Part shown: in pieces, positions 1 to 64,000 of the stretch
How positions within the stretch are numbered: position 1 is the stretch's first letter
Layout of the letters: the number at the start of each line of letters is the position of its first letter
Made by a program: the position numbers and the translations under genes
The notes under the pieces: model-generated
The model's input: only the letters and a program-made list of their open reading frames with translations
What the model was told of the DNA's origin: nothing
Databases searched by the model: none
DNA from: a virus
Direction: 5' to 3' (one strand)
DNA length: 64,000 bases
Virus record (IMG/VR): IMGVR_UViG_3300044641_005853
Span: 1-64,000 of that record

Positions 1-1
1 A

Positions 2-121
2 ATTTGTGATACTGTTTGTGATATTGTTGCCGATTGGTTGCCTGATGAAGATGATGGTGATGATAGATATGCTTGTGGTTGGAATGATTGTGTTGAAAAG
101 TTGAAGTTGAGGTTAAAATGA
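2..121 (+). CDS. C-terminal end of a small GWNDC-family protein (5' cut by window edge)
   Basis: The reading frame is open from base 2 and ends in TGA at 119-121; 39 codons are visible and the start lies outside the window. The visible end carries WLPDEDDG followed by GWNDCVEKLK. The same W-L, acidic linker, G-(W/Y)-x-D-C pattern closes the proteins at 4537-5334 and 5331-5531, so this is one member of a small paralogous family. The stop overlaps the next ATG (ATGA), as in most genes here. Function unknown. Confidence 0.7.
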   Translation: MCDTVCDIVADWLPDEDDGDDRYACGWNDCVEKLKLRLK

Positions 122-675
122 CTGAACGACTAAATCATAAACTTGATGTAAGCAAAATCAAAACACTCAAAGATGTAAAGAATGTCTTTGAGTGTATGAA
201 TTTGTATTCTTATGCTGAAGAAGACCACGAAAAGTATGAACTCCTCAAAGAGTATTTTACTATTCCAAATGAACCACAAGAACTTGTCGGATTCAAACTA
301 CCACGCAAGTCATTAGAAGAAATCTCACGGGAATTTGATGCGAAGATTGATAAACAGATTGAAGATGTAGAGTATAAGTTCGCACAACTCAAATATTACC
401 AAGAGTATCAGTTTAGTAAAAAGATTACCAGGATTATTGAGGATATTGAGTATGCTCGCAAGAATGGAAGTTTTCCAGCAAAATTAGATTACTCTAAACT
501 TACTGCGACTGGTAGTAATTTTACTTCCAGTTTGATAATCAAATCAGGTGGTAAAGAAGTTGGATATTATACATTCGGTAATGGATATTTGAAGTATTAT
601 ATGAATAAGAAACCGACTGCGATTGTTAGGTTCTTTATGAATAAACTTTTGGGTTTCCGTTGGGTAGACACTTGA
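118..675 (+). CDS. Hypothetical phage protein, 185 aa
   Basis: The ATG overlaps the previous stop by 4 bases. The middle (about residues 60-120) is charged and probably helical. The C-terminal third is basic and aromatic (residues about 150-185, ending FRWVDT). I do not recognise a domain. It is the last gene of its run: a hairpin and a new promoter follow immediately. Confidence 0.75.
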   Translation: MTERLNHKLDVSKIKTLKDVKNVFECMNLYSYAEEDHEKYELLKEYFTIPNEPQELVGFKLPRKSLEEISREFDAKIDKQIEDVEYKFAQLKYYQEYQFSKKITRIIEDIEYARKNGSFPAKLDYSKLTATGSNFTSSLIIKSGGKEVGYYTFGNGYLKYYMNKKPTAIVRFFMNKLLGFRWVDT

Positions 676-677
676 AG

Positions 678-722
678 AACTGGCCCAGGAGCATCCCACA
701 GGTGCTCCTTTTGGTCTATAAT
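678..722 (+). promoter_or_regulatory. Terminator-promoter module 1
   Basis: AACTGGCCCA (678-687) runs into a hairpin, AGGAGCA (687-693) with TGCTCCT (703-709), then TTTT and a -10 box TATAAT (717-722). The position 17 nt upstream of the -10 falls in the hairpin loop but reads TCCCAC, a poor -35. Nearly identical to the module at 1146-1191. Confidence 0.7.
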
Positions 723-744
723 GACTTCATACATCCAAATCTTT

Positions 745-1134
745 ATGATTTACTTCATCAGTGGGCATTTATCACTCACACAAGATGAGTTTGATATTCA
801 TTACAAACCTCTAATTGATGAGGCACTTTCTCACAATCACTCTTTTGTTGTTGGTGATGCGAAAGGTGCTGATACATTAGCACAGAATTATTTGTTTGGT
901 AAAACTGATAGAGTAGTTGTCTATCATATGTTTGAAACTCCAAGATATAATTCTGGGTTTCCTACCGAAGGTGGATTTCAAAGTGATGAGGAAAGAGATA
1001 TTGCTATGACTGATAATAGTGATAGGGATATTGCTTGGGTAAGAAAAGGTAGGGAAAAATCTGGAACTCAAAAAAACCTTGATAGAAGAAGTGATTTGAA
1101 ATATCGTCTTCTTTATTTGGGTGGAGATAGGTAG
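745..1134 (+). CDS. SLOG-like (DUF2493/YspA-type) nucleotide-binding protein
   Basis: I chose ATG 745 because an upstream in-frame ATG at 721 lies inside the -10 box, before the expected transcript start. The protein opens with a hydrophobic strand (MIYFISGH) and has VVGDAKGADTLAQ at about residues 33-45. This is the glycine-rich G-x-x-G-A-D-x-x-A signature of SLOG Rossmann-like proteins that bind nucleotide derivatives. A later S-G-T-x-x-N-x-x-R pattern fits the same family. The ligand and role in infection are unknown. It stands alone between two copies of the same terminator-promoter module. SLOG assignment is by motif only. Confidence 0.6.
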   Translation: MIYFISGHLSLTQDEFDIHYKPLIDEALSHNHSFVVGDAKGADTLAQNYLFGKTDRVVVYHMFETPRYNSGFPTEGGFQSDEERDIAMTDNSDRDIAWVRKGREKSGTQKNLDRRSDLKYRLLYLGGDR

Positions 1135-1145
1135 GACACTTGAAG

Positions 1146-1191
1146 AACTGGCACAGGAGCATCCCACAGGTGCTCCTTTTGGTTGTATAAT
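1146..1191 (+). promoter_or_regulatory. Terminator-promoter module 2
   Basis: AACTGGCACA (1146-1155), hairpin AGGAGCA (1155-1161)/TGCTCCT (1171-1177), T-tract, -10 box TATAAT (1186-1191). Nearly base-for-base repeat of the module at 678-722; the repeat as a whole spans about 1132-1200. Confidence 0.7.
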
Positions 1192-1212
1192 GACTTCATA
1201 AGAAACAAACCG

Positions 1213-1386
1213 ATGCACTACGAAACTGACATCATCATTCATCAGTATTCATCTGATGGAGATTTTTATTACAAACTCAAAGTCACAGATGTAATGAATA
1301 TGGATTACTACTATGATGGTAGTGCTTCTACACTTGATGATGTTATGGAATGTATTCAACTTCACCTCAAACAACACCAGAACTGA
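1213..1386 (+). CDS. Hypothetical small protein, 57 aa
   Basis: ATG 1213 lies 21 nt after the -10 box, the same distance used by related modules, so longer forms beginning inside the promoter are unlikely. Acidic and rich in tyrosine; no recognised domain. First gene of an overlapping run that continues to 3059. Confidence 0.65.
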   Translation: MHYETDIIIHQYSSDGDFYYKLKVTDVMNMDYYYDGSASTLDDVMECIQLHLKQHQN

Positions 1387-1387
1387 A

Positions 1388-1609
1388 ATGACCGACACAC
1401 AAAAACTCCAATTCCTTCTCACCAAACTTCAAGAAACTGCAGACAATAAGCATTGTTATGATGAATGTGGTGATGATTATTCTCCTTCAGACGCTGGAAA
1501 TTATGATGATGCTTTTGATGTGGGATTTGAGTATGGTGAAATCACATTTGCTCGTGATTTGCTCCAACAACTTAAACTTCAAACACAAATTGAACCTCAT
1601 TTGAAATGA
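1388..1609 (+). CDS. Hypothetical acidic protein, 73 aa
   Basis: Begins 1 nt after the preceding stop. The centre is acidic (SDAGNYDDAFDVGFEYGE). G-F-E-Y-G/A-x-x-x-A resembles F-K-F-G-A-E-L-A-F in the protein at 1984-2175, so the two may be distant paralogs. Function unknown. Confidence 0.65.
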   Translation: MTDTQKLQFLLTKLQETADNKHCYDECGDDYSPSDAGNYDDAFDVGFEYGEITFARDLLQQLKLQTQIEPHLK

Positions 1610-1791
1610 CTGACCAAGAAAAACTTTACAAACTCTGTATTCTTGAGTTGCTGATTGCGATTGATGAGGATGTAGTGGATTGGAGGAACTATCCTAAACT
1701 CTGGGAAGCAGTTAAACTTGCCGACAGAACTCTTGACATTTGGGCAGGAGACAATCTCAAACAAATGAAAGCAGAACTTGAAGAGGTGTAA
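1606..1791 (+). CDS. Hypothetical protein, 61 aa
   Basis: ATGA overlap with the preceding gene. Predicted mostly helical, with W-R-N-Y-P and a C-terminal K-A-E-L-E-E. No family recognised. Confidence 0.65.
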   Translation: MTDQEKLYKLCILELLIAIDEDVVDWRNYPKLWEAVKLADRTLDIWAGDNLKQMKAELEEV

Positions 1792-1798
1792 AAACTAA

Positions 1799-1987
1799 AT
1801 GAAATACAACATCAAAAAACAACAAATCATTCAAAATGAAGAAGATGGTTGGAGTTTTCAATTTTGGGAAGAAGTAGATTTTGTAAAAATTGTTTATTTT
1901 GAAGAACCACTTTCAAAAACAACAGAATTTCGTATTCCTAAAGATTGTGTAGAATATTTTATTGATGCTTTGGAGAACCTGAAATGA
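1799..1987 (+). CDS. Hypothetical protein, 62 aa
   Basis: Short gene 7 nt after the preceding stop and overlapping the next by 4 nt. It has alternating beta-like stretches (WSFQFWEEVDFVKIVYF). No family recognised. Confidence 0.6.
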   Translation: MKYNIKKQQIIQNEEDGWSFQFWEEVDFVKIVYFEEPLSKTTEFRIPKDCVEYFIDALENLK

Positions 1988-2175
1988 CTGACTTCTCTCA
2001 AGAACGATTTGTTGATTTAGGACAAACACTCTATGTTGAGTGGTTGAAAACTTGTTCTAATATGCAAAGTGCTACGGAACAAGAACGAAGGGAAATCTTT
2101 AAGTTCGGTGCTGAACTTGCATTTGAGGCAGCAGAAGAGTTTGCTAAAGTATTCCATCATCAAGAGGAGAACTGA
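1984..2175 (+). CDS. Hypothetical protein, 63 aa
   Basis: ATGA overlap with the preceding gene. Predicted helical with an A/E-rich C-terminal half (FGAELAFEAAEEFAKVF). Similar helix register to 1388-1609. Unknown function. Confidence 0.6.
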   Translation: MTDFSQERFVDLGQTLYVEWLKTCSNMQSATEQERREIFKFGAELAFEAAEEFAKVFHHQEEN

Positions 2176-2176
2176 A

Positions 2177-2503
2177 ATGACTATCAAAGCAACTGAACTT
2201 CTCAAACTCTTTGCCAAAGCAAAACAACTTGATTTAAGTGTTGAGGTTCGTGAGGACAAAGATGGTGATTATGTAATTCGTATCTATGAAATGTTCCGTC
2301 CAGAAAACTTTGATGAAAAGGTAGTCATCACTCAAAAAGGTGATAGTGATTGGGATAAGGGTGATTATAGTTTTGATTATATGATGGATGTTCTTGATCG
2401 AATGTTGGAAGAAAAACGACAAGAGAAAATCAAAGAACAAAAACGACAAGAACTTCTTGCTCGTTTGACTGATTTTGAAAAGGACTTGCTTGGAGTAAAA
2501 TGA
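2177..2503 (+). CDS. Hypothetical protein with charged C-terminal helix, 108 aa
   Basis: Start ATG 2177 follows the previous stop by 1 nt. An N-terminal alpha/beta part (residues about 1-65) is followed by a long K/E/R/Q helix and the ending LTDFEKDLLGVK. The next gene ends in the similar LTDDELKQLGVR after a similar charged helix, so the tails look related. Confidence 0.65.
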   Translation: MTIKATELLKLFAKAKQLDLSVEVREDKDGDYVIRIYEMFRPENFDEKVVITQKGDSDWDKGDYSFDYMMDVLDRMLEEKRQEKIKEQKRQELLARLTDFEKDLLGVK

Positions 2504-2838
2504 CTATCAAAAAAATCAAAGTCAAAGAAATTCAAAAGTATTATGGGGACTTTGACGGAACTCTTGAAAGTATTATTATCGCACTTCAAGCAGAATTAGA
2601 TGCTGGTTGGGAGGGAATTGAGAGTGATTGGGAATGGGATTATGGTGGTGAAAAATACATCGAATATTATCTCTACAAACATCGTGAAGAAACCGATAAA
2701 GAGTATGAGAAACGAATGAAACAACTGGAGAAAGAAAAGGCAGACAAGACAAAAGCAAAAGAACGAAAACTTCAACAACTCAAGAAAGACCTTGCTTCCT
2801 TGACTGATGATGAACTCAAACAACTTGGGGTAAGATGA
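2500..2838 (+). CDS. Conserved-type phage hypothetical protein, 112 aa
   Basis: ATGA overlap. N-terminal half contains YGDFDGTLESI and GWEGIESDWEW, a pattern I recall from hypothetical proteins of several phages. The C-terminal half is a lysine/glutamate coiled-coil-like helix ending LGVR. No biochemical role known to me. Confidence 0.65.
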   Translation: MTIKKIKVKEIQKYYGDFDGTLESIIIALQAELDAGWEGIESDWEWDYGGEKYIEYYLYKHREETDKEYEKRMKQLEKEKADKTKAKERKLQQLKKDLASLTDDELKQLGVR

Positions 2839-3059
2839 CCAAATACCGAATCGTAAAAAGAAACAACTATCAAACCTATTGCTACTTCGCACAGAAGAAA
2901 GTGCTGTGGTGGTGGGTTGATTTGCCTACACATTCTTGTAGTTCTTACGGAGACTTTGAGTGCTGTGAAACACCATCTCATAATTTGAATTTAGTTGAGA
3001 AGTATATTGAGCAGGTGATGTTCAAAAACCAAGATACTGTGGTGAAAGTTTATGGGTAA
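2835..3059 (+). CDS. Hypothetical cysteine/aromatic-rich protein, 74 aa
   Basis: ATGA overlap. Contains VLWWWVDLP and C-x(7)-C-C with nearby histidines, which could bind a metal, though no standard zinc-finger spacing is present. Last gene before the homing endonuclease block. Confidence 0.6.
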   Translation: MTKYRIVKRNNYQTYCYFAQKKVLWWWVDLPTHSCSSYGDFECCETPSHNLNLVEKYIEQVMFKNQDTVVKVYG

Positions 3060-3065
3060 ATAACT

Positions 3066-3170
3066 TATAAATAATATGTCTGTTGAAACCGCAATCTCTA
3101 CGGACAGATTAGGTGCTCTTATGAGCACCTTTTCTATTATAAATAATAATGCGGTTTCAATAGAATAGAA
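3066..3170 (+). promoter_or_regulatory. Late promoter nested in an inverted repeat before a homing endonuclease gene
   Basis: Order of parts: late box TATAAATA (3066-3073); left arm TTGAAACCGCA (3083-3093); hairpin GGTGCTC/GAGCACC (3112-3129) plus TTTTC; second late box TATAAATA (3138-3145); right arm TGCGGTTTCAA (3150-3160); ATG at 3171. The two arms are perfect 11-bp complements. An mRNA entering from upstream would fold the right arm against the left, close to the start codon. One starting at the inner late promoter (about 3151) lacks the left arm. T4 I-TevI has this logic; its use here is inferred. Confidence 0.7.
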
Positions 3171-3854
3171 ATGACTTCACAAAGTCCAAAAATATACTTG
3201 TATAAAATTACCTTTGAAGAAGTTCCATATTACTATTATGGAGTTCATAAGGAAAAATATTTTAATGATGATTATTGGGGTTCTCCAAAAACAAATAAAT
3301 GGTGTTGGGAACTTTATACACCAAAGAAACAAATACTCCAATACTTTGATTTCAACGATAATGGTTGGATAGAGGCACAAGAAGTTGAAAAAAGAATAAT
3401 CAAACCAGTTTATAATCAAGATAAATGGTGTTTGAATGAGAGTTGTGGTGGATATTTCTCTCTCAATACTTTAAGTATTGGTGGACAAAAAGGAGGAGAA
3501 AGAGCAAAAGAACTTGGTGTTGGATTTTTTGCTATGAGTGAAGAAGAAAAATTCCAAGCAAGAAGTAAAGTAGGTAAAAGTGGAGCAGGTGGTAGAAAAA
3601 TAAAAGAACTTGGGATTGGTGTTTGTGGATTAACATTAGAGCAAAGAAGAAATCTTGGATTAAAAACCAAAGAACTTGGTGTGGGTATATGTGGATTGAC
3701 CATAGAAGAACGAAGAGAAATTTCAAAAATTGCAAATTCTCAAAGATGGGAATGTTATGAAACTGGTTATGTATCCACTGCTGCTGGTGTTGTTGCGTAT
3801 CAAAAAGCAAGAGGGATAAACACATCAAAAAACAATAGACGCAGAATATCATAA
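3171..3854 (+). CDS. Putative homing endonuclease (divergent GIY-YIG-like), 227 aa
   Basis: N-terminal domain (residues about 1-95) begins IYLYKITF and YYYYGVHK, a degenerate GIY-YIG-like opening. A conserved-looking E in W-I-E-A-Q-E-V-E-K-R and W-C-L-N-E-S-C-G-G follow. Three repeats of about 30 residues follow (KELGVGF, KELGIGVCGLTLEQRR, KELGVGICGLTIEERR), the NUMOD-like DNA-binding repeats typical of phage homing endonucleases. The C-terminal 36 residues reappear as a fragment at 6670-6777. Expected role: cutting intronless or vacant sites in related phage DNA to spread itself. Gene isolated between a nested late promoter and a terminator-promoter module. Target site unknown. Confidence 0.65.
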   Translation: MTSQSPKIYLYKITFEEVPYYYYGVHKEKYFNDDYWGSPKTNKWCWELYTPKKQILQYFDFNDNGWIEAQEVEKRIIKPVYNQDKWCLNESCGGYFSLNTLSIGGQKGGERAKELGVGFFAMSEEEKFQARSKVGKSGAGGRKIKELGIGVCGLTLEQRRNLGLKTKELGVGICGLTIEERREISKIANSQRWECYETGYVSTAAGVVAYQKARGINTSKNNRRRIS

Positions 3855-3866
3855 AGACACTTTCCA

Positions 3867-3912
3867 AACTGGAACACGGGCACTTGAAAACGAGTGCCCT
3901 TTGTCGTATAAT
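3867..3912 (+). promoter_or_regulatory. Terminator-promoter module 3 with -35 in hairpin loop
   Basis: AACTGGAACA (3867-3876); stem GGGCACT (3878-3884) with AGTGCCC (3893-3899); the -35 TTGAAA (3884-3889) begins at the last stem base and fills the loop. The spacer is exactly 17 nt and the -10 is TATAAT (3907-3912). A short TTTG follows the hairpin. Confidence 0.75.
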
Positions 3913-3936
3913 GACTTTATGAAACAACCAACTCAA

Positions 3937-4296
3937 ATGAAAGACCTTGAACTCGGACAAATGATTTTCGGTAATCCCACAGAGGAATATAGTGTTCCTC
4001 GTGAGAAATGGATGGGTGGTCCATTCCAAATCCTAATTGATGCGATCACAGAAAAGACAGGAGAAAAGGATTATGGATACACTCCACATTTCTCCAACGA
4101 CTTTTTTACTATGCGTCCTTATTATTGGGGTGATGAAGAAGATGAAATGGATAAACCTAACTTTGAAATCCCAAGTGAAAACTTCCGTTTGACTTGGTAT
4201 AAGTATCCTTTTAGGAGTTCTTATGCGAGTGAGAAACTTACTCCAAAGAGATGGAATGATTTGGTTCAAAAATGTATTAAGAGTTTGGAAGAATGA
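3937..4296 (+). CDS. Hypothetical protein, 119 aa
   Basis: Start ATG 3937 sits 24 nt after the -10 box, as in sibling modules; an in-frame ATG at 3919 would make a leaderless message. The protein is rich in aromatics and acidic residues (YYWGDEEDEMDKP). I recognise no domain. Confidence 0.6.
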   Translation: MKDLELGQMIFGNPTEEYSVPREKWMGGPFQILIDAITEKTGEKDYGYTPHFSNDFFTMRPYYWGDEEDEMDKPNFEIPSENFRLTWYKYPFRSSYASEKLTPKRWNDLVQKCIKSLEE

Positions 4297-4544
4297 CTAA
4301 ACATCCAACCAACAACTGGAACTTTCACGATGACGCAGAGGATGCCTTTGTAAAGTGGTTTAATGACTTTTATAGTCCTTATACCTTTCGTTCTGAATGG
4401 TTTTACGGGGACTGTAAAGTAGAAGACGAAAAGACCCGTGAGGACATTATGTATGGTTGGATACACACATCTTTTGTTGCTGGTTGGGAAGCAGCAAACT
4501 ATGCTAAACTGGAGGAGGAAGTAGGACTTACTGATAATGAGTGA
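4293..4544 (+). CDS. Hypothetical protein, 83 aa
   Basis: ATGA overlap with the gene before. Contains WNFHDDAEDAFVKWF and a C-terminal FVAGWEAANYAKLEEE helix. This G-W-E-A-A pattern recalls the ends of other small genes in this run. Function unknown. Confidence 0.6.
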   Translation: MTKHPTNNWNFHDDAEDAFVKWFNDFYSPYTFRSEWFYGDCKVEDEKTREDIMYGWIHTSFVAGWEAANYAKLEEEVGLTDNE

Positions 4545-5334
4545 TATAATTTACTACAAAAATGGTGAGGAAACATACCGTATTTCTCCTCCAACTCCTG
4601 GAACCAAATGTCCTGAAACCAAACTTGAAATCAAAATGACTGAAACCGACATCTCAAAAGTTCTCATAGAGGGAGACTACGCAACCATTATGGGTGTGAA
4701 GTATAAGAGAGTAGAAGAACAAGAATTCACACTTGAACTCACACTTGACGAACTTCACATGCTTGATAAGTATGTTGAATATTGTGAAGAAACAAAAGAG
4801 TTTTTTGATAAACTCAAGAATGCTTATCCTAAACAAAAATCACCAGTAGAAGAAGCATATAAGAATACCTTTGGAGATTATCCTGATATGGTACATAATC
4901 TCAATTCATTCTCAATATTCCAGAAGGGTTATGAGGCAGCACAATCAAAGAATGTTGAACCTTATTGTCCAGATGAACCTGATTGGTATGATGAAGTAGA
5001 ACATGATGAGAAGGACAATCCTCCTTATCGTATCACTGATGAAGTTGTGAATAAAATGCTGAAGGAATGGGAAGAAAATCCCCCAGACTTTTTGAAGTTT
5101 GAAATGGGCAAAACTCTGGAAGATTTGATTACTCGGTGGTGGTTGGATATTCATACAGTCCATAAAGATTGGGATGTTCCAACTTATGTTGATGATTTGA
5201 TTGACCAAATTCAGTTGTGGTTGCCGAAAGAACAATCGCACGAAGGAACACAAGATGCTTCTGTAATTGACTTGGTAGACGGATATAATGACTGCCTCAC
5301 CAAAATCAAATCAAAATTGAGGAATAAAAAATGA
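4537..5334 (+). CDS. Hypothetical protein with GYNDC tail, 265 aa
   Basis: One of the largest unrecognised genes of the left region; overlaps the previous gene by 8 nt and the next by 4. Residues 90-115 (NTFGDYPDMV) and 120-135 (FQKGYEAAQ) resemble the repeated helical pieces in neighbouring small proteins. The C-terminus (LPKEQ to DGYNDCLTKIKSKLR) matches the family ending also seen at 1-121 and 5331-5531. It may be a fusion of several small family units. Function unknown. Confidence 0.65.
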   Translation: MSDIIYYKNGEETYRISPPTPGTKCPETKLEIKMTETDISKVLIEGDYATIMGVKYKRVEEQEFTLELTLDELHMLDKYVEYCEETKEFFDKLKNAYPKQKSPVEEAYKNTFGDYPDMVHNLNSFSIFQKGYEAAQSKNVEPYCPDEPDWYDEVEHDEKDNPPYRITDEVVNKMLKEWEENPPDFLKFEMGKTLEDLITRWWLDIHTVHKDWDVPTYVDDLIDQIQLWLPKEQSHEGTQDASVIDLVDGYNDCLTKIKSKLRNKK

Positions 5335-5531
5335 AACTTCACGAACGACTTACGGAATGGTATTATACTCACGATGCCGTTCAATCTGGTGATGTAATCG
5401 CAAATGAGATTGTGAATGTCGTGAAGGAATGGTTGAAAAACTATCATAAAGAAGACACCAACAAATACGATTTTGACTATTTCAGTGGATGGGCAGATTG
5501 TATTGATATTTTAGAGAGGGATTTACGATGA
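5331..5531 (+). CDS. Small GWADC-family protein, 66 aa
   Basis: ATGA overlap. Shows VVKEWLKNYH, an acidic linker, then SGWADCIDILERDLR, the same arrangement as the ends of 1-121 and 4537-5334. It is directly downstream of its paralog, consistent with tandem duplication. Function unknown. Confidence 0.65.
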   Translation: MKLHERLTEWYYTHDAVQSGDVIANEIVNVVKEWLKNYHKEDTNKYDFDYFSGWADCIDILERDLR

Positions 5532-5719
5532 CTGAACGAAACTTTACAAAAGAACTCCTATACTCATATTATGCTGATATGGAAGGTGGAGATGATGTTG
5601 AGAGCATTGATTATCGTTCTTTGATACATATCATCACCGAACTTCATAGGAGGATTGAGAAACTTGAAAGGAAGTTAGAAAAGCAGGAAGAGTATGCTAT
5701 GGAGCAAAATGAACAATGA
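5528..5719 (+). CDS. Hypothetical coiled-coil protein, 63 aa
   Basis: ATGA overlap. C-terminal half reads ELHRRIEKLERKLEKQEEY, a clear heptad-like coiled coil. It overlaps the next gene by 11 nt. Unknown function. Confidence 0.6.
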   Translation: MTERNFTKELLYSYYADMEGGDDVESIDYRSLIHIITELHRRIEKLERKLEKQEEYAMEQNEQ

Positions 5720-6287
5720 TATGCCGTGGGTCAATCTCACACAAGAAGAAGTAGAAGAACTCCGCAACAAAAAACACGAACTCACTGAATACGGCAAACA
5801 GAGGTTGAAAGAACTTATCTACAAACAGGATATGAAAAAAATGGAAGATGCTGCAAAAAATCTTGTTCTTGAAAATCTCACGCATGAAGAAATGTTGGAA
5901 ATTGCTGAAAAAAGAGAGGCAGAAAACAAAGCACTTGCTACTCTTGATGAACTTTATGAGAAGCACGGTGATGCCATGTTGAAACTTGCAGAGATTGAAA
6001 AGGATGAATGGGAACGTAGAGAACGTGCTGATACTGTCCTGCGACGATATAATCACTTTTATAATGAAGAATGTTCTGGTCTTCCTCACGGGACACCAAT
6101 CACACCAGAACATATGCAGGCACTTACTCTTGAATGTATGATTGATGCTCTCATGTGCGAAAATCTAAATGTAGAGTATAATGTGATTGCGATTGATGAC
6201 ATCAAGGATTTGATTGAAGGATTGTATCGGCAGAGTGATGAGTTTTTGGAACGAGTGAGGAAACTGAAAGAGCAGAATAATGGATGA
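5709..6287 (+). CDS. Hypothetical helical protein, 192 aa
   Basis: Start ATG 5709 (MNNDMPWVNLTQEE) fits the overlap style of the run better than an upstream alternative start. Highly charged and helical; contains the repeat-like phrases LTQEEVEELR and LTHEEMLEIAEKRE. A more ordered section follows (GTPITPEHMQALTLECM). No family recognised. Confidence 0.65.
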   Translation: MNNDMPWVNLTQEEVEELRNKKHELTEYGKQRLKELIYKQDMKKMEDAAKNLVLENLTHEEMLEIAEKREAENKALATLDELYEKHGDAMLKLAEIEKDEWERRERADTVLRRYNHFYNEECSGLPHGTPITPEHMQALTLECMIDALMCENLNVEYNVIAIDDIKDLIEGLYRQSDEFLERVRKLKEQNNG

Positions 6288-6573
6288 ATCATACTATCAG
6301 TATTATGTGATTGATTATTATGCGACTGGAGAAGGTCGTTCCATTTGGTTGATGATTTGTCCGAATAACTCTCCATCATATCCACAGGATTATCTACAAA
6401 ACCGATGGGAGAAGTTTGTAAATGTAGAGTACTATTTGTACGGGACAGAAAAACTCACAGAAGAAGAGTTTATGAAGAAGTATCGTGTGTTTATGCCAGG
6501 ACACATTAAGAATACTATTGAAGAGAAAAGTATGAGTATCTGGCAATCACATTATCATTTTAATCGTTCATAA
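6280..6573 (+). CDS. Hypothetical protein, 97 aa
   Basis: Overlaps the previous gene by 8 nt. Tyrosine-rich N-terminus (SYYQYYVIDYYATGEGRS) with beta-strand character, then a helical stretch. Unknown function. Confidence 0.6.
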   Translation: MDESYYQYYVIDYYATGEGRSIWLMICPNNSPSYPQDYLQNRWEKFVNVEYYLYGTEKLTEEEFMKKYRVFMPGHIKNTIEEKSMSIWQSHYHFNRS

Positions 6574-6689
6574 TGAAACCACTACCAGATAAAAGAGAAT
6601 TGGATATTATGTGGACTGTTGCCACCTCAACCAGTATTGAAACTGGCACAAGACCCCACCACGGTTTCGCAAAAATGGAAATGTCTTGA
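6573..6689 (+). pseudogene. Truncated small gene interrupted by an endonuclease relic
   Basis: ATG 6573 overlaps the preceding stop (TAATG). The frame runs MKPLPDKRELD through GTRPHHGFAKM, then stops 38 codons in, exactly where sequence homologous to the 3' end of the 3171-3854 endonuclease begins in another frame. PHHGFAKM looks like the middle of a longer phage protein, so I infer the original 3' part was lost when the endonuclease segment arrived. It could instead be a genuine 38-residue peptide. Confidence 0.4.
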
Positions 6690-6777
6690 AACTGGTTATG
6701 TTAGTAATGCTGGTGGACTTTCTCAATATCAAAAGGCACGAGCAATAGATACTTCCAAAAGAGTTAGAATATCATAA
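6670..6777 (+). pseudogene. Remnant of homing endonuclease C-terminus
   Basis: In frame from 6670, 35 codons read QKWKCLETGYVSNAGG and end KRVRIS before TAA. The end of the 3171-3854 endonuclease reads QRWECYETGYVSTAAG and ends NRRRIS. Homology continues past the stop through the hairpin and TATAAT of the following module. This is a duplicated and decayed segment, not an intact gene; no start or catalytic domain remains. Confidence 0.75.
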
Positions 6778-6789
6778 GGACACTTCCCA

Positions 6790-6835
6790 AACTGGAACAA
6801 GGGCACTTGAAACCTAGTGCTTTTTGTTGTATAAT
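6790..6835 (+). promoter_or_regulatory. Terminator-promoter module 4 with -35 in hairpin loop
   Basis: AACTGGAACA (6790-6799); stem GCACT (6803-6807)/AGTGC (6816-6820) then TTTTT; -35 TTGAAA (6807-6812), 17-nt spacer, -10 TATAAT (6830-6835). Homologous to the module at 3867-3912, copied with the endonuclease remnant. Confidence 0.75.
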
Positions 6836-6859
6836 GATTTTATGAAAGATAAACCACCT

Positions 6860-7081
6860 ATGGAAAAAAAGTTATGTGTTAGTTGCAAGTATTATCGTAA
6901 GGATTGGTTGGGTCATCTATTTGGATTTGGACACCGACACGATACTTGCACTTCTCCAAATACTTCCACAAATCTTGTAACTGGCAACGAAAGTAGGTTT
7001 TGTGATATGCTCCGTGCTAAATGCTGGGAATCACTTGATTATTCTTGTGGTTCTGATGGTAAGTTCTGGGAGGCAAAATGA
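6860..7081 (+). CDS. Hypothetical cysteine-rich (possible zinc-binding) protein, 73 aa
   Basis: ATG 6860 lies 24 nt after the -10 box; an upstream in-frame start would overlap the promoter. Begins MEKKLCVSCKYYRKDW with C-x-x-C, and further Cys/His follow (GHRHDTC, FCDMLRAKC). This suggests a small metal-binding fold. Function unknown. Confidence 0.6.
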   Translation: MEKKLCVSCKYYRKDWLGHLFGFGHRHDTCTSPNTSTNLVTGNESRFCDMLRAKCWESLDYSCGSDGKFWEAK

Positions 7082-7248
7082 AAGCATTTAAGATATGTTT
7101 TGAGTTGTGGAAACAACTGATGACTTATGATGGTCGTGACCCTGAATGGGACTTTGAAGATTATCAAGGTATTTTTTGGGATTATCTAAACTACTCTTAC
7201 ATTAGAACAGAGTGGAGTATCAAGAGTGAATGGAAGTGGAAGAAATGA
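7078..7248 (+). CDS. Hypothetical tryptophan-rich protein, 56 aa
   Basis: ATGA overlap with the preceding gene. Tryptophans at regular intervals and a basic end (WSIKSEWKWKK). Together with 7420-7722 and 7719-8042 it forms a W/Y-rich group. No family recognised. Confidence 0.55.
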   Translation: MKAFKICFELWKQLMTYDGRDPEWDFEDYQGIFWDYLNYSYIRTEWSIKSEWKWKK

Positions 7249-7427
7249 ACGACGAAAAGAACCCTGATGAGATTGTCGTCAAGGACATAGATATGATACA
7301 CTTTGAGATGATGGATGATGGGTTCTTATGGTGTGGAATCTATCATAAGAATGGTCAGGTTGATCATTTCAACATCACTGCAAAGAAAAACAAACTCTCT
7401 ACTATCTGGATGCCTAATTGTGGATAA
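7245..7427 (+). CDS. Hypothetical protein, 60 aa
   Basis: I chose ATG 7245 (ATGA overlap with the stop at 7246) over an in-frame ATG at 7230. Beta-rich pattern (GFLWCGIYHKNGQVDHFNI). Unknown function. Confidence 0.55.
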   Translation: MNDEKNPDEIVVKDIDMIHFEMMDDGFLWCGIYHKNGQVDHFNITAKKNKLSTIWMPNCG

Positions 7428-7722
7428 TCTCCTACAACGATATAAAAACTACACCCGCAAGCAGTATAATCGTTACTGCTATGATGGTGATTTTGAACCT
7501 CACTTCAGGTGGAACCCATTTGATACAAATAACGATTGGGTGTATGATAATGAGAAGTGGAGACACTTTATCTGGGGATTTCAAAATATAGCAAATGCTT
7601 GGGAGGCGTGGTCTTATTGGATGAGAGATAAGAAGTATTCTTATAAACTTCCTTATGCGATGTGGTCAGAACTAAATGATGGTTGGATGTATATGTATGA
7701 ATATTCTTGGACAAAAAAATGA
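7420..7722 (+). CDS. Hypothetical W/Y-rich protein, 100 aa (GTG start)
   Basis: GTG 7420 overlaps the previous gene by 8 nt; upstream in-frame codons are merely the other frame of that gene. Extremely rich in Trp and Tyr (NANAWEAWSYWMRDKK-like helix, then DGWMYMYEYSW). Possibly related to the next protein, which has a similar W-rich composition. No domain recognised. Confidence 0.55.
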   Translation: MDNLLQRYKNYTRKQYNRYCYDGDFEPHFRWNPFDTNNDWVYDNEKWRHFIWGFQNIANAWEAWSYWMRDKKYSYKLPYAMWSELNDGWMYMYEYSWTKK

Positions 7723-8042
7723 ACTTCCATAAACTAATCATATCAAATAGATTTCTACGTTACACACCATTTTGGTGGTGGTATAGGTTGATGTCGCATG
7801 AAGGATTTCGCTTTGATGATTATCACATTTGGGGAGAATTTTGGCACTCTCTGAATGGTGGATGGTTGGATATGAACTACAAATATGAGTTTGAGAAGTT
7901 TTGGGGTAAAGGATCTTATCCACCAGAAAAGATTATTCTATCAAAAGAAAACTTTGATGCTCTTGTAGAAAAACTCAACGAACCACCACAATACAACGAA
8001 AAGATCGCTAGAGTATTACAACGGAAAGCACCATGGGATTGA
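7719..8042 (+). CDS. Hypothetical phage protein ending in RKAPWD, 107 aa
   Basis: ATGA overlap. N-terminus is hydrophobic and aromatic (FLRYTPFWWWYRLM), a possible membrane-associated helix. The C-terminus YNEKIARVLQRKAPWD is a phrase I recall from many small phage proteins. Its stop overlaps the late promoter for the next gene. Confidence 0.6.
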   Translation: MNFHKLIISNRFLRYTPFWWWYRLMSHEGFRFDDYHIWGEFWHSLNGGWLDMNYKYEFEKFWGKGSYPPEKIILSKENFDALVEKLNEPPQYNEKIARVLQRKAPWD

Positions 8043-8049
8043 ATAAATA
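8042..8049 (+). promoter_or_regulatory. Late promoter AATAAATA before a capsid-targeting-like gene
   Basis: AATAAATA overlaps the stop of the preceding gene and lies 13 nt before ATG 8063. It fits the NATAAATA consensus for T4-type cyanophage late promoters and is one of few such boxes in the left region. Confidence 0.55.
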
Positions 8050-8062
8050 CTTCCAAAAAGTC

Positions 8063-8266
8063 ATGATTACTTTCAAACAGTTTTTAGAAGAAGCAAAGAA
8101 AAAAGAAGTAGAAAAAATTCAGTCTAAAACTGGTAAACTGTCGAAAAAACAAATCATGAAAGTATTAAATTCTCAAGGTGGAATTGGTGGTGGATCGGTG
8201 AAGAAGTATGTTGATAAAAATCCAGATCGTGGTCCTCAACATTATAATTTAAGAGATAAAATGTGA
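8063..8266 (+). CDS. Small basic protein with T4-like capsid-targeting N-terminus
   Basis: 67 residues starting MITFKQFLEEAKKKEV. T4 internal head proteins begin with a capsid-targeting sequence of the type MKTYQEFIAEA, cut by the gp21 protease after I/L-x-E. Here F-L-E-E-A gives an L-x-E/A site at the same place. The rest is lysine-rich (KTGKLSKKQIMK) with GGIGGGS, as expected for a DNA-contacting internal protein. A late promoter box sits just upstream. Inference: packaged in the head and injected. Alternative: an unrelated small basic protein with a chance N-terminus. Confidence 0.55.
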   Translation: MITFKQFLEEAKKKEVEKIQSKTGKLSKKQIMKVLNSQGGIGGGSVKKYVDKNPDRGPQHYNLRDKM

Positions 8267-8439
8267 ACGAAAAGGCAAAAATTTATTATAATGTCTGGTG
8301 TTGTGCATATCAACGCAGACATTTGTATCGTGACACACCCAGAGAACAGAGAGAACATGCTACAATACTCATGTGCCTCCAAATGAAAGACGCCAAATGG
8401 TATCAATTTGACACTGAAAAACCAAAACATTTAAAATGA
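8263..8439 (+). CDS. Hypothetical small basic protein, 58 aa (GTG start)
   Basis: GTG 8263 overlaps the previous stop (GTGA). Contains YYNVWCCAYQRRHLYRD and REQREHATILM. It overlaps the next gene by ATGA, so it fits the translational chain. Function unknown. Confidence 0.55.
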   Translation: MNEKAKIYYNVWCCAYQRRHLYRDTPREQREHATILMCLQMKDAKWYQFDTEKPKHLK

Positions 8440-8630
8440 TCTCAATTTATGATATAATGTATGATGAACGTAAATATGGTTGGGTTGTAGATAAACGCTA
8501 TGACTGGATCAATATGCTTAATAAAATGCAAAAGAGTAATCCGCAAAGATTTGTGGAGTTCAAATACTCGCAGGAAACAATTTATCATCACATAGATAGG
8601 TTGCAACAAGAACAAAACCTTTATGATTAA
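8436..8630 (+). CDS. Hypothetical protein, 64 aa
   Basis: ATGA overlap. Contains IYDIMYDERKYGWVV then a helical, glutamine-rich end. No family recognised. Confidence 0.55.
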   Translation: MISIYDIMYDERKYGWVVDKRYDWINMLNKMQKSNPQRFVEFKYSQETIYHHIDRLQQEQNLYD

Positions 8631-8634
8631 TTAA

Positions 8635-8826
8635 ATGCCTAAACCAATTAAAGAAGAGTTTCCACATCCTGGATTCCCAATTAAAATTGTCCATAAAGAT
8701 GGAAAGGACCTAAAGGATAAAAAAACTTGTTATTTTCAGTGTGATGCACATGCCAAAAAATACATAGAGAAATCTAAATTCAAGAAAAAAGACTACATTA
8801 TTACTTACCAAGAGGATACCAAATGA
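8635..8826 (+). CDS. Hypothetical basic protein, 63 aa
   Basis: Starts 4 nt after the preceding stop. Pattern HPGFPIKIVHKDGKDLKDKK then YFQCDAHAKKYIEKS; lysine-rich, one Cys/His pair. Resembles small conserved cyanophage proteins but I cannot name it. Confidence 0.6.
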   Translation: MPKPIKEEFPHPGFPIKIVHKDGKDLKDKKTCYFQCDAHAKKYIEKSKFKKKDYIITYQEDTK

Positions 8827-8987
8827 CAACACGAACTTTTGTTGATAAGAATGGAAATTCCTGGGAGTGGGAAGAAACTCCAGAAACTGCTAGGGCAGTA
8901 GAAGAACTTTCAAAATTTGCAGGTAATTATCAGGGACCTCTGTATGCACCTCATCCTGACATAAAAAATGGAAAAAAAACTAATTGA
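8823..8987 (+). CDS. Hypothetical protein, 54 aa
   Basis: ATGA overlap with the preceding gene and a 20-nt overlap with the next. Reads TFVDKNGNSWEWEETPET, a short beta hairpin-like start. Unknown function. Confidence 0.55.
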   Translation: MTTRTFVDKNGNSWEWEETPETARAVEELSKFAGNYQGPLYAPHPDIKNGKKTN

Positions 8988-9177
8988 CGACTGCTTTTAC
9001 ATTCAACAGAAAAAGTATGGACTCTGGTATTCAACCGATCTTGAAGAAACCGAATTGGTTACATCTCTCACTGAAGAGCAATGTGTATCAGCGACCCGTT
9101 ATGTACTTAAAGGACGGCAGGAAGGTTTCCCTGAACCCCAAAAAGTTCACGAAGGAATAGTAGGTGGAAAACTCTGA
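8968..9177 (+). CDS. Hypothetical protein, 69 aa
   Basis: ATG 8968 lies inside the previous gene. Contains CFYIQQKKYGLWYSTD and LTEEQCVSATRYVLKG, a strand-turn-helix arrangement. Unknown function. Confidence 0.55.
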   Translation: MEKKLIDDCFYIQQKKYGLWYSTDLEETELVTSLTEEQCVSATRYVLKGRQEGFPEPQKVHEGIVGGKL

Positions 9178-9250
9178 TTATTCATATCATGTGCTAGACC
9201 CCACTATACCCTGGTATGAGTGGTTGTGCTACTGTGAAATCTACTGCTAA
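9164..9250 (+). CDS. Possible 28-aa peptide (GTG start)
   Basis: GTG 9164 overlaps the preceding gene; the frame reads VENSDYSYHVLDP then WYEWLCYCEIYC before TAA. The composition (W/C/Y-rich, uninterrupted) looks protein-like, but the short length makes this uncertain. About 74 nt without a supported gene follow. Confidence 0.35.
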   Translation: MENSDYSYHVLDPTIPWYEWLCYCEIYC

Positions 9251-9324
9251 TTAAATGTTGAGGGGCAATTAAATTGGAACAGATTTATGAGGTATAGAAA
9301 TTACTTGAAAGAAGTTGGTGTATC

Positions 9325-9528
9325 ATGAATTGGTTTAAAAAATGGGGTTTTGACGAAGAAGTTCCAATGGATAATATCTATGAGAAACTTTATGAGATGG
9401 AAGACCGAATTATTAAGTTAGAAGAAGAAAATATAGAACTTACAAATGAATTGTATCGTATGGAAAACTCTCTTGATTCCCGTATAGATATTCTTGCTGA
9501 ACGTTGTAGGATTAATTACGATGTATGA
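9325..9528 (+). CDS. Hypothetical coiled-coil protein, 67 aa
   Basis: Amphipathic N-terminus MNWFKKWGFDEE followed by a continuous heptad coiled coil (YEMEDRIIKLEEENIELTNE). Such proteins often dimerise or act as small adaptors; no function is known here. Overlaps the next gene by 8 nt. Confidence 0.6.
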   Translation: MNWFKKWGFDEEVPMDNIYEKLYEMEDRIIKLEEENIELTNELYRMENSLDSRIDILAERCRINYDV

Positions 9529-9721
9529 AACTTTAACTGAATTTGAAAGAGCACTTGCTCGTTTTGGGGATAAAGTAGGACTGATTGCTGGAATGGAAGT
9601 ATCTGATAAGATTTCTCCAGAAGAAGCATATCAGATGATTAAAGAAGAATATAAAGAACTCAAATCTCTTCGCAAAATTGAAAAGAAAACTTGGGTAAAC
9701 GACACAGAAGTTGACATGTGA
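9521..9721 (+). CDS. Hypothetical protein, 66 aa
   Basis: ATG 9521, overlapping the end of the preceding gene. Contains ALARFGDKVGLIAGME and SPEEAYQMIKEEYKELK. Mixed alpha/beta, unknown. Confidence 0.6.
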   Translation: MYETLTEFERALARFGDKVGLIAGMEVSDKISPEEAYQMIKEEYKELKSLRKIEKKTWVNDTEVDM

Positions 9722-9879
9722 TGGAAGATACTCTTAAAATAACAGAGAACGAGGACGGATCGTTCACCATGGACTGGGACCCAAAAGACCCAAAATGGAA
9801 GTTTCTTAATGGGTTGACAAACAAAGAGATCCAGGTTATAGTGGAGCAAGCAATCAAGGACTACATCAATGACCTTTGA
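9721..9879 (+). CDS. Hypothetical protein, 52 aa
   Basis: Start overlaps the previous stop (TGATG). MDWDPKDPKWKFLNGLT followed by a helix (EIQVIVEQAIKDYINDL) is a pattern I recall from small cyanophage proteins. Overlaps the next gene by 11 nt. Confidence 0.6.
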   Translation: MEDTLKITENEDGSFTMDWDPKDPKWKFLNGLTNKEIQVIVEQAIKDYINDL

Positions 9880-10498
9880 CTACAAGAAGTATTCTCTTGA
9901 AAATCTTGAAAACTGGATGCACGATGCAATGTCTTGTGCGGAAGCAACACCTCAAGAAATCTATGATGTGATTAAAGGTGTTGTTGAGGACAACTACTAT
10001 ACGTACAAGCATCAAGCATCTCAAGCATATGAACTTCTTGCTCTTCTGAATGGTAATGGTAAGGGTCATATTGAAGCATATGACGCTGTAATGCGTGAGA
10101 AAGAGTATTATGAACCTTCTATGCCTCCTTGGGGACATAGTGACATGGAAGCACTTCAATACACAGAAGAAGAAATGGATGCTATGTGTGATGCTGCTAA
10201 AAAACAGGAAGATCAACGTCAAATGACATATGATGAAGCAATTGCTGCTGGTTGGACTATGACTGCTGATGGTTTCTGGATCAAAGAATCTCCCAAACTT
10301 AAAAAAGATAAAGTTGTAAAGTGGCAACTTCCTGTTGAAATTGATGGTCCAAGTGGAGAATACTTTATTTGCTTCCCTGATGACCTGCTAGAAGCAGCAA
10401 ATCTGAAAGAAGGTGATCAGGTAAATTGGGTTGACAATGGTGATGGATCTTACATCTTGACTAAAGTAACTGAACCACTTGGTATGGATGAGTGTTGA
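9869..10498 (+). CDS. Protein with C-terminal AbrB/SpoVT-like swapped-hairpin domain, 209 aa
   Basis: Residues 1-150 are helical and unrecognised (SLENLENWMHDAMSCAEATPQ; a central acidic block EEEMDAMCDAAKKQEDQRQ). Residues about 155-200 read EYFICFPDDLLEAANLKEGDQVNW then GDGSYILTK. This matches the AbrB/MazE/SpoVT swapped-hairpin pattern: strand, P-x-x-L-L, L-K-E-G-D, strand. Such domains dimerise and bind DNA, often as regulators or antitoxins. No toxin-like partner is obvious next door. A second, shorter AbrB-like gene occurs at 33423-33599. Confidence 0.6.
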   Translation: MTFDYKKYSLENLENWMHDAMSCAEATPQEIYDVIKGVVEDNYYTYKHQASQAYELLALLNGNGKGHIEAYDAVMREKEYYEPSMPPWGHSDMEALQYTEEEMDAMCDAAKKQEDQRQMTYDEAIAAGWTMTADGFWIKESPKLKKDKVVKWQLPVEIDGPSGEYFICFPDDLLEAANLKEGDQVNWVDNGDGSYILTKVTEPLGMDEC

Positions 10499-10668
10499 TG
10501 ATTGAAACTCTTCTTTGTGGTTACAATTTACTCTGCCATGTAAGAAACGTGGTAGAATATCCAAAAATACAAACGCCTGTGATAAAGTATTACGAACCAG
10601 GCAAATCCTGTTATGTAAACGGAACCTTTTATACTAAATGTGAGGACAGATTAAATGGCATTAAGTGA
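10498..10668 (+). CDS. Hypothetical protein, 56 aa
   Basis: TGATG overlap with the preceding gene. Hydrophobic N-terminus ETLLCGYNLLCHVRNVVEY and later K-S-C-Y-V-N-G. Overlaps the next gene by 14 nt. Unknown function. Confidence 0.5.
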   Translation: MIETLLCGYNLLCHVRNVVEYPKIQTPVIKYYEPGKSCYVNGTFYTKCEDRLNGIK

Positions 10669-10885
10669 ATCGGTGGAGCAAAGTTTAAAAGAAGCTGAAG
10701 CAAATCTTCGTAATGCACTTGCATATGCTGCTCGTCAAGAACGACCAATGGTTTGTAGTGTAATTGCAGATATTATCAGTCGTATTGAATCTCTACAGGC
10801 AACTGATTCTATTCTTGATAAACTTGAAAATCGCAAGTCTGGTGACAGTGGGTTTTTTGGATCTTTCTTTGATGGTAAAGATTAA
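10655..10885 (+). CDS. Hypothetical helical protein, 76 aa
   Basis: ALSESVEQSLKEAEANLRNAL opens a long helix; the C-terminus has GDSGFFGSFFDGKD, a flexible glycine/phenylalanine tail. The remaining 95 nt before the next gene hold no feature I can support. Confidence 0.6.
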   Translation: MALSESVEQSLKEAEANLRNALAYAARQERPMVCSVIADIISRIESLQATDSILDKLENRKSGDSGFFGSFFDGKD

Positions 10886-10980
10886 TCATTAAGTGTTGTA
10901 ACGCGATCCCAAAGAAAACATTAAGTTTCTAGATATTAATGTATTGGAATGCTAATATTGGGACACATCGCAAAAACACT

Positions 10981-11157
10981 ATGACCCTTGCAAAAACTGG
11001 AACTGCAAACCTCACTACCGAAGAATGGAATGAACTAATTGCACTAAAAGAGGCAATTAGTTATGCTCCTCAAACAGTTTCTGCAGAGAAAATGGAAAAA
11101 TTCGTAGAACTTATGGTCCGCTCTCTTGAAGGAAAAGGCGATTGCACACCACGATAA
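10981..11157 (+). CDS. Conserved cyanophage-type hypothetical, 58 aa
   Basis: ATG 10981 (MTLAKTGTANLTTEEWNEL) preferred over an in-frame ATG at 10939 because small cyanophage proteins of this pattern start here. Ends LMVRSLEGKGD. The role is unknown. A late-type box and cp12 follow directly. Confidence 0.6.
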   Translation: MTLAKTGTANLTTEEWNELIALKEAISYAPQTVSAEKMEKFVELMVRSLEGKGDCTPR

Positions 11158-11159
11158 AA

Positions 11160-11167
11160 AATAAATA
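11160..11167 (+). promoter_or_regulatory. Possible late promoter AATAAATA before cp12
   Basis: AATAAATA 20 nt before ATG 11188 fits NATAAATA. AT-rich surroundings make chance occurrence possible. Confidence 0.35.
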
Positions 11168-11187
11168 AGTATTATCAAAATACAAAA

Positions 11188-11400
11188 ATGGAAAACATCG
11201 ACCAACATATTCAAAAAGATAAAGAACTTCTGGAAGATCCTATGATTTCTCCACAAGCAAGAAGGCATACTGAGGAAGAACTTGAAGCACTGAGATCCTA
11301 TAAAGAGCATCACCCTAATGATAATCATGATCCAACTGCATTAGAATTGTACTGCGATGCTAATCCTAATGCCCTTGAATGCAGAGTTTATGAAGACTGA
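11188..11400 (+). CDS. cp12: CP12-like Calvin-cycle inhibitor
   Basis: 70 residues. The C-terminal part LELYCDANPNALECRVYED is the CP12 signature, with a C-x(8)-C pair and terminal E-C-R-V-Y-E-D. The N-terminal cysteine pair of plant-type CP12 is absent, as in many cyanobacterial and phage forms. CP12 is a disordered protein that ties glyceraldehyde-3-phosphate dehydrogenase and phosphoribulokinase into an inactive complex. Cyanophages are known to use it to slow carbon fixation and favour the pentose phosphate pathway for nucleotide synthesis. It stands alone between a late-type box and a hairpin. Supports a cyanobacterial host. Confidence 0.8.
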   Translation: MENIDQHIQKDKELLEDPMISPQARRHTEEELEALRSYKEHHPNDNHDPTALELYCDANPNALECRVYED

Positions 11401-11425
11401 GACCTAAATTAAATCCTTAAAAAAG

Positions 11426-11466
11426 ACCCTCCTACACGACCATGCAGGAGGGTTTCATGCTATAAT
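11426..11466 (+). promoter_or_regulatory. Hairpin and promoter before the restriction-modification operon
   Basis: Perfect 8-bp stem ACCCTCCT (11426-11433)/AGGAGGGT (11446-11453) closes the cp12 transcript. -10 TATAAT at 11461-11466 lies 20 nt before ATG 11487. The -35 position (GACCAT, in the hairpin loop) is weak. Confidence 0.65.
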
Positions 11467-11486
11467 ACCTGAAACAAACAAACATT

Positions 11487-12818
11487 ATGAAATTAAACCT
11501 TTTCATTTTAGGAGAAGAACAAGCGTCTCTTGAAATTATGACGGTTATATCTTGGTGGATTAAATCTCCTTTGAGTGTAGATGTTAATAAAGTAAGGTTT
11601 ATTCCTGTTCCGATTTATGGCAACCTTTTCTTCAAAATTGAGGGAGTTGCTCTTGAACAATATCATTCTGTTTATTATGGAATTATATCAAAAACTGGTA
11701 ATAGTTTTGTAGATTATCTCATATACGAAGGTAATACTATTCCTGAAGAGGATTCTCTTCCTGTTGCTGCACTAGAAGCAACTAAGAATGACGGAAAAGA
11801 ATCTGGAAATATGTCAGATCAACGTGCTGGTAAAAGTATTGCTCTTCGTTCTAAGTGGGAAAATATTCCATTTGGTTACTTGATCAATCACCCAAACCCA
11901 ATTAGCAAAACTGTTAAAACTTTTGGTTTGGGTCATAACTGTGCATTTGCTACTATGAAAGCACTTAGAACTGATGTTATTATTGCACAAACAGACAAAG
12001 TAGAATTCAAGAAATATGACAATCCTATCACTTATGATTCCATTGAGAGTGTCATTGTAGCAGAAAATTCCAAACAGAAAAGGGCAGGAACTCCTTGTAG
12101 GGTGAATCGTGTTGGAAATAAGATTCAAATTCAGGCAAAATTGATTAAAAATGGTGGTAAACATGATCCTAGTGAAGGATATGTTGCTAGTCGTGCATGT
12201 TTAATTCGACATCTTGATTCAAATATTACGATTGAAATTGTCAATCACCAGCAGGACCTTCGTTACTTTCAGAGAAAGAACAATAAATTTATCAATTGCT
12301 TAAAGAAAGTTGGTGTTACTGTCATATTTGACGATTCTTCTTATGTAATTGAGCGTGAAGATAATGTGTATGAGAAATCTTATTGGAGATACTCAAAAAC
12401 TGGTGAGAAAATGTGCAGCATTGTGTTAGAGCACATTTTGATTAGTAAAGGGCACCAAATTATTTTTACGAATCATGCTGGTTGTGGTAAATCGTGGAAA
12501 AAAATCAATGGAGAATACTTCCCGACCAAGAAATCGAAAGGTATTCCCGACCTCGTATCTTACAATCCCACAAATGCAACTCTGTATGTAATTGAGGCAG
12601 AAACCACTAAAAACTATAAAAAAGGATTGGCACAGGTGCGTGATCAAAACTTTGATACTTTTATTGAAAGGGAATTTCTTCCACACTTCCCAAAAGATAC
12701 TAAAGTTTTGAAGTATCTCTGCACTTATGGACAATATAATCAAGAACCAGAGGTTCTGTTCAACTTGACAGGGGACTTTCAAATGAATTATAATGAGAAT
12801 GCTGAGGTGATTCAATGA
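11487..12818 (+). CDS. Type II restriction endonuclease candidate (PD-ExE type), 443 aa
   Basis: First gene of a three-gene overlapping operon with two DNA adenine methyltransferases. Residues about 90-120 (VAALEATKNDGKESGN) resemble the E-x-T-K...S-x-N region of several type II endonucleases. Near residues 350-370 GIPDLVSYNP followed by LYVIEAETTKNYKKG gives P-D-x(n)-E-x-E, a PD-(D/E)xK-superfamily active-site pattern like BsuBI/PstI-type enzymes. Expected role: cut DNA lacking the cognate methylation. Which motif is catalytic is uncertain. Alternative: an orphan nuclease acting on host DNA while phage DNA is methylated. Confidence 0.6.
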   Translation: MKLNLFILGEEQASLEIMTVISWWIKSPLSVDVNKVRFIPVPIYGNLFFKIEGVALEQYHSVYYGIISKTGNSFVDYLIYEGNTIPEEDSLPVAALEATKNDGKESGNMSDQRAGKSIALRSKWENIPFGYLINHPNPISKTVKTFGLGHNCAFATMKALRTDVIIAQTDKVEFKKYDNPITYDSIESVIVAENSKQKRAGTPCRVNRVGNKIQIQAKLIKNGGKHDPSEGYVASRACLIRHLDSNITIEIVNHQQDLRYFQRKNNKFINCLKKVGVTVIFDDSSYVIEREDNVYEKSYWRYSKTGEKMCSIVLEHILISKGHQIIFTNHAGCGKSWKKINGEYFPTKKSKGIPDLVSYNPTNATLYVIEAETTKNYKKGLAQVRDQNFDTFIEREFLPHFPKDTKVLKYLCTYGQYNQEPEVLFNLTGDFQMNYNENAEVIQ

Positions 12819-13783
12819 GATACATTGGTAACAAAACTAAATTACTTGATTTTATTCATGGAGAGATTCAGTCTGTCTGTGGAGATATCTCTACGTCTAA
12901 ATTTTGTGATTTGTTTTCTGGATCTGGTTCTGTAGCAAGATATTTTAAGCAGCATTGTGCCGAAGTTATTGCTAATGATCTTGAAGATTATAGTTACGTT
13001 TTGTGTCAAAATTATATTGGTAATAATGAGGTGTTTGAATATCAAAAATTGATCGATTACCTTAATAGTCTTCCTGGAGTAAAAGGAAGGTTCTATGAAA
13101 ACTTTTCTCCAGCAGCAGGACGCTCATTTTTCACAGAGCATAATGCACAAAAGATTGACGCAATCCGAATGGAGATTGAGAATCTTAATTTACCCAAAAA
13201 TCAATACTATTTTTCCCTTGCTTCATTGATAGAAACTGCAGATTCATATGCTAATACCACTGGTGTTTATGGAGCATACTTAAAGAGTTTTAACGCCAGA
13301 TCTAGTAAAAATATGAGTTTAGTTGCTCACCCTCATGTTCCTGGCGGAATAGGTAAGGTCTATAAGAAAAACGCAAACGATCTTATTCATGAGATTAATG
13401 GAGATATTCTTTATCTTGATCCTCCATATAACACTAGACAGTATGGTGCCAATTATCACATTCCAAATTACATTGTAAATTACTTTGATTTTGATTACAA
13501 TCAAGACTCAAAGACTGCTCTTGGAACTTACAATAAATCTGAGTTTTCGCAAAAGAAGTCCGTTAAGATTGCATTCGAAGATTTGATATCTAATGCAAAA
13601 TATAACTATATCTTTGTTTCGTACAATAATGAAGGTATTCTTTCCTTTGCTGATATTGAGAAGATCATGACGAAATATGGGAAATATGATCTTAAAGAAA
13701 AGGAGCACAAAAGATACAAATCAAATACAAACAATTTGCAACAATCAAAAGTAGTTGAACACCTTCACGTATTGATAAAATGA
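12815..13783 (+). CDS. DNA N6-adenine methyltransferase (D12 class), first of two
   Basis: 322 residues. Opens MRYIGNKTKLLDFI. SAM-binding motif I is DLFSGSGSVARYF (about residues 32-44), followed by an acidic strand end (IANDLEDYSYV). Catalytic motif IV is DPPYNTRQYG at about 205-214, the DPPY form of N6-adenine enzymes. It transfers a methyl group from S-adenosylmethionine to adenine in a specific DNA sequence. It overlaps both flanking genes by ATGA. Two methyltransferases beside one nuclease suggest an asymmetric recognition site needing one enzyme per strand. Confidence 0.85.
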   Translation: MRYIGNKTKLLDFIHGEIQSVCGDISTSKFCDLFSGSGSVARYFKQHCAEVIANDLEDYSYVLCQNYIGNNEVFEYQKLIDYLNSLPGVKGRFYENFSPAAGRSFFTEHNAQKIDAIRMEIENLNLPKNQYYFSLASLIETADSYANTTGVYGAYLKSFNARSSKNMSLVAHPHVPGGIGKVYKKNANDLIHEINGDILYLDPPYNTRQYGANYHIPNYIVNYFDFDYNQDSKTALGTYNKSEFSQKKSVKIAFEDLISNAKYNYIFVSYNNEGILSFADIEKIMTKYGKYDLKEKEHKRYKSNTNNLQQSKVVEHLHVLIK

Positions 13784-14721
13784 CTTTTACAGAATTTGTG
13801 CTATCTCATGAGATAGTTAAGAATCCCAAAGTTAAAACAAGAACAAATACTGCTTCTCCATTTATTCAGTGGGTTGGAGGAAAACGTTCTCTGATAGAGA
13901 AATATAATCCTTTTATACCAATAGAATTTAATCGTTATTTTGAACCATTTTTGGGTGGTGGTGCAATGTTTTATCATATGCACTCCAAATATGGAAATAC
14001 AAAAGAATACTTTCTTTCCGATTTAAACGAAGAACTTATTTTAGTTTATAATACTGTAGTTTCAAATCCAAATGAAATTGTACAATTAATTAATTACATG
14101 AGCGTAAGACACTCTAAGGAGTTTTATTATTCTGTACGCAATTATGATAGGATTGAATTGGCACCTAAGAAATATCAAAAGAATTTTGATATTATTCAAG
14201 TTCTGACTCCAATAGAAGTTGCTGCAAGATTTATCTATTTGAATCTAACATGCTTTAATGCATTGTATAGAGTCAACAAAGATAATTTGTTTAATGTGCC
14301 AATCGGAACTTCACTTAAAAAAGACATATCTGATAATGGATTATTAAAAGCATGTTCTGAAGTTTTATGTAATGCAACAATCAAATATCAATCTTACCAA
14401 TCTATGACACCAGAGAAAGGTGATTTTGTATTTCTTGATCCACCTTATGCACCAATTTCTGCAACTTCAGATTTTACTTCTTATACTACAGAAGGTTTTG
14501 GGTTAGAGAATCAAAAGGAGTTGAAAGAGTATTGTGATAATTTAAATTCCAAAGGTGTAAAGTTTATTCTTGCAAATTCTAACTGCGAATTTATCCGTGA
14601 ATTATATAAAAATTATACACAACACACTTTTTCATTGAATAGAACACTGAATTCAAAAAAGGAATTGAGAAAGCAAACCACAGATAATGAGATTATGGTG
14701 ACTAATTGTGACACTATTTGA
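13780..14721 (+). CDS. Dam-like DNA N6-adenine methyltransferase (D12 class), second of two
   Basis: 313 residues with all Dam-type landmarks in order: WVGGKRSLI (about 31-39), YFEPFLGGGAMFYHM (motif I, about 52-66), SDLNEELILVYN, and FLDPPYAPIS (motif IV, about 222-231). A target-recognition stretch with NLTCFNALYRVNKDN lies between. The first 28 residues extend beyond the usual Dam start. It closes the operon; three ACTCTGCCC repeats and a new promoter follow. Confidence 0.85.
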   Translation: MTFTEFVLSHEIVKNPKVKTRTNTASPFIQWVGGKRSLIEKYNPFIPIEFNRYFEPFLGGGAMFYHMHSKYGNTKEYFLSDLNEELILVYNTVVSNPNEIVQLINYMSVRHSKEFYYSVRNYDRIELAPKKYQKNFDIIQVLTPIEVAARFIYLNLTCFNALYRVNKDNLFNVPIGTSLKKDISDNGLLKACSEVLCNATIKYQSYQSMTPEKGDFVFLDPPYAPISATSDFTSYTTEGFGLENQKELKEYCDNLNSKGVKFILANSNCEFIRELYKNYTQHTFSLNRTLNSKKELRKQTTDNEIMVTNCDTI

Positions 14722-14759
14722 ACTGTCCACTCTGCCCTCGACTCTGCCCCACTCTGCCC

Positions 14760-14790
14760 TATACTAAAAAGGTAATCAACGAAACGCCTC
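14760..14790 (+). promoter_or_regulatory. Promoter with class-B leader (AAGGTAATCAACGAAA)
   Basis: -10 TATACT (14760-14765) followed by the leader AAAAAGGTAATCAACGAAAC and CGCCTC before ATG 14791. The same AAGGTAATCAA leader follows the -10 boxes at 16269, 19674 and 21298. Upstream, ACTCTGCCC occurs three times (14729, 14741, 14751). Confidence 0.65.
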
Positions 14791-15204
14791 ATGGCAACCC
14801 GCTCCCGCATTGGTATCGAACTCGCTGATGGTTCTATTCTTTCTGCGTATTCTCATTGGGATGGTTATCCTGAATGGATGGGACGCATTCTTCGCACTCA
14901 CTATAACACCAAAGAGAAAGTAGCAGAACTGATTGATGGTGGTGATATGAGTTCTCCTTGGACTACTTCCCGTTGGGATACTAAACTCAACGAAGAGTAT
15001 GGTCCCGAATACTATTCTCAACGTGGTGAGAATTGCCCTCCTCGCCTTGATGCTGATCTGGGTGAGTATCTGCTCCCCGATAATAGTGAAGAGTATGCTT
15101 ATGTCTTCCGTAATGGTGAATGGGTGTGCTACAATATGAATCAGTTTGACGATTCAAAACTCCCTGAAATCGTTGAAATCCCTTCTGCTGCTCTTGCTGT
15201 TTGA
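14791..15204 (+). CDS. Conserved phage hypothetical protein, 137 aa
   Basis: Begins MATRSRIGIELADGSILS then YSHWDGYPEWMGRILRTHY, a signature I recall from hypothetical proteins of many unrelated phages. It has conserved W-D-G-Y-P and a later acidic glycine segment. Soluble alpha/beta. No activity known to me. First gene of a short operon. Confidence 0.7.
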   Translation: MATRSRIGIELADGSILSAYSHWDGYPEWMGRILRTHYNTKEKVAELIDGGDMSSPWTTSRWDTKLNEEYGPEYYSQRGENCPPRLDADLGEYLLPDNSEEYAYVFRNGEWVCYNMNQFDDSKLPEIVEIPSAALAV

Positions 15205-15206
15205 TA

Positions 15207-15419
15207 ATGATTGATCAAAAACCTGTCACGATGGAATTCACTTTTGAAGAGCATGATTTTCTGAATGACATCTTGTGCCATGCATCAGACGGAATATATG
15301 TGGCATGTCCAAATCTTCATGAAATGCCAGAAGACTCTGAAATTCGCCAACGTTTTAGAATGCTTGAACAAATGAGGCATAAATCTAATCAACTTTGGAA
15401 AAACCGTTTTGATAAATGA
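15207..15419 (+). CDS. Hypothetical protein, 70 aa
   Basis: Start ATG 15207 follows the previous stop by 2 nt. Acidic N-terminal half (FTFEEHDFLNDILCHASDG), helical C-terminus (RMLEQMRHKSNQLWKNRF). Unknown function. Confidence 0.6.
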   Translation: MIDQKPVTMEFTFEEHDFLNDILCHASDGIYVACPNLHEMPEDSEIRQRFRMLEQMRHKSNQLWKNRFDK

Positions 15420-15691
15420 CTATGAAATTCACTGATCTTGATTTCCATTCACACAACATTATGCCAGATGGTATTGCTGCACGACACTTTTTTCAGAATG
15501 GATATGGTATGAGCGTGGTGAGTTTTCCTGGTTCATATGGTGCCGAAGAAGGACTGTATGAGGTGGCAATTCTCAAAGGACTTGAAGAGGACTGGGAAAT
15601 CTGCTATGATACTCCCGTCACGGATGATGTAATTGGTTATCAATCCGTGGAGGATATTGATAATCTTCTTTCACAAGTTGAATCTCTTTAA
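15416..15691 (+). CDS. Hypothetical protein, 91 aa
   Basis: ATGA overlap. Contains HFFQNGYGMSVVSFPGSYGAE and DDVIGYQSVEDIDNLLSQVE, the latter a probable C-terminal helix. Reminiscent of small phage proteins read with the 14791 gene; unrecognised. Confidence 0.6.
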   Translation: MTMKFTDLDFHSHNIMPDGIAARHFFQNGYGMSVVSFPGSYGAEEGLYEVAILKGLEEDWEICYDTPVTDDVIGYQSVEDIDNLLSQVESL

Positions 15692-15693
15692 TT

Positions 15694-16227
15694 ATGACAC
15701 AACAATTTAATATTGGTGATATTGTCACCAAAAAACATGGTAAAAAACCTGCTGAAATTGTCAGTAAAGGTTGGTATACGTCAGATTCTTGGACTTGTCG
15801 GTATCTTCATTCCAAACAATCTTTTACTGAATATGCATCTGATCTAAAACTTTACGATGAGGAAACTGAAATGACTGCTGACACTAAAACTCTCTATTCT
15901 TTCACTGTTGATGGTGCTGTTGCCTATGGCACTCACATCGGCACTAACAGTAGCAACCAATACCTGATTGAAGAAAAAGGTACTGGTAAGATTCACGTCT
16001 TTGATAAGAAAGACCTGGAAGAAGTTGTGCCTTATACTTTCAGTGCAACTATGGGTGGTAAAGAAACCCATTATGTTGGTACTCCTGGTGCTCTGAACAA
16101 AGGTGATGTGCTACTCTACACTGGTTCCAGCACTCCCCAGGTTGCCGTGGTAACTGGTGTGGATACCAAGAACAAAAGCGCCCGATCCAAGTTCAAGGGT
16201 GCTAAACTGGTGACTGAGGCAATCTGA
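15694..16227 (+). CDS. Hypothetical beta-rich protein, 177 aa
   Basis: Two beta-barrel-like parts: residues 1-55 (FNIGDIVTKKHGKKPAEIVSK, an SH3/KOW-like opening) and 65-177 with alternating strands and glycines (GALNKGDVLLYTGSSTPQVAVV). Could bind nucleic acid or protein; not identifiable further. It ends directly before a terminator-promoter module. Confidence 0.6.
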   Translation: MTQQFNIGDIVTKKHGKKPAEIVSKGWYTSDSWTCRYLHSKQSFTEYASDLKLYDEETEMTADTKTLYSFTVDGAVAYGTHIGTNSSNQYLIEEKGTGKIHVFDKKDLEEVVPYTFSATMGGKETHYVGTPGALNKGDVLLYTGSSTPQVAVVTGVDTKNKSARSKFKGAKLVTEAI

Positions 16228-16228
16228 A

Positions 16229-16274
16229 AACTGGCACAGGGGCACTTCACAGGTGCCCTTTGATGCCTTATAAT
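16229..16274 (+). promoter_or_regulatory. Terminator-promoter module with -35 in hairpin loop
   Basis: AACTGGCACA (16229-16238); stem GGGCAC (16240-16245)/GTGCCC (16253-16258) with TTT after it; loop TTCACAG. TTCACA (16246-16251) is exactly 17 nt from the -10 TATAAT (16269-16274). The class-B leader follows to ATG 16298. Confidence 0.75.
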
Positions 16275-16297
16275 ACACAGGTAATCAACGAAATCCA

Positions 16298-16477
16298 ATG
16301 AAACTTGTCGGTCTTGCTTTTGGTGTAATTGTCCTTGCTGTTGCAGGACTATTCTTTGAAGCATGGTTGCTTGGAGTGATTCTGTCTTGGTTTGGTGTGA
16401 CACTGACATTCTGGCAGAACTTTGCCATTATCTTCCTTGCTAATCTTATTTTCAAGTCTAACGTATCTTCTAAATGA
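16298..16477 (+). CDS. Small two-TM membrane protein, 59 aa
   Basis: Reads MKLVGLAFGVIVLAVAGLFF then a second hydrophobic stretch FWQNFAIIFLANLIF. Two transmembrane helices with a short loop. First of four consecutive membrane or exported proteins (16298-17680), which suggests action at the host envelope. Family unknown. Confidence 0.65.
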   Translation: MKLVGLAFGVIVLAVAGLFFEAWLLGVILSWFGVTLTFWQNFAIIFLANLIFKSNVSSK

Positions 16478-16779
16478 AACCTCTTCTTGCTATTGTAGGT
16501 GGTGTTGCTCTTCTTTGGGGTATTGCCTACCACCAACTTATCTTCACTGCGTTCTTTGGACCTAAGTTTGAGAATGTTCGCAGGAATACTTTTGAGCAAT
16601 CAAAGTCTTTCCGAACTGGTGCTGTTCAAGAACTGCAAAATATGCAGTTTGAATACATCAAAGCATCACCTGAACATAAGAAAGCACTTGCTGATATTAT
16701 TCGGCATCGTGCTACTGAAGTTCCTGCCGATGCTATGCCTTCTGACCTCCAATCTTTTATCTCTAATCTTCCTAACTGA
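16474..16779 (+). CDS. Membrane-anchored hypothetical protein, 101 aa
   Basis: ATGA overlap. N-terminal transmembrane helix LLAIVGGVALLWGIAY followed by a soluble helical part (residues 30-101). Similar layout to the SPFH-like protein downstream. Unknown function. Confidence 0.65.
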   Translation: MKPLLAIVGGVALLWGIAYHQLIFTAFFGPKFENVRRNTFEQSKSFRTGAVQELQNMQFEYIKASPEHKKALADIIRHRATEVPADAMPSDLQSFISNLPN

Positions 16780-16781
16780 TT

Positions 16782-17267
16782 ATGAAACCTTTTGTTGCTC
16801 TTGCTTCAATCGCACTTTTGAGTGTAACTCTTGTTGGTTGTGAAGAATATGGAGATTCTGATGATAAGCAACGTGCTCAACAAGAACGCATTCTACAAGA
16901 AGGCACATCACAAACTGGTATGCCTGCCATCAAGAACTTTCGTGAACGCAAACTCTTGAAGCAAATTATTGAGATGCGTGACCAGGATGGTTTGGTGACT
17001 TATACTTATACTGTTCCTGAAACTACTGGTCGTCCAGTGTTCCTGTGCAACTCTATTGGTTATGGTCTGCCTGCTGCAACACAATATACCAGCCCAGAAA
17101 AAGTAGAGTATCAGGGAACAACTCTTCCACAGGCAGATCCTAATGGTCTCTTCTCTCCTGATAGTGCTGAAGGAACTTGGGTGATGTGTTCTGATCCTAG
17201 TGGTAGTGGTAAGACCCGCCCTGTTTATGTTGAACCTCGTATTATTGTTTCTCCCTTTAAACTCTGA
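16782..17267 (+). CDS. Putative lipoprotein, 161 aa
   Basis: Signal peptide MKPFVALASIALLSVTLVGC with a lipobox (L-V-G-C, Cys20). The mature protein would be lipid-anchored, then acidic and soluble. It has a conserved-looking VTYTYTVPETTGRPVFLCNS and two later cysteines. Phage lipoproteins often block superinfection or modify the envelope; that is only a possibility here. Sits between two membrane-protein genes. Confidence 0.75.
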   Translation: MKPFVALASIALLSVTLVGCEEYGDSDDKQRAQQERILQEGTSQTGMPAIKNFRERKLLKQIIEMRDQDGLVTYTYTVPETTGRPVFLCNSIGYGLPAATQYTSPEKVEYQGTTLPQADPNGLFSPDSAEGTWVMCSDPSGSGKTRPVYVEPRIIVSPFKL

Positions 17268-17272
17268 CTATT

Positions 17273-17680
17273 ATGCAACAAGATAATACTATGCGTAACG
17301 CCACAATTATTGGTGTTTCGTTCATTCTCTCTCTGTTTATTATCAACGCAGTGGTTGGTCCTCTCTATAATGTGTGGGCACAATCACTACAAGGTAAGGC
17401 AGAACTGCAAAAGGCAGAATATACTCGCCAGGTTGCAGTTCTGGAAGCACAAGCAAAGAAAGATTCTGCACAACAACTTGCTGATGCTGAGGTGATTCGT
17501 GCCACTGGTGTTGCCAAAGCAAACCAAATCATTGGTAATTCGTTGAAAGACAACCGTGAGTATCTGCAATACCTGTATATCACTGGTCTGGAAGAAGGAT
17601 CCAACAAAGGTAATGTGACGATCTATGTTCCTACGGAGAATGGTCTTCCTGTGCCAACTCTCTCCTACGATAGGAAATAA
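17273..17680 (+). CDS. SPFH/band 7-like membrane protein (short), 135 aa
   Basis: One N-terminal transmembrane segment (residues about 8-30), then a coiled alanine/glutamate-rich region (LQKAEYTRQVAVLEAQAKKD to ATGVAKANQII). It ends YLQYLYITGL and VTIYVPTENGLPVP, matching the C-terminal half of HflK/HflC-type SPFH proteins. The globular band-7 domain is missing, so it is a shortened form. A start at ATG 17291 is also possible. SPFH proteins organise membranes and modulate FtsH proteolysis; the phage role is unproved. Confidence 0.65.
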   Translation: MQQDNTMRNATIIGVSFILSLFIINAVVGPLYNVWAQSLQGKAELQKAEYTRQVAVLEAQAKKDSAQQLADAEVIRATGVAKANQIIGNSLKDNREYLQYLYITGLEEGSNKGNVTIYVPTENGLPVPTLSYDRK

Positions 17681-17775
17681 ATAATAATACCTGATTTGAC
17701 CGCAATCTATCAGGATGGAGGAGAGAAATCTCCTCCTTTTTAATATAAATATATGTGCGGTCAAATTAGAGTAGA
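17676..17775 (+). promoter_or_regulatory. Late promoter nested in an inverted repeat before a GIY-YIG endonuclease gene
   Basis: Same parts and order as 3066-3170: late-type box AATAAATA (17676-17683); left arm ATTTGACCGCA (17694-17704); perfect hairpin GGAGGAGA-GAAA-TCTCCTCC (17717-17736) with T5; inner late box TATAAATA (17744-17751); right arm TGCGGTCAAAT (17756-17766); ATG 17776. The arms are perfect 11-bp complements. CCGCAATCT and TGCGGT are identical to the first copy, while flanking bases changed on both arms in a compensating way. Confidence 0.75.
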
Positions 17776-18351
17776 ATGAAAGGCACTATCTATTGTGTCC
17801 ATTGTATTTCAACAGGAAAGAAATACATAGGACAAACAATACAAAAATTACAATACAGAATAAATGACCACTTTTGTAGGTCTTCTAACTCACAATATAA
17901 ATTCCATCGTGCTATAAAAAAGTATGGTAAAAATAACTTCATTTATGGTGTGATTGAAGAATGTGATTTTGAATTGATAAACGAAAAAGAAATGTATTGG
18001 ATAAGAATTTATGATACATTTAAGAATGGATATAATAGTGATACTGGTGGAATGAATGGTAGGTTGCTTTCAGAAGAAACTAAAAGTAAAATACAAAAGA
18101 AAGCACATAAACAAAACAACCCAAGATATGGAGTAAAACTTGATAATGATTTGAAGGAAAAAATAAGAGAATCAAATGCAGATTATGAATATTGTATAGT
18201 GGAACTTGAAAACAACATCACACATAAAACAAACAGTTTAAGAGATTTTTGTAAAAGATATGATTTAAAAAGAGCAAATCTAACAAGAACTTTTACTGGA
18301 AAATATAAACAGCATAAAGGTTTTAGAATGGTAAGTAAGGTGCCACTTTAA
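17776..18351 (+). CDS. GIY-YIG homing endonuclease, 191 aa
   Basis: GIY-YIG catalytic domain at residues 1-90: GTIYCVH, then KKYIGQTIQKLQYRINDHF with the conserved Arg, and the metal-binding Glu in NEKEMYWIRIYDTF followed by GYNSDTGG. Next comes a NUMOD3-type repeat (LSEETKSKIQKKAHKQNNPRYG), then a C-terminal helix-turn-helix-like end (LRDFCKRYDLKRANLTRTF). Expected to make a site-specific break and spread by repair. Freestanding, not in a visible intron. Preceded by the nested late promoter. Confidence 0.85.
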   Translation: MKGTIYCVHCISTGKKYIGQTIQKLQYRINDHFCRSSNSQYKFHRAIKKYGKNNFIYGVIEECDFELINEKEMYWIRIYDTFKNGYNSDTGGMNGRLLSEETKSKIQKKAHKQNNPRYGVKLDNDLKEKIRESNADYEYCIVELENNITHKTNSLRDFCKRYDLKRANLTRTFTGKYKQHKGFRMVSKVPL

Positions 18352-18352
18352 G

Positions 18353-18398
18353 AACTGGCACACTACACTCCCACAAGACCCTCCTAATGCACTATAAT
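18353..18398 (+). promoter_or_regulatory. AACTGGCACA motif and promoter
   Basis: AACTGGCACA (18353-18362) right after the endonuclease stop; -10 TATAAT (18393-18398); the -35 position reads CCCACA at 17 nt spacing (weak). No clear hairpin. ATG 18421 follows at 22 nt. Confidence 0.55.
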
Positions 18399-18420
18399 AC
18401 ATTCATACAAAACAAACCCA

Positions 18421-18564
18421 ATGACTGACCCACAAATCACTGACGAACAAATCAAAAAGATTTTTGAAGACTTTTGTGAGGAAGATGGTACTATGGACTT
18501 TGGAAACTTTCGTATGGCAGTAAGAAAAGTACAACATACAATCGGACAAAATGCACTCAAATGA
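18421..18564 (+). CDS. Hypothetical protein, 47 aa
   Basis: Reads MTDPQITDEQIKKIFEDFCE then MDFGNFRMAVRKVQHTIG. The D-x-x-x-I-x-x-I-F-x-D-F layout looks like half of an EF-hand-like helix pair, but no calcium loop is evident. Own promoter upstream. Function unknown. Confidence 0.55.
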   Translation: MTDPQITDEQIKKIFEDFCEEDGTMDFGNFRMAVRKVQHTIGQNALK

Positions 18565-18629
18565 CCGAAGGTGGGATGCCTGTTCCCACTTTGCAAATGA
18601 ACAAGTGACACTTTGATTAGTGGCACACT

Positions 18630-18662
18630 AGGGCATCTGGAGCGATCTGAATGCCCTATAAT
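18630..18662 (+). promoter_or_regulatory. Hairpin overlapping a -10 box
   Basis: Stem AGGGCAT (18630-18636)/ATGCCCT (18651-18657); the last stem base is the first base of the -10 TATAAT (18657-18662). A hairpin and a promoter are fused here too, but with the -10, not the -35, involved. ATG 18688 follows. Confidence 0.6.
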
Positions 18663-18687
18663 ACTTTCATACACAAGGGAACACCCC

Positions 18688-19137
18688 ATGAGCACCACGA
18701 CCTTCGCTGATTACGCTGCTGCTTCTGAGGCACGTAAGGACATTGCTGCTGCTGTTCTGTCGCATACCTATGCTCTCTGTGAGGCATTGCGCCAGAACTT
18801 CATTGATTATTCTATTCGTAGTCATCAGAAGTTTGTTGATGATGCCGATACTCATGAGTATCATCAGAAACAAATTGATAAACTGAAGCAAGGCACTTGT
18901 GATTATGATTATGATTTCTACCCTGAAACGGGTCGCAAGTATCATAAGATCATTATGAATGCGAATGGTAGCAGAAGCGTTCATTGCTTTATCGACAAGA
19001 AAACAGGACAAATTTACAAAAGCGCCAGTTGGAAAGCACCTGCCAAAGGTGTTCGGTATGATCTTCGCATTATTGAGCAACGTGAATGGTTGTTTGAGAA
19101 TGCCGATTGGTCTGGTGGATACTTGTACGCAAAATGA
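18688..19137 (+). CDS. Hypothetical protein, 149 aa
   Basis: ATG 18688 comes after the promoter; upstream in-frame starts precede the -10. Alanine-rich N-terminus (TTFADYAAASEARKDIAAAV), then DEGTCDYDYDFYPETGRKYHKI-type acidic/aromatic centre and a beta-like C-terminus (VHCFIDKKTGQIYKSASW). Unknown family. Confidence 0.65.
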   Translation: MSTTTFADYAAASEARKDIAAAVLSHTYALCEALRQNFIDYSIRSHQKFVDDADTHEYHQKQIDKLKQGTCDYDYDFYPETGRKYHKIIMNANGSRSVHCFIDKKTGQIYKSASWKAPAKGVRYDLRIIEQREWLFENADWSGGYLYAK

Positions 19138-19274
19138 ATATGACATCAACTGATAAACTTATCTTTGTTTCTTCGTTCATTTGGTTTTTGCACTGGGGTC
19201 AATGTCTGTTCTTAAAATTAGCGGATACGGTTATCACAAGCGCACCTGTGAGGATGTTGCCTCTTGGTTTCTGA
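19134..19274 (+). CDS. Possible small membrane protein, 46 aa, overlapping the protease gene
   Basis: ATGA start at the preceding stop; reads MNMTSTDKLIFVSSFIWFLH then a hydrophobic continuation. It overlaps the first 73 nt of the protease gene in another frame. The ATGA junction and a clear transmembrane helix favour a real gene, but it is short. Confidence 0.4.
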   Translation: MNMTSTDKLIFVSSFIWFLHWGQCLFLKLADTVITSAPVRMLPLGF

Positions 19275-19678
19275 ATAAGTTCTTTCCACGACATAAAATC
19301 TATGTGGAGATTGTACATCGTGGATTGAGGCGTGAGGGTGTTCATGGATGGTGCGATGTACTGGAAGGAACCTATCGCCCCAGAGAGTTCATTATTGAAC
19401 TGAATACCCATATGCATGAAGAGTTGTATATAAAAACTCTTTTGCACGAACTGACGCACTTGCGGCAGTGGGTGGTGGGTTCTCTCCGCCAGAAACGTGG
19501 AAAAATGTATTATGGTAAAGAATGCGTTGAAGATATTGAGTATTGGTTTCAACCACATGAAATAGAGGCACGGGAGCAAGAAGAAACACTATATCTGGAG
19601 TACCTGCTGGAAACACGGGGTGTGCCAGTCCCACAAGTGGTACATTTCTTTCCCAACCGCCTGCTGCAGGCAGTATAA
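19202..19678 (+). CDS. SprT-like zinc metalloprotease-fold protein, 158 aa
   Basis: Start ATG 19202. H-E-L-T-H at about residues 85-89 (LLHELTHLRQW) is the H-E-x-x-H zinc site, and a downstream E-D-I-E-Y-W-F-Q-P-H-E-I-E-A-R-E segment supplies the third ligand candidates. The layout matches SprT-like/WSS1-like minigluzincins, which cleave DNA-protein crosslinks or other substrates. No C-terminal zinc ribbon is seen. The end of the gene overlaps the next -10 box. Substrate unknown. Confidence 0.65.
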   Translation: MSVLKISGYGYHKRTCEDVASWFLNKFFPRHKIYVEIVHRGLRREGVHGWCDVLEGTYRPREFIIELNTHMHEELYIKTLLHELTHLRQWVVGSLRQKRGKMYYGKECVEDIEYWFQPHEIEAREQEETLYLEYLLETRGVPVPQVVHFFPNRLLQAV

Positions 19679-19720
19679 TTACAAGGTAATCAACAAACGC
19701 TCATGATCACACGCCAGTAA
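19674..19720 (+). promoter_or_regulatory. Promoter, class-B leader and five-codon upstream ORF
   Basis: -10 TATAAT (19674-19679), leader AAGGTAATCAACAAACGCTC, then an ATG at 19703 opening MITRQ-stop (19703-19720). The TAA touches the ATG of the real gene at 19721. In sibling modules the ATG at this leader position starts the main gene, so here the leader has become a tiny upstream ORF. Confidence 0.5.
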
Positions 19721-19900
19721 ATGATTGCAAACATCGAAAAAATGGTTGAAGCAAACAAATTGTATCATTCCATGGATAATGAGGATCAACAAGAACTTCT
19801 TGAAAATTTCTACTCTGAAGATTGTCACGGTAATATTTCTTGGGATGATTATGTGTTTTCAAATTGCTTTCTGAACGAACTCACCGAAGGTAACAACTGA
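19721..19900 (+). CDS. Hypothetical acidic protein, 59 aa
   Basis: Starts directly after the five-codon upstream ORF. MDNEDQQELLENFYSEDC and WDDYVFSNCF; acidic, helical. Followed after 2 nt by the next ATG. Confidence 0.6.
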   Translation: MIANIEKMVEANKLYHSMDNEDQQELLENFYSEDCHGNISWDDYVFSNCFLNELTEGNN

Positions 19901-19902
19901 TC

Positions 19903-20061
19903 ATGATTACCGACACCACTCAAGACAAGCAGATTCGCCGCTCTATTCTGAAAGCAGTTGAATCCATGGATCTGCGCCTGCTGCAACGTATTGCTTATGA
20001 GGTACGTTGCGAAGAAATGGGTATTTACCCTGATGGTTGGAAACTTTACCCCGAAAACTGA
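19903..20061 (+). CDS. Hypothetical protein, 52 aa
   Basis: TGATCATG junction with the gene before and again with the gene after. Helical start KQIRRSILKAVESMDLRLLQ, ends PDGWKLYPEN. Unknown function. Confidence 0.6.
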   Translation: MITDTTQDKQIRRSILKAVESMDLRLLQRIAYEVRCEEMGIYPDGWKLYPEN

Positions 20062-20063
20062 TC

Positions 20064-20267
20064 ATGCAACTCTCTGCTCAATCTGTCTCCAAGATCGCTG
20101 ATGCACTCAAACCAGCAGTGTTTGAGTACATCTATGCTGATGAAGGATTTGTTGAATATATGCAAACTGCTGTAGTTGATGCAATTCGAACCACAATGGG
20201 TGATATGGACGAAGATTTACTTTTTGAACTAGGTATGTTAATCTTTGATAGGATCGAACTGAAATAA
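20064..20267 (+). CDS. Hypothetical protein, 67 aa
   Basis: ATG 20064 chosen from the repeated TGATCATG junction. Helical (SVSKIADALKPAVFEYIYAD; TTMGDMDEDLLFELGMLIF). Overlaps the next gene by 1 nt. Unknown. Confidence 0.6.
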   Translation: MQLSAQSVSKIADALKPAVFEYIYADEGFVEYMQTAVVDAIRTTMGDMDEDLLFELGMLIFDRIELK

Positions 20268-20581
20268 TGATTGAAGCACTGATTGCTGGACTTACCTGTG
20301 GTATTGCTACATACTACGGAGTAGGAGACGGATTTCATGGTCAAACAACTGCTAACGGTGAGCGGTTTGATGCTTATCATTGGACTGCAGCTCACCCTTA
20401 TCTACCTATGGGCAGCAAAATTAGGGTAACGAACCAAAACAACGGAAAACAAGTAATTGTTCGTGTGAATGATCGTGGTCCATATTCTCATGCTGATTTG
20501 GATCTGTCTTATGCTGCCTTTGCTCATATTTCTTCTCCACGCAAGGGCAATGCTGTTGTTTGTTGGAGAGTCGTCGGGTGA
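20267..20581 (+). CDS. RlpA-like double-psi beta-barrel protein
   Basis: 104 residues. After a short hydrophobic N-terminus (ALIAGLTCGIATYYG) come the RlpA landmarks: FHGQTTANGERFD, TAAHPYLPMGSKIRVTNQ, VIVRVNDRGPY and DLDLSYAAFAHI. RlpA proteins are lytic transglycosylases acting on denuded peptidoglycan. The conserved G-x-x-T-A-x-G-E-x-F, H-x-x-L-P and D-R-G-P motifs are present. Length equals one barrel domain without a SPOR domain. Likely acts on the host cell wall. Confidence 0.8.
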   Translation: MIEALIAGLTCGIATYYGVGDGFHGQTTANGERFDAYHWTAAHPYLPMGSKIRVTNQNNGKQVIVRVNDRGPYSHADLDLSYAAFAHISSPRKGNAVVCWRVVG

Positions 20582-20709
20582 ACAAAGATAAACTCTATCT
20601 TACACTCACTCTTGTTGTATTTTTTCTACTTGACATTGCAATCATAATTGGTATATTATTACACGGTAAAGCAAACTTCGCTGAACTCATCAAACATTTG
20701 CACTCATGA
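20578..20709 (+). CDS. Small one-TM protein, 43 aa (GTG start)
   Basis: GTG overlaps the RlpA-like stop. Reads KLYLTLTLVVFFLLDIAIII, a single transmembrane helix, with a short basic C-terminus. Its stop overlaps the next ATG. Position between two exported proteins suggests an envelope role. Confidence 0.55.
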   Translation: MNKDKLYLTLTLVVFFLLDIAIIIGILLHGKANFAELIKHLHS

Positions 20710-21089
20710 AACAACTTTTCCTTGTTGCCGCAGTTCTTTTTGCAACTCCTACCGTTGCACAAACTGCACCACCAAAACCTAAAGTCTATCGCTCCTTTGC
20801 ATATGAAACTCCTTGTGTATTGGAGGCAGGACTTCAAACCTATCCTGACATTTGTAAAGTTGTCGAAACCCGTGAAACTGGCGGTGCTCTTCGCACTCGA
20901 AACATTTTCTCCAACAAACATGGTTTGACGATCAAGGGACGATTTGACAAAGAAAAAGGTTATATGACATGGGATAGTCATAACAAGTATGAGTATAAGT
21001 GGGAGTATAAAGTCGGTGGTAATCAAGAATCTGGGGCATGGACTTATGTAATGCCTGGTTTTCTACTTCAAAACGTATCTTGGGATTAA
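20706..21089 (+). CDS. Secreted or periplasmic hypothetical protein, 127 aa
   Basis: Signal peptide MKQLFLVAAVLFATPTVAQT with a likely A-x-A-type cleavage near VAQ-TA. The mature part has two cysteines (ETPCVLEA, PDICKVVE) suited to a disulfide, and a beta-rich end (YKWEYKVGGNQESGAWTYV). Family unknown. Confidence 0.65.
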   Translation: MKQLFLVAAVLFATPTVAQTAPPKPKVYRSFAYETPCVLEAGLQTYPDICKVVETRETGGALRTRNIFSNKHGLTIKGRFDKEKGYMTWDSHNKYEYKWEYKVGGNQESGAWTYVMPGFLLQNVSWD

Positions 21090-21091
21090 AT

Positions 21092-21295
21092 ATGAAAGAA
21101 ACCAATGTAAATCTAAATGTGCAGGAGATTGGTATTATTCTTTCTGCAATTCAAAATCTAGAAAATATAGACGAAATTCACATTGCCAGAGAATATGGAA
21201 GTGCATCGGCACTGTACAATAAACTTTACACAGTCTGGGAGCGAATGGACAGATCGGAAACTGGACTACGGTACGACGTGGTGCCCTCGTTTTGA
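21092..21295 (+). CDS. Hypothetical protein, 67 aa
   Basis: ATG 21092 lies 2 nt after the preceding stop. NVQEIGIILSAIQNLENIDE then ASALYNKLYTVWERMD: small helical protein resembling conserved cyanophage proteins of this size. The following promoter overlaps its 3' end. Confidence 0.6.
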   Translation: MKETNVNLNVQEIGIILSAIQNLENIDEIHIAREYGSASALYNKLYTVWERMDRSETGLRYDVVPSF

Positions 21296-21297
21296 CC

Positions 21298-21328
21298 TAT
21301 AATACAAAGGTAATCAAGGGAACACCTC
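21298..21328 (+). promoter_or_regulatory. Promoter with class-B leader
   Basis: -10 TATAAT (21298-21303), then ACAAAGGTAATCAAGGGAAC and ACCTC before ATG 21329. Leader matches those at 14760, 16269 and 19674. No good -35. Confidence 0.65.
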
Positions 21329-21589
21329 ATGCAAATGCCCCAACTGACCAGCAAGGACGGCAACATGATTGTTGACTTCTATCCCGTGAAGACTCCGTTT
21401 GGTGATATTTCCGAAACTTGGGTTCTTCGTTCCGTCACCTTTGCTCCGCACGGGCAAGTGTCTAAGAAGTTTCTAAACAAAGTGGAAATGCTTCTTGATA
21501 TTCGTGAGCGTATGGCATACGGTTATGCTCAAACTGGTGACAACTCAAATCTTCCCCAAATTGGAAATCCCATGGCAGGTGCTTGCTGA
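21329..21589 (+). CDS. Hypothetical protein, 86 aa
   Basis: Beta-rich (MIVDFYPVKTPFGDISETWV), ends in a flexible G/N-rich tail (PQIGNPMAGAC). Sits directly behind its promoter. Unknown. Confidence 0.6.
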   Translation: MQMPQLTSKDGNMIVDFYPVKTPFGDISETWVLRSVTFAPHGQVSKKFLNKVEMLLDIRERMAYGYAQTGDNSNLPQIGNPMAGAC

Positions 21590-21738
21590 TGAAAACTTCC
21601 TACTGGTTTCTTGCGATCATAGGCATTCTGATGTGGAATGGAATGATGATCAAACGTGATCAAGAGTTATTCAAGGCATATGATAAAGTCTGTGCCGAAC
21701 TGCCACAACCTCACCCCGATTGCCGTTACGCCAAATGA
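21589..21738 (+). CDS. Small N-terminally anchored protein, 49 aa
   Basis: TGATG junction. MKTSYWFLAIIGILMWNGMM is one membrane helix, or an uncleaved signal, followed by a basic soluble tail with two cysteines. Unknown. Confidence 0.55.
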   Translation: MKTSYWFLAIIGILMWNGMMIKRDQELFKAYDKVCAELPQPHPDCRYAK

Positions 21739-21947
21739 ACAAAGACGACATTAAAGAATTCATCAGAGCATTTATGGATTTCAGTAAACATGCCGAAGTT
21801 CAAGAAATGTATCATAATGCCAAGCAAGAATATCTGAGTTATGAACTGCGTAAGAAAGAGTCTAAAATGATCATTGAAAGTGAAATTGAACAAAAAGCAG
21901 CGGAGTTAGAGGTGACGGTTGATTATTATATGGAAGAGTTCATGTGA
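21735..21947 (+). CDS. Hypothetical helical protein, 70 aa
   Basis: ATGA overlap (ATG 21735). Strongly helical and charged (KKESKMIIESEIEQKAAELE). Unknown. Confidence 0.6.
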   Translation: MNKDDIKEFIRAFMDFSKHAEVQEMYHNAKQEYLSYELRKKESKMIIESEIEQKAAELEVTVDYYMEEFM

Positions 21948-22117
21948 TGAATGATCAGACCAAACTGATTTTTGCACTGATGCAGATTGATAATCTTACC
22001 TCTCTGATTGAGGGTAATGAATATCAATCTTTTCTGTATTCACACCTGATTTCAATGCAAGTTGAACTTCAACGTCAATTGACAAATCTTACACATTCGA
22101 CTACAATTAAGAAGTAA
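21947..22117 (+). CDS. Hypothetical helical protein, 56 aa
   Basis: TGATG junction. Amphipathic helix pattern (LIFALMQIDNLTSLIEGNEY), ending in a basic T-I-K-K. Unknown. Confidence 0.55.
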   Translation: MNDQTKLIFALMQIDNLTSLIEGNEYQSFLYSHLISMQVELQRQLTNLTHSTTIKK

Positions 22118-22130
22118 TTTAAAACAGAAA

Positions 22131-22361
22131 ATGAAGTATCTTTACATCGTTAACTACTGGGTTCCGTTTCCCTCTTCGGAATATGGTGGCACAATCAGTT
22201 TAATTGCAGAATCTGATATGGAAGCATTTGAGATTCTTTCCAAATCTGACGATTTTGACGATAGTTATACAGATCGCATCATGGAGCGTGTGGTGAATGC
22301 TTACAAGTTCGCTCTGGCAGATGAAGAGAAATCGCGTATTATTGATATCTTCATTACTTGA
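22131..22361 (+). CDS. Conserved-type small cyanophage protein, 76 aa
   Basis: MKYLYIVNYWVPFPSSEYGG then AESDMEAFEILS: a strand followed by a helix typical of small phage proteins that carry an E-x-x-A-x-x-I-L motif. No function known. Confidence 0.6.
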   Translation: MKYLYIVNYWVPFPSSEYGGTISLIAESDMEAFEILSKSDDFDDSYTDRIMERVVNAYKFALADEEKSRIIDIFIT

Positions 22362-22364
22362 TAT

Positions 22365-22607
22365 ATGAAATACGAACCGCAAGTCAACGATTATGTAAAA
22401 TGGAACAACGGCAAAGGCGTTGAAGGGTGGGTCTATTTTAAGGATAAAGAATATATTACAATTGAAACTTCCGTATGGCAAAAGGACGATGAGAACTATG
22501 CCTGCTGTTCACTTCATCGAAATGATCGTGTTCTAGTTTTGTGTTATAGAGATCAATGGAATGAACTTAAGTGTATAAAGACAAGGGAATCCATTTATGA
22601 AACCTAA
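22365..22607 (+). CDS. Hypothetical beta-rich protein, 80 aa
   Basis: PQVNDYVKWNNGKGVEGWVY then EYITIETSVW and CCSLHRNDRVLVLCY suggest a small SH3-like barrel. Overlaps the next gene by 11 nt. Confidence 0.6.
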   Translation: MKYEPQVNDYVKWNNGKGVEGWVYFKDKEYITIETSVWQKDDENYACCSLHRNDRVLVLCYRDQWNELKCIKTRESIYET

Positions 22608-22869
22608 AAATTCATGGCGGTGGTGGGCAAAGGCACTAGGTGAAAAAGCGTCTAAATGTGACAAAGAATCAGATAGAGTTGCAATCATTCGCACTGTGAT
22701 CTTCGCAACTTATCTGATTACAAACTGTTTCATTGTTGCTGGTGTCATACGGCATTGGAACAAACAAACTCAAATTGAAATTTTTATTGAATCACCTTAT
22801 GAAGTACCAGGTCATCTACAACAAAAACAAGAAGAAATCCGTATCCAAACAAGTGGCAACGTTTTATAA
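22597..22869 (+). CDS. One-TM hypothetical protein, 90 aa
   Basis: Basic N-terminus (KNSWRWWAKALGEKASK), then a transmembrane helix TYLITNCFIVAGVI at about residues 45-60 and a soluble tail. Inner-membrane location likely. Confidence 0.55.
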   Translation: MKPKNSWRWWAKALGEKASKCDKESDRVAIIRTVIFATYLITNCFIVAGVIRHWNKQTQIEIFIESPYEVPGHLQQKQEEIRIQTSGNVL

Positions 22870-22954
22870 TCTTGAAGACGCAATCTTTTGGGAGAGGCAA
22901 ATGAAGGAAAGTGGTTGCCTAGATATTGAAGTTGTACCATTGTTCTCATCATGA
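22853..22954 (+). CDS. Small protein, 33 aa (GTG start)
   Basis: From GTG 22853 the frame reads ATFYNLEDAIFWERQMKESG and ends VVPLFSS. F-Y-N-L-E-D-A-x-F-W-E is a pattern I recall in short cyanophage proteins. It may start further upstream in the same frame. Overlaps both neighbours. Confidence 0.5.
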   Translation: MATFYNLEDAIFWERQMKESGCLDIEVVPLFSS

Positions 22955-23211
22955 CTTCACAGAATTCAAATGAAATGCCCTCCTTGCCCGAACAAGGACT
23001 TAATCTTTCAAAGGCAGTTTTTGATATTATTCAAGAAACGATTAAGGGAAACGATCTACTAGTTGACGATTTTGAAAAGCAAAGACGTTATGATATTTGT
23101 CAGGTATGCGAATACTTCTTTGAACCACAGTCCAGGTGTAAGAAATGTGGTTGTTTTATGAAGAAGAAAGTTGAGTTCACCGCATCCAAATGCCCAGTTA
23201 ATAAGTGGTGA
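22951..23211 (+). CDS. Zinc-ribbon-like cyanophage protein, 86 aa
   Basis: C-terminal half has CQVCEYF then CKKCGCFMKKKVEFTASKCP: four or more cysteines in C-x-x-C pairs with a basic tail ending NKW, like the DUF6171-type small phage zinc proteins. The N-terminal half is helical. In T4-like cyanophages such genes lie in early regions; role unknown. A late-type box follows its stop. Confidence 0.65.
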   Translation: MTSQNSNEMPSLPEQGLNLSKAVFDIIQETIKGNDLLVDDFEKQRRYDICQVCEYFFEPQSRCKKCGCFMKKKVEFTASKCPVNKW

Positions 23212-23213
23212 AG

Positions 23214-23221
23214 AATAAATA
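23214..23221 (+). promoter_or_regulatory. Late promoter AATAAATA before a capsid-targeting-like gene
   Basis: AATAAATA 15 nt before ATG 23237. Same arrangement as 8042-8049, the only other gene here with a similar N-terminus. Confidence 0.5.
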
Positions 23222-23236
23222 AAAATAAAATTCAAA

Positions 23237-23668
23237 ATGAAAACGTTTCAAGAGTTTCAAGAGAGTTATCGTGATCCCTCTGCCAGAGGTGGATTCGATC
23301 CAAGATTCGATCGTAAAGGAAAACCAGACCTAGGACGCGGACCAAATCGATGGACAATTCCAGATCGCTCACCAACTCTTGGAATGGACAAAATGGCAAG
23401 AACACAATATAATGCAAAAAAATCTAGCACACCAGCAGTAAATGTAGGAGAAGCAAAAGGTGACGGTGCATCGCCTTATGAAGTCTACAAACCAAAACCA
23501 ACACCAACCAATACTACACCACCACCTGCCGACTTCAGAGATAAGTATCTTCCAAAGCAAACCAAACAGGCACAGTTAGTTCCACCAAAAACAAATGCTC
23601 CCGTTGATCTCAGAGGTCCTGGTGAAAAGTTACGTGCTCTTCAAATCTTAAGAAAGCAACAAGGTTAG
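23237..23668 (+). CDS. Proline-rich protein with T4-like capsid-targeting N-terminus
   Basis: 143 residues starting MKTFQEFQESYRDPS, very close to the T4 capsid-targeting consensus MKTYQEFIAEA; the expected I/L-x-E cleavage triad is F-Q-E here, so cleavage is less certain. The rest is disordered, basic and proline-rich (KPKPTPTNTTPPPADF). Candidate internal head protein. Its stop overlaps, tail to tail, the stop of the minus-strand endonuclease by 4 nt. Confidence 0.5.
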   Translation: MKTFQEFQESYRDPSARGGFDPRFDRKGKPDLGRGPNRWTIPDRSPTLGMDKMARTQYNAKKSSTPAVNVGEAKGDGASPYEVYKPKPTPTNTTPPPADFRDKYLPKQTKQAQLVPPKTNAPVDLRGPGEKLRALQILRKQQG

Positions 23669-24411
23669 TTGCGAACATAGAACCACCAATATCCTTTCCA
23701 AGTATATTTTCCAGGATTCTTTAAACTTCTAAGAATTCCTTGCTTATCTGTTGCCTTATATTCTCTCAATGCGGCACTTATACTCTCATACCGAACTTCA
23801 ATCTGTTCGGTTTTTTTATTGACTCCAAATACTGCTCTTTTCTGATCTTTCTCTTCTATAATTTGCCACTTATGTCCATATGCAGTTCTACCTGTACGTG
23901 CGGCAAGTATAATGTTTGAATTGTTAATTGATTTACCAGTGACTTGTTCTGCTGCTACTCTTGCACTTTCATAGTCGGTACAGATTCCAGTCTTTAGATT
24001 CTTACCACGTATCTTAAATCCAAAGTGTTTACCATTCCCACGATTCTCTTCATTCCATTGAATTAGGTGTGGTGATGTTTTATATGAGCGTGGTTTCTTT
24101 TCCTCTTGTTTTATCTCTTTAACTTCAACTGGTTTTATTATTGTTTCAATTACATTGTATTCTGGTTGATACTTCTCTATCCAATAGTTTGTTTTATTAT
24201 AGAATTCAGATTCATCACATTCATCTAGTTCTCTGATCATAAAGTTGTGTATACCATACTCTCTGAATGCTTTATGTAATGGTTCAGAGGACATTCTTTT
24301 AGATTTCTCTATGTGTTGTACCCATTCCTTGTTCATTGCAAGTGTGGTGTTTCCTATGTACTTGTGTTCATTCTGTTTGTTGAGAATAAGGTAGATAATT
24401 CCTCTTTTCAT
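23665..24411 (-). CDS. GIY-YIG homing endonuclease, minus strand, 248 aa
   Basis: The only gene I support on the minus strand. N-terminal GIY-YIG domain: RGIIYLILN, EHKYIGNTTLAMNKEWVQHI, FREYGIHNF, and the conserved Glu in DESEFYNKTNYWIEKY followed by QPEYNV. Two C-terminal NUMOD-like repeats: FGFKIRGKNLKTGIC to AYGHKWQII, and AVFGVNKKTEQIEVRY to WKGYWWFY. Its upstream side faces the tandem repeat array; a possible minus-strand -10 (TATAAT) lies about 25 nt before the start. No nested inverted repeat like the other two endonucleases. Confidence 0.8.
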   Translation of the reverse strand: MKRGIIYLILNKQNEHKYIGNTTLAMNKEWVQHIEKSKRMSSEPLHKAFREYGIHNFMIRELDECDESEFYNKTNYWIEKYQPEYNVIETIIKPVEVKEIKQEEKKPRSYKTSPHLIQWNEENRGNGKHFGFKIRGKNLKTGICTDYESARVAAEQVTGKSINNSNIILAARTGRTAYGHKWQIIEEKDQKRAVFGVNKKTEQIEVRYESISAALREYKATDKQGILRSLKNPGKYTWKGYWWFYVRN

Positions 24412-24570
24412 GGTGTATTGTATAGTGTTGTAATTATATGTATTGCATGGTATGGTGAATATATTTTATGGTATGAGATATTTGAAGGTTTATGTTACTG
24501 GCGATACTTTTAGGGTATTATTGGTAGAAATACTTAATTGTTTTGTATAATGGTAGTGTTATATAATTAT

Positions 24571-24794
24571 AAATGTCTTTTAATATTCTTTAATACTTAT
24601 AAATGCCTTCATGTCTTTATAAATGCTCTTTAATACTCATAAATGCTCTTTAATACTCATAAATGCCTTCTAGTGCTCTTTAATACTCATAAATGCCTTC
24701 TAGTGCTCTTTAATACTCATAAATGCCTTCTAGTGCTCTTTAATACTCATAAATGCCTTCTAGTGCTCTTTAATACTCATAAATGCCTTCTAGT
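24571..24794 (+). repeat. Tandem repeat array, 30-bp unit
   Basis: Four perfect 30-bp units (24661-24780), each starting AAATGCCTTCTAGTGCTC and ending TTTAATACTCAT, plus 14 bases of a fifth. Two 20-bp short units precede (24621-24660), then degenerate 20- and 30-bp units (24571-24620). The leftmost units carry TATAAATG, one base from a late promoter box; the regular units carry CATAAATG. There are no unique spacers, so it is not a CRISPR. The stretch 24412-25073 otherwise holds no gene I can support. Confidence 0.85.
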
Positions 24795-24858
24795 CTTGTG
24801 GACTTAGCTTGCGTACCATAAGACGCGCATTTTGTCAACCCCACGCCGCGAAATTGTC

Positions 24859-25093
24859 ACGAGATCCCCATGAGACCGCCACGAGATCTGCACGAGACTC
24901 ATAAGATATTGTAATACTACGAGATCTGCACGAGATGTGTACGTATCGTAACATTTTAAGCATTATATGCATATATAACAGTATTATTATCTTGTACGAG
25001 ATCTGGGCGAGCATTATGGGCTTGCACTCTCTACGAGATCATGCTACAATAAACAAGCGTTCATCAAACTACTATGTACGACGATTACGAGAT
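24859..25093 (+). repeat. ACGAGAT motif cluster, left
   Basis: Exact ACGAGAT at 24859, 24881, 24919, 24930, 24996, 25033 and 25087, with near matches ACGAGAC and GCGAGAT between and after. Most read ACGAGATC, often ACGAGATCTG. The copy at 25033 lies in the middle of a promoter spacer. Confidence 0.75.
25022..25050 (+). promoter_or_regulatory. Sigma70-type promoter with ACGAGAT in spacer
   Basis: TTGCAC (25022-25027), 17-nt spacer containing ACGAGAT (25033-25039), TACAAT (25045-25050). ATG 25074 follows 23 nt later. Confidence 0.7.
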
Positions 25094-25229
25094 CGATTTC
25101 CATAGCAACGATTACAGTCTCGATGAAGATACGTACTACGAGAATCATACGCGAGATCTGCAAGAAGACGACGATTATGCACGAGACGGGCAGGACTACG
25201 AGAGTCTTGCATATCGCCACTATGCATGA
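25074..25229 (+). CDS. Acidic tyrosine-rich protein, 51 aa
   Basis: MYDDYEIDFHSNDYSLDED and similar D/Y/E-rich text throughout: strongly acidic, likely disordered or DNA-mimic-like in composition, though length argues for caution. Codons read through ACGAGAT and GCGAGATC motifs. The next promoter (25207-25235) starts inside its 3' end. Confidence 0.6.
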   Translation: MYDDYEIDFHSNDYSLDEDTYYENHTRDLQEDDDYARDGQDYESLAYRHYA

Positions 25230-25235
25230 TAGAAT
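25207..25235 (+). promoter_or_regulatory. Sigma70-type promoter
   Basis: TTGCAT (25207-25212), 17-nt spacer, TAGAAT (25230-25235). ATG 25260 lies 24 nt downstream. Located within the last codons of the preceding gene. Confidence 0.65.
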
Positions 25236-25259
25236 ACTCACACAACGCACAGGATACTC

Positions 25260-25409
25260 ATGATCGCACAGAAACGCAGGGTTCAGGTCACGCTATACGT
25301 TGAGTGTTATGATGATCTAGATCTAGAAGATCTCAATTGGAGAGAGATTCTAGATCTACAGGGTGATGAAGAAGTCCATGCTAGCATTAAAGATCTAGAT
25401 CCGTGGTGA
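25260..25409 (+). CDS. Hypothetical acidic protein, 49 aa
   Basis: MIAQKRRVQVTLYVECYDDL, then leucine/aspartate repeats ending KDLDPW. The DNA is crowded with GATC, CTAGATC and AGATCT. Probably a small alpha/beta protein; unknown function. Confidence 0.6.
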   Translation: MIAQKRRVQVTLYVECYDDLDLEDLNWREILDLQGDEEVHASIKDLDPW

Positions 25410-25412
25410 GTC

Positions 25413-25503
25413 TTGTGCCAGTTCTCATAGTGTCACAATCATTATAGAATACTATAACGATATAACAGTAGCGTTATATGTGACACTATGAGAACTGGCA
25501 CAA
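25413..25503 (+). repeat. 25-bp perfect inverted repeat (large stem-loop)
   Basis: The left arm 25413-25437 and the right arm 25479-25503 are exact complements over 25 bp. Nested inside is a 7-bp stem TATAACG (25453-25459)/CGTTATA (25472-25478). The right arm contains AACTGGCACA. A 15-nt bulge (25438-25452) lies only on the left side. It follows the stop at 25409 by 3 nt and precedes the promoter for 25563, so it may end one transcript, or be an inverted copy of a module end. Confidence 0.85.
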
Positions 25504-25562
25504 TGTTGCCTTGAAGCACCCCGAATCGGGTTTATGTTGGATTCGTTCAACACCAAACCCCA

Positions 25563-25766
25563 ATGATTTTCCTCACTGTTGCTGATCACGGTTGTGTGTA
25601 TACTCTCTCCCAAGAAGACGGGAATGAGTTATATTATGCTCCCATTTATGCCAATGGGAATATTAATCTAGAAGAGTTTGCTCCTGTAGATCTTGCTGGT
25701 GTAGATATGGATCAAATGGAGTTGTTTGATATCCGCAATCGCCTTGTGCAAATGTGCCAGGTGTGA
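25563..25766 (+). CDS. Hypothetical protein, 67 aa
   Basis: MIFLTVADHGCVYTLSQEDG then YYAPIYANGNINLEEFAPVD: a small beta-rich protein with a helical tail. A possible promoter is TTGAAG (25511) with TATGTT (25533), 16-nt spacing. First of the GC-richer single-gene cassettes. Confidence 0.65.
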   Translation: MIFLTVADHGCVYTLSQEDGNELYYAPIYANGNINLEEFAPVDLAGVDMDQMELFDIRNRLVQMCQV

Positions 25767-25812
25767 AACTGGCACACACCCCCTTGCGCTTCTGGTGCTG
25801 GGGGGTTATATT
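25767..25812 (+). promoter_or_regulatory. Hairpin-promoter module with -35 in loop
   Basis: AACTGGCACA (25767-25776); stem CCCCC (25779-25783)/GGGGG (25800-25804); -35 TTGCGC (25784-25789) is the first part of the loop; 17-nt spacer; -10 TATATT (25807-25812). Class-C leader TTTGTTCCTGAAACAC follows to ATG 25839. Confidence 0.7.
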
Positions 25813-25838
25813 ACATTTGTTCCTGAAACACAAACCCC

Positions 25839-26036
25839 ATGGAAACTCTCAATCAAGAAATTCAGGAAACATTTGATCAGATTCTAACACAAATTGCCCA
25901 GAAAACTCTGAGCATTAATACACTTGAAACTCGAAACATGGACAACCTTGATTTTCATGAGGTTGCAGTGTGGCAAATTCAAGACGCTTTGCGGGCAGCA
26001 TTCGTTGCTGGATTAGAAGTTGGAGTGACACTCTGA
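25839..26036 (+). CDS. Hypothetical helical protein, 65 aa
   Basis: Almost all helix (METLNQEIQETFDQILTQIA; VWQIQDALRAAFVAGLEVG). Single-gene cassette. Unknown function. Confidence 0.65.
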   Translation: METLNQEIQETFDQILTQIAQKTLSINTLETRNMDNLDFHEVAVWQIQDALRAAFVAGLEVGVTL

Positions 26037-26037
26037 G

Positions 26038-26083
26038 AACTGGCACACACCCCCTAGACACCTGCCTCAAACCCTGCTACATT
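26038..26083 (+). promoter_or_regulatory. AACTGGCACA motif and promoter
   Basis: AACTGGCACA (26038-26047), -35 TAGACA (26055-26060), 17-nt spacer, -10 TACATT (26078-26083), class-C leader ACATTTGTTCCTGAAACACC. CCCCC precedes the -35 but the matching G-run is missing, so no hairpin forms. Confidence 0.7.
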
Positions 26084-26105
26084 ACATTTGTTCCTGAAAC
26101 ACCCC

Positions 26106-26276
26106 ATGAACTACTACAACACTCGGATTGTTGAGCGCCATGAGCACCGCACGGAACTGATGAACTCTCAGGCAGAGTTTGCTGATTTCTGCATGTCCCT
26201 CACTTCTATTATGGATGAGACTGCCATGGCATGGTATGCGGATATGAAACGTGCCAACATCTGCTATGATGTGTGA
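26106..26276 (+). CDS. Hypothetical protein, 56 aa
   Basis: ATG 26106 after the class-C leader; in-frame upstream codons are leader. MNYYNTRIVERHEHRTELMN, helical, ends ANICYDV. Unknown. Confidence 0.65.
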   Translation: MNYYNTRIVERHEHRTELMNSQAEFADFCMSLTSIMDETAMAWYADMKRANICYDV

Positions 26277-26285
26277 CACCTTCTG

Positions 26286-26330
26286 AACTGGACCACGGGG
26301 GTTGACAAGGACCCCCAACCCTGCTACATT
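26286..26330 (+). promoter_or_regulatory. Hairpin-promoter module with consensus -35 in loop
   Basis: AACTGGACCA (26286-26295); stem GGGGG (26297-26301)/CCCCC (26312-26316); the loop starts with TTGACA (26302-26307), the consensus -35; 17-nt spacer; -10 TACATT (26325-26330); class-C leader. Confidence 0.8.
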
Positions 26331-26355
26331 ACATTTGTTCTTGAGGGATCACCCC

Positions 26356-26826
26356 ATGCTCAAAGGCACCGAACTCGTTTCTAAAGTGACCACCATGCAG
26401 GCACAAGAACCGCCCGCCAAGATGTCTGACATCGTTCGGGAATGTGGTTATGAGATTGACGGCAAACTCAAGTATACTCAGTTCTATACTGAACTGCTGG
26501 ATGCAAAGGGTCTGCTGAACAAACCAGAACCCACAGAGATCTCCGAGGAGTATCAGGAAACCTACGATCGCCTCTGTGGTGATTATGGACAGGATGCTGT
26601 CAATGCTTTCCTGGACATCTGGGAAGAAAGCGATCTTCATGGGTTCGAAGATGCCTACCAAGGACGTTATGAGGATGGTGCAGACTTTGCAGAACAGTTT
26701 ACAACTGACTGCTACGGTTTGAATGTTCCTTCGTTCGTGGTGATTGATTGGCAGGCAACATGGGATCAGGGACTGTGTTATGATTACGAGTTCGTGAATG
26801 GATTCGTATTCGTGAACGCCTGGTAA
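26356..26826 (+). CDS. Cyanobacterial AbrB-like domain fused to ArdA-like antirestriction domain
   Basis: 156 residues. Residues 1-55 (MLKGTELVSKVTTM, KMSDIVRECGY, KYTQFYTELLDAKGLL) match the cyanobacterial AbrB-like regulator pattern: L-x-G-x-x-L-x-x-K-V, C-G-Y, F-Y-x-A-x-L-x-A-K-G. Residues 65-156 (YDRLCGDYGQDAVNAFLDIW, FEDAYQGRYEDGADFAEQF, WDQGLCYDYEFVNGFVFV) match ArdA. ArdA proteins are acidic DNA mimics that block type I restriction enzymes. The domain is highly acidic, as expected. The AbrB part could instead bind host promoters. Domain calls are by pattern. Confidence 0.7.
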   Translation: MLKGTELVSKVTTMQAQEPPAKMSDIVRECGYEIDGKLKYTQFYTELLDAKGLLNKPEPTEISEEYQETYDRLCGDYGQDAVNAFLDIWEESDLHGFEDAYQGRYEDGADFAEQFTTDCYGLNVPSFVVIDWQATWDQGLCYDYEFVNGFVFVNAW

Positions 26827-26828
26827 GC

Positions 26829-26955
26829 ACGAGATCGAGTGCGAGATGTGTACGAGATGCACACGTATCTTATACACATCTCTACGAGATATGCATAACA
26901 CATAGTATATCATATCACAACGAGATTGTCAATCACTTGACATCATCTACGAGAT
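26829..26955 (+). repeat. ACGAGAT motif cluster, right
   Basis: Exact ACGAGAT at 26829, 26852, 26884, 26920 and 26949, plus GCGAGAT at 26841. The last copy lies in the spacer of the tRNA promoter. Apart from the tRNA, terminator and hairpins listed, 26827-27504 shows no gene I can support. Confidence 0.75.
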
Positions 26956-26965
26956 ATCATATACT
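26937..26965 (+). promoter_or_regulatory. Consensus-like sigma70 promoter for tRNA-Leu
   Basis: TTGACA (26937-26942), 17-nt spacer with ACGAGAT (26949-26955), TATACT (26960-26965). The tRNA begins 8 nt later, so transcription starts almost at its 5' end. Confidence 0.8.
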
Positions 26966-26973
26966 ATACACAT

Positions 26974-27057
26974 GGGAGTATGGTGGAATCGGTAGACACA
27001 CCAGACTTAAAATCTGTTGGGAGCAATCCCGTGGGAGTTCAAGTCTCCCTACTCCTA
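26974..27057 (+). tRNA. trnL: tRNA-Leu (anticodon UAA)
   Basis: Acceptor GGGAGTA (26974-26980) pairs with TACTCCT (27050-27056) with one G-U pair; anticodon TAA at 27008-27010 in loop CTTAAAA. A long variable arm (GGGA-GCAA-TCCC) marks a class II tRNA. T arm GGGAG-TTCAAGT-CTCCC (27033-27049); discriminator A; CCA not encoded. The top pair of the anticodon stem is a C-T mismatch. UUA-decoding would help translate the AT-rich virion genes, which use TTA heavily. Confidence 0.92.
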
Positions 27058-27138
27058 TTGGGTGATTTGAGATTATCATCACCCATACACGCGAGAGATA
27101 GTTTATATTTCATATCTTATAGGTGAGTGGGTTCTGAA

Positions 27139-27166
27139 GGCAGGGAGTGGTGTCCCTGCCTTTTTT
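27139..27166 (+). terminator. Rho-independent terminator after tRNA-Leu
   Basis: Perfect 8-bp stem GGCAGGGA (27139-27146)/TCCCTGCC (27153-27160), 6-nt loop, then TTTTTT. A textbook terminator for the tRNA transcript. Confidence 0.9.
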
Positions 27167-27243
27167 CTTATGTGCAAGAATTGTGCTTCACCCCACTCAC
27201 CCCTTCCCGCACCATATGATGTGCGTATATTATACCTCACACA

Positions 27244-27270
27244 TACCCCTGCGGGGTATGCCTTCGGCAT
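27244..27270 (+). terminator. Two tandem short hairpins
   Basis: TACCCC-TGC-GGGGTA (27244-27258) abuts ATGCC-TTC-GGCAT (27258-27270), followed by CTCTTT. Possibly a second transcription or processing stop; T-tract is weak. Confidence 0.45.
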
Positions 27271-27423
27271 CTCTTTAAAGTATAATATTAATCTTTATAT
27301 TATTATCTTCAAACCTAACAAAGGTATTCTAGCAAGAAATTAACAACATGTCAAGCCCCTAAAACATTAGAAGACTTTATGAGTCTGATAAACACTCCTA
27401 ATGTTACGGAATGTTGCAGGGGG

Positions 27424-27452
27424 TTGATCTGGGGTGCTGGGGGTGCTATGTT
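27424..27452 (+). promoter_or_regulatory. Sigma70-type promoter
   Basis: TTGATC (27424-27429), 17-nt spacer, TATGTT (27447-27452), preceded by GGGGG as in the hairpin modules but without a matching C-run. Sets the start of the next gene at ATG 27505. Confidence 0.65.
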
Positions 27453-27504
27453 TGATTCGTGGTTGGGAACCGCTCTACATTCCCCCAACTGCCCCATTCT
27501 TGAC

Positions 27505-27840
27505 ATGAACCTCACCAAATCCTTCCCCCCTGCTGATGATCTGCTCGTGCAATTTCAGCAGGTTGACTATCAGAAACTCTACGCCGATGTGCGGAGTTTC
27601 GTTCTCACCGTGGCAGCATTTGTTGCTGTGGTTGCTACTATCCTCTGGAACAAGATTCAAACCATGCGATTCAAAACCCCCGAAATGATCACCCAATTCT
27701 TCTACCTGGGTGTGAACATGATTGGTGAACCTGGCGATGAAATCGTTGGGTTGAGTGTAGGCAACCGCTACGTTGGTTTGTATAGCAACGGCATCGCTTG
27801 GGGTGTGCTCAACGAGCAGGGTGCCCTGACCAATCAGTAA
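27505..27840 (+). CDS. One-TM hypothetical protein, 111 aa
   Basis: ATG 27505 is the first start after the promoter. A soluble N-terminus (MNLTKSFPPADDLLVQF) is followed by a transmembrane helix VLTVAAFVAVVATILW (about residues 37-52). A cytoplasmic or periplasmic beta-rich domain follows (IGEPGDEIVGLSVGNRYVGL). Unknown function. Confidence 0.6.
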   Translation: MNLTKSFPPADDLLVQFQQVDYQKLYADVRSFVLTVAAFVAVVATILWNKIQTMRFKTPEMITQFFYLGVNMIGEPGDEIVGLSVGNRYVGLYSNGIAWGVLNEQGALTNQ

Positions 27841-27890
27841 ACTGGCACACAGGGGGTTGCGTTGCTGCTGCCCCCATGCCAAACTACGTT
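27840..27890 (+). promoter_or_regulatory. Hairpin-promoter module with -35 in loop
   Basis: AACTGGCACA (27840-27849, overlapping the stop); stem GGGGG (27852-27856)/CCCCC (27871-27875); -35 TTGCTG (27862-27867) in the loop; 17-nt spacer; -10 TACGTT (27885-27890); class-C leader TTTGTTCCTGAAACAC. Confidence 0.65.
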
Positions 27891-27908
27891 TGTTCCTGAA
27901 ACACACCC

Positions 27909-28037
27909 ATGGACACCTACTTCTTTGAGATCCAAGACGCCCCGGGTGAGATCTATGACATCGAGGATCTGCAGCAGGAGGATGACGATGAGGATCAATC
28001 CTTCAACCAAATGCTCAACAGCAACTACACCCTGTGA
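27909..28037 (+). CDS. Very acidic small protein, 42 aa
   Basis: MDTYFFEIQDAPGEIYDIED followed by QQEDDDEDQ. Acidic enough to suggest a DNA-mimic or inhibitor-like peptide, but there is no direct evidence. TGATG junction with the next gene. Confidence 0.6.
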   Translation: MDTYFFEIQDAPGEIYDIEDLQQEDDDEDQSFNQMLNSNYTL

Positions 28038-28183
28038 TGACACTCACGCACCTCAACTATCAGGAGATTGATACCCTCCTCGCTATTCTTGAGACTAGCG
28101 ACTGGCACTACCTGACAGAACTTACAGAGGCGGACATTCCGCTTCTGTATGACAAACTCACTGAAATGAGGGATGAGATCTGA
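28037..28183 (+). CDS. Hypothetical protein, 48 aa
   Basis: MTLTHLNYQEIDTLLAILET then TELTEADIPLLYDKLTEM: two amphipathic helices. TGATG junctions on both sides make a three-gene mini-operon (27909-28356). Confidence 0.6.
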   Translation: MTLTHLNYQEIDTLLAILETSDWHYLTELTEADIPLLYDKLTEMRDEI

Positions 28184-28356
28184 TGAACCGTTCTGAACTG
28201 CAAGATGCTCTCATTCAGCAGATGCTGGATGACATGGACCTCAAGACAATGACCCAACTCTGTTATGACTACCTGGATGAGGGTTATGCAAAGTATTCTG
28301 ATGAAGAATTGATCACCGAGTGTGAAGAATACTACCCCGAACTGCTAGAGGGGTGA
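28183..28356 (+). CDS. Hypothetical helical protein, 57 aa
   Basis: MNRSELQDALIQQMLDDMDL, acidic helical protein ending EEYYPELLEG. Last of the mini-operon. Unknown. Confidence 0.6.
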   Translation: MNRSELQDALIQQMLDDMDLKTMTQLCYDYLDEGYAKYSDEELITECEEYYPELLEG

Positions 28357-28365
28357 CGATCTGAC

Positions 28366-28411
28366 AACTGGCACACAGGGGGTTGACCCCACCCCCAACC
28401 CGTGCCATAAT
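28366..28411 (+). promoter_or_regulatory. Hairpin-promoter module with -35 in loop
   Basis: AACTGGCACA (28366-28375); stem GGGGG (28378-28382)/CCCCC (28392-28396); TTGACC (28383-28388) opens the loop; 17-nt spacer; -10 CATAAT (28406-28411). The untranslated leader (28412-28481) contains a second hairpin GCGGG/CCCGC. Confidence 0.75.
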
Positions 28412-28481
28412 TGATTCAACAAGCGGGGGTGAAGCATCCCGCTCAAAACACTTCACTCAACCCTTTACTTTTTTTAACATC

Positions 28482-28700
28482 ATGTTCAAGTTCCAATCCA
28501 GCGCCATCGAAAACATCTCCGATGTGCAAAACGGTCAAGTGACTGTTACTTTCAACGGTGGTCGTGACTATACCTACGGTGTGCAAGATGTGGAGCAATT
28601 CGTTGCTCAACTCTCCGAAGTGATCACTAAGAGCGAATCTGTGGGTCGCTTCATTAACACCGCAATCCGTAGCGAGCAACTGACTCAGGTTGCCGCCTGA
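28482..28700 (+). CDS. KTSC-domain-like protein, 72 aa
   Basis: MFKFQSSAIENISDVQNGQV then VTFNGGRDYTYGVQDVEQFV and KSESVGRFINTAIRSEQL. The Y-x-Y-x-x-V...F...S.S.G-R-F-x-N-x-x-I-R pattern is the KTSC domain, a small fold of unknown function named after lysyl-tRNA synthetase relatives and common in phages. A longer in-frame start upstream would include the promoter and is rejected. Confidence 0.7.
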   Translation: MFKFQSSAIENISDVQNGQVTVTFNGGRDYTYGVQDVEQFVAQLSEVITKSESVGRFINTAIRSEQLTQVAA

Positions 28701-28707
28701 GGCACAC

Positions 28708-28729
28708 GGGGGGCATCCTGCCCCCCTTT
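28708..28729 (+). terminator. Rho-independent terminator
   Basis: Perfect 8-bp stem GGGGGGCA (28708-28715)/TGCCCCCC (28719-28726), 3-nt loop, then TTTC. Preceded by a GGCACAC motif relic. Confidence 0.75.
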
Positions 28730-28786
28730 CTTGTGCCACTTGATCAACCTGCACACACCCCCACCCTAAGGGGTCTGCTGCTGCTG

Positions 28787-28792
28787 TATGAT
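28787..28792 (+). promoter_or_regulatory. Possible -10 box TATGAT
   Basis: TATGAT followed by TCGATCAACGCCAACC before ATG 28818. The -35 region is poor. Confidence 0.4.
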
Positions 28793-28817
28793 TCGATCAA
28801 CGCCAACCACCCCACCC

Positions 28818-29432
28818 ATGGCACACACCGATTCCATTCTCGCAACCTACTTCCAGAGCAGTGTTTATGATCGGCAAGTTGGGATGCAATGGTACAACAA
28901 CGCCTTTCAGGTTTGTGTTACTTTAGGCGAAAAGTACGGTGTCCATTCTGACATTGTGGCAGGCGTGATTGCTGCACTTTCTCCCAACAATAAGTGGGAA
29001 TCTAACATTATCGACGCTGAAATCATGCTGCGTGCATGGGCAGCAGAGATCGCATACAGCAGTGTTAAAGTTTCCACCTATTTCAACAATAAGGATAAAG
29101 CAGCAACAATCCTTGATTGTCAACTAACCCGCGAACAGATTGTAACTGTTTTGCGTGGCAATAAGACGGTGGCGTTCTTCCTTTGCATCGCGTCTAATGG
29201 TGACAGCGACACGCCCTGTATTGATGGTCATGCTTACAACGTGTGGAACGGAACTGTATCTACACTCAAGGAAGTTCCCTCTATGAGTGACAAAACCTAC
29301 CGCCACATTCAAGACGCTTACCGTGACGCTGCTAAGATTATCTCAGGCGTGACGGGTTCCTATCATTCAGCGGCACAAGTTCAGGCGGTGACTTGGGTAG
29401 CGTACCGCAGGATGCACAAAGGTCTGCTGTGA
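28818..29432 (+). CDS. Conserved phage protein (ALSPNNKWE/IDGHA family), 204 aa
   Basis: ATG 28818 after the -10 box. Helical protein with GVIAALSPNNKWESN at about residues 48-62, RGNKTVAFFLCI at 115-126 and CIDGHAYNVW at 134-143. I recall this combination from phage hypotheticals (DUF7178-type). The all-helical layout with a late conserved D-G-H resembles HhH-GPD DNA glycosylase folds, which is only a suggestion. Largest gene of the GC-rich island. Confidence 0.65.
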   Translation: MAHTDSILATYFQSSVYDRQVGMQWYNNAFQVCVTLGEKYGVHSDIVAGVIAALSPNNKWESNIIDAEIMLRAWAAEIAYSSVKVSTYFNNKDKAATILDCQLTREQIVTVLRGNKTVAFFLCIASNGDSDTPCIDGHAYNVWNGTVSTLKEVPSMSDKTYRHIQDAYRDAAKIISGVTGSYHSAAQVQAVTWVAYRRMHKGLL

Positions 29433-29454
29433 CGCTCTGAGAACCGCACACTGG

Positions 29455-29487
29455 GGGGCACCGTTGCCCCTCTCTGCCCTCTATACT
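29455..29487 (+). promoter_or_regulatory. Hairpin and class-D promoter
   Basis: Stem GGGGCA (29455-29460)/TGCCCC (29465-29470), then -10 TATACT (29482-29487) and leader GATCTCAGTTCGC to ATG 29511. TATACTGATCTCAGTTC recurs at 30044 and 30380. Confidence 0.6.
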
Positions 29488-29510
29488 GATCTCAGTTCGC
29501 AAGCAACCCG

Positions 29511-29684
29511 ATGACCTTCATCTCCTGGAGCGCCGCCCCCAAGGGCACTGGCATGGACCACGCGGAGTTCTTCACCAGCGAAGCACACGCCGTGGATGTT
29601 GCCTTTGACTGGAGCATCGAACTCGGTGGCGCTCCCGTGGTGATCTACTGCAACGAACAGGAATGGATGGAGATCACTGCCTGA
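29511..29684 (+). CDS. Hypothetical protein, 57 aa
   Basis: MTFISWSAAPKGTGMDHAEF, then AFDWSIELGGAPVVIYC: small alpha/beta protein with GC-rich host-like codons. Single-gene cassette with its own terminator. Confidence 0.65.
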   Translation: MTFISWSAAPKGTGMDHAEFFTSEAHAVDVAFDWSIELGGAPVVIYCNEQEWMEITA

Positions 29685-29695
29685 AGTGGCACACA

Positions 29696-29718
29696 GGGGG
29701 CAACCTGCCCCCTTTTTT
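29696..29718 (+). terminator. Rho-independent terminator
   Basis: Perfect 7-bp stem GGGGGCA (29696-29702)/TGCCCCC (29706-29712), loop ACC, then TTTTTT. 29719-29924 holds a second T-tract and TTGACA at 29763; no supported gene, although a 28-codon frame opens at 29818. Confidence 0.9.
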
Positions 29719-29924
29719 ATGGTGCCCCTTTTTTTATTTCAAGGCTGCCCCCGTGACGACTGTTGACATCAACAGGGCTACCCCGCCCCTCCTTCGCTTG
29801 TGACCGTATTATAGGCAATGGATGCCCCGCAAAACCCGCATCGTGTGCCACTTGCTGAACCGTCTAGAACTGCTGCCACCGCCTCTCAGCACCCTGTATG
29901 GTGACAATACGCCGCAACCTCACC

Positions 29925-30038
29925 ATGCGCTACATGATCGCCGCCGTGCTGCTGTGCCTGCTATGGGAACCGATCCGCCCCGTCCGCAGTGTGACAGCTC
30001 AGGCACTGTACACTGCAGGCGACATGATCGCCCGCTGA
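29925..30038 (+). CDS. Small membrane-anchored protein, 37 aa
   Basis: MRYMIAAVLLCLLWEPIRPV followed by a helical tail ending DMIAR. One transmembrane helix, then W-E-P-I-R-P-V, a phrase I associate with short cyanophage proteins. GACAAT at 29903 could be its -10. Short, so moderately sure. Confidence 0.55.
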   Translation: MRYMIAAVLLCLLWEPIRPVRSVTAQALYTAGDMIAR

Positions 30039-30043
30039 CCCCC

Positions 30044-30073
30044 TATACTGATCTCAGTTCACCACCTGAACCC
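30044..30073 (+). promoter_or_regulatory. Class-D promoter and leader
   Basis: -10 TATACT (30044-30049), leader GATCTCAGTTCACCACCTGA then ACCC before ATG 30074. GTTCA-CCACC-TGAAC can fold as a small leader hairpin. -35 weak. Confidence 0.6.
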
Positions 30074-30340
30074 ATGGCAACCGCAACCCGCACCCACCAG
30101 ACCAACCTGCTGGATGTCACCTACAACGGTTGGACTAATTACAAGACCTGGAATGTTGTTCTCTGGATTGAGAACGATGAGGGCATTCAAGACTACATTC
30201 AGGAGCATCACATCTGCTGCTATGAGGAGATGATCGAAGCACTCTATGAGTGTGGCAGCACTGAGACCCCCGATGGGGTGAAGTGGAACGATCCTGAGAT
30301 CAACCGTGCTGAGATCAACGGCGACGTGTTCGATTTCTAA
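30074..30340 (+). CDS. Conserved phage protein (NGWTNYKTWNV family), 88 aa
   Basis: Start ATG 30074 after the promoter; a much longer in-frame opening upstream overlaps other elements and is rejected. YNGWTNYKTWNVVLWIENDE is the hallmark of a DUF7249-like family of phage and plasmid proteins, usually followed by a helical part as here. Function unknown; often beside DNA-metabolism or antirestriction genes. Confidence 0.7.
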   Translation: MATATRTHQTNLLDVTYNGWTNYKTWNVVLWIENDEGIQDYIQEHHICCYEEMIEALYECGSTETPDGVKWNDPEINRAEINGDVFDF

Positions 30341-30385
30341 ACTGGCACACGGGGCGCCCAGCGCCCCTCCCCGACCCCCTATACT
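30340..30385 (+). promoter_or_regulatory. Hairpin and class-D promoter
   Basis: AACTGGCACA (30340-30349, overlapping the stop); stem GGGGCGC-CCA-GCGCCCC (30351-30367); -10 TATACT (30380-30385); leader GATCTCAGTTCACCACCTGA to ATG 30413. Confidence 0.65.
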
Positions 30386-30412
30386 GATCTCAGTTCACCA
30401 CCTGAACCGACC

Positions 30413-30589
30413 ATGACCCAACAGCAACTGCTCCAGAACGCCCGCAACGTGATCATCGGCATGACCGATGCCCAGCGCACCTGCCTGAAGACCGCCGCCA
30501 TCGCCAAGGGGCGCACCGCCCAGCAGGTGAGCAAGGCAGGCACCATGCGCCTGGCGCTCTGGGTGAGCAAGGGCACCAGCGCAATCTGA
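30413..30589 (+). CDS. Hypothetical basic helical protein, 58 aa
   Basis: MTQQQLLQNARNVIIGMTDA then QRTCLKTAAIAKGRTAQQVS: helix-turn-helix-like spacing (A-x(3)-G-R-T-A-Q-Q-V), basic, no acidic patch. Could bind DNA; not proven. Confidence 0.6.
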   Translation: MTQQQLLQNARNVIIGMTDAQRTCLKTAAIAKGRTAQQVSKAGTMRLALWVSKGTSAI

Positions 30590-30596
30590 CCCCTAC

Positions 30597-30631
30597 GGGG
30601 GGCGCTCCTGCCCCCCCTTCCATGCTACAAT
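30597..30631 (+). promoter_or_regulatory. Hairpin and promoter (TACAAT type)
   Basis: Stem GGGGGGC (30597-30603)/GCCCCCC (30610-30616), then -10 TACAAT (30626-30631) and leader TCTCTCAGTTC. Confidence 0.6.
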
Positions 30632-30655
30632 TCTCTCAGTTCAAACGACCCCACC

Positions 30656-30817
30656 ATGCGCTTCGAAGTCCGCTACCAGACCCCCTACGGTGAGCAGCAG
30701 TGGCGCTCCCAGTGGTTCAAAGACCTGGAGGAGGCAGAGCGTATGGTAGACTTCTACCGCTCCTGCGGATCGCCCTCCCACATCGCTCCCTCCTCCCTGG
30801 CACAACTGGAACGCTGA
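30656..30817 (+). CDS. Hypothetical protein, 53 aa
   Basis: MRFEVRYQTPYGEQQWRSQW then FKDLEEAERMVDFYRSCG: strand-turn-strand-helix, a common small phage fold. Unknown. Confidence 0.65.
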   Translation: MRFEVRYQTPYGEQQWRSQWFKDLEEAERMVDFYRSCGSPSHIAPSSLAQLER

Positions 30818-30874
30818 TCAACGGGAATGGGTGCGCCCTTAAAGACGCCCAGCAACTCTAATCCTGAAACCACG

Positions 30875-31024
30875 ATGACACGCGACCTTGCGCTTTCTCT
30901 CCTCCGCTCTGGCAACAACGGCGCACAAATCCTCCAAATTCTTGACTCTATTGTTCTGGGGGATAGTGTTGACGAATGTGATGAGTATGGTGCAGACCCT
31001 ACACTTGATGCCATCGACTTCTGA
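30875..31024 (+). CDS. Hypothetical protein, 49 aa
   Basis: ATG 30875 (MTRDLALSLLRSGNNGAQIL) after a leader CTAATCCTGAAACCACG; helical N-terminus and acidic C-terminus (VDECDEYGADPTLDAIDF). Base composition is slightly less GC-rich than its neighbours. Promoter unclear. Confidence 0.6.
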   Translation: MTRDLALSLLRSGNNGAQILQILDSIVLGDSVDECDEYGADPTLDAIDF

Positions 31025-31056
31025 TCAGACTGTGCCAACCCGCTAGGCGGCACAGC

Positions 31057-31099
31057 GGAGGGCACCGCCCCTCCCCTTTGCCCCCTGATCTGCTACAAT
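31057..31099 (+). promoter_or_regulatory. Hairpin and promoter (TACAAT type)
   Basis: Stem GGAGGG (31057-31062)/CCCTCC (31069-31074); -10 TACAAT (31094-31099); leader TCTCTCAGTTCACCACCTGA to ATG 31124. Confidence 0.6.
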
Positions 31100-31123
31100 T
31101 CTCTCAGTTCACCACCTGAACCG

Positions 31124-31366
31124 ATGACCGACCCCACCCCCCTGAAGACCATCCTCTGCCCCACCCGCTACCCGTTCGCTGTTGCCTACGTGAAGGACGG
31201 TAAGATCGCCAGCACCATCGCCTACGCTACCACCCTGGAGGACTGCTACTTCCAGGTGCAGGGATGGCGCAGCAGCATGGGCAGCGCCGACTACATCATG
31301 GCAGAGCAGAAGGAGATCGGTGAGGAGACCCCCGATCGGGTGAACACGTACTGGGTGGCGGTCTGA
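31124..31366 (+). CDS. Hypothetical protein, 80 aa
   Basis: PFAVAYVKDGKIASTIAYAT then LEDCYFQVQGWRSSMGSADY: alpha/beta. GC-rich. Single-gene cassette. Unknown. Confidence 0.65.
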   Translation: MTDPTPLKTILCPTRYPFAVAYVKDGKIASTIAYATTLEDCYFQVQGWRSSMGSADYIMAEQKEIGEETPDRVNTYWVAV

Positions 31367-31373
31367 TCCGCCA

Positions 31374-31403
31374 GGGGGGCACACCCGCCCCCCATGCTAC
31401 AAT
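31374..31403 (+). promoter_or_regulatory. Hairpin and promoter (TACAAT type)
   Basis: Perfect stem GGGGGGC (31374-31380)/GCCCCCC (31387-31393), then -10 TACAAT (31398-31403). ATG 31425 is 21 nt downstream. Confidence 0.65.
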
Positions 31404-31424
31404 TCTCTCAACCGCAACCGACCG

Positions 31425-31610
31425 ATGACCGTGACCCTGACCCCCATCTCCACCAAGGCGAAGAACCGCCTGGCAAACCAGATGGCAGGCGACCCCGTGG
31501 TTGTGGTTGAGCAGCGCGACGGCAACGACCTGTTCTGCGTGAGCAGCAACGGCACCTGGTGCGCCTGGGTGAACTGCCTCACCGATCCGAACTGGGCAGT
31601 TCGCTTCTGA
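31425..31610 (+). CDS. Hypothetical protein, 61 aa
   Basis: KAKNRLANQMAGDPVVVVEQ followed by FCVSSNGTWCAWVNCL: helix then beta hairpins with three cysteines. Unknown. Confidence 0.65.
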   Translation: MTVTLTPISTKAKNRLANQMAGDPVVVVEQRDGNDLFCVSSNGTWCAWVNCLTDPNWAVRF

Positions 31611-31621
31611 CCTGCTACAGT
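31593..31621 (+). promoter_or_regulatory. Promoter inside a gene end
   Basis: TGGGCA (31593-31598), 17-nt spacer, TACAGT (31616-31621); overlaps the last codons of the preceding gene. The leader ends in a run of 12 C (31638-31649) abutting ATG 31650. Confidence 0.5.
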
Positions 31622-31649
31622 ACCCAAGCAACCGACACCCCCCCCCCCC

Positions 31650-31829
31650 ATGGCGATCTTCTCCCAGTGCTCCGACCTGCAGACCCGCGAAACCATGTGG
31701 GTTGCCCGTAAGACTGACGATGCCCCTCAGGATCGCTTCGCTGGGCAGATCAACCCTGCCGAAGGGTACTGGTGGGCAGCACGTTACGCCGAACGCTACG
31801 CCGACAACGTGGTGCCCCTGGAGGGTTGA
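31650..31829 (+). CDS. Hypothetical protein, 59 aa
   Basis: MAIFSQCSDLQTRETMWVAR then INPAEGYWWAARYAERYADN. The start codon directly follows a 12-C tract. Unknown family. Confidence 0.6.
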   Translation: MAIFSQCSDLQTRETMWVARKTDDAPQDRFAGQINPAEGYWWAARYAERYADNVVPLEG

Positions 31830-31854
31830 CCTCCTGCCCCCGACCCTGTAGAAT
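31826..31854 (+). promoter_or_regulatory. Sigma70-type promoter overlapping a stop codon and small hairpin
   Basis: TTGACC (31826-31831) includes the stop TGA of the preceding gene; 17-nt spacer; TAGAAT (31849-31854). A 5-bp stem GGAGG/CCTCC brackets the -35. Class-E leader TCCAGAGCAAACCGCACCGC follows. Confidence 0.75.
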
Positions 31855-31879
31855 TCCAGAGCAAACCGCACCGCACCCG

Positions 31880-32104
31880 ATGACCACCGCCCTCCGCGAC
31901 TGCCTCAACGTGTACGCCCCTGGCACCACCTTCTCTGACATCCTGTGGGATTGCTCCCACCCCGCCAACGACACCATCGCTTGGCACATTGCCCTGGAGT
32001 CTGCAGAGATGCACTCCTGCCTCTACGACTTCCGCAAAGACTACGGGCACCTGCAGGGTGAGCGCATCGACTGCGGTGAGTTCCTCTCCTGGTTGGGGTA
32101 CTGA
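31880..32104 (+). CDS. Hypothetical protein, 74 aa
   Basis: MTTALRDCLNVYAPGTTFSD, then helical ALESAEMHSCLYDFRKDYG. Start fixed by the class-E leader. Unknown. Confidence 0.65.
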   Translation: MTTALRDCLNVYAPGTTFSDILWDCSHPANDTIAWHIALESAEMHSCLYDFRKDYGHLQGERIDCGEFLSWLGY

Positions 32105-32111
32105 TCCCTAC

Positions 32112-32149
32112 GGGGCACCTTGACGGGTGCCCCACCCACCCTGTAGAAT
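32112..32149 (+). promoter_or_regulatory. Hairpin-promoter module: the loop is exactly the -35
   Basis: Perfect 8-bp stem GGGGCACC (32112-32119)/GGTGCCCC (32126-32133) whose six-base loop TTGACG (32120-32125) is the -35 hexamer; 18-nt spacer; -10 TAGAAT (32144-32149). Class-E leader to ATG 32175. Confidence 0.85.
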
Positions 32150-32174
32150 TCCAGAGCAAACCGCAACGCACCCG

Positions 32175-32477
32175 ATGCCTGCCACCATCGCCACCGCCTT
32201 CACCCCCGACCAGATGCTCTACCTGGGGCACTCCGTGTTCAGCAGCGCCATGCGCTCCTGGGCACTGGTGATGAACAACGACAACGATGCCGAACTGCTG
32301 GTCCTGTTCAACAGCAGCGACACCGTGTACCGCTACGCCTTCCGCGCCTGGGAGGATGCCCGCAACTGGGATGAGATACGCAAGCAGGGTGAGGAGGAGG
32401 ATGCCGACCGCATCTCCTGGGGGCGCTGCTTCCACCGCTTCCTGAGCGAAGGGGCGATCCTGCCCATCGCCGCCTGA
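32175..32477 (+). CDS. Hypothetical protein, 100 aa
   Basis: ATIATAFTPDQMLYLGHSVF, then beta-rich WALVMNNDNDAELLVLFN and a helical W-rich end. GC-rich codons. Unknown. Confidence 0.65.
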   Translation: MPATIATAFTPDQMLYLGHSVFSSAMRSWALVMNNDNDAELLVLFNSSDTVYRYAFRAWEDARNWDEIRKQGEEEDADRISWGRCFHRFLSEGAILPIAA

Positions 32478-32484
32478 ACCCTGC

Positions 32485-32522
32485 GGGGCACCTTGACGGG
32501 TGCCCCATCCACCCTGTAGAAT
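32485..32522 (+). promoter_or_regulatory. Hairpin-promoter module: the loop is exactly the -35 (second copy)
   Basis: Stem GGGGCACC (32485-32492)/GGTGCCCC (32499-32506), loop TTGACG (32493-32498), 18-nt spacer, TAGAAT (32517-32522). Essentially a copy of 32112-32149. Confidence 0.85.
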
Positions 32523-32547
32523 TCCAGAGCACACCGCACCGCACCCG

Positions 32548-32808
32548 ATGCTCACCTCCATCATCCGCACCGCGATCCGCACCCGCCTGATCAACGACGG
32601 CCCGATGACCTGCAGCGACCTGGTTCGCGCCATGGGCATGGACCCCCGCCGCCATAAGGGCACCATTCACGCCCTCATGGTTGACATGGAGAAGGCAGGC
32701 ACCCTGGATGCCACCCGCAGCGACAGCGGCAAGCGCGACCTCTGGTTCATCGTGCCCACCGCGATCCGCAAGCGTGATCGCCTTGCCGCCGCCATGGCAG
32801 GAGTCTGA
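32548..32808 (+). CDS. Winged-helix-like DNA-binding protein, 86 aa
   Basis: GPMTCSDLVRAMGMDPRRHK, then HALMVDMEKAGTLDATRSDS and KRDLWFIV: helix, helix, recognition helix and wing, the typical winged helix order for residues about 15-75. The C-terminal tail is basic. Likely a small transcription regulator; its target is unknown. Alone behind its own promoter. Confidence 0.6.
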   Translation: MLTSIIRTAIRTRLINDGPMTCSDLVRAMGMDPRRHKGTIHALMVDMEKAGTLDATRSDSGKRDLWFIVPTAIRKRDRLAAAMAGV

Positions 32809-32817
32809 TTCGTTCGT

Positions 32818-32855
32818 GGGGGTGGGTTGACTCCTGTCCCCCTACCGTCTACAAT
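32818..32855 (+). promoter_or_regulatory. Hairpin-promoter module with -35 in loop
   Basis: Stem GGGGG (32818-32822)/CCCCC (32838-32842); TTGACT (32827-32832) in the loop; 17-nt spacer; TACAAT (32850-32855); leader ACGAGAGCACACCGCAACCG-type class E to ATG 32881. Confidence 0.75.
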
Positions 32856-32880
32856 ACGAGAGCACACCGCAACCGACCTG

Positions 32881-33177
32881 ATGGATTTCACCGTTACCCG
32901 CCTCCGTCGCCGTGGTCCCCGCAAGGGCGAGACTCTGACCCGCAACGCCCAGCACGGTGCTGGCGCCGCCGTGGGTTCTGTTCGTGATTCTGACCTGCCC
33001 GCTGGTGGCGCCTCTCATGCCGTTGGCGCTGGCAAGGGCGTGACCATCACCCGCGTCGTGGGACTGGGCAGGCAGTGGGTTGGCGATAAAGACGCCAACG
33101 CCTCCCGCTTCGCCGCCCAGGCGAAGGCAGACCGAATCGCTGCTGCCCGTGACCGCCTGGCAGAGCGGCAGGGGTGA
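32881..33177 (+). CDS. Hypothetical basic protein, 98 aa
   Basis: Arginine/glycine/alanine-rich and basic (MDFTVTRLRRRGPRKGETLT; AQAKADRIAAARDRLAERQG). Probably nucleic-acid binding with a C-terminal helix. Last gene of the GC-rich island. Confidence 0.6.
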   Translation: MDFTVTRLRRRGPRKGETLTRNAQHGAGAAVGSVRDSDLPAGGASHAVGAGKGVTITRVVGLGRQWVGDKDANASRFAAQAKADRIAAARDRLAERQG

Positions 33178-33185
33178 CAGTTCGT

Positions 33186-33204
33186 GGGGCGGCACACCCG
33201 CCCC
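33186..33204 (+). terminator. GC hairpin at the end of the GC-rich island
   Basis: GGGGCGG (33186-33192) pairs with CCGCCCC (33198-33204), loop CACAC, no strong T-tract. The following 33205-33422 has three CGTTAT repeats (33232-33251) with the palindrome CGTTATAACG, a possible -10 TATAAT at 33319, and no gene. Base composition drops sharply here. Confidence 0.55.
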
Positions 33205-33422
33205 TCATTCGTTCGTGACAGGGGCAGTTGTCGTTATAACGTTATCGTTATGGCGGCGGGCCGTGTTTTAAAAATCGATGGGTCCCACCAGTCTACAAAG
33301 TGTTACGAAAGGCATCGATATAATAGACGAAAACAAAAAAAATTCCCAGGTAAAAAAATTGCAGAAAACCTTTAATAAAAAATTATAAATCATATATAAT
33401 TTCAAAAGAAATATCTATAAGA

Positions 33423-33599
33423 ATGAAAAAAAATTTCGGAGAGGAAAAACGCCCCATACAGATTGATCCAATTAGTGGTGAGTATTACATTACTATTCCA
33501 GAATGGATTATGAATGACTTGTCTTGGTACGAAGATACAGAGATTAATTTTTTAGTAGAAAACAAAGACATTATTCTTTCAGAGTCCACAGGTCTTTGA
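33423..33599 (+). CDS. AbrB/MazE-like small protein, 58 aa
   Basis: Residues 10-55 read PIQIDPISGEYYITIPEWIM then DLSWYEDTEINFLVENKDII, the swapped-hairpin AbrB pattern (strand, I-P, helix, L-x-W-x-x-x-x-x-I-x-F). Usually dimeric DNA-binding or antitoxin-like. No toxin follows. First gene of the AT-rich right part. Confidence 0.6.
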   Translation: MKKNFGEEKRPIQIDPISGEYYITIPEWIMNDLSWYEDTEINFLVENKDIILSESTGL

Positions 33600-33603
33600 C
33601 ATT

Positions 33604-33771
33604 ATGAAAGTTTATAGCATATACGCCAAAGAGAAATGCTTATATCATCTTATAAGTGAACAAGAGTTTGAAATTACATGGAAAACACTCAAAAATATGG
33701 TCGGTTTAATGAAGACCGACTACAGTGTTGAGGACCTTTCATATGAAGAGGCGTTCATTGACATTGTATAG
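33604..33771 (+). CDS. Conserved cyanophage hypothetical, 55 aa
   Basis: MKVYSIYAKEKCLYHLISEQ then TLKNMVGLMKTDYSVEDLSY, a small protein I recall from many T4-like cyanophages. Helical after a first strand. Function unknown. Confidence 0.7.
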   Translation: MKVYSIYAKEKCLYHLISEQEFEITWKTLKNMVGLMKTDYSVEDLSYEEAFIDIV

Positions 33772-33808
33772 ATAATATTGTATGATATGATTGTAACTAC
33801 TTTCAATT

Positions 33809-34564
33809 ATGGCAAAAGGATTTACTGTTAAGGCAAAGGCACCACTTACAAGCCAAGAACCTGAATGGGATTACGACAAAGCAAGAGAAATGATCAGAGG
33901 CAAAAGCATTGTATTTTGCCTTCCTGGAAGAGGAGTTTCATATACTTATCTGAAAAATTTTGTACAACTTTGTTTTGATCTTGTTCAGTCTGGTGCAAGC
34001 ATTCAAATTTCTCAAGATTATTCTTCCATGGTGAATTTTGCTCGTTGCAAATGCCTTGGAGCAAATGTACTTAGAGGTCCTGATCAACTCCCCTGGGATG
34101 GAAAATTACAATATGACTATCAATTATGGATTGATAGTGACATTGTATTCAACACTCAGAACTTCTTACAATTGGTTCTGATGGAAAAAGACATCGCAGC
34201 TGGTTGGTACTGTACAGAAGACGGTATGACGACTTCTGTTGCACACTGGTTAGAAGAAGATGATTTCAGAACAAATGGTGGTGTGATGAATCACGAAACC
34301 ATTGAAACCATGAGAAATCGTAAAAAACCATTTACAGTTGACTATACTGGATTTGGTTGGCTTTTAATCAAGCACGGAGTCTTTGAGAACTCCGAAATGA
34401 AGTATCCATGGTTTGCACCAAAAATGCAAGTCTTTGAATCTGGTGAGGTTCAGGATATGTGTGGAGAAGATGTAAGTTTCTGTCTGGATGCAAAGGAAGC
34501 AGGATTTGAAATTTGGTGCGACCCACGGGTACGAGTCGGTCACGAAAAAACAAGAATTATTTGA
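33809..34564 (+). CDS. Glycosyltransferase (GT2/GT-A-like), 251 aa
   Basis: Residues 30-75 form the nucleotide-sugar Rossmann start (SIVFCLPGRGVSYTYLKNF). LWIDSDIVF at about 109-117 provides the D-x-D metal/sugar-nucleotide motif, and CGEDVSFCLDAKEAGFEIWC near the C-terminus provides the acidic catalytic region and acceptor side. Transfers sugar from a nucleotide donor to an unknown acceptor, perhaps phage DNA or a virion protein. Located at the start of the virion region. Confidence 0.7.
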   Translation: MAKGFTVKAKAPLTSQEPEWDYDKAREMIRGKSIVFCLPGRGVSYTYLKNFVQLCFDLVQSGASIQISQDYSSMVNFARCKCLGANVLRGPDQLPWDGKLQYDYQLWIDSDIVFNTQNFLQLVLMEKDIAAGWYCTEDGMTTSVAHWLEEDDFRTNGGVMNHETIETMRNRKKPFTVDYTGFGWLLIKHGVFENSEMKYPWFAPKMQVFESGEVQDMCGEDVSFCLDAKEAGFEIWCDPRVRVGHEKTRII

Positions 34565-34732
34565 ATGTCTGACAATACACGCTATAATGTTTTTTGTAAG
34601 GGTCGGAAGATTTATTCCGACTTAGATCAAGAGTCATTCTTTGACGTGATGGAGGATCTGGCACAATCATTTTATGAGAGTGGCACACCAGAACCTTCTG
34701 ATATTACTACAGAACTTATTGGAGAAAATTAA
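34565..34732 (+). CDS. Hypothetical protein, 55 aa
   Basis: Begins directly after the glycosyltransferase stop. MSDNTRYNVFCKGRKIYSDL then EDLAQSFYESG. Small alpha/beta. TAAATG junction with the next gene. Confidence 0.6.
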   Translation: MSDNTRYNVFCKGRKIYSDLDQESFFDVMEDLAQSFYESGTPEPSDITTELIGEN

Positions 34733-34888
34733 ATGGCAGTGAAAGCAAAAGGTGGTTTGAATAAGAACTCTTCTTATATTCCCGGACCACCGAAGAAATC
34801 TCGTCAAGGAGATGGTGCAGGTACTAAATACGCAGCGACTTCTCGTAATGGAGCACGTAAAAAGTATAGGGGACAAGGTAAAGGATGA
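34733..34888 (+). CDS. Small very basic protein, 51 aa
   Basis: MAVKAKGGLNKNSSYIPGPP and then Lys/Arg/Gly repeats ending KKYRGQGKG; no acidic residues beyond one. Likely disordered and DNA- or virion-associated. Overlaps the next gene by ATGA. Confidence 0.65.
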   Translation: MAVKAKGGLNKNSSYIPGPPKKSRQGDGAGTKYAATSRNGARKKYRGQGKG

Positions 34889-35496
34889 GTTACTTCCTGG
34901 ATGTCAACGAAGAATGGAATCAAATAAACCCTAAAGACATCTGGGCATACAATAAATTATCATTGAGTCGGATTTTGGAGTATCAATGTGGTCCTACAGG
35001 CACCACAGTTCCAAAGTCCGACTTTTATATTGTCCGTCCATGCATTAATTTGCTTGGTATGGGTCGTTTGTCTCGTAAAGAATGGATAGAAGATAAGACT
35101 AATCACTTTCACCCTTCGGAATTTTGGTGTGAAATCTTTCAAGGACCACATTTAAGCGTTGATTTTTATGAAAAAAAGTCAAAATTGGTGGTTTTAGGTG
35201 AAAAAAATGCTGATGATCCATTATACAAGTGGCGTAAATGGACTAGAATAGATGTAGAAGTAGATTTTCCTTCAATTTTATGCGATTTGGTTGGTAATTA
35301 TGAATGGATTAATTGTGAATTTATTGGAAATCACTTAATTGAAGTGCAATTTCGCCAAAATCCCGACTTTCGTTATGGAAATTCAGTCGCAATTCCTATT
35401 TGGGAGAAAAAACACATTAAAAATATTCAAAATTATAAATTTATAAATGATAATGAGTACGATGCTTATTTAAGAAAAGGATTTTATGTCGATTAA
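34885..35496 (+). CDS. Conserved-type T4-like cyanophage protein, 203 aa
   Basis: Residues 20-60 LSLSRILEYQCGPTGTTVPK; FYIVRPCINLLGMGRLSRKE; then a beta-rich half with RKWTRIDVEVDFPSIL. Its place just before gp25 suggests a virion-region role, but it does not resemble T4 gp53 to my reading. A weak hairpin AAGGG/CCCTT (35495-35512) follows the stop. Confidence 0.6.
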   Translation: MSYFLDVNEEWNQINPKDIWAYNKLSLSRILEYQCGPTGTTVPKSDFYIVRPCINLLGMGRLSRKEWIEDKTNHFHPSEFWCEIFQGPHLSVDFYEKKSKLVVLGEKNADDPLYKWRKWTRIDVEVDFPSILCDLVGNYEWINCEFIGNHLIEVQFRQNPDFRYGNSVAIPIWEKKHIKNIQNYKFINDNEYDAYLRKGFYVD

Positions 35497-35548
35497 GGGA
35501 TAGAAACCCCTTAAAAAGTTCTGATATTAACCTTTTAGAACAAAAACA

Positions 35549-35800
35549 ATGGCAATCAATCCAAATCCAGACAGAAATTCTGATTATATGTACAAAATGT
35601 GGGGAACAACGAAATTAGTAACAGATTATGATATGCTTGATGGTAAAAAAGTCATTCAAGAAATTATGCATGACGAAATTCCGACAAAAAAACACCATTT
35701 GAAAGAGCAATCTCAACTTCATAAAACAATTCGTAATGATGAAAACTATGACGATTGGGAGTACGGAACGGAACCAAATTATGGAGAAACTTGGGCATAA
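35549..35800 (+). CDS. Conserved-type hypothetical, 83 aa
   Basis: MAINPNPDRNSDYMYKMWGT then KKVIQEIMHDEIPTKKHHLK and an acidic end. Always-short cyanophage gene type next to gp25. Its stop lies in the late promoter box. Confidence 0.6.
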   Translation: MAINPNPDRNSDYMYKMWGTTKLVTDYDMLDGKKVIQEIMHDEIPTKKHHLKEQSQLHKTIRNDENYDDWEYGTEPNYGETWA

Positions 35801-35803
35801 ATA
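35796..35803 (+). promoter_or_regulatory. Late promoter CATAAATA before gp25
   Basis: CATAAATA fits NATAAATA, lies 27 nt before the GTG start of gp25 and overlaps the preceding stop codon. Confidence 0.6.
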
Positions 35804-35830
35804 AAATTAATGTAAAGTCTTGTTTGATAA

Positions 35831-36235
35831 GTGGCACAGGTACAGAGAATATCTCAATCATTTAAAGACATTAGTTTATCTCTTGATGTGCATCCAATTA
35901 CAAAGGATCTTTTAATATTAAAGGATTCCGATGCAATTAAAAGATCAATACGAAATTTAATACAGACAATTCCAGGAGAAAGATTTTTTAATTCTTCTTT
36001 TGGATCTCAACTTAGGACAAGTTTATTTGATTTCGTAGATTTTGGTACTGCATCTGTGCTACAACAACAAATTGAAATTGCAATTTCAAATTATGAACCA
36101 AGAGTTGAAAATGTAGAGGTTGAAGTTATTCCAAGACCTAATGACAATAACTTTGAAATTACAGTCTACTTTGATATTATCGGACAAGACTTTCCAGCTC
36201 AAGAATTCAATTACATTTTAGAGGCAACAAGATAA
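35831..36235 (+). CDS. 25: Baseplate wedge subunit gp25
   Basis: 134 residues, near the T4 length (132). GTG start; no usable ATG nearby. Contains LILKDSDAIKRSIRNLIQTI then PGERFFNSSFGSQLRTSLFD, the gp25-like/GPW domain hallmark (P-G-E-R-x-F-x-P/S-x-F-G). gp25 is part of the baseplate wedge core with gp6 and gp53 and is related to a lysozyme-like injection system component. One nt before gp6. Confidence 0.9.
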   Translation: MAQVQRISQSFKDISLSLDVHPITKDLLILKDSDAIKRSIRNLIQTIPGERFFNSSFGSQLRTSLFDFVDFGTASVLQQQIEIAISNYEPRVENVEVEVIPRPNDNNFEITVYFDIIGQDFPAQEFNYILEATR

Positions 36236-36236
36236 A

Positions 36237-38099
36237 ATGCCTTTTACCAAATTCACAAACCTAGATTTTGACCAAATAAAGACATCCATTAAGGATTATC
36301 TCCGTGCTAACTCCAATTTCACGGATTATGACTTTGAGGGATCAAATTTTTCTGTTCTTATTGATACTCTTGCATATAATACTTACATAACGGCATTTAA
36401 CTCAAACATGGCGGTAAATGAATCCTTTTTGGATTCTGCCACAGTAAGAGAAAATGTGGTTTCTCTCGCAAGAAACGTTGGTTATGTTCCAAGATCAAGA
36501 ACCACGGCAAAAGCAACAATATCATTTTCAATAGAAACTTCAAGTACAGAAGCTCAACTTATTTTAAAAGCAGGTTTAGTTTGTGTAGGTAACGTAGATA
36601 ATAGTTCTTATGTTTTTTCTGTTCCAGAAGACATTACTGCACCCATTATCAATGGAATTGCAACTTTCAGCAACATTGAAGTTCATCAAGGAGTATATTT
36701 AACAAAACAGTTTACTATTGATAATTCAATCAATCAAAGATTTGTTTTAGATAATTCTAATATTGATACTAATACATTAGTTGTAAAAGTTGGAACAAGA
36801 GAATATAGAAAAATAGATAATATTTTAAACTTAGACGGAGATTCTGAAATATATTTAATTCAAGAAATTACTGATGAAAAATATGAACTTTTATTTGGCG
36901 ATGGTATATTAGGAAAAAAACTTACAAGTGGAGAAACAATAAGAGTAAGTTATATCACCACAGATGGAAGAGAAGGTAATGGACCTTCCTTATTTTCTTA
37001 CTCGGGGACAACTGTAGATTCTCTTGATAGAGTTGTATATCCAACAAATACTGTTTCTATAACAACTAATATAAGAGCAAATGGCGGTGGTGATATAGAA
37101 CCAATTGAATCAATAAAGTATTTTGCACCGAGAGTCTATTCTTCACAATATCGAGCGGTAACTTCAATCGATTATGAAGCAATTATTCAAAAAATTTATC
37201 CAGATACAGAATCAGTTTCTGTAGTTGGTGGTGAAGAATTAGATCCTCCACAATATGGAAATGTATTGATTAGTATCAAACCTAAAAATGGAACGACTCT
37301 TTCAGATTTTACCAAAACTAGAATTTTAACAGACTTAAAAAAATATTCTGTATCTGGAATTAATCAACAACTTATAGATCTTAAATTACTTTATGTTGAA
37401 ATTGAAAGTTATGTTTATTACAATTCTTCTTTGGCATCGAATGCTAACGATGTGAAAACTAAAATATTATCTACTTTAAGTAAATATGCAAAATCTATAG
37501 ATTTAAATAAATTTGGTGGAAGATTTAAATATAGTAAAACACTACAAATAATTGATAATGTAGATTCTTCAATAACGTCGAATATTACTCGCGTTAAAAT
37601 GAGAAGAAATATGAATTGTGTTTTAAATACTTTTGCACAGTACGAAATATGCTTTGGGAACAAGTTTCATAAAAATATAGGTGGTTATACGATAAAAAGC
37701 ACAGGATTTAAAATATTAGGAGATCAAGACACTGTTTATTTTGTTGACGTGCCAATTGAAAATAGTAATGTAGGAACACTTTCAATTGTAAAACCTAATG
37801 AAGATTTTACAAATTATCAAATTGTTAAAAAATCAATAGGAACCGTAGATTATGTTAAAGGAGAAATCATAGTAAATACGATAAATGTTGTATCTACAGA
37901 GTTAGATAATGGTGTTATAGAGATTCAAGCATATCCCGAATCTAACGATATTGTTGGATTAAAAGATCTTTATTTAATTTTTGATATTTCAAAAAGCACC
38001 ATAAATATGGTAAAAGATACTATTGCGTCTGGTGATAAAATATCTGGTGTAGACTTCTTAGTAACTTCAAGCTATTCAAACGGAAAAATAACGAGGTAA
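36237..38099 (+). CDS. 6: Baseplate wedge subunit gp6
   Basis: 620 residues (T4 gp6: 660). N-terminus FTKFTNLDFDQIKTSIKDYL, FTDYDFEGSNFSVLIDTLAY and NSNMAVNESFLDSATVRENV are typical gp6/baseplate J-like features; RVSYITTDGREGNGPSLFSY and APRVYSSQYRAVTSIDYEAI continue the baseplate J-like fold. gp6 forms the inner ring that holds the baseplate wedges together. Tight spacing to gp25 and the giant protein. Confidence 0.9.
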   Translation: MPFTKFTNLDFDQIKTSIKDYLRANSNFTDYDFEGSNFSVLIDTLAYNTYITAFNSNMAVNESFLDSATVRENVVSLARNVGYVPRSRTTAKATISFSIETSSTEAQLILKAGLVCVGNVDNSSYVFSVPEDITAPIINGIATFSNIEVHQGVYLTKQFTIDNSINQRFVLDNSNIDTNTLVVKVGTREYRKIDNILNLDGDSEIYLIQEITDEKYELLFGDGILGKKLTSGETIRVSYITTDGREGNGPSLFSYSGTTVDSLDRVVYPTNTVSITTNIRANGGGDIEPIESIKYFAPRVYSSQYRAVTSIDYEAIIQKIYPDTESVSVVGGEELDPPQYGNVLISIKPKNGTTLSDFTKTRILTDLKKYSVSGINQQLIDLKLLYVEIESYVYYNSSLASNANDVKTKILSTLSKYAKSIDLNKFGGRFKYSKTLQIIDNVDSSITSNITRVKMRRNMNCVLNTFAQYEICFGNKFHKNIGGYTIKSTGFKILGDQDTVYFVDVPIENSNVGTLSIVKPNEDFTNYQIVKKSIGTVDYVKGEIIVNTINVVSTELDNGVIEIQAYPESNDIVGLKDLYLIFDISKSTINMVKDTIASGDKISGVDFLVTSSYSNGKITR

Positions 38100-38100
38100 T

Positions 38101-41100
38101 ATGATTACAACTGGTTTTGATACTAGAGTAAAAATACAACAAATTGTTGAAAATCAGTTACCTGAATTTGCCTTAACGGAAAGTCCAAAACTTTCTGAAT
38201 TTTTGAAGCAGTATTATGTGTCACAGGAATACCAAGGTGGTCCAGTAGACATTATAGAAAATTTAGATCAATATATTAATTTAAATAATTTAACACCAGA
38301 TGTTCTTTCTGGTATAACGAGTGTAAGAACGAATATTTCTTCAACAGATAAAACAATATTTGTAAACACCACAAAAGGGTTTCCTAAAGAGTATGGATTA
38401 TTAAAAATTGATGATGAAATCATTACCTATACGGGAATAACCACAAACTCTTTCACTGGTTGTGTGAGGGGATTTAGTGCTATTTCTTCTTATAAGGATT
38501 CTTTAAATCCGAATGAGTTAGTATTTTCTTCCACAAATTCCGAATCCCATAAAGTTAATACTAAAATTGAAAATTTAAGTGCTTTATTTTTAAAAGAATT
38601 TTACAAAAAAATAAAAACTTTATTAGCACCGGGGTTTGAAAATTTAGATTTTGTTCCAGATCTAAATGTTAATAATTTTATTAAACAAATAAAAACATTT
38701 TATCAATCAAAAGGAACTGATGAATCTTTTAGAATACTTTTTAATGTCTTATATGGCGTAAATCCAAAAGTTATTAATCTGGAAGATTTTCTAATAAAAC
38801 CTTCTTCTAGTGAGTTTATAAGAAGAGAAATTCTAGTAACTGAAAGAATTTCCGGAGATCCAAATAAACTGGTAGGTCAAACAATTAATAGATATGATGA
38901 TTCTGCTTCTGGACCTGTTTCCGAAGTTGAACTAATAACTAGAAATAATAAAGTTTATTATAAAATTCAACTATTTGCAGGTTACAATGATAAGACTGCA
39001 ATAGAAGGTCAATTCAATATAACAGGAAAAACAAAAGTAATTGATTCAGTTTCAATTGGTTCTTCTAGTATTACAGTTGATTCAACAATTGGATTCCCAG
39101 AATCTGGAGTTTTATATTGTGGTGACAATGTAATTACATATTCAGATAAATCTATTAATCAATTTTTTGGTTGCTCCGGAATTACAGAAACAATAGGTTC
39201 AGCAGATGAAATTAGGTCTAATGATACAATATACGGTTATGAAAATGGAGATTTAAATAAAAAAGTAGAATTAAGAGTGACAGGTGTACTTTCTGATCTA
39301 GAAGGTAAAGAAGACGCATTTCTTTTTTCTAAAGGAGATACTATTCAAATAAAAAGTATTGGTGAAAAAATAAAAAATCCAACTGGATCAAAAACTTATA
39401 AAGAAGAAGTATTTAATTCTTGGATTTATAATACTTCTTCTAGATATGAAATTGAGTCTTTTTCTAATAATACGATAGATTTATTTGAAATTCCAGATAA
39501 GTCAAGTTTAAAGATTGGAGATATAGTAGATATTTTAGATAGAAATTCTGAGGGCATAATTTTAAGTAGTGCTACAGTTTTGAGTATTAATTTGAAAAGA
39601 GTAATATTAAACTTAAGTATTACTGGTATCAATTTAACCAGGGAATTAAGTCTTAGAAGAAAATTAAGATATGCTTTTAGTTCTGGTGTACCGTTAAAGT
39701 ATTCTAACATAACTTCTAATATACAAAATACTTACATTGAAGAAAATAATTATATTGGTGTTGCCGCAAATTCTCTACCAGATTATTCGATAGGAATTAA
39801 TTATTTACGTTCTTCTATAAACATAACTCCCTCTTCAAATTTAACTAATATATTCCAAGGATATGATGAGGGAGATTTAACATACTCAATTATATCTTTT
39901 TCTGAAAATGTTTCATTTATTGATGGTGATGCTGTTGTTTATTCTGGATCTAAAAATCCATTAAACAATTTAACATTCGGTAGAACTTACTATGTTCAAG
40001 TTTTAGTTGATGGAACCTCAAAAAATAAAATACGTCTTTACAATTCAAGATCTTTTATAGGAACTAATAATTATATTAAATTTGAACTAATTGAAGATTA
40101 CAGTGGAACACACACATTTACATTAGAATATCAATATGGAAAAGTTATTGAACCTAAAAAACATTTTATAAAACTACCATTACAACAAAACATAGAATCC
40201 GGAACTAATATTTCTACACCAGTTGGATCTACTGGTATTTTAATAAATGGCGTGGACATTGTAAATTATAAATCAAACGACAAAATTTATTTTGGTCCAT
40301 TACAAGAATTAAAAATTTATAATTCTGGAACAGACTATGATGTAATAAATCCACCAAAAATTAGCATTTCTTCTCCGGGAGTTGGGATAGGATCTACTGC
40401 ATATGCAGATGCTGTTATCAGTGGATCTATAAAGGAAGTGATAGTAGATCCTAATGAAGTGGATTTGGTAAGAGTTGTCTCTATAAATGTTTTGGGTGGG
40501 AATGGTACAGGATCCGTATTAGAACCTGTTTTAGAAAAAACTTTTAGGGAAATTGAATTTAATGGGCAAGTATCAACCCTTGGTGGTGGAATAAGCATAG
40601 ATAATGATACTATTACATTTTTAAAAAGTCATAATTTAAAAACTGGGACTCCAATTGTTTACAGTAATAATGGAAATAACTCTATTGGAATAGGATCTTT
40701 TGGTGGATCAAATACAAATCAAAATTTATATTTACTTAATGGTGAAACTTATTATCCCGAAATAATTAATACCAGAGCAATAAAATTATATCAAACTATT
40801 TCAGATTTAAATACTGGTATTAATACTGTAGGATTTACTACAATTAATACCGGAGGAACACACAAATTTAGACTTTTAGAAGGAAAAACTGTATTAAAGG
40901 AAGTCAAAGTTATTAATGAAGGTATTGGATATGAAAATAGATCCCTGAAAGTTAATTATTCTGGAATTTCAACTATCAATCATACCATAACCTTCTTCAA
41001 TCACAACTTTAAAGATGGTGATTTGGTTGAATATCAATCAACAGAAACACCTATTTCAGGTCTAAGTACAGAAAAACAGTATTATATTTTAAAGGTTGAT

Positions 41101-44100
41101 AATAATTCATTTAGAGTTTCTGATGCTGGATATGTTGGAGTTGGTGCTGCAAAAACTGATTACTTAAGAAAAAAATATGTAAAATTTGAAAGCATCGGAT
41201 CAGGATATCAAATATTCTCATATCCAAAAATTAAATTATCATTAAATGTTGAATATGCTGGGTTCATAGGCACAATAACTGCAACACCAGTAGTTCGTGG
41301 AAAATTAACTGATTGTTATCTATATGATAGCGGATCACAATACGGATCAAAAATTTTAAATTTCCACAAAAAACCAAAGGTATCTGTAGTAAATGGTACT
41401 AATGCCCAGATAAAACCAATTGTAAGTAAAGGAAAAATCATTGGCGTTGAACTACAAAATGGGGGCAAAGGATATTATTCTGTTCCAGATTTAGTTATAA
41501 AAGGAAATGGTATTGGTGCAAAGTTAAGAGCCGTTATTTCAAATGGATCGATAGTTAAAGTTATAATTATTAACCAGGGAATAAATTATGATAAAAAGAA
41601 TACTTCTATAGTGGTAATTTCTGCAGGAAGAAATGCTATCATAGATTCTTTTGTAAAACCTTTATCTGTTAATAACTTTAGCAGATTTTCCAATGAAATG
41701 CTACAAGAATTTAATAATAACTTATCATATGGCATAGTTGGATATTCCTCAATAACTCAAGGTAATTCTTTTATAGATCCAGACCCAGATACAAATCATT
41801 CTAGAATCATTGGTTGGGCATATGACGGAAATCCAATTTATGGACCATTTGGATTTTCTGATCCCAATGATAATAATTCACAAATAAAAAGATTAGAAAC
41901 TGGATATATTTTGGATGTAAATTCAGTAAATAGTAGACCTTCTGTTAATGAATTTGAAGGAGGATTTTTTGTAGAAGATTATAGATTTAATAATGGTGGT
42001 GATCTAGATATTCATAATGGAAGATTTGCAAAGACTCCGGAATTTCCACAAGGAATTTATGCTTATTATGTAGGATTAACTACAGATTTTACTACTAATA
42101 CTTTAGTTCCCAAATTCCCATATTTTATAGGAAATTCATATAGATCAAGTTTGGAAAATACAAGCATATTAGACCAATCTTTTGATTTTAATTCTACAAA
42201 ATTGGTAAGAAATACTTTTCCATATAGATTAAATGAATCAAATTCTGGTAATGATTTTATAGATGAAGCGAATGATACGACAAATCAAATTTCAATTGTA
42301 AATTCTACTACTACGGGAAAAATTGAAGAAATAGAGATAAAAAATTCTGGCGAAAATTACAAAGTAAATGAAAATATTACCTTTGATACAAGTAGGTCTG
42401 GTGGAGGAGGATCTTCTGCCATTGTTAAAAGTATTAAAGGAAAAGAAATATACGATTTACAAACAACATACCAAAAATATGAAAATGTTGTATTTTCTTG
42501 GTTAGACGAAAATAATGTTTTAGTAACAGTAAAACCATATCATAATTTAATAAATGGAGATAATGTAGAAGTATCTGGATTATCTACTTATATTAAAAAT
42601 TTAAACGGGTTTAAGATAGTTGGAGTTTCTTCTATCGTAACAAGTTTAGCAAGTTCAATTTCGCAAAATGCAACTTCTGGAATTATTACAGATATAAAAT
42701 TATCTTCCCCAATACCACAATTAAGTATAGGGAGTACCATTGGTGTAGGAACAGAAACTTTTTCTGTTCTTAATATTTTTAATCCAGAAAATGTTTTACG
42801 AGTTCGTAGAGGAGTGTCTGCTGGACATTCTGAAGGTTCTATGGTTACTCATTACTCAAATACTTTTGAAGTAACTACAAAAACTCCATATTTTAATTCA
42901 AAAGTCAATGATATTGTATATTTCAATCCTAATATTTCTGTAGGTTTGGGCACAGAAATAGGAAAAAATACAACTGTTACTTTCCCAATAGGAAATTCTA
43001 ATAAAATAATATCAGTACCTAATCAAAATATATACGTTCCAAATCATCCATTTAAGGATAATCAAAGAGTATTACTTTCAATACCTTCTTCATCTACAGC
43101 ATTAGTAGTTAAAAATACTCCGTCAAGTTCCACATTTAGTTTACCTTTAAGTGGAAGTAGTCAATATGTTTATATAATTAATAAATCTAAAGATTTTATT
43201 GGAATAGTTACTCAAGTTGGACTTACTTCTTCAACAAATGGATTATATTTTACAAATAATGGATCTGATAATTATCAATATAAATTAGAATCAGATTTTA
43301 GCCAAATTACAGGAACTATTAAAAAAGTTGAAACAAAAGTTTCATTATCAACTTATCATAGTTTATCTTATGGGGATAATATTCAATTAACAGTAAAACC
43401 AAACACATCCGTTGGTATTGGAACTTCTTTAAGTGTAAAATTAAAGTACAATCAAGTATATGATAAATTATTAGTTAATCCTATTGGTTTTACTTCTACT
43501 GTTGTAAACATTAATACGAATTCATTTGAAATATCACAACATAATTTAAAAACGGGAGATAAAATTTTATATACCTCTCAAGATTTAGTTTGTAGTGGAT
43601 TATCGAGTGGTGGATATTTTGTACTTAGAAATAATGATAACTCAATTAGTTTATGTGATACTTATGTGGACTCAATTTCTAATCCTCCAAATATAGTAAG
43701 TATTGCTAGCACAGGAGGAAGTAAACAAGAAATAGCATTAATAAATCCACAAATAACTTTCTTTAGAAATAATAATCTAATTTTTGATACCACAGATTCT
43801 AGTTTACTTAATTGCGATTTAAAAGTATTTTATGATAAAACTTTAAGTAATCAATTTATTTCTATAGGCAAAACGGAGACATTTTTAATTGAAAAGACGG
43901 GAATAATTGGAATAGGAACAATCTTAAGTGAATCAAATATTAAATTATCTTATAATGACGAAATACCAACTAAGTTGTATTATTCAATTGAAAAAAATGG
44001 TACATTAATTTCTCAGGACAACGAAGTTAATAATTATTCGGAAATTTTATATGATAATAGTTTTTATAATGGATCATACAACGTTTATGGAATAGGATCT

Positions 44101-47100
44101 ACAACTTTTAATATTACTTTGAAAAATATTCCAGAAAAACTATCTTATTTAAAATCGGAGTGTTTTGATTTATCATATACCACAAATTCCAATTCTGATG
44201 TTGGTCCAATAGATAAAATATCAATAATTTCTGGTGGATTTGGATATCGTAGTCTTCCAGCATTTACAGGAATTTCTACTCTATCTTCTGGTAAAAATGC
44301 TATTATAAAATCAAAATCAACATCCATAGGAAAAATAAATGATCTTAGAATTATTAACGAAGGTTTTGAATATTCATCTGATAAGACATTAAGACCTAAA
44401 GCAGAAGTTCCAAAGGTTTTGCAGTTAAACAATACAGATAAAATAACTTCAGTTTCTGTTTTAGACGGAGGAAGAAATTTCTTATCTGCTCCTATTTTAG
44501 AAATTGTAAATAACTATACTAGAAAAAAAGTAAATAGTGGTTTATTAAAACCAGTTGTAAAAAGCAGTTCTGTTGTATCGGTTGAAGTTATTGAAGAACC
44601 TTTAGGTCTTCAATCGGTAGATCATACTATCTTCACGATTAATAATAGCAATGGAGTTCAAGTTTCTAGAATTCTTTCATATACAAATGGAATTGTAGAA
44701 TGTGAACTATTAACACCAGCTATCGATGGATTTTTAACGCCACCTTTTGAATCTGGTGATAATATATTTGTAGAAGGTTTAAGAAAACAAACATTCACTA
44801 ATGAAATTGGAATTAGCTCATCTCCAGGAAATGGATTTAACTCTCAAGATCATGGATACAACTTTTTTAAAGTAATAGAATTTATAAATTCAAATCCAGC
44901 AGTATTGAAATATAGTATAAGTGACTTTACTAATAACGCTGGTGTTCCTGTAGAAATACAAAATACTTTTAATTCAATTGTAAATCAAAAGAATTATCCT
45001 ATATTTAAAATAACAACAGTTTTAGGAGAGTTTTATGAAAATGAAAAATTATTAGTTAATGGAAATGAAACAGATCTAATCGTAAAATCAAAAAATTATG
45101 ATATTATTAAAGTAACTGGCGACTATCCAATTTCTGCTGAAGACACCATATATGGTCAATTCTCTGGAAATGCAGCAACAGTTAGTTCTATAAATTTATT
45201 TGAAAGATATTTTAATGTAGATTATTCAAATAAGAGAAATTTTGATTGGAAAAATGACATTGGAAAATTAAACAATGAAACTCAAGTAATACAAAATAGT
45301 GATTATTACCAGTCACTTTCTTATACTATTAAAAGTCCAATATCTTATGAGGAATCAAAAGATCCTGTAAGTAGAATAGTTCATCCAGTTGGAATGAAAA
45401 ATTTTGCTGATATGGATATATTTTCGAACAGTAATGTTTCAATTGCGGCAACTCAAAATCTTTTACAAGTTCTTGATTTTATATCTGAAGAAAGAGTAGA
45501 TACAATTAGAAATTTTGATTTGGTAGTTGACTATGAACCTTCTGAAAACTATTCAAATTATATAAAATTTAGAAGTAAAAAATTAGCAGACTACATTGAG
45601 TGTAGATCCAATAGAGTTTTACAAATTGATGATATTAGTGGAAGATTTTCTAGCCAAGAATTTAATAGAGATGATTTTGTTGAAGCTTTTGAATATCCTA
45701 TTACTGATTTCTATTCTAAGTTTTTAGTCCAAGTTCACGATGAGGATAAAACAAGTTACCAAATAAGTGAGATAGTTATTCTTAATAATTTCGATAATAC
45801 ATTTACACTTAATAAATCAGATTTATATACTTTAGAAAAATTAGGAGATTTTACTGGAGATTTCGGAGATCCAGGAGATCCTGTTTTAAGATTTACACCA
45901 GCAGATCCATACACGACAAATTATAATATTAAAATTTTCAGAGAAAGTTTTTCTCCAAACCCATTCAATATTGGAGTAGGTTTTACTGAAATAGGATTTG
46001 TTAGATTATCATCAAAAACTGAAAGATTAACACCATTAACAGGAATAAAAACTGACGTTTTTAGAGCATTATCTTCTTCATATAATACAATTTACTCTAA
46101 TATTTTTGTTATGAATGAAGATACTTATGATATGAATTATTTTGAAGTTGTTGGTTTTTATGATGGCGAAAATAGTTACATATCTGAATTTTATTTTGAT
46201 ACTTATCCTTCAATTGGAGGTTTATCGCAAGGATTTATAGGAACATTTGGATTATCTGTAGAAAGTGGAATTATCAAATTAGGATTCACAAAAAATAATA
46301 GCGTATCAAATGCTTTAATAAAAGCAAAAGTAGTTGGATTTGGAAGTACTTCTGCTGGAATAGGAACATACACATTTTTAGTAGACGATCAACTTGAGGG
46401 ATCAGAAAAAACTTCTAGATTAGAGTCAAAATATTACAATGGTTCCGGAATAACCACGTTTATATCGTATAACTCTGAAATTGAATCTAGTGTTAAATCT
46501 CTCGTTAAGATTGGTATAGGAACCACTGTAACTTCTCTGCAGCAAGTTTTAGTAGTATCTGATCTTAATCGCGTTAACATTCAACAATACCCATTTGTAT
46601 CTGTTGGTAGCACTTCAGGAATTGGAACATTTGGTGCAGTATTAGACGGTAGTATTGTAAAGGTATCATTTTATCCAGATTTGAAATATGCTACTTCGCA
46701 GTACACTATTCAAACATTTAATAATTTTATGTATTATGAGATCGATGAATTTAATATTCCAGAAGATCTGACTTATGGTACAGCGAAAGAATCATTTAAT
46801 ATTTCATTCTATGGTTCACTAAATGAATTTGGAAAGGATAGATTAGATTTTGATTTAAATTATGAAAGAATTCCAATTTTCGAAAAAACATTTAATCCAA
46901 AAAATTCAAATGTTTTAAATCTCGAAACTGGTGTATTTACAATTAATAATCACTTCTTCCAAACTGGAGAAGAATTAATATACACTCCAACTTCTACATT
47001 AACAGGTGTTCCTGCACAATCAGTTGGAATAGGATCAACATTAGTTAGTGGTGTTTCTGTAATTGGAGATATGATTGTTGGATTTGCAACTATAACGGGA

Positions 47101-50100
47101 GTTGGATCTTCAACTGGCATAAGCACAAATGGAACTATAATTTCTGGACCATCTATTCCATATAACACTCAAATAATTGGAATAGGAAGAACTTATAGTT
47201 ATTTTATTGGTAATGTAGTTTCTTCTGGATCTTCGATAATAACAGGAATTGGTAATACTACGTTATTAAAAGTTGGTTCTGGAATTTACTCTGGAAATAA
47301 TACTTCATTAGGAAATATAGTATCAATTGGAATTAATTCAATAACATCTTCTACTACCATAACTGGTGGAGATGATAGATTGTACTATTCCACTGATATT
47401 AATGTATCTCTTACTTTATCTAATGTTGCAACTGCCACAACTATTAGACAAAATTATGTTTCTGGAATAGTAACGGATATTTGTCCAGAAAAAGTTTATG
47501 CTATTAAATTGAGTAAAGATACTTTCAAATTAACTGGTACTTTGGGTGAGACTGGTGTTGGATTTACTTTCAGAAATATTGGATCTGGAAATATTCATAA
47601 ATTAGAAATGAAGAAAAAATTAGAAAAGTGCTTAATAACTGTAGATGGTGTAAACCAGTATCCATTAATTTATACTCCGTTAGAATTTTCAATTGTAAAT
47701 AATGGAGGATCTATAGGATCTGGTGTTAGTTTTATTTCACTATCAGGAATTTCTTCAATATCACCTAGGGATCTATTCAAGTTAGAAGATGAATTTTTGT
47801 ACATAGTTAATGTTGGATTGGCAACAGAAAATAATGGTCTTGGTCCAATAACTGGAATAGGAACAGTTCCAGTTATTGAAGTTAGACGTGGATGGGTTGG
47901 TACAGCAGCCACAAGTCATTCTGACGGTATATCAGGAAGAATTTACAAGGGATCTTACAATATTTCTGGTAATAAAATATGGTTTACAGAAGCTCCTGAC
48001 GGAAAGGGGAATAATGATAGATTAGACGCAAGTTCTCTATTTTTACCCAAATCTACATTTAATGGAAGAGTATATTTAAGACAAGATTATACAACTAATA
48101 AAATTTATGATGATATATCTACAGAATTTAATGGTATTGGAAGAACATTTACTATGAAAAAAGATGGGCAAACAACTTCAGGTATAGAACCTGGAAGTGG
48201 TTTAGTTTTCATCAATGATGTTTTCCAAACTCCAGATACTGAGAATAATGCAGGCAATAATTATACTTTTATAGAAACGACGGGAATAACAAGTATTACC
48301 TTTAGTTCAATTAGAAATTCAACTCCTCCTTATGATATTTTAGTTTCCGATTATGATGTAAATCAAAATCAACTTCCAAGAGGTGGAATTATTGTTTCTC
48401 TTGGATCAACTGGAGGACTAGGATATGCTCCTCTTGTTGGTGCTTATGTTACTGCTATATTGAATTCTGGATCAATTGTTTCTATTGGAATAGGAACTTC
48501 TGGATCCTTTGGATCTGGATATAGAGGAAACGTATCCATAGGAGTTACAGATTCAACAGGAAATGGAGCAAATGTAACAGCTTCCGTTGGTGCAGGAGGA
48601 ACTTTAATCTTTAATGTTGTTTCCGGTGGAAATGGATATTCAAGTCCTCAATTTATTGTTGATGATCCTTCTTATGTGGATTTACCTGTTATTGGAGTAT
48701 CTAGAGTATCAACTGGAAATACAACTAGTACTGGAATAGGATTATCAATGACAATTGATATTGGTCCTAGTAATACTGTAGGAATAGGAACTAGTTATTT
48801 TGAGGTTAAGTCCTTTAAAGTTTCAAAACCAGGATATTCCTTTAGACTTGGAGATGTTTTTGAAGTTGTTGGATTAGTAACAGATTCTAGATTGAATTCT
48901 CCAATAGAACCTCTAAGATTTACTGTAACAGATGTGTTTACTGATTCTTTTGCTTCTTGGAAAATGGGTGAATTTGATTATATTGACAACATTAAAAATT
49001 TACAAGATGGATCTAGAACTAGATTCCCACTTTTTAGAAATAATCAACTATTAAGTTTTGAAAAAAATAGATTAGATATTGAGTCATCTCAAATAGATTT
49101 TGATACTGTATTATTAATTTTTATAAATGGAGTAATGCAAGAACCAAAAGTATCCTATACTTTTGATGGGGGAACAACCTTTAGATTTAAAGAACCACCA
49201 AAAGAAGAAGATAATGTAGCTATTTTCTTCTACAGAGGAACTAGAGGAGTAGATAGTGATGTTATTAATGTAAATGAAACTATAAAAGTAGGTGATACTC
49301 TTAAAATAAACAAAAATAATGATATTCTAGGTACAATACCACAAGAAGAACGTATTGTATCATTAATACAATCAGCTGATGTGGTTGAAACCGGGATTTA
49401 TCTTGGTGACGGTATCGATGAAAACAATTTTAAACCAGTTGATTGGTCAAAACAAAAAAGAGATTTAATCATAAGTGAAAATTTTGAATATAAATCTAGA
49501 GATTCCTTGGAAACAATGGTATTTCCAAGTGCAAAAGTAATAAAAGATTTAATCACAACAGATATTAGTATTTTTGTTGATGACGCAACATTATTTAATT
49601 ATGAAGAAAATGAATCTACGGTAGAAATACAAAAGTTTTCTGCTATAGTTTTACCTCATTCTAATTTTTCAGAAGGTAAAGTTACTGCTACTGTTAACAG
49701 CAACACAATGATTAATTCTCTGTCAATTGAAGACGCTGGAAGTGGGTATACTGGTAATACAGTTACACTAAAATTCGCTAATCCAAAAAGAATTGGAGTT
49801 GGAATAGGAACTACAGCAACTGCTACAGTAACAGTGTCAGCAGCTGGAACTTTAACAACTCCAATAACTATAATAAATCCTGGATTTGGATATACTTTTG
49901 CACCTTCAATTATTATACCTTCACCCCCAACAATTAGTGAAGTAATTGAAAATGTTCAATTTGTTGAGGGATTTGCGGGAATTATAACTGGAATTACAAC
50001 TAGTGTTGGTACAAACGGAAATCCATTAGCTATTAATTTTCAAGTAAAATTTGATCCTGATAGTGTTACTAGTAGTTTATTAGTTGGATATCCAATAATT

Positions 50101-50484
50101 GTTTTTGATACTACAGTTGGAAATGGAATTACTTCCATAGACAATAATAATTCAAGTGTGGTTGGAATTGGAACAACTTTTGTAGATAATATCTACTACG
50201 TTCATAATATTTCAGTAAACAATTTGGAGGGGGTAATTACAAGTAATATTTTATCAACTACAAATCATGTTGGAATAAGTACATTTAGTACAAATAATGT
50301 TGGTAGATTTTCTTGGGGAAGACTAAGTGGATTTACTAGATCTTCTACAGATCCAATTTCAATTGGTATTACTGGATATACTATCAATTCCGGACTAACA
50401 ACTTTTCCAACAATACAAAGAAGAAAGTATGGATTGAGAGACAATGGATCTTTAATAAAAGAATTTCCTAAAGATACTATATGA
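38101..50484 (+). CDS. Giant baseplate/tail structural protein in gp7 position, 4127 aa
   Basis: An uninterrupted frame of 12.4 kb. Residues 1-260 are non-repetitive (KIQQIVENQLPEFALTESPK; FYKKIKTLLAPGFENLDFVP). A YHYH-like domain sits near 1235-1330 (GWAYDGNPIYGPFGFSDPND to HNGRFAKTPEFPQGIYAYYV). Much of the rest is repeated beta modules: glycine types such as INPGFGYTFAPSI and ISGGFGYRSLPAF; a DDEIITYTGI...CVRGFS type; and an HNLKTGDKILY...L type. T4 gp7 is 1032 aa, so a direct gp7 equivalence is inferred from gene order only. Likely a long wedge or fibre-like part of the tail. Continuous codon style argues against misassembly. Confidence 0.75.
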   Translation: MITTGFDTRVKIQQIVENQLPEFALTESPKLSEFLKQYYVSQEYQGGPVDIIENLDQYINLNNLTPDVLSGITSVRTNISSTDKTIFVNTTKGFPKEYGLLKIDDEIITYTGITTNSFTGCVRGFSAISSYKDSLNPNELVFSSTNSESHKVNTKIENLSALFLKEFYKKIKTLLAPGFENLDFVPDLNVNNFIKQIKTFYQSKGTDESFRILFNVLYGVNPKVINLEDFLIKPSSSEFIRREILVTERISGDPNKLVGQTINRYDDSASGPVSEVELITRNNKVYYKIQLFAGYNDKTAIEGQFNITGKTKVIDSVSIGSSSITVDSTIGFPESGVLYCGDNVITYSDKSINQFFGCSGITETIGSADEIRSNDTIYGYENGDLNKKVELRVTGVLSDLEGKEDAFLFSKGDTIQIKSIGEKIKNPTGSKTYKEEVFNSWIYNTSSRYEIESFSNNTIDLFEIPDKSSLKIGDIVDILDRNSEGIILSSATVLSINLKRVILNLSITGINLTRELSLRRKLRYAFSSGVPLKYSNITSNIQNTYIEENNYIGVAANSLPDYSIGINYLRSSINITPSSNLTNIFQGYDEGDLTYSIISFSENVSFIDGDAVVYSGSKNPLNNLTFGRTYYVQVLVDGTSKNKIRLYNSRSFIGTNNYIKFELIEDYSGTHTFTLEYQYGKVIEPKKHFIKLPLQQNIESGTNISTPVGSTGILINGVDIVNYKSNDKIYFGPLQELKIYNSGTDYDVINPPKISISSPGVGIGSTAYADAVISGSIKEVIVDPNEVDLVRVVSINVLGGNGTGSVLEPVLEKTFREIEFNGQVSTLGGGISIDNDTITFLKSHNLKTGTPIVYSNNGNNSIGIGSFGGSNTNQNLYLLNGETYYPEIINTRAIKLYQTISDLNTGINTVGFTTINTGGTHKFRLLEGKTVLKEVKVINEGIGYENRSLKVNYSGISTINHTITFFNHNFKDGDLVEYQSTETPISGLSTEKQYYILKVDNNSFRVSDAGYVGVGAAKTDYLRKKYVKFESIGSGYQIFSYPKIKLSLNVEYAGFIGTITATPVVRGKLTDCYLYDSGSQYGSKILNFHKKPKVSVVNGTNAQIKPIVSKGKIIGVELQNGGKGYYSVPDLVIKGNGIGAKLRAVISNGSIVKVIIINQGINYDKKNTSIVVISAGRNAIIDSFVKPLSVNNFSRFSNEMLQEFNNNLSYGIVGYSSITQGNSFIDPDPDTNHSRIIGWAYDGNPIYGPFGFSDPNDNNSQIKRLETGYILDVNSVNSRPSVNEFEGGFFVEDYRFNNGGDLDIHNGRFAKTPEFPQGIYAYYVGLTTDFTTNTLVPKFPYFIGNSYRSSLENTSILDQSFDFNSTKLVRNTFPYRLNESNSGNDFIDEANDTTNQISIVNSTTTGKIEEIEIKNSGENYKVNENITFDTSRSGGGGSSAIVKSIKGKEIYDLQTTYQKYENVVFSWLDENNVLVTVKPYHNLINGDNVEVSGLSTYIKNLNGFKIVGVSSIVTSLASSISQNATSGIITDIKLSSPIPQLSIGSTIGVGTETFSVLNIFNPENVLRVRRGVSAGHSEGSMVTHYSNTFEVTTKTPYFNSKVNDIVYFNPNISVGLGTEIGKNTTVTFPIGNSNKIISVPNQNIYVPNHPFKDNQRVLLSIPSSSTALVVKNTPSSSTFSLPLSGSSQYVYIINKSKDFIGIVTQVGLTSSTNGLYFTNNGSDNYQYKLESDFSQITGTIKKVETKVSLSTYHSLSYGDNIQLTVKPNTSVGIGTSLSVKLKYNQVYDKLLVNPIGFTSTVVNINTNSFEISQHNLKTGDKILYTSQDLVCSGLSSGGYFVLRNNDNSISLCDTYVDSISNPPNIVSIASTGGSKQEIALINPQITFFRNNNLIFDTTDSSLLNCDLKVFYDKTLSNQFISIGKTETFLIEKTGIIGIGTILSESNIKLSYNDEIPTKLYYSIEKNGTLISQDNEVNNYSEILYDNSFYNGSYNVYGIGSTTFNITLKNIPEKLSYLKSECFDLSYTTNSNSDVGPIDKISIISGGFGYRSLPAFTGISTLSSGKNAIIKSKSTSIGKINDLRIINEGFEYSSDKTLRPKAEVPKVLQLNNTDKITSVSVLDGGRNFLSAPILEIVNNYTRKKVNSGLLKPVVKSSSVVSVEVIEEPLGLQSVDHTIFTINNSNGVQVSRILSYTNGIVECELLTPAIDGFLTPPFESGDNIFVEGLRKQTFTNEIGISSSPGNGFNSQDHGYNFFKVIEFINSNPAVLKYSISDFTNNAGVPVEIQNTFNSIVNQKNYPIFKITTVLGEFYENEKLLVNGNETDLIVKSKNYDIIKVTGDYPISAEDTIYGQFSGNAATVSSINLFERYFNVDYSNKRNFDWKNDIGKLNNETQVIQNSDYYQSLSYTIKSPISYEESKDPVSRIVHPVGMKNFADMDIFSNSNVSIAATQNLLQVLDFISEERVDTIRNFDLVVDYEPSENYSNYIKFRSKKLADYIECRSNRVLQIDDISGRFSSQEFNRDDFVEAFEYPITDFYSKFLVQVHDEDKTSYQISEIVILNNFDNTFTLNKSDLYTLEKLGDFTGDFGDPGDPVLRFTPADPYTTNYNIKIFRESFSPNPFNIGVGFTEIGFVRLSSKTERLTPLTGIKTDVFRALSSSYNTIYSNIFVMNEDTYDMNYFEVVGFYDGENSYISEFYFDTYPSIGGLSQGFIGTFGLSVESGIIKLGFTKNNSVSNALIKAKVVGFGSTSAGIGTYTFLVDDQLEGSEKTSRLESKYYNGSGITTFISYNSEIESSVKSLVKIGIGTTVTSLQQVLVVSDLNRVNIQQYPFVSVGSTSGIGTFGAVLDGSIVKVSFYPDLKYATSQYTIQTFNNFMYYEIDEFNIPEDLTYGTAKESFNISFYGSLNEFGKDRLDFDLNYERIPIFEKTFNPKNSNVLNLETGVFTINNHFFQTGEELIYTPTSTLTGVPAQSVGIGSTLVSGVSVIGDMIVGFATITGVGSSTGISTNGTIISGPSIPYNTQIIGIGRTYSYFIGNVVSSGSSIITGIGNTTLLKVGSGIYSGNNTSLGNIVSIGINSITSSTTITGGDDRLYYSTDINVSLTLSNVATATTIRQNYVSGIVTDICPEKVYAIKLSKDTFKLTGTLGETGVGFTFRNIGSGNIHKLEMKKKLEKCLITVDGVNQYPLIYTPLEFSIVNNGGSIGSGVSFISLSGISSISPRDLFKLEDEFLYIVNVGLATENNGLGPITGIGTVPVIEVRRGWVGTAATSHSDGISGRIYKGSYNISGNKIWFTEAPDGKGNNDRLDASSLFLPKSTFNGRVYLRQDYTTNKIYDDISTEFNGIGRTFTMKKDGQTTSGIEPGSGLVFINDVFQTPDTENNAGNNYTFIETTGITSITFSSIRNSTPPYDILVSDYDVNQNQLPRGGIIVSLGSTGGLGYAPLVGAYVTAILNSGSIVSIGIGTSGSFGSGYRGNVSIGVTDSTGNGANVTASVGAGGTLIFNVVSGGNGYSSPQFIVDDPSYVDLPVIGVSRVSTGNTTSTGIGLSMTIDIGPSNTVGIGTSYFEVKSFKVSKPGYSFRLGDVFEVVGLVTDSRLNSPIEPLRFTVTDVFTDSFASWKMGEFDYIDNIKNLQDGSRTRFPLFRNNQLLSFEKNRLDIESSQIDFDTVLLIFINGVMQEPKVSYTFDGGTTFRFKEPPKEEDNVAIFFYRGTRGVDSDVINVNETIKVGDTLKINKNNDILGTIPQEERIVSLIQSADVVETGIYLGDGIDENNFKPVDWSKQKRDLIISENFEYKSRDSLETMVFPSAKVIKDLITTDISIFVDDATLFNYEENESTVEIQKFSAIVLPHSNFSEGKVTATVNSNTMINSLSIEDAGSGYTGNTVTLKFANPKRIGVGIGTTATATVTVSAAGTLTTPITIINPGFGYTFAPSIIIPSPPTISEVIENVQFVEGFAGIITGITTSVGTNGNPLAINFQVKFDPDSVTSSLLVGYPIIVFDTTVGNGITSIDNNNSSVVGIGTTFVDNIYYVHNISVNNLEGVITSNILSTTNHVGISTFSTNNVGRFSWGRLSGFTRSSTDPISIGITGYTINSGLTTFPTIQRRKYGLRDNGSLIKEFPKDTI

Positions 50485-50491
50485 TATTGAG

Positions 50492-50499
50492 TATAAATA
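50492..50499 (+). promoter_or_regulatory. Late promoter TATAAATA before gp8
   Basis: Consensus T4 late box 23 nt before ATG 50523 in the 38-nt gap after the giant gene. Confidence 0.75.
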
Positions 50500-50522
50500 T
50501 AGAAAAAAGCTAACAATATAAA

Positions 50523-52079
50523 ATGTCGGCAATTGTAACAGACCAATTTAGAATTTTAAATGCTAGTAATTTTGTAGAATCTGTACAAAATCCTAATAAC
50601 TCTTATTATGTATTTTTAAGTTTACCTAACCCAACAGCTGTAGGATTTGGTAGATCTGATGAATGGAACGATAATGTACCTAATCCTACTGATAATCAAG
50701 ATTATTTAAGTCACACAAAAGATACTATTATATTTGGTAAAAAAGTATCGCCAAATGATATTAGAAGATTGATAAGAAGAGTTGATTGGAAACAAGGTAC
50801 AATTTATGAAATGTATAGACATGACTACAGTATCACAAATACTTCACCTCAAACTAATTCTACAAGATTATATGATTCAAATTATTATGTAATTAATAGT
50901 GATTATAGGGTTTATCTTTGCATTAGTAATGGTTCTAGCGCAGCAAATACTTTGGGGAATTTTTCTCAAGATGAACCCACTTTTATTGATTTGGAACCTT
51001 CTAGAGCAGGAGAAAGTGGAGATGGTTATGTGTGGAAATATCTTTTTACAGTTTCTCCTAGTGATATAATAAAATTTGATTCTATTGAATATATTCCGGT
51101 TCCAAATGATTGGTTAACAACTAATGATTCTCAAATACAAGCAATAAGAGAAAATGGCAATTCTGATGTAAATGAAAATCAAATAAAAACAGTTTATATT
51201 GCAAATCAAGGGTCTGGATATAATACTACTGACGCGGAATTGGATATTATTGGTGATGGAAGTGGTGCAAAAGTTATTGTTGACGTTGTTGGTGGAAAGA
51301 TAACAAATACAACAGTATCATCTGGTGGAAAAGGTTATTCTTATGGTAGAGTCGATTTGTCCTCTATTAATTCGGGTGCAACTTCTTTTGCAAAATTAAT
51401 TCCCATTATTCCTCCAGAAAAAGGACATGGTAGTGATATATACACTGAATTGGGCACTGATAGAGTTTTAGTTTATGCTCGTTTTGATGATTCAACTAAA
51501 GATTTTCCAATAGATACAAAATTCTCTCAAATTGGAATAATTAAAAATCCTTGTCGTGTTGGATCTTCTTCATCAATATTTTTAGAAAATCAATTTTCTG
51601 GATTGTATTCTCTCAAAATGTCAACCGTGTCTAATCCAGAAGACGCGATACCTGGTAATAAAATATATCAAACTATAAGTGGTGTTGGAACTGCTGTTGG
51701 ATATATAGCTTCATATGATACAGAAACAAAAGTTTTAAAGTATTTTACTGATAGATCTCTTTTTTATAATGCTACTTCGTATGATCAAAAAGATTCTAGA
51801 ATAGTCTCTATTGAGGCAACTAAGATAAACTTTTCATCTTCTGCCGGAACTATAGTATCCGATAATAATTTTAGTGGATCTATTGATTCTTCTTTTACCG
51901 GAATTACAACTACAGTATCGTTAACTAGAAGAGTAAATTTAGCAACTAATTTTACAAATGGAATATCTTTTCCGGAGATAAATAAATCAACAGGACAAAT
52001 TATCTATATTGATAATAGGCCCGTAGTCTCTAGGAACCCAAGACAAAAAGAAGATATTAAAATCATCCTGGAATTCTAA
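50523..52079 (+). CDS. 8: Baseplate wedge subunit gp8
   Basis: 518 residues against 334 in T4. Residues 1-200 carry the gp8 pattern: NPNNSYYVFLSLPNPTAVGF, IRRLIRRVDWKQGTIYEMYR, YYVINSDYRVYLCISNG and GYVWKYLFTVSPSDIIKFDS. Extra length includes a glycine module (IANQGSGYNTTDAEL; SSGGKGYSYGRVDL) at about 225-285 and shared-style beta stretches after it. gp8 dimers connect wedge arms. Confidence 0.85.
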   Translation: MSAIVTDQFRILNASNFVESVQNPNNSYYVFLSLPNPTAVGFGRSDEWNDNVPNPTDNQDYLSHTKDTIIFGKKVSPNDIRRLIRRVDWKQGTIYEMYRHDYSITNTSPQTNSTRLYDSNYYVINSDYRVYLCISNGSSAANTLGNFSQDEPTFIDLEPSRAGESGDGYVWKYLFTVSPSDIIKFDSIEYIPVPNDWLTTNDSQIQAIRENGNSDVNENQIKTVYIANQGSGYNTTDAELDIIGDGSGAKVIVDVVGGKITNTTVSSGGKGYSYGRVDLSSINSGATSFAKLIPIIPPEKGHGSDIYTELGTDRVLVYARFDDSTKDFPIDTKFSQIGIIKNPCRVGSSSSIFLENQFSGLYSLKMSTVSNPEDAIPGNKIYQTISGVGTAVGYIASYDTETKVLKYFTDRSLFYNATSYDQKDSRIVSIEATKINFSSSAGTIVSDNNFSGSIDSSFTGITTTVSLTRRVNLATNFTNGISFPEINKSTGQIIYIDNRPVVSRNPRQKEDIKIILEF

Positions 52080-52081
52080 AA

Positions 52082-55000
52082 ATGACCCAAAAAACAAACT
52101 TAAACGTTTCACCATATTATGACGATTTTGATGAAAATAAAAATTATTATCGAGTTCTTTTTAAACCAGGATTTCCAATTCAGTCAAGAGAACTGACCAC
52201 ATTACAGTCTTTACTTCAAGACCAGATTTCTTCTTTTGCAGACCATATTTTTAAAGATGGGTCAGTTGTTATACCAGGAAATATTTCTTATGACTCAGAA
52301 TATTATGCTGTTAAGCTTAATTCTAAACATTTAGGATTAGACTTGGGATTATATATTAATGAACTAGTAGGAAAAAAAATATCTGGTCAAAGTTCTGGTA
52401 TAACTGCAATTGTTAAAAATATTTTATTAAGTACAGAATCAGAGCAAGGATATTACACATTATATGTTAAATATTTAACTTCAAATTCTTCATTTGAGAT
52501 TGGATCATTTTTAGACGGTGAAACTTTAATAACTCAGGAAACATTTAATTATGGAAATACAAGCATTGTTTCTGGTCAAACAATAGCAAGTTTAATTAGT
52601 TCCAATGCAACCTCTACTGGATCTGCAGTTTCAATTTCAAAGGGTGTTTATTATATAAGAGGAACTTTTGTAAATATAAATGATCATACATTAATTTTAG
52701 ATCAATATACTAATGTACCTTCATATAGGATTGGATTAGAAGTAATTGAAGAAATAGTAGATTCTCAATCTGATAATAGTTTGTATGATAACGCAAGAGG
52801 ATTTGCTAACTTTTCAGCCCCAGGATCAGATAGACTAAAAATATCTGCTATTTTAAATAAAAAATCTTTAACTGATTATGAAGATAGAGACTTTGTTGAA
52901 ATTTTAAGAGTTAGTAATGGCGAAGTTAAAAAAATACAAGATACCAACACATATTCTTTAGTAAAGGAATACATATCCAAAAGAACTTATGAAGAATCTG
53001 GAGATTATTCTTTAATTCCTTTTGATATTGAAATTAATGACTCTCTAAATGACAGAGTTTCTTCAAGTGGATTATTTTTTAGTAATCAGAAAACTGAGCA
53101 AGGAAATACTCCAGATGATAATTTACTGTGCGTTAAAGTTTCCCCAGGGAAAGCTTATGTAAAAGGATTTGATATTGATAAATCAGGGACTTCTATTATT
53201 GACGTTGAAAAACCAAGAGATACTGAATTTGTAAGATCTTTTGGAATTCCTTTTGAAATGGGAAATTTACTTAAAGTGAATAATGTATCTGGATCGCCAT
53301 TAGTAGGATTAGATAATAATTATTATGTCAATTTACAAAATCAAAGAAAATCATCGACTACTGTTGGTTCTGGCACAACAATAGGAAACGCTAGAATTTA
53401 TTCCTTTTCACTTTCAGATTCTCCATATTCAAATGAATCTACAGAATGGAATTTATATTTATTTGATATACAAACTTATTCAGTACTAACTCTTAATCAA
53501 ACTGTAAGTTCAACAGATTCTCCAGAAACTTCATATATTAAGGGTCTAAGTAGTGGTGCTTCTGGATATGTTGTAGGTTCTCCTAACGGATTTGAATTAA
53601 CAATTAGTCAGACATCTGGATCATTTTCAGTTGGAGAACAAATATCAATTAATGGAAGTATTTTACCTTCAAGAACTGTTTCTAAGGTTGTAGCATATTC
53701 GGCGCAAGATATTAAATCAGTATATCAAAATAAAAATATCACCGGTCTAAGTACATCATTTGTAGCAGACACTGTATTACAAAGAAAAATTGGTTCTAAT
53801 TTCAATATAACCGATCAAATTCAAATATCTGCTTCTGGAATAGGATCATGTGCAGGTAGAAATTTTGTTGGAGTAAAGAGTGACACTATACTAAGATATC
53901 AAAGAGTTGGATTTTTAACAGAGACTTATAATAGAGTTGTATCAGTTTCTTCTGACGGTTTATATTTAACTCTTGCTGGTGTAAGCACGGTAAATAAAGT
54001 TTGTGACGGAGGTTTGCCAACTTCAATAACTAATGCACCTTTTTCATTTGGTGATCCAACTATTTTAGAACCAGAAAAATCTTCATTGTATGCACCTTTA
54101 GGTAATAAAAATATTTCTGATGTTAATTTATCTAATGCAAATATAAAACTTACTAAACAAATAACAGGAAAATCTACAACTAGTTTAGGATTTTTAAATT
54201 TAAATATTTCAGATGTTGGTCTTAGTAGTGCATTTTACGAATCATACGATTCAGAAAGATACTCAATTTTTTATGAAGACGGATCTGTAGAAAAATTAAA
54301 TAGTAGTAATATAACCTTAGACGGTGGTTCGACATTATTAGCAATTTCTGGATTAAAACCAAGTCAAAATAATTTAATAATTAATACTACGGTTCAAAAA
54401 AATTCTATTAGTAGCAAACAAAAAATATATATTAGAAGTGAAAAAATAGAAGTAGATAAAATATCAACAGGAATTTCTACTTCAATTTCCGGGTTAAGTA
54501 CTAGTAAATATTATGGGTTAAGAGTTGATGATAAAGAAATATCTTTAAATATACCAGATGTAGTTAAAGTAATTGCTGTTTATGAATCCTTAAATAGTTC
54601 ATCTCCAATATTAGATAAATTATCTTTTAGTAGTGGATTAAATTTAGACAGTGCTTCTATTCTTGGAGAAAAAATTATTGGATCTACAAGTGGTGCAGTT
54701 GGGCAAATTGTTACTAGATATTCTTCAACCGAAGTTGAATTTGTTTATTTAAATACTAACAAATTTATTATTGGGGAGACAGTTAACTTCCAAGAATCAA
54801 ATATTTCTGGATCTATACAGTTTGTTAGTATCGGAAATTATTTAGATAGAACTCAAGATTATACTATTGATAAGGGGCAGAGAAATCAATATTATGATTA
54901 TTCCAGAATAATTAGAAAAAATGATTTTAATATTCCATCTAGAAAATTATTAATAATTTATGATTACTATGATGTTCCAACAAATGATTCTGGTGATGTT

Positions 55001-58000
55001 TATACTGTACAGAGTTATGGTAAAGAAAGATATACAAAAGATATTCCTATTTTAAATGGTAATACTAGATTAACTGATGTAATTGATTTTAGACCAAGAG
55101 TTTCTAGATTTTTAAGCTCTTCTTCTTCCCCATTTGCTTTTTCTTCTAGAAATTTTTCCATTTCCGGATTAAATCCTTCAATAGTTATTTCTCCAAATGA
55201 AAGTTCAAATATTGGATATTATTATTACTTACCAAGAATAGATAAACTTGTATTAAATAAAAATGGCAATTTTTCTTTAATAAGAGGAGTTTCTTCTTCA
55301 AAACCAAAAGAACCTTCTTCTATTGATGAAGCAATGGACGTGGCAGTAATTGACCTTCCAGCATATTTATTTAATCCTTCTGACGCTAGAGTTAAGTTAG
55401 TTGACAATAAGCGTTATACTATGAGAGATATCGGAAAATTAGAACAAAGAATAGAAAATTTAGAAACTTTATCTGCTTTGTCTCTATTGGAAGTAGATAC
55501 AAAATCTTTAGAAATAAAAGATTCTGATGGATTTTCTAGATTTAAATGTGGATTTTTTGCAGATGGTTTTAAAAATACAAGTTTTATAGACGATTCAAAT
55601 TCTAAATTTTCAATTAACTTAGAATCTCAAGAATTGGAATCAAATATTGGTTTATATTCTTTAAAATCTGAAATTTCTCCTTCTTCAACAGTAAATATAG
55701 AAACAGCAGATTTTTCTACAAATTTACCTTTATCAGATATTAATGTTAAAAAAACAGGTGATTTAATTACTCTGAATTATTCAGAAGTTGAATGGACAAA
55801 CGTTTCTCAAAATCTCGCAACAAAAGACGAGTTTGTGAATCCATTTTCTGTTGTTAATTATAATGGTTACTTGAAATTATATCCTTCCTCAGATACTTGG
55901 GTTAGAACTGTTTTAACTGAAAGTGGAGTTGTTTCTAGAACAGAAGGAGATTGGAAAAATAGTTATATTTCAAATCTTACTACAGCAGAATCTCATTCAA
56001 ATTACATGAGATCTAGAAATGTAGAATTCTTTGCAAGTGGTTTACAACCTTCTACACAATATTATGGATTTTTTGATGGAAATGGAAACATAGATATAAT
56101 TCCTAAATTATTACAGATTTCTATGTCTTCTGGTGTTTTCCAAACAGGTGAAGATGTTAATGGTTATATTGGAAACGAGTTAGTTTGTTCACTTAGACTT
56201 GCTTCACAAACCCATAAATTTGGAGCATATAACTCTGCTTCAGAGTCTTATTTGGAAAATCCATATAGTCCCTCTGCAAGTTTTACAAGTTATTCTTTCT
56301 CTTCTACAATTTTAAATATTGATACTAAATCTCTTGCTGATGATTCTGCAGGTAGATATTTTGGATATACACCCAGTGGAATGGTATTAGTTGGAAAAAC
56401 AAGTGGAGCACAAGCAACAGTAATTACACAATCTTTAATTTCAGATAGTGTTGGTGATCTAATAGGTTGTTTTTATATTAGAAATCCATTAAGTAATCCC
56501 ACTCCTCCATTACTTTTCACAAAAGGATCTAAAACATTTAAATTATCTTCAAGCTCAACAAATTCCAGTTCTTTATCAGTCAGTTATACTGAAACTACAT
56601 TCTATGCATCTGGAATTTCCAATCAATCTACTTATTCAGAAAGTGTTGTAGTTAGAAAGTCACCTCCTTCTTTACCATTAAATGCTCTAAGAAGAGATCC
56701 TCTTTCTCAAACATTTAGAACTGATAATGAAGGTGGATTTTTAACAAGTGTTGATCTTTTCTTCTCAGATAAAGACTCTACTGAAAAAATATTCATTGAA
56801 GTTAGAGAATGTGATATTGGAGGAACTCCAAAAGATAAAATAATTCAGGATTTTGCTAGAACTGAAGTTTTACCATCACAGGTAGCAATTTCTGCAGATG
56901 GTTCAGTTCCAACTAATGTAAAGTTTAAATCTCCATTATATCTTCAACCAAATAAACAGTATTCTTTATCAATTCTTTGTCCAACTTCTTCAAAATATAA
57001 ACTTTGGACTGCAGAAACGAATAAACCAACTGTAGACACAGCACTATTACCTTTTGCTCTGCAAAAGATATATTCAAATAATTATACTGGAGGAAATCTC
57101 TACAAACCACAGAATGGATCCATATGGTTGTCAAGTTTGTCTGAAGATTTGACTTTTAAATTATATAAAGCACAATTTGTATCCAATTCTGGAACAGTAT
57201 ATTTCCATAATCCTACTTTGTCTATCGGGACTACTTATGGTAGATATGATTCAAATATTCAAAAGTTAGTAAAAAATCCCATAAGATCTTTACCAAGAAA
57301 ACTTATAGTAGGAATTATAACTTCTTCTAATGTTACTAATGTAATTTCTGTTGGAACAAAAATTATTGAAGGATCATCTTATGGATATATTGAAAAAATT
57401 GGCGGAAATATAGGTGTTGTTACGACAACAAATACTGGTATTGGTTATTCAAATGGATCTTTTTCGTCTGTTCCATTATATTCAATAACAGGATCAGGAA
57501 ATGGAGCCACTGCAAATGTAACTTTTGTAGATTCAAAATTAAACTCAATATCTATTGCAAATACTGGTTCTGGATATGTTACTGGAGATCTTCTTGGAAT
57601 TACCACAAGTTCAGTTAACAAAGGATCTGGTGCAACAGTAACAATATCTTCTAGTATAAATGCTGATACTTTGTATTTGACTAATGTTCAAGGAGAACAA
57701 TTTACTCAAGGTAATAGTATTTCTTACTATAACGGTTCTACAAACGTTTCTTTATCGGGAACTACAGTTAGCAAACAAACATACGTTCCTAACAATTTGT
57801 ATACAGGAAATGTATTTGAAGTCACACATTATGATCACGGTATGCATTCTGACAACAATATTGTTGTCATTAATGGAGTATTTCCAGACACTATTCCCAT
57901 ATTATTAACTTCCAGTTTATCATCAAGTAGTGTAGCAATATCTGTTGCAAATACCGCAAACTTTGTTAACTTTGAGGGCACTAATGTTAGTGTATCCAAT

Positions 58001-59131
58001 CCTGGATATGTTTTAATAAACAATGAAATAATATCATATACTGGTATAAATGTTAATAGTTTAGTAATCAATAAGAGAGGAGAAAATGAATCTATTACTA
58101 GAGATCATGCGGTCAATGACTTAATTTACAAATATGAGGTAAATGGAATTTCTCTTACTAGAATTAATACTAAGCACAACATGCCAACAGATTCATTATT
58201 GAAATCTTCTAAAGATTTAGACAAATATCATATTGAATTTATTAGATCAGATAAACCTCAATTAAGTTTTATAGAAGAAAAAACATTTGGTGGATTTAAT
58301 TGCCAATCTACTCAAAATTACCAATTTAATTCTATAGTTCCACATTTTAACGTAATTTATCCAGAAAATACCAATGTTTCTGCAACATTGAGAACAATTT
58401 CTGCAACAAGTTGTTCTGGAAATGAAGTTTCCTTCTTGGATCAAGGATTTGAAAGTATTGAATTAAATAGAGTAAATAAATTATCTTCTCCTAGAATGAT
58501 ATGCTCAAGAGTGAATGAAGTTAATAGACTTTCAAGTTCTTCTTTCTTAAATAGCAAATCTCTAACTTTAGGCATTAGATTAGAAACTACTTCACCTAAT
58601 GTTTCTCCCGTAATAGATACCTCCGAATCTTCAACATTTGTTCTTTTGAGAAATAGAATTAATAGTCCGGTTAAAAATTATGCTTCAGATTCTACAACAC
58701 ACGATATTACATTTGATCCACATCAATTTGCATATGTTTCAAAGAAGATATCTTTGAAAAAACCAGCGACATCTTTAAAAGTAATATTAAGTGCTTATAG
58801 AAGTTCAAGTAGTGACTTTAGAGTGCTTTACAGATTGTTTAAATCAGATTCTGATCAAATAGATCAATCTTACAGATTGTTCCCAGGGTATAATAATTTG
58901 ATAGATACCAATGTTGATGGTATTGGAGATGAAGTTGTAAATCAATCTCTAAATGACGGATTATCTGATATGTTTGTTAGACCAAGTGTTTCTGATGAAT
59001 TCTTAGAGTATCAATTTACTGCTAATGATTTAGAAGAATTTAATGCGTTTTCAATTAAAATAGTTGCGAGTGGTACAAATGAATCTGATACTCCAAGATT
59101 TGCAGATATTAGAGCAATTGCATTAGTTTGA
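52082..59131 (+). CDS. Large DUF4815-type virion structural protein (gp9/gp10 region), 2349 aa
   Basis: N-terminus NLNVSPYYDDFDENKNYYRV and FKPGFPIQSRELTTLQSLLQ is the DUF4815 signature. A central segment LVDNKRYTMRDIGKLEQRIE (about 1110-1130) resembles the coiled region of cyanophage tail-pin-like proteins. Near 1790-1850 glycine modules occur (TNTGIGYSNGSF; ANTGSGYVTGDL). Around 1945-2010 an INNEIISYTGINVNSLVINK...DHAVND module matches one in gp15. Occupies the position of T4 gp9-gp11; likely host-contacting or fibre-attachment baseplate part. Confidence 0.75.
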   Translation: MTQKTNLNVSPYYDDFDENKNYYRVLFKPGFPIQSRELTTLQSLLQDQISSFADHIFKDGSVVIPGNISYDSEYYAVKLNSKHLGLDLGLYINELVGKKISGQSSGITAIVKNILLSTESEQGYYTLYVKYLTSNSSFEIGSFLDGETLITQETFNYGNTSIVSGQTIASLISSNATSTGSAVSISKGVYYIRGTFVNINDHTLILDQYTNVPSYRIGLEVIEEIVDSQSDNSLYDNARGFANFSAPGSDRLKISAILNKKSLTDYEDRDFVEILRVSNGEVKKIQDTNTYSLVKEYISKRTYEESGDYSLIPFDIEINDSLNDRVSSSGLFFSNQKTEQGNTPDDNLLCVKVSPGKAYVKGFDIDKSGTSIIDVEKPRDTEFVRSFGIPFEMGNLLKVNNVSGSPLVGLDNNYYVNLQNQRKSSTTVGSGTTIGNARIYSFSLSDSPYSNESTEWNLYLFDIQTYSVLTLNQTVSSTDSPETSYIKGLSSGASGYVVGSPNGFELTISQTSGSFSVGEQISINGSILPSRTVSKVVAYSAQDIKSVYQNKNITGLSTSFVADTVLQRKIGSNFNITDQIQISASGIGSCAGRNFVGVKSDTILRYQRVGFLTETYNRVVSVSSDGLYLTLAGVSTVNKVCDGGLPTSITNAPFSFGDPTILEPEKSSLYAPLGNKNISDVNLSNANIKLTKQITGKSTTSLGFLNLNISDVGLSSAFYESYDSERYSIFYEDGSVEKLNSSNITLDGGSTLLAISGLKPSQNNLIINTTVQKNSISSKQKIYIRSEKIEVDKISTGISTSISGLSTSKYYGLRVDDKEISLNIPDVVKVIAVYESLNSSSPILDKLSFSSGLNLDSASILGEKIIGSTSGAVGQIVTRYSSTEVEFVYLNTNKFIIGETVNFQESNISGSIQFVSIGNYLDRTQDYTIDKGQRNQYYDYSRIIRKNDFNIPSRKLLIIYDYYDVPTNDSGDVYTVQSYGKERYTKDIPILNGNTRLTDVIDFRPRVSRFLSSSSSPFAFSSRNFSISGLNPSIVISPNESSNIGYYYYLPRIDKLVLNKNGNFSLIRGVSSSKPKEPSSIDEAMDVAVIDLPAYLFNPSDARVKLVDNKRYTMRDIGKLEQRIENLETLSALSLLEVDTKSLEIKDSDGFSRFKCGFFADGFKNTSFIDDSNSKFSINLESQELESNIGLYSLKSEISPSSTVNIETADFSTNLPLSDINVKKTGDLITLNYSEVEWTNVSQNLATKDEFVNPFSVVNYNGYLKLYPSSDTWVRTVLTESGVVSRTEGDWKNSYISNLTTAESHSNYMRSRNVEFFASGLQPSTQYYGFFDGNGNIDIIPKLLQISMSSGVFQTGEDVNGYIGNELVCSLRLASQTHKFGAYNSASESYLENPYSPSASFTSYSFSSTILNIDTKSLADDSAGRYFGYTPSGMVLVGKTSGAQATVITQSLISDSVGDLIGCFYIRNPLSNPTPPLLFTKGSKTFKLSSSSTNSSSLSVSYTETTFYASGISNQSTYSESVVVRKSPPSLPLNALRRDPLSQTFRTDNEGGFLTSVDLFFSDKDSTEKIFIEVRECDIGGTPKDKIIQDFARTEVLPSQVAISADGSVPTNVKFKSPLYLQPNKQYSLSILCPTSSKYKLWTAETNKPTVDTALLPFALQKIYSNNYTGGNLYKPQNGSIWLSSLSEDLTFKLYKAQFVSNSGTVYFHNPTLSIGTTYGRYDSNIQKLVKNPIRSLPRKLIVGIITSSNVTNVISVGTKIIEGSSYGYIEKIGGNIGVVTTTNTGIGYSNGSFSSVPLYSITGSGNGATANVTFVDSKLNSISIANTGSGYVTGDLLGITTSSVNKGSGATVTISSSINADTLYLTNVQGEQFTQGNSISYYNGSTNVSLSGTTVSKQTYVPNNLYTGNVFEVTHYDHGMHSDNNIVVINGVFPDTIPILLTSSLSSSSVAISVANTANFVNFEGTNVSVSNPGYVLINNEIISYTGINVNSLVINKRGENESITRDHAVNDLIYKYEVNGISLTRINTKHNMPTDSLLKSSKDLDKYHIEFIRSDKPQLSFIEEKTFGGFNCQSTQNYQFNSIVPHFNVIYPENTNVSATLRTISATSCSGNEVSFLDQGFESIELNRVNKLSSPRMICSRVNEVNRLSSSSFLNSKSLTLGIRLETTSPNVSPVIDTSESSTFVLLRNRINSPVKNYASDSTTHDITFDPHQFAYVSKKISLKKPATSLKVILSAYRSSSSDFRVLYRLFKSDSDQIDQSYRLFPGYNNLIDTNVDGIGDEVVNQSLNDGLSDMFVRPSVSDEFLEYQFTANDLEEFNAFSIKIVASGTNESDTPRFADIRAIALV

Positions 59132-59136
59132 TTATT

Positions 59137-59349
59137 ATGTTACAAATAGAAGGACATAAAAATTTATTCCGCGATGAAAATACTGGTGCAATTATAAACT
59201 GTGATAATTTTGAGTATGAACAATACATTAAAACAAAAAATGAAAGAAAAAGTCAAAAGGAAGACATAAAAAAATTAAAAGACGATGTAAACTATTTAAA
59301 ATCTTTATTAGAGGAATTTATCAATGAATCCAGAAGAAATAAAACTTGA
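59137..59349 (+). CDS. Hypothetical coiled-coil protein, 70 aa
   Basis: Start ATG 59137, 5 nt after the preceding stop. LQIEGHKNLFRDENTGAIIN opening, then KSQKEDIKKLKDDVNYLKSL coiled coil. N-K-F-R-D-x-x-T-x-A-I-I-N is a phrase found in small T4-like cyanophage proteins. Overlaps the next gene by 26 nt. Confidence 0.65.
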   Translation: MLQIEGHKNLFRDENTGAIINCDNFEYEQYIKTKNERKSQKEDIKKLKDDVNYLKSLLEEFINESRRNKT

Positions 59350-59500
59350 AAGTATTGATAAACTTTTTGAGTATGAAAAACAAGTTAGAATGATAGATGA
59401 ATTAGATTTAAATGATCTTAAAAATTTTGCAAAGTTATATTGCAAACTTTATCTTAAACAACAAGAAGTAATTTCTTCTTTAGGAATGTTAGAGGTATAA
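59324..59500 (+). CDS. Hypothetical protein, 58 aa
   Basis: MNPEEIKLESIDKLFEYEKQ and LKNFAKLYCKLYLKQQEVIS: helical. Strong overlap with the preceding gene. The stop lies in a late promoter box. Confidence 0.6.
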   Translation: MNPEEIKLESIDKLFEYEKQVRMIDELDLNDLKNFAKLYCKLYLKQQEVISSLGMLEV

Positions 59501-59503
59501 ATA
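59496..59503 (+). promoter_or_regulatory. Late promoter TATAAATA before the neck genes
   Basis: Consensus late box overlapping the preceding stop, 39 nt before ATG 59543. Likely drives 59543 through the neck and terminase genes. Confidence 0.7.
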
Positions 59504-59542
59504 TATTTTAGATATTAATAAATTATTAGAGGTTTTTAATTT

Positions 59543-59695
59543 ATGTCGAGTGAAATTGATGTTAGTTCTTTAGTTTCTATTTACAATCAAAAGATTTCTT
59601 CTTTGATTAATGAAAATATTATTTTAGAAGCAAAGTTACTATTAGCAACTAAAGAATTAGAAAATTTAAAAAAACTATTAGAAGAAAAAAAATAG
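59543..59695 (+). CDS. Conserved short coiled-coil protein, 50 aa
   Basis: MSSEIDVSSLVSIYNQKISS followed by a leucine-zipper-like helix. Small protein conserved in T4-like cyanophages before gp13, to my recollection. Function unknown. Confidence 0.65.
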   Translation: MSSEIDVSSLVSIYNQKISSLINENIILEAKLLLATKELENLKKLLEEKK

Positions 59696-59733
59696 TAATA
59701 GTTAAACCAATATAAACGATATAGGTTGTATTA

Positions 59734-60579
59734 ATGGCAAAACCATCAAGTAGACAAGAATTAATTGATTATTGCCTTAGACGTTTAGGTGCTCCAGTAT
59801 TGGAAATAAATGTAGATGATGATCAAATAGATGATCTTGTCGATGACGCACTACAATATTTTAATGAGCGTCATTTTGATGGTGTCGAAAAGATGTATTT
59901 AAAATATAAAATTACGGAAGAGGATATTACTAGAGGTAAAGGATCTATATCAAATGGATCTGGTGTTGGTATAACTACAACAACAGCAACAACTAATATA
60001 AATGGTGTTGCTACTTCCTTTAATTTTTATGAAAGTTCTAACTTTATTCAAGTTCCCGATTCTGTAATAGGAATAGAAAAAGTTTTTAAATTTGATACTA
60101 GTGATATTTCTGGTGGAATGTTTAGTATTAAATATCAGTTATTTTTAAATGATTTATATTATTTTAATTCTGTTGAACTTTTACAATATGCTATGGTTAA
60201 ATCATATCTTGAAGATATTGATTTTTTACTCAAAACAGATAAGCAAATAAGATTTAATAAAAGACAAAATAGATTATATTTGGACATTGATTGGGGAGCT
60301 CAGAAAAAAGATACCTATTTGGTTATAGATTGCTATAGAGTCTTGGACCCCAATGATTTTACCAAAGTATATAATGATAGTTTTTTAAAGAAATATTTAA
60401 CCTCTCTTATTAAAAAACAATGGGGACAGAATTTAATTAAGTTTAGGGGAGTTAAACTTCCAGGTGGAATTGAACTTAATGGTAGAGAAATATACGAAGA
60501 CGCAGAAAGAGAATTAGAAGATATTAAATCTAGAATGACATTAGAATATGAAATACCTGCTCTTGATTTTATAGGATAA
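59734..60579 (+). CDS. 13: Neck protein gp13
   Basis: 281 residues (T4: 309). SRQELIDYCLRRLGAPVLEI then DDDQIDDLVDDALQYFNERH is the diagnostic gp13 N-terminus; DIDWGAQKKDTYLVIDCYRV and FRGVKLPGGIELNGREIYED continue the match. gp13 with gp14 closes the head and joins it to the tail. A short glycine/threonine insert (GSGVGITTTTATTN) replaces a T4 loop. Overlaps gp14 by 1 nt. Confidence 0.9.
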   Translation: MAKPSSRQELIDYCLRRLGAPVLEINVDDDQIDDLVDDALQYFNERHFDGVEKMYLKYKITEEDITRGKGSISNGSGVGITTTTATTNINGVATSFNFYESSNFIQVPDSVIGIEKVFKFDTSDISGGMFSIKYQLFLNDLYYFNSVELLQYAMVKSYLEDIDFLLKTDKQIRFNKRQNRLYLDIDWGAQKKDTYLVIDCYRVLDPNDFTKVYNDSFLKKYLTSLIKKQWGQNLIKFRGVKLPGGIELNGREIYEDAERELEDIKSRMTLEYEIPALDFIG

Positions 60580-61970
60580 TGGCATTAAATCCATTTTTTA
60601 TACAAGGTTCTAAATCTGAACAAAGATTAGTTCAAAACTTAATAAATGAACAATTAAAGATTTATGGTGTTGAAGTAACTTACATACCTAGAAAATTTGT
60701 AAAGAGAGATAACATACTCAGAGAAATTACGTCTTCTAAATTTGACGATAGTTTTTTAATAGAAGCTTATGTTAATAATTATGAGGGATATGGTGGAGCA
60801 GGAGATATCATGACTAAATTTGGAATGTCACTGAGAGACGAGGTATCTCTTGTAATTTCCAAAGAAGTTTTTGAAAACTTTATTGCACCATTTTTAATAG
60901 CAGAAGTCGATAATGAAATTCCAGAAGAAGTTGCACACAGACCAAAAGAGGGAGATCTAATTTATTTTCCATTAGGTAAAAGGTTGTTTGAAGTTAAATT
61001 TGTAGAGCATGAACAACCTTTTTATCAATTAGGAAAAAATTATGTCTATGAATTGAAGTGTGAATTATTTGAATATGAGGATGAAGTTCTTGATACTACC
61101 ATTGAAGAGGTTGATGATCTCTCCGAAGGTTCTATTACAACATTAAATTTAATAGGTATTGGCAAAACTGCAACAGCTTCTGCGACGATTGGAACTGGTT
61201 ATGTTAGAGAAATATTTCTCAACAATGACGGAAGCGGATTTACTTATACACCAACAATAACGTTTTCACCTTCACCAGTCAGTGGTGGAACTGCTATTGG
61301 AGTTGGTATTTTAACCACTGTAGGTGGTGTAACTTCTTTAGAAAAAATACTTTTAACAAGATCTGGATATGGATATACAATAGCACCTTCTATAAAAATT
61401 TCAGAAGGTGGTGGATCTGGAGCCGCTGCAACTTGTTCAATAGAAACATCTAGAAGTGGAATTACTTCAATCTTTGTTACTGACCCTGGAGATGGTTATC
61501 CTTGCAATCCTATAGTTACTTTGTCAACTCCTTTAGACGGAGTTGGTTATGGAATAACTGCAACCGCAGTTTCAATAATTAATAATTTAACTAATGATCT
61601 TTCTTCAATAAAAATATCCAATCCAGGAATTGGATATTCACAAGCACCAACAGTCACTGTTGCAAATCCACCAATAATTAGTGGAATTGGAACATATAGA
61701 TTTAATGAAATAGTTATTGGATCTACTTCTGGTGCAAAAGGGCGAGTTAAATCTTGGGATATAGTTACAGGTGAATTAAAAATTTCAGTTACAGATGGGA
61801 AATTTATTCCATGTGAACTAGTTGTTGGAACTGCCTCATCTGCAACGTATTCAATTGATACATATGATAAGAGAGATATATATGATAAATATAGTCAAAA
61901 TGATGAGATTGAAGAAGAAGCAGATCTCATATTAGACTTTTCACAATCAAATCCATTTGGTAGTTATTGA
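60579..61970 (+). CDS. 14: Neck protein gp14 with large insertion
   Basis: 463 residues against 256 in T4. Residues 1-180 match gp14: EQLKIYGVEVTYIPRKFVKR, AYVNNYEGYGGAGDIMTKFG, LRDEVSLVISKEVFENF, RPKEGDLIYFPLGKRLFEVK, PFYQLGKNYVYELKCELFEY. The ending SQSNPFGSY corresponds to the T4 gp14 tail. Between about 190 and 420 lies an insertion of glycine modules (NNDGSGFTYTPTITF; RSGYGYTIAPSIKI; DPGDGYPCNPIVTL; NPGIGYSQAPTVTV), the same kind as in the tail proteins. Confidence 0.88.
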   Translation: MALNPFFIQGSKSEQRLVQNLINEQLKIYGVEVTYIPRKFVKRDNILREITSSKFDDSFLIEAYVNNYEGYGGAGDIMTKFGMSLRDEVSLVISKEVFENFIAPFLIAEVDNEIPEEVAHRPKEGDLIYFPLGKRLFEVKFVEHEQPFYQLGKNYVYELKCELFEYEDEVLDTTIEEVDDLSEGSITTLNLIGIGKTATASATIGTGYVREIFLNNDGSGFTYTPTITFSPSPVSGGTAIGVGILTTVGGVTSLEKILLTRSGYGYTIAPSIKISEGGGSGAAATCSIETSRSGITSIFVTDPGDGYPCNPIVTLSTPLDGVGYGITATAVSIINNLTNDLSSIKISNPGIGYSQAPTVTVANPPIISGIGTYRFNEIVIGSTSGAKGRVKSWDIVTGELKISVTDGKFIPCELVVGTASSATYSIDTYDKRDIYDKYSQNDEIEEEADLILDFSQSNPFGSY

Positions 61971-63019
61971 TGTTAGGAACTTATTTTTATCACGAAATTA
62001 TTCGCAAAACAGTTGTTTCTTTTGGAACACTTTTTAATCAAATTTATATAAAACACACAGATTCAGATTCTGATGTTATTAGCGAACTAAGAGTTCCTTT
62101 GGCATATGGTCCTATGCAAAAATTCTTAGCTAGGATAGAGCAACAACCAAATTTAAATAAACCGATTCAAATTACTTTACCTAGAATGTCATTTGAGTTA
62201 AATGGCATTGAATATGATCCTTCCAGAAAAAGTACAGTAACTCAAACATTTTCTGCCGTTGGAAGTAATGATAAGATTAGAAAAGTATACATGCCGGTTC
62301 CTTATAATTTAAAATTTGAATTAAATATTTTAACCAAGTTAAATGACGATATGCTTCAAATAATAGAGCAAATATTGCCATTTTTTCAACCTTCATTTGC
62401 ATTGACAGTTGATTTAATAGACTCTATTGGAGAAAAAAAAGATATTGCTATTGTTTTAGACGGAATTAATATACAAGACGACTATGAAGGAGATTTAACC
62501 ACAAGAAGAGCTTTGATTTATACTTTGCAATTTACTGCAAAATCCTTTATGTTTGGACCAATTGCAAACGATCCAGAAGGTCTTATTCGTAAGGTTCAGA
62601 TTGATTATCATTCAAATACAAATATTAATACTTCAAAGAGGGAGATAAGGTATACAGTTACTCCAACTGCAATGAAAGATTATGATTCTGACTCTTCTGC
62701 TACGTTGCAAGAAAATTTAAATACCTTAGAACAATCTGTGAATGTTAATAATGCATCTACAATTTCTATTGGAGATAGAATTATAATTGATAATGAGATT
62801 ATGTACGTTAAATCAAAATCAGAAAATACCATAATTGTTAATAGAGGATATGATAATACCTCTCAATCTGAGCATAGTCAAGGAGCAATTATTAATATTT
62901 TATCTTCTTACGACAATTCTCAAATAGTTCCTGGGGACGATTTTGGGTTTAGTGAAGAAACCCTATTTTTTAATAACAGTGCAACATATAGTCCCACTAG
63001 AAAAATTGACGTAGAATAA
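61970..63019 (+). CDS. 15: Proximal tail sheath stabiliser gp15
   Basis: 349 residues against 272 in T4. Core matches T4 gp15: MLGTYFYHEIIRKTVVSFGT, LRVPLAYGPMQKFLARIEQQ, YNLKFELNILTKLNDDMLQI, IEQILPFFQPSFALTVD, EGLIRKVQIDYHSNTNI. The C-terminal 90 residues add a module INVNNASTISIGDRIIIDNE-type with MYVKSKSENTIIVNRGY and SQSEHSQGAII, shared with the DUF4815 protein and the giant protein. gp15 caps the tail and binds the neck. Confidence 0.9.
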   Translation: MLGTYFYHEIIRKTVVSFGTLFNQIYIKHTDSDSDVISELRVPLAYGPMQKFLARIEQQPNLNKPIQITLPRMSFELNGIEYDPSRKSTVTQTFSAVGSNDKIRKVYMPVPYNLKFELNILTKLNDDMLQIIEQILPFFQPSFALTVDLIDSIGEKKDIAIVLDGINIQDDYEGDLTTRRALIYTLQFTAKSFMFGPIANDPEGLIRKVQIDYHSNTNINTSKREIRYTVTPTAMKDYDSDSSATLQENLNTLEQSVNVNNASTISIGDRIIIDNEIMYVKSKSENTIIVNRGYDNTSQSEHSQGAIINILSSYDNSQIVPGDDFGFSEETLFFNNSATYSPTRKIDVE

Positions 63020-63020
63020 T

Positions 63021-63455
63021 ATGACTGATAATTTTAAATCCATTAGTGAAAGTCTTAATATAAAAAATGATTTTGGAGAAGGGAATATAATAAAATCTTC
63101 AGAAAATGCTGAAGTTATAAAATCAGAAACTTTTGATATTCAAAAAGATTATGATTATACAAGAGCAAATTTATATTCTTTAATAGAAAAAGGTCAAGAA
63201 GCAATTAATGGAATTTTGGAGTTAGCTGGTGAAGGTGGTAGTCCTAGGGCATATGAAGTTGCTGGTCAGTTAATTAAAAGTGTAGGTGATGTTACTGATA
63301 AATTAGCAGATTTGCAGAAAAAAATGAAGGATCTTGAAAGTTCTAATACTAAAACAACAAATAATGTGACAAATAATGCTTTATTTGTTGGTTCTACTTC
63401 AGAACTATCAAAACTACTAAAGCAAGGTTTTCTAAATAATAAAGAAGATTCTTAA
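63021..63455 (+). CDS. 16: Small terminase subunit gp16
   Basis: 144 residues (T4: 164). DYDYTRANLYSLIEKGQEAI then GILELAGEGGSPRAYEVAGQ and LADLQKKMKDLE follow the gp16 coiled-coil core; C-terminus ALFVGSTSELSKLLKQGF is the cyanophage gp16 ending. gp16 recognises DNA for packaging and stimulates the large terminase. Follows gp15 by 1 nt. Confidence 0.88.
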   Translation: MTDNFKSISESLNIKNDFGEGNIIKSSENAEVIKSETFDIQKDYDYTRANLYSLIEKGQEAINGILELAGEGGSPRAYEVAGQLIKSVGDVTDKLADLQKKMKDLESSNTKTTNNVTNNALFVGSTSELSKLLKQGFLNNKEDS

Positions 63456-63460
63456 ACCTC

Positions 63461-64000
63461 ATGAGTTGGTCTGAAAAATATAAGAGATCAATAGATTGTG
63501 ATAATCCGAAAGGATTTTCTCAACGTGCCCATTGTCAAGGACGTAAAAAATCTCTAAAAGAGCAATTAAAGTCATTTAAAACTGTACAGCAAATTGCAAA
63601 AAAACATAGACTAAGTGTAACTTTTATCCAAAAACAATTGGATATGGGAGAAAAAATTGAGCATGAGCATACAAAAAATCATGAACTTGCTAGAGAAATT
63701 GCTCTTCAACATCTTGATGAAATTCCAGATTATTATACTCGTTTGAAAAAAATGGAAGCAGATGCTAAAAAGCATCATAAAAAATTTAAAGATGTATCTG
63801 AAGGTACTTTATTCCATTGGTTTCAAGGATCTAGTGGAAAAACAAAAACTGGAAAAAAAGTAAAGGGATGGGTTCAATCAGATGGATCTCCATGTGCTAA
63901 TGAACCAGGTGAAACTGGAACTCCAAAATGTTTTAGTAGCGGTCGTTTAAGATCATTAAAAAGAAAAGGTAAAAAAGGTATTTCATTAATAAAATCTGCA
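63461..64000 (+). CDS. DUF5872/DUF5661-type cyanophage protein (3' cut by window edge)
   Basis: Open from ATG 63461 to the window end, 180 codons. MSWSEKYKRSIDCDNPKGFS with AHCQGRKK is the DUF5872-type start, repeated in spirit by CANEPGETGTPKCFSSGRLR near the end. Between them HTKNHELAREIALQHLDEIP resembles the DUF5661 helical domain. Very basic. Location between gp16 and the expected large terminase suggests a packaging- or virion-related role, unproved. Confidence 0.7.
   Translation, partial: MSWSEKYKRSIDCDNPKGFSQRAHCQGRKKSLKEQLKSFKTVQQIAKKHRLSVTFIQKQLDMGEKIEHEHTKNHELAREIALQHLDEIPDYYTRLKKMEADAKKHHKKFKDVSEGTLFHWFQGSSGKTKTGKKVKGWVQSDGSPCANEPGETGTPKCFSSGRLRSLKRKGKKGISLIKSA

Follow-up and report, generated by a model that had tools for sequence, protein, structure and literature searches.

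T4-type phages reportedly carry promoter-early stem-loops (PeSLs), composite promoter/terminator motifs, and the general idea of a hairpin fused to a promoter is of this known kind. Such fusions, with the -35 box in the hairpin loop, were predicted in a 64,000-nt stretch of the virus record IMGVR_UViG_3300044641_005853, hereafter the window. Like PeSLs, which lie in variable parts of T4-type genomes, they compactly join a promoter of sigma70 type, as judged from sequence, with a stem-loop and are placed between small genes. Unlike in PeSLs, the loop lies most often on the -35 box and a 20-bp putative operator is located upstream at a near-fixed distance. In close pairs of the window, the loop was offset from the -35 centre by 0 to +2 in five of six cases and by +12.5 in one, whereas the offset in RB49 was about +11 or +20 to +23 at 28 of the 29 sites listed, a geometry that is not necessarily part of the published PeSL definition. 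Among these 29 RB49 sites, the -10 box was in the loop at 16 and a hairpin occupied the spacer at 12; in KVP40, the -35 box was in an arm at 5/9 sites. The operator was absent from both phages.

A second comparison concerns the MotA/AsiA-dependent middle promoters of T4, in which the MotA box lies around -30. The cassettes resemble these in their strong -10 box, weak or absent -35 box and upstream protein site (putative here), but the cyanophage operator is centred near -53. Cyanomyoviruses are without motA and asi, according to PMC2984593. In cyanophage S-PM2, a stem-loop has been reported at 11369-11391 (PMC4503421), starting where an operator (11351-11370) ends. The same paper describes the promoter and the stem-loops of the S-PM2 ORFanage as distinct and few and questions whether they act as PeSLs, whereas four operator matches were found here at 5080-11370. 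The haloarchaeal virus HGTV-1 has TATA-box plus inverted-repeat motifs (PMC3950731), and shares with the window a repeated promoter-like box and inverted repeat ahead of many genes, although it is an archaeal virus and is set beside the cassettes by description alone. In the literature, no description was found of a shared operator at a fixed distance upstream of fused switches, and a text query with AACTGGCACA returned no cyanophage title among the matches listed.

Hairpin-promoter composites in the window

Hairpins fused to promoters occurred in the window far above chance. Promoters scoring at least 9/12 were retained when their -35 box overlapped by at least 3 nt the loop of a hairpin of at least 6 bp (G-U pairs and one mismatch allowed, at least four G-C pairs). 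This yielded nine strict composites on the + strand and none on the - strand, versus 0.48 on average, and never more than two, when the + strand was shuffled 60 times in blocks of 500 bp. Promoter-like words themselves numbered 124 on the + strand, 148 on the - strand and 122 in + strand shuffles. In two runs of a scan with whole-region shuffles there was an excess (92 versus 68.2 and 69 versus 46.6); among the predicted sites, the terminator scan marked 3878 and 6799 only in one run and none in the other.

All ten inverted repeats of the original prediction were found at their positions. Placement of the -35 box in the loop was recovered by the independent scan at seven of them (-35 at 3884, 16246, 26302, 28383, 32120, 32493 and 32827), but three fitted more loosely, namely 6803, with a 5-bp core stem lengthened by G-U pairs, 25779, where RNAfold placed the -35 box in an inner arm instead of the loop, and 27852, with an outer loop of 14 nt and a -10 box (TACGTT) matching at 3/6. 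The scan added a strict composite with its -35 box at 31826; the stop codon TGA (31827-31829) of a 59-aa ORF falls inside both this box and the inverted repeat. A further match, with its -35 box at 7520, lies within an ORF and is probably due to chance. The copies at 32112 and 32485 indeed had perfect 8-bp arms, a loop that is exactly TTGACG and an 18-nt spacer; as they also have the -10 box and leader in common, they may be recent duplicates. The predicted contrast between T-tracts in AT-rich copies and their general lack in GC-rich ones was confirmed by the number of T in the 8 nt past the stem, which was 5, 6, 4 and 5 at 3878, 6803, 16240 and 25779, and 1, 1, 1, 0, 1 and 3 at the other six sites.

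Table 1. Cassettes and related sites along the window
Position	Strand	Type	Operator	Hairpin	-35	-10
666-722	+	cassette	666-687	8 bp, 688-708, loop CCACA over -35	poor	TATAAT 717-722
1134-1191	+	cassette	1134-1155	8 bp, 1156-1176		TATAAT 1186-1191
3855-3912	+	cassette	3855-3876	3878-3899	TTGAAA 3884-3889	TATAAT 3907-3912
6778-6835	+	cassette	6778-6799	6800-6823 (G-U pairs), T tract	TTGAAA 6807-6812	6830-6835
16217-16274	+	cassette	16217-16238, degenerate (3 mismatches)	16239-16259	TTCACA 16246-16251	16269-16274
18341-18398	+	operator and -10	18341-18362 (0 mismatches)	strict hairpin absent		TATAAT 18393-18398
18606-18662	+	operator and -10	18606-18627	strict hairpin absent		18657-18662
19623-19679	+	operator and -10	19623-19644	5 bp in spacer, 19659-19671		19674-19679
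25481-25538	+	operator and -10	25481-25502	only 4-bp inverted repeat in spacer (by eye)	TTGAAG	TATGTT 25533-25538 (4/6)
25755-25812	+	cassette	25755-25776	from 25779, over -35	TTGCGC	TATATT 25807-25812
26026-26083	+	operator and -10	26026-26047	strict hairpin absent	TAGACA	TACATT 26078-26083
26274-26330	+	cassette	26274-26295 (3 mismatches)	7 bp, 26297-26316	TTGACA 26302-26307	TACATT 26325-26330
27840-27890	+	weak cassette	right half-site AACTGGCACA 27840-27849	inverted repeat over -35 (14-nt loop)	TTGCGT	TACGTT, poor
28354-28411	+	cassette	28354-28375	28378-28396	TTGACC	CATAAT 28406-28411
30340-30385	+	half-operator and -10	right half AACTGGCACA 30340-30349	7 bp, 30351-30367 (by eye)	absent	TATACT 30380-30385
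31820-31854	+	cassette	none	inverted repeat	TTGACC 31826-31831	TAGAAT 31849-31854
32112-32149	+	cassette	none	perfect 8-bp stem, loop on -35	TTGACG	TAGAAT
32485-32522	+	cassette	none	near-copy of 32112
32818-32855	+	cassette	none	loop on -35	TTGACT	TACAAT

The putative upstream operator and its distance from the -10 box

The operator is a 20-bp near-palindrome, TG[AC]CA[CG]TTnnnnAA[CG]TGGCA, plus CA, ending 29-30 nt 5' of the -10 box. Operator and -10 box were found together at 17 sites of the window; most of these -10 boxes matched at 5-6/6 and the -35 box was often weak, as read from the sequence. Numerous cassettes resembled one another like copies. The GC-rich cassettes at 30.5-33 kb were without operator, so the latter is not obligatory. 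The original prediction had overlooked this upstream element, which is common to most copies up to 30.4 kb, as well as the sites at 18341, 18606 and 26026, which combine it with a -10 box and have no strict hairpin. The right half-site also occurs 5' of terminator-like hairpins at 29695 (+) and 28708 (-).

The distance from operator to -10 box was similar with or without a hairpin and is less variable than the hairpin geometry. Where the -10 box matched at 5/6 or better in the named phages and the window, this distance was 29.34 (sd 0.83, n=61) with stems of at most 4 bp, 29.85 (sd 0.86, n=13) with 5 bp and 29.9 (sd 0.83, n=20) with at least 6 bp, these deviations being narrowed by the search range of 26-33 and by ties resolved toward 29.5; the distance from the -10 box to the first ATG had an sd of 8.3. 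Among distinct IMG/VR copies of the 20-mer, the best -10 box (4/6 or better, search range 10-43 nt) was located 28-31 nt 3' in 103/110. Both operator and spacing were kept in phages of marine as well as freshwater origin, even as the intervening sequence diverged. The -35 box at operator sites was often poor, with a mean of 2.38/6 at a 17-nt spacer and about 1.35 elsewhere. In many copies, an upstream stop codon lay within a few bases of the operator start (offset 0 in 22/136 named sites), and 51/136 named sites had no nearby co-directional ORF end (at least 40 codons).

A strict hairpin was present at 70/327 cyanophage operator sites (28.8 in shuffled sequence, maximum 41) and is thus not part of every cassette. 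The loop centre peaked on the -35 box, 34 of the 327 sites falling in the -20 to -18 bin against 3.6 expected. This was read from a best-hairpin histogram; an axis-by-axis covariation analysis of the same 327 sites gave a smeared signal because the loop position varies. A T-tract (at least 5 T in the 8 nt past the stem) followed the hairpin at 14/49 sites with a hairpin at the -35 box, and this stretch was no richer in T than where such a hairpin is missing (mean best 7-nt count of 3.31 versus 3.17), which makes a terminator role less likely. Folding z averaged -0.8 to -1.4 in five of seven phages, the window being counted as one of the seven, and likewise in the IMG/VR set; it was near 0 in Syn9 (-0.02, n=6), and in S-PM2 it was weak (-0.33). 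The idea that the geometry itself is selected is only partly supported; the loop peak at operator sites and the excess in the window speak for it, but an invariant geometry is not supported, given the minority of sites with a strict hairpin and the other ways in which RB49 and KVP40 fuse hairpin and promoter.

Distribution among phages and neighbouring genes

The operator was present in six other cyanophages scanned whole, with only nine sites in Syn9, whereas RB49, KVP40 and T4 had none (pattern with at most two mismatches). With the same pattern, -10 boxes that matched at 4/6 or better were counted at a distance of 26-33 nt and, as a control, in a stretch of equal width at 8-15 nt. Their numbers were 17/23 versus 1 in the window, 20/28 versus 1 in S-SRM01, 13/15 versus 4 in S-PM2, 37/61 versus 5 in ACG-2014f, 20/28 versus 9 in S-SSM7, 23/26 versus 4 in P-SSM2, 6/9 versus 0 in Syn9 and 407/519 versus 47 in IMG/VR loci. 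Some cyanophages are poor in the operator; matches to the 20-mer with at most three mismatches numbered 13 in G000, 16 in S-SRM01, 23 in ACG-2014f, 16 in S-SSM7, 3 in Syn9 and 5 each in S-SCSM1, DSL-LC03 and S-CAM7, the last three being covered by this search only, outside the tile analysis; the reversed-pattern control gave 0 or 1 per cyanophage and 4 in KVP40. Operator sites were clustered in ACG-2014f (27-57 kb), S-SSM7 (38-51 kb), P-SSM2 (44-68 kb), S-SRM01 (51-90 kb) and S-PM2 (2-20 kb), and scattered in Syn9; in the parts of S-SRM01 and S-PM2 examined, the clusters contained mostly small hypothetical genes.

The predicted excess of composites in related genomes, relative to six shuffles per genome, held for S-SRM01 (14 versus 4.5), S-PM2 (15 versus 2.7), ACG-2014f (19 versus 7.5) and S-SSM7 (11 versus 5.2), which exceeded all shuffles, but not for P-SSM2 (8 versus 4.8, maximum 9) and Syn9 (6 versus 6.3). 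The non-cyanophage KVP40 was above its shuffles too (20 versus 5.8). As a check on whether the IMG/VR carriers are T4-type, gp23 was found in 4/13 records, that of the window not among these; most records may be partial. A host origin of the 20-mer was considered and rejected, as one operator form gave 56 matches across 84,980 genomes of bacteria and archaea, near a chance estimate of roughly 30, and no match among these 56 was titled as a cyanobacterium.

Downstream of the operators, 460 ORFs in 254 families were found, including a family of 315 aa (DUF6267) in five named phages and one of 377 aa (AAA_5) in three. Regulator candidates were 48 P-SSM2 ORFs (some antisense), common to at least 4/5 other cyanophages and absent from three T4-group phages; no regulator-named family was matched by the 11 different ORFs scanned (10 in Pfam, 10 in PHROGs). 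A 70-aa protein of helix-turn-helix look was set aside as regulator candidate, having no match in S-SSM7, which has the operator. A search of window positions 1-35000 with Rfam 15 (E up to 1) gave tRNA and no other family above threshold; matches to MIR2600, far below the gathering score, lay on the inverted repeat formed by two operators at 25415-25501 and were discarded.

Proposed function and rival explanations

The intergenic cassettes of T4-type cyanophages are probably operator-controlled promoters, part of the copies being fused to a possible terminator, as judged from their anatomy. Read 5' to 3', a cassette comprises the end of the upstream gene, whose TGA is in some copies the operator's left end, then operator and CA, 29-30 nt with a mostly weak -35 box, a strong -10 box, a short leader and the following ATG. 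The stretch of 29-30 nt also contains a strict hairpin in the minority of copies, its loop most often on the -35 box. As DNA, the cassette would let host sigma70 RNA polymerase start the next small gene, and a dimeric protein bound to the operator would probably help or gate the polymerase, activation being supposed rather than repression. As RNA, the hairpin, where present, may end or cap the upstream message. Each small gene or small operon could thereby be transcribed as a separate unit while taking up very little room. A tentative extension, possible though less likely than not, is a hidden regulon shared by T4-type cyanophages, in which as many as tens of early-region promoters in a genome would bear this one 20-bp operator and a phage-encoded dimeric regulator other than MotA/AsiA would time early or middle transcription through it, with a terminator hairpin in part of the promoters as a saving of space.

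Plain PeSLs, in which a host sigma70 early promoter is joined to a terminator and the 20-mer is a relic copied along with the cassettes, without bound protein, would account for the operator-free composites of PeSL type in RB49 and KVP40, the GC-rich cassettes without operator and the mutual likeness of many cassettes. This reading is unlikely, although it deserves some weight, given that operator and spacing are kept in phages of both sea and fresh water despite diverged sequence between them, and that the operator persists also where a strict hairpin is absent. It is improbable that the cassettes serve mainly to supply patches of homology at which genes are shuffled, a role suggested for PeSLs. 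Homology between locus pairs at cassette junctions was indeed one-sided in 309 pairs and two-sided in 19, but the initially suggestive hot-spot signal was lost against local controls, junctions being broken in 95/98 cases with operator and in 1841/1996 neighbours without (Fisher p=0.11; ORFs called by a rough rule).

Quite improbable, too, is a role of the 20-mer as RNA, that is as a 3'-end stabiliser or processing site of the upstream message beside a terminator hairpin, with the promoter incidental. The proximity of operator starts to upstream stop codons and the half-sites before the hairpins at 29695 and 28708 fit it, whereas the narrow -10 distance, independent of the hairpin, and the named sites that lack a nearby co-directional ORF end do not. 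Moreover, the two central pairing positions of the operator were complementary in 37/122 copies (column expectation about 62, the copies being related) and non-complementary in 85/122. That common hairpins and promoter-like words coincide by chance in the short gaps between genes is scarcely credible; such words are frequent, and composites in P-SSM2 and Syn9 stayed within the shuffle range, but the excess over locally shuffled sequence, the empty opposite strand and the loop-centre peak refute it for the whole set, while individual sites, for example 7520 and 27852, may have arisen by chance.

The fused hairpin-promoter switch itself is already known from related phages, the apparently new part being the operator at a near-fixed distance. 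That T4-type phages fuse hairpin and promoter in several geometries suggests selection on the compaction of many small genes and not on one special shape. Control of early/middle transcription in cyanomyoviruses was called unclear in 2010 (PMC2984593); a shared operator with near-fixed spacing, ahead of as many as tens of promoters in a genome, offers a testable candidate for this control and a bait for the protein.

Hairpin-promoter composites in the window

The virus record measures 67.9 kb, 64 kb of which make up the window, and gp23 was not found in it; the record may be a fragment. Window 20000-40000 gave 39 DNA matches among 50,697 phage records, 37 of them cyanophages by name, and the reservoir Synechococcus phage S-SRM01 (Kyanoviridae) matches this region in baseplate genes. 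The source of the window is read as a T4-type cyanophage.

All ten inverted repeats of the original prediction, which placed a -35 box in the loop of each hairpin, were present in the sequence. A scan independent of this list retrieved composites, i.e., sigma70-type promoters with the -35 box in a hairpin loop, based on a promoter match of at least 9/12, a -35/loop overlap of at least 3 nt, and a stem of 6 bp or longer containing four or more G-C pairs. Nine were found on the plus strand and none on the minus strand of the window, versus a mean of 0.48 and a maximum of 2 in 60 shuffles within 500-bp blocks. This strict scan recovered seven of the ten predicted sites, those at 6803, 25779, and 27852 being looser. 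Promoter-like words alone displayed no excess in the same scan (124 on the plus strand versus 122 shuffled); a second scan, of both strands with whole-region shuffles, gave an excess in 1-20000 (92 versus 68.2) and in 20001-40000 (69 versus 46.6).

Features of the window
Position	Feature	Remark
7520	Composite	Within an ORF; probably chance
24644-24794	30-bp unit TGCTCTTTAATACTCATAAATGCCTTCTAG	Five perfect tandem copies
24860-25250 and 26826-26965	Short CGAGAT-type repeats, dispersed	Such as CACGAGATCTGCACGAGA; by eye
25414-25502	Long inverted repeat of two full operators facing each other	Accounts for weak Rfam MIR2600 matches on both strands
28000-33300	Island of 52-60% G+C in the 36% G+C window	Many small genes, a cassette before each; operator absent from cassettes past 30.5 kb
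30600-31410	GCTACAATTCTCTCA, common to three cassettes	-35 not evident
31826	Composite absent from the original prediction	Stop codon of a 59-aa ORF inside the -35 and inverted repeat
38101-50484	Very long ORF	4127 aa
52082-59131	Very long ORF	2349 aa, with DUF4815

A putative operator at a near-fixed distance from the -10 box

The original prediction had overlooked an upstream element of the cassettes preceding the genes, namely a putative operator of 20 bp; ACACTnnnAGAACTGGCACA or a near form opens most cassettes up to 30.4 kb. The exact pattern occurs in at least 119 stretches of IMG/VR and, among the matches listed, the best -10 box lies 28-31 nt 3' of it in 103 of 110 distinct copies. In marine phages, the fuller operator is TG[AC]CA[CG]TTnnnnAA[CG]TGGCA plus CA, a near-palindrome. 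Sites with at most 2 mismatches were counted per phage alongside a control stretch, and a -10 box was sought at 26-33 nt; the site totals are inflated, since the two strands of a near-palindrome can each be scored as a site. The operator is unevenly common, with three 20-mer matches (at most 3 mismatches) in Syn9 and five each in S-SCSM1, DSL-LC03, and S-CAM7.

Operator sites (totals inflated by counting on both strands) and whole-genome composites
Sequence	Sites with -10/all sites	Control	Composites	Shuffle mean	Shuffle maximum
Window	17/23	1			
S-SRM01	20/28	1	14	4.5	6
S-PM2	13/15	4	15	2.7	5
ACG-2014f	37/61	5	19	7.5	13
S-SSM7	20/28	9	11	5.2	9
P-SSM2	23/26	4	8	4.8	9
Syn9	6/9	0	6	6.3	12
KVP40	0		20	5.8	7
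RB49	0		9	5.2	9
T4	0		3	3.8	9

The operator-to--10 distance was measured with -10 boxes of at least 5/6, searched 26-33 nt from the operator, ties being broken toward 29.5. It was 29.34 nt (sd 0.83, n=61) for stems up to 4 bp, 29.85 nt (sd 0.86, n=13) for 5-bp stems, and 29.9 nt (sd 0.83, n=20) for stems of at least 6 bp; the corresponding IMG/VR copies gave 29.54 (sd 0.86, n=181), 29.5 (sd 0.91, n=28), and 29.58 nt (sd 0.83, n=36). The distance from the -10 box to the first ATG had an sd of 8.3 (n=94). As the operator-to--10 distance is narrow whatever the stem, operator and -10 box act like one unit, to which the hairpin is optional. Among 327 sites chosen by operator and -10 box alone, near-copies removed, 70 carried a strict hairpin versus 28.8 shuffled (maximum 41), and 25 had stems of at least 7 bp versus 2.7. 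Loop centres clustered 18-20 nt 5' of the -10 box, which is the -35 position (34 versus 3.6 expected). The window contributed 13 sites, 6 with a hairpin versus 1.5. The -35 match at the 17-nt register exceeded background (2.38/6 versus about 1.35/6; 4.17 in ACG-2014f), yet was poor in most cases. The three cassettes sharing GCTACAATTCTCTCA, being devoid of an evident -35 box, suggest an extended -10 promoter.

Operator promoters precede a 377-aa AAA_5 protein, presumably cobS-like, in three named phages (locus L246, 16160-17293) and the DUF6267 family in five (locus L255, 2169-3116), indicating that ORFans are not the sole genes served. Several operator sites in P-SSM2 (tiles L265-L277) score a -10 box on both strands; two-way promoters are possible there, chance matches being likely in AT-rich sequence.

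Operator function and hairpin geometry

The operator halves do not behave like an RNA stem: their inner C/G positions were complementary in 37 of 122 sites, below the roughly 62 expected from column make-up, a comparison limited by the relatedness of the copies. Of 136 named sites, 22 have the upstream stop codon as the operator's left end, and 51 are devoid of a nearby co-directional ORF end. Concerning termination, at least five T in the 8 nt 3' of the stem were found at 14 of 49 sites with a hairpin at the -35 position, and T-richness before the -10 box (T in the best 7 nt) was about equal at hairpin-at-35 sites and 278 other sites (3.31 versus 3.17). Judged from sequence, termination by the hairpins of the T-rich copies is plausible.

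The claim that the exact geometry is selected was too strong. When composites were counted over whole genomes on both strands, the operator being ignored, they exceeded all six shuffles per genome in four of six cyanophages as well as in KVP40, but not in P-SSM2 and Syn9. Promoter-hairpin pairs (promoter match 10/12 or better, offset between -15 and +35) numbered 29 in RB49, which we take to be the type phage of promoter-early stem-loops (PeSLs), 16 having the -10 box in the loop, 12 a spacer hairpin, and one another arrangement. KVP40 contained nine, five with the -35 box in the ascending arm, whereas the offset was 0 to +2 in five of six such pairs of the window. This indicates that hairpin-promoter fusion recurs, its geometry varying with lineage.

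Recombination and relation to known elements

Among locus pairs, homology at cassettes was upstream-only in 96, downstream-only in 213, and on both sides in 19. Junctions were broken in 95 of 98 cases at cassettes versus 1841 of 1996 operator-free junctions at most 3 kb from one (p=0.11). A recombination role for the cassettes is not claimed, as neighbouring operator-free junctions were almost equally broken.

PMC4503421 refers to both PeSL papers (Arbiol 2010, Comeau 2014), considers PeSLs too sparse in S-PM2, and gives a stem-loop at S-PM2 11369-11391; one S-PM2 operator (11351-11370) ends where this stem-loop starts. According to PMC2984593, it is unclear how early and middle transcription is regulated in cyanomyoviruses; two phages are mentioned there as having a putative middle promoter. 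PMC3950731 describes similar motifs in an archaeal virus. For the upstream putative operator, we could not find an earlier description in the literature searched, seen in part and with key papers falling outside it. The cassettes as such are real; they are a variant, widespread in cyanophages, of an already known type of element.

Follow-up and report, generated by a model that had tools for sequence, protein, structure and literature searches.

A cassette common to unrelated cyanophage homing endonuclease genes resembles a small antisense RNA unit with its own late promoter

Homing-endonuclease-like genes of several unrelated families in cyanophages are preceded by a common cassette that comprises two late-type promoter boxes, a hairpin, an intrinsic terminator and two complementary arms, with both promoters and both arms on one strand. 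Cyanophage contigs hold at least 150 distinct versions of it. The outer promoter, the terminator and a covarying hairpin (hairpin 1) that holds the left arm in its loop have the appearance of a small-RNA gene; judged from sequence, they look like an RNA gene of ~55 nt whose predicted product is complementary to the endonuclease mRNA over its first ~15 nt. In our preferred reading, to which we give a probability of about 0.6, the endonuclease is kept from being translated by a late-phase antisense RNA made in tandem with its target, and read-through transcripts silence themselves. The small RNA is probably a brake on the endonuclease that travels with the endonuclease gene.

No published description of the cassette was found in the literature searched, the coverage of which was incomplete. 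What appears undescribed is an RNA that is separate from the message, is equipped with a late promoter and a terminator of its own, and is common to unrelated endonucleases; the self-silencing of read-through RNA is the principle already known from T4 I-TevI, SegB and MobE. According to a review from 2010, no small trans-acting regulatory RNA of T4 had been functionally characterised, and candidates were hoped for from its relatives (PMC3014915); the small RNA of the cassette is one such candidate. If the preferred reading is true, selfish nucleases from several unrelated families are under the control of one compact RNA module of ~95 bp, which would be a rare regulator common to unrelated mobile genes. 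It would also offer a naturally occurring set of over 50 matched sense/antisense pairs built on a single scaffold, and would make testable how free-standing endonucleases limit their own cost, a question left open in PMC2988022.

Two copies of the cassette in the window

The window is the whole stretch of viral DNA that was analysed (64,000 nucleotides, IMG/VR record IMGVR_UViG_3300044641_005853). It contains two copies of the cassette. Copy 2 has the following parts, of which the small-RNA start was placed by its spacing to the late box.

17676-17683, + strand: outer late-type box AATAAATA, read from the sequence; its TAA (17678-17680) doubles as the stop codon of the upstream gene
17689-17741, + strand: predicted small RNA of ~53 nt, a 5' hairpin with the left arm in its loop and then an intrinsic terminator
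17690-17714, + strand: hairpin 1, in which CCTGAT (17690-17695) pairs with ATCAGG (17709-17714)
17691-17704, + strand: left arm (anti-leader) CTGATTTGACCGCA, forming a duplex with 17756-17769
17717-17741, + strand: intrinsic terminator GGAGGAGA-GAAA-TCTCCTCC-TTTTT, read from the sequence, with a covarying helix (hairpin 17717-17736, T-tract 17737-17741)
17744-17751, + strand: inner late promoter TATAAATA, a TATAAA-type box
17756-17769, + strand: right arm TGCGGTCAAATTAG, which makes up most of the predicted mRNA leader
17776-18351, + strand: GIY-YIG + NUMOD3 homing-endonuclease-like gene of 191 aa, ATG at 17776

The corresponding parts of copy 1 are:

3066-3073, + strand: outer late box TATAAATA, read from the sequence
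3077-3133, + strand: predicted small RNA, hairpin 1 followed by the terminator (3112-3133, with its hairpin at 3112-3129)
3138-3145, + strand: inner late promoter TATAAATA, read from the sequence
3150-3164, + strand: right arm TGCGGTTTCAATAGA, forming a duplex with 3079-3093
3171-3854, + strand: GIY-YIG-like homing endonuclease ORF of 227 aa, ATG at 3171

In hairpin 1 of copy 1, TGTCTGT (3077-3083) pairs with ACGGACA (3100-3106), and the left arm (3079-3093) occupies the 5' strand and the loop. The endonuclease mRNA of copy 2 would start at about 17757. The RNA duplex between the arms has 14 consecutive base pairs in copy 2 and 15 in copy 1; in both it includes a single G-U pair, at an equivalent position of the scheme. 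The motif CCGCAATCT occurs twice in the window, compared with 0.18 expected occurrences. A covariance model (R1) matched copy 2 at 17677-17741 with 65.1 bits and copy 1 at 3067-3136 with 45.2 bits.

Re-reading of the sequence recovered every part of both copies that had been named in the preliminary description. It had called order and spacing equal; the order is indeed identical, but the spacing is only nearly so, with 51 and 56 nt between the arms. The arm pairing that it proposed is real, although just a part of each helix had been counted. It overlooked hairpin 1, which is a third pairing, as well as the self-contained small-RNA unit, and stayed at intramolecular pairing.

The copy 2 endonuclease matches the Pfam families GIY-YIG (E=4e-7) and NUMOD3 (E=1e-4), both above the Pfam cut-offs, and PHROG 314, homing endonuclease (E=3e-27). 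The copy 1 endonuclease matches the same PHROG (E=4e-8), has no match in Pfam, and is 56% identical to gp091 of phage S-SRM01, which is preceded by a cassette of its own. A C-terminal relic of a copy-1-type endonuclease (QKWKCLETGYVSNAGGLSQYQKARAIDTSKRVRIS) lies at 6668-6777 of the window and has no cassette. Elsewhere in the window (11487-14721), a gene for a 443-aa protein that has no Pfam match is followed directly by two neighbouring genes for D12-type adenine methyltransferases; together they may form a restriction-modification-like set.

Distribution of the cassette

In all, 152 unique elements were catalogued, among which ~58 different 8-nt arm cores occur. Self-complementarity over 8-16 bp is seen in nearly every one of them. 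The elements come from freshwater cyanobacterial phages and from at least one marine phage, the isolate S-B68, which has one cassette between its DNA polymerase and uvsX genes. The relatives in S-SRM01 and B23 were first found by blastn against phage records; whole-genome scans that used the inner box, the arms, a T-run and an ORF as criteria, and that did not require the outer box, together with later scans, gave seven copies in S-SRM01 and three in B23. A 136-kb contig (IMGVR_UViG_3300040856_003054, our G003, loci L256-L262) harbors nine cassettes with eight different arm pairs, two of its endonucleases having the same arms.

IMG/VR was scanned with the pattern TAAATARTANTRCYTG-N40-70-TATAAATA, which holds no arm, gene or terminator information. 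Arms of at least 10 Watson-Crick pairs were present in 110 of 123 viral matches (among the matches listed). In 257 Gb of cellular genomes, which were scanned with a somewhat looser form of the pattern, 1 of 40 matches had such arms. When left and right arms were taken from different elements (the cross-pair null), ~0.7% reached 10 pairs.

Model searches gave no match in S-PM2, S-CRM01, S-CBWM1, T4, Aeh1 or Ma-LMM01. A match in Syn9 (31 bits) was rejected as a cassette; it consists of a terminator and a late promoter, and no matching arms were seen by eye. The blastn matches in S-SCSM2R and S-8S55 were discarded as well, as they cover only a terminator or a late promoter. Rfam has no family for the element, as judged from both copies, the whole window and six relatives.

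Promoter boxes and covariation of the helices

The promoter calls rest on the late-box consensus, and promoter activity is predicted; NATAAATA is the reported late promoter of S-PM2 (PMC2984593). A TATAAA-type inner box is present in 79 of 79 aligned elements, and in all elements the start codon follows 19-31 nt past the inner box. The frequency of the outer box is partly selected, since most elements were gathered with a pattern that contains it. Among 144 elements that were defined without the outer box, 136 have TAAATA at 3-16 nt upstream of the left arm, and a control window gave 0 of 144. In records that had not been fetched by the outer-box pattern, 15 of 18 elements have the box, and one of the three exceptions is probably a chance match.

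In a MAFFT alignment of 79 elements, 80% of the cells of the arm helix are paired, compared with 62% in shuffles and 28-46% when the arms are slid; because the elements were chosen for having arms, this percentage is partly selected. The stronger test of the arms is formed by the double changes together with the cross-pair null. There are 210 double-change cells in the arm helix of the same elements and 76 in shuffles. RNA pairing of the arms is strongly supported by these comparisons, in line with the preliminary description, which had taken a compensating change between the two copies of the window as evidence for such pairing.

Hairpin 1 covaries independently, with 89% of its cells paired and 21 double changes, compared with 5.7 in shuffles. 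Its stem is CCTGA/TCAGG in most elements, with GCTTG/CAAGC, CCTAA/TTAGG and CCTT/AAGG among the others, and its loop contains the left-arm core. The stem begins 3-9 nt, mostly 4 or 6 nt, past the outer TAAATA, which is about where a late transcript is expected to start. In 41 elements with CTGA/TTAG, a left-arm G has C as its partner in hairpin 1 and U in the leader, which is what a strand with two alternative partners would require. A terminator with a GC stem and a T-tract stands between the arms in nearly all elements, and its helix covaries.

The predicted duplex between a small RNA and its cognate leader has a median of -22.4 kcal/mol, compared with -9.2 kcal/mol for other leaders of the same genome. 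In the predicted fold of the small RNA alone, the stem is closed and the arm core is 71% unpaired. In predicted read-through transcripts the arms pair with each other in 146 of 148 cases, a state 12.5 kcal/mol better than one with a free leader.

Downstream genes, variants and remnants

The preliminary description had suggested a portable cassette that accompanies homing endonucleases, and the wider collection agrees with this: with the exception of a few units that are orphaned or decayed, the cassette stands before endonuclease-like ORFs of many families. Arms that diverge without compensation, and matches away from mobile genes, were likewise confined to a few such units; elsewhere the opposite was found. 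Of the downstream proteins, 127 of 140 fall into one large single-linkage cluster and the rest into small groups. Representatives match GIY-YIG, NUMOD3, HNH, HNH_3 or, weakly, Endonuclease_7 in Pfam, or homing/HNH endonucleases in PHROG; one is DUF7487 in Pfam and a homing endonuclease in PHROGs, and a few short proteins have no or only partial family matches. The same arms stand before unrelated endonucleases and vice versa: 273 protein pairs without detectable similarity have a common 8-nt core, and 117 pairs that are at least 60% identical have different cores. By these sequence pairs, arms and endonuclease type are unlinked.

A variant (class II) was observed in S-SRM01 (near 77600) and at loci L050, L072, L134, L168, L201 and L370 (phage Sf-CH5), mostly before TYAYLRED-type endonucleases. 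Its arms reach, or almost reach, the start codon, and one long hairpin with a conserved GCAGC/GCGTAAGTCCCA motif contains the left arm. Arms and inner box are present, and a clear outer late box is often absent.

Orphan small-RNA units, composed of a late box, hairpin 1 and a terminator with no inner box or endonuclease directly downstream, occur at L071, L105, L166, L181 (5677), L183 and L184. The arms of some recur unchanged in full cassettes of other phages. The contigs with orphan units were found to lack a second copy of the target arm and therefore provide no evidence of action in trans. Mismatched arms accompany a degraded inner box or gene at L168 and L187, and L207 has mismatched arms alone. 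These orphan and decayed units look like remnants, and L184 can be read as a short deletion.

The mobile insert at copy 2

Copy 2 lies within a larger unit:

17630 to about 18570 (approximate), + strand: mobile insert, which starts with a recoded protease-gene 3' end, followed by the cassette, the endonuclease gene and a small ORF

The gene that precedes copy 2 is present in 80 contigs, of which three (L290, L292 and L307) carry the same insertion; the remaining contigs have the native ...QMNK end followed by the stop codon and no cassette, and represent empty alleles. The insert is 98-100% identical across the window and the three carriers, and the cassette within it is 100% identical. The protease-coding flanks are 81-89% identical in L292 and L307, and the sequence beyond is unrelated in all three carriers. 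A near-identical insert shared between diverged flanks places the cassette inside the mobile unit.

The insert brings its own recoded 3' end for the upstream protease-like gene (ENGLPVPTLSYDRK and a stop codon; ...SYDRK and a stop codon). The native end (PVPTLQMNK and stop codon) is displaced past the endonuclease to 18566-18608, as if the insert repaired the gene into which it lands. An ORF of ~47 codons (18421-18565) rides along. For copy 1, a search for endonuclease-free alleles yielded three weak relatives of the upstream gene; no cassette follows them, and their downstream sequence is too diverged to fix a boundary.

Proposed mechanism and alternative explanations

In the preferred reading, RNA polymerase with a late sigma factor (gp55-type) would start at the outer TAAATA and produce the ~55-nt RNA, in which the 5' hairpin would expose the left arm in its loop ahead of the intrinsic terminator. 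The inner TATAAATA box would give the endonuclease mRNA, with a leader of ~20 nt that starts with the right arm and reaches the ATG. The loop of the small RNA would pair with the 5' end of this mRNA, hairpin 1 would open, and the resulting duplex of 10-16 bp would cover the leader and block ribosome binding. The anatomy, the complementarity and its covariation are observed; transcription from the two boxes and inhibition are predicted from them. In read-through transcripts, or transcripts from upstream early genes, the left arm would fold onto the right arm and silence the message in cis, like in T4 I-TevI, segB and Aeh1 mobE. With these transcripts silent, the endonuclease would be made from the inner promoter only; its amount would follow that of the mRNA left free by the small RNA and would fall as copies multiply. 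Cassette and endonuclease gene would move as one unit. The occurrence of intact orphan units and the position of the cassette within a mobile insert speak for this reading. That the small RNA acts in trans is what we infer from this arrangement; since the terminator separates the arms, pairing in cis would be open to read-through RNA only.

An extension of the preferred reading is that small RNAs act between co-infecting phages, so that a cassette or an orphan unit silences an incoming endonuclease with a matching leader arm; such specificity-matched immunity among selfish endonucleases would drive arm diversification. We regard this as speculative and rather unlikely.

The data are compatible with cis pairing alone being what selection sees. 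One alternative is a purely cis-acting late switch of the I-TevI/segB/mobE type, in which the outer box and the terminator are ordinary upstream signals. The left arm would silence early or read-through leaders, and transcription from the inner late promoter would start inside the helix and free the leader. Nesting of this kind has been established in endonuclease genes of T4 and Aeh1 (PMC2988022, PMC3014915), arm pairing dominates the predicted read-through transcripts, and class II retains the arms and the inner box, usually with no clear outer box. An excess of arm diversity within one genome, which was expected, was not found when arms were compared within and between genomes; this gives no sign of selection for orthogonal trans pairs and can be listed in favour of a cis switch, but is in itself neutral between the trans and cis layers. 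A cis switch does not explain why hairpin 1 has a late box at its 5' end in almost every element or why this hairpin covaries independently, and the terminator kept between the arms would end most RNAs before the right arm. We consider it a possible explanation of the whole cassette, though a doubtful one.

Very unlikely, in our judgement, is an inverted repeat that functions as DNA, either as an operator for autorepression by the endonuclease or as a recombination site. I-TevI does bind an operator that overlaps its own late promoter (PMC2988022), and the cassette promoter is flanked by inverted repeats. However, the idea was rejected since arms are not linked to endonuclease type, as is evident from the 273 and 117 protein pairs mentioned above; G-U pairs at fixed places fit RNA and not DNA, and hairpin 1 would have no role.

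Similarly improbable as the sole explanation is a shuffling cassette without regulatory RNA, in which a shared promoter-terminator sequence aids gene swapping by recombination. Promoter-stem-loop cassettes (PeSLs) are reported to mediate shuffling in T4-type phages, in work cited in PMC4503421, and the occurrence of the same arms with many endonucleases would fit. The compensating changes in the arms and in hairpin 1 are not explained by shuffling, and PeSLs are named for early promoters; PeSL-like shuffling can be true in addition to the preferred reading. Finally, late boxes and terminators are common in this type of genome, but a chance resemblance between two late promoters is refuted by the viral and cellular arm counts and has a negligible probability.

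Comparison with known systems

The closest design is that of T4 I-TevI, I-TevII, I-TevIII, segB and gene e and of Aeh1 mobE, where a late promoter is nested in a hairpin that hides the ribosome-binding site (PMC2988022, PMC3014915). Common to these systems and the cassette are a late promoter inside a helix, upstream transcripts that silence themselves (a prediction for the cassette), an association with mostly homing endonucleases, and an occurrence in T4-like phages. In the cassette, the helix over the translation start region has the late promoter between its two strands, and the leader is paired in nearly all predicted read-through RNAs; in these structural features it corresponds to an I-TevI-type design, as far as folding predictions go. 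It goes beyond this design with an extra outer late promoter, a hairpin that presents the left arm, and a terminator between the arms. Moreover, each T4 or Aeh1 hairpin was described with one gene, whereas one cassette scaffold with interchangeable arms is common to many unrelated endonuclease families. The additional parts have the features of a small-RNA unit: a predicted late-box promoter of its own upstream, a terminator before the target leader, and an exposed, covarying region predicted to pair with the target.

As in IS10, the DNA-cutting enzyme of a mobile element would stand under the control of a small antisense RNA. The template of RNA-OUT overlaps its target on the opposite strand, and the loop of RNA-OUT pairs with the mRNA 5' end. 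The opposite-strand layout was not found in the cassette, where a separate inverted copy of the leader, in tandem with the target and on its strand, encodes the predicted antisense RNA. In IS10/Tn10, RNA-OUT pairs with RNA-IN and blocks ribosome binding on the mRNA of the DNA-cutting enzyme, and repression rises with copy number (PMC5006887).

Another phage antisense RNA, CfrI of cyanophage S-PM2, is linked to a homing endonuclease gene (PMC2984593, PMC12197685). This RNA differs in that it is ~225 nt long and antisense to psbA and the endonuclease gene, instead of being a tandem RNA complementary to a leader. The c4 RNA of phages P1 and P7 is encoded upstream of its target on the same strand and has short complementarity at the ribosome-binding site; it arises by processing of the target transcript, and an antirepressor is under its control. 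The cassette differs by its predicted dedicated late promoter and its homing endonuclease targets. The c4 work of Citron and Schuster (1990) is known to us as cited in PMC2864571 and PMC12197685. A search for the Rfam family C4 (RF01695) gave no match with E<=1 at either copy and none at the gathering score in the window or six relatives.

The cassette and PeSLs are both small mobile promoter/terminator modules common to genes of T4-type phages. A PeSL consists of an early promoter and a stem-loop; the boxes of the cassette are both late-type (TAAATA/TATAAATA), and an early (sigma-70-like) promoter was not found in it. We know of no PeSL with a complementary leader or paired late promoters. 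By analogy, the cassette would work like IS10 RNA-OUT/RNA-IN and P1 c4 combined with the nested late promoters of the I-TevI type.
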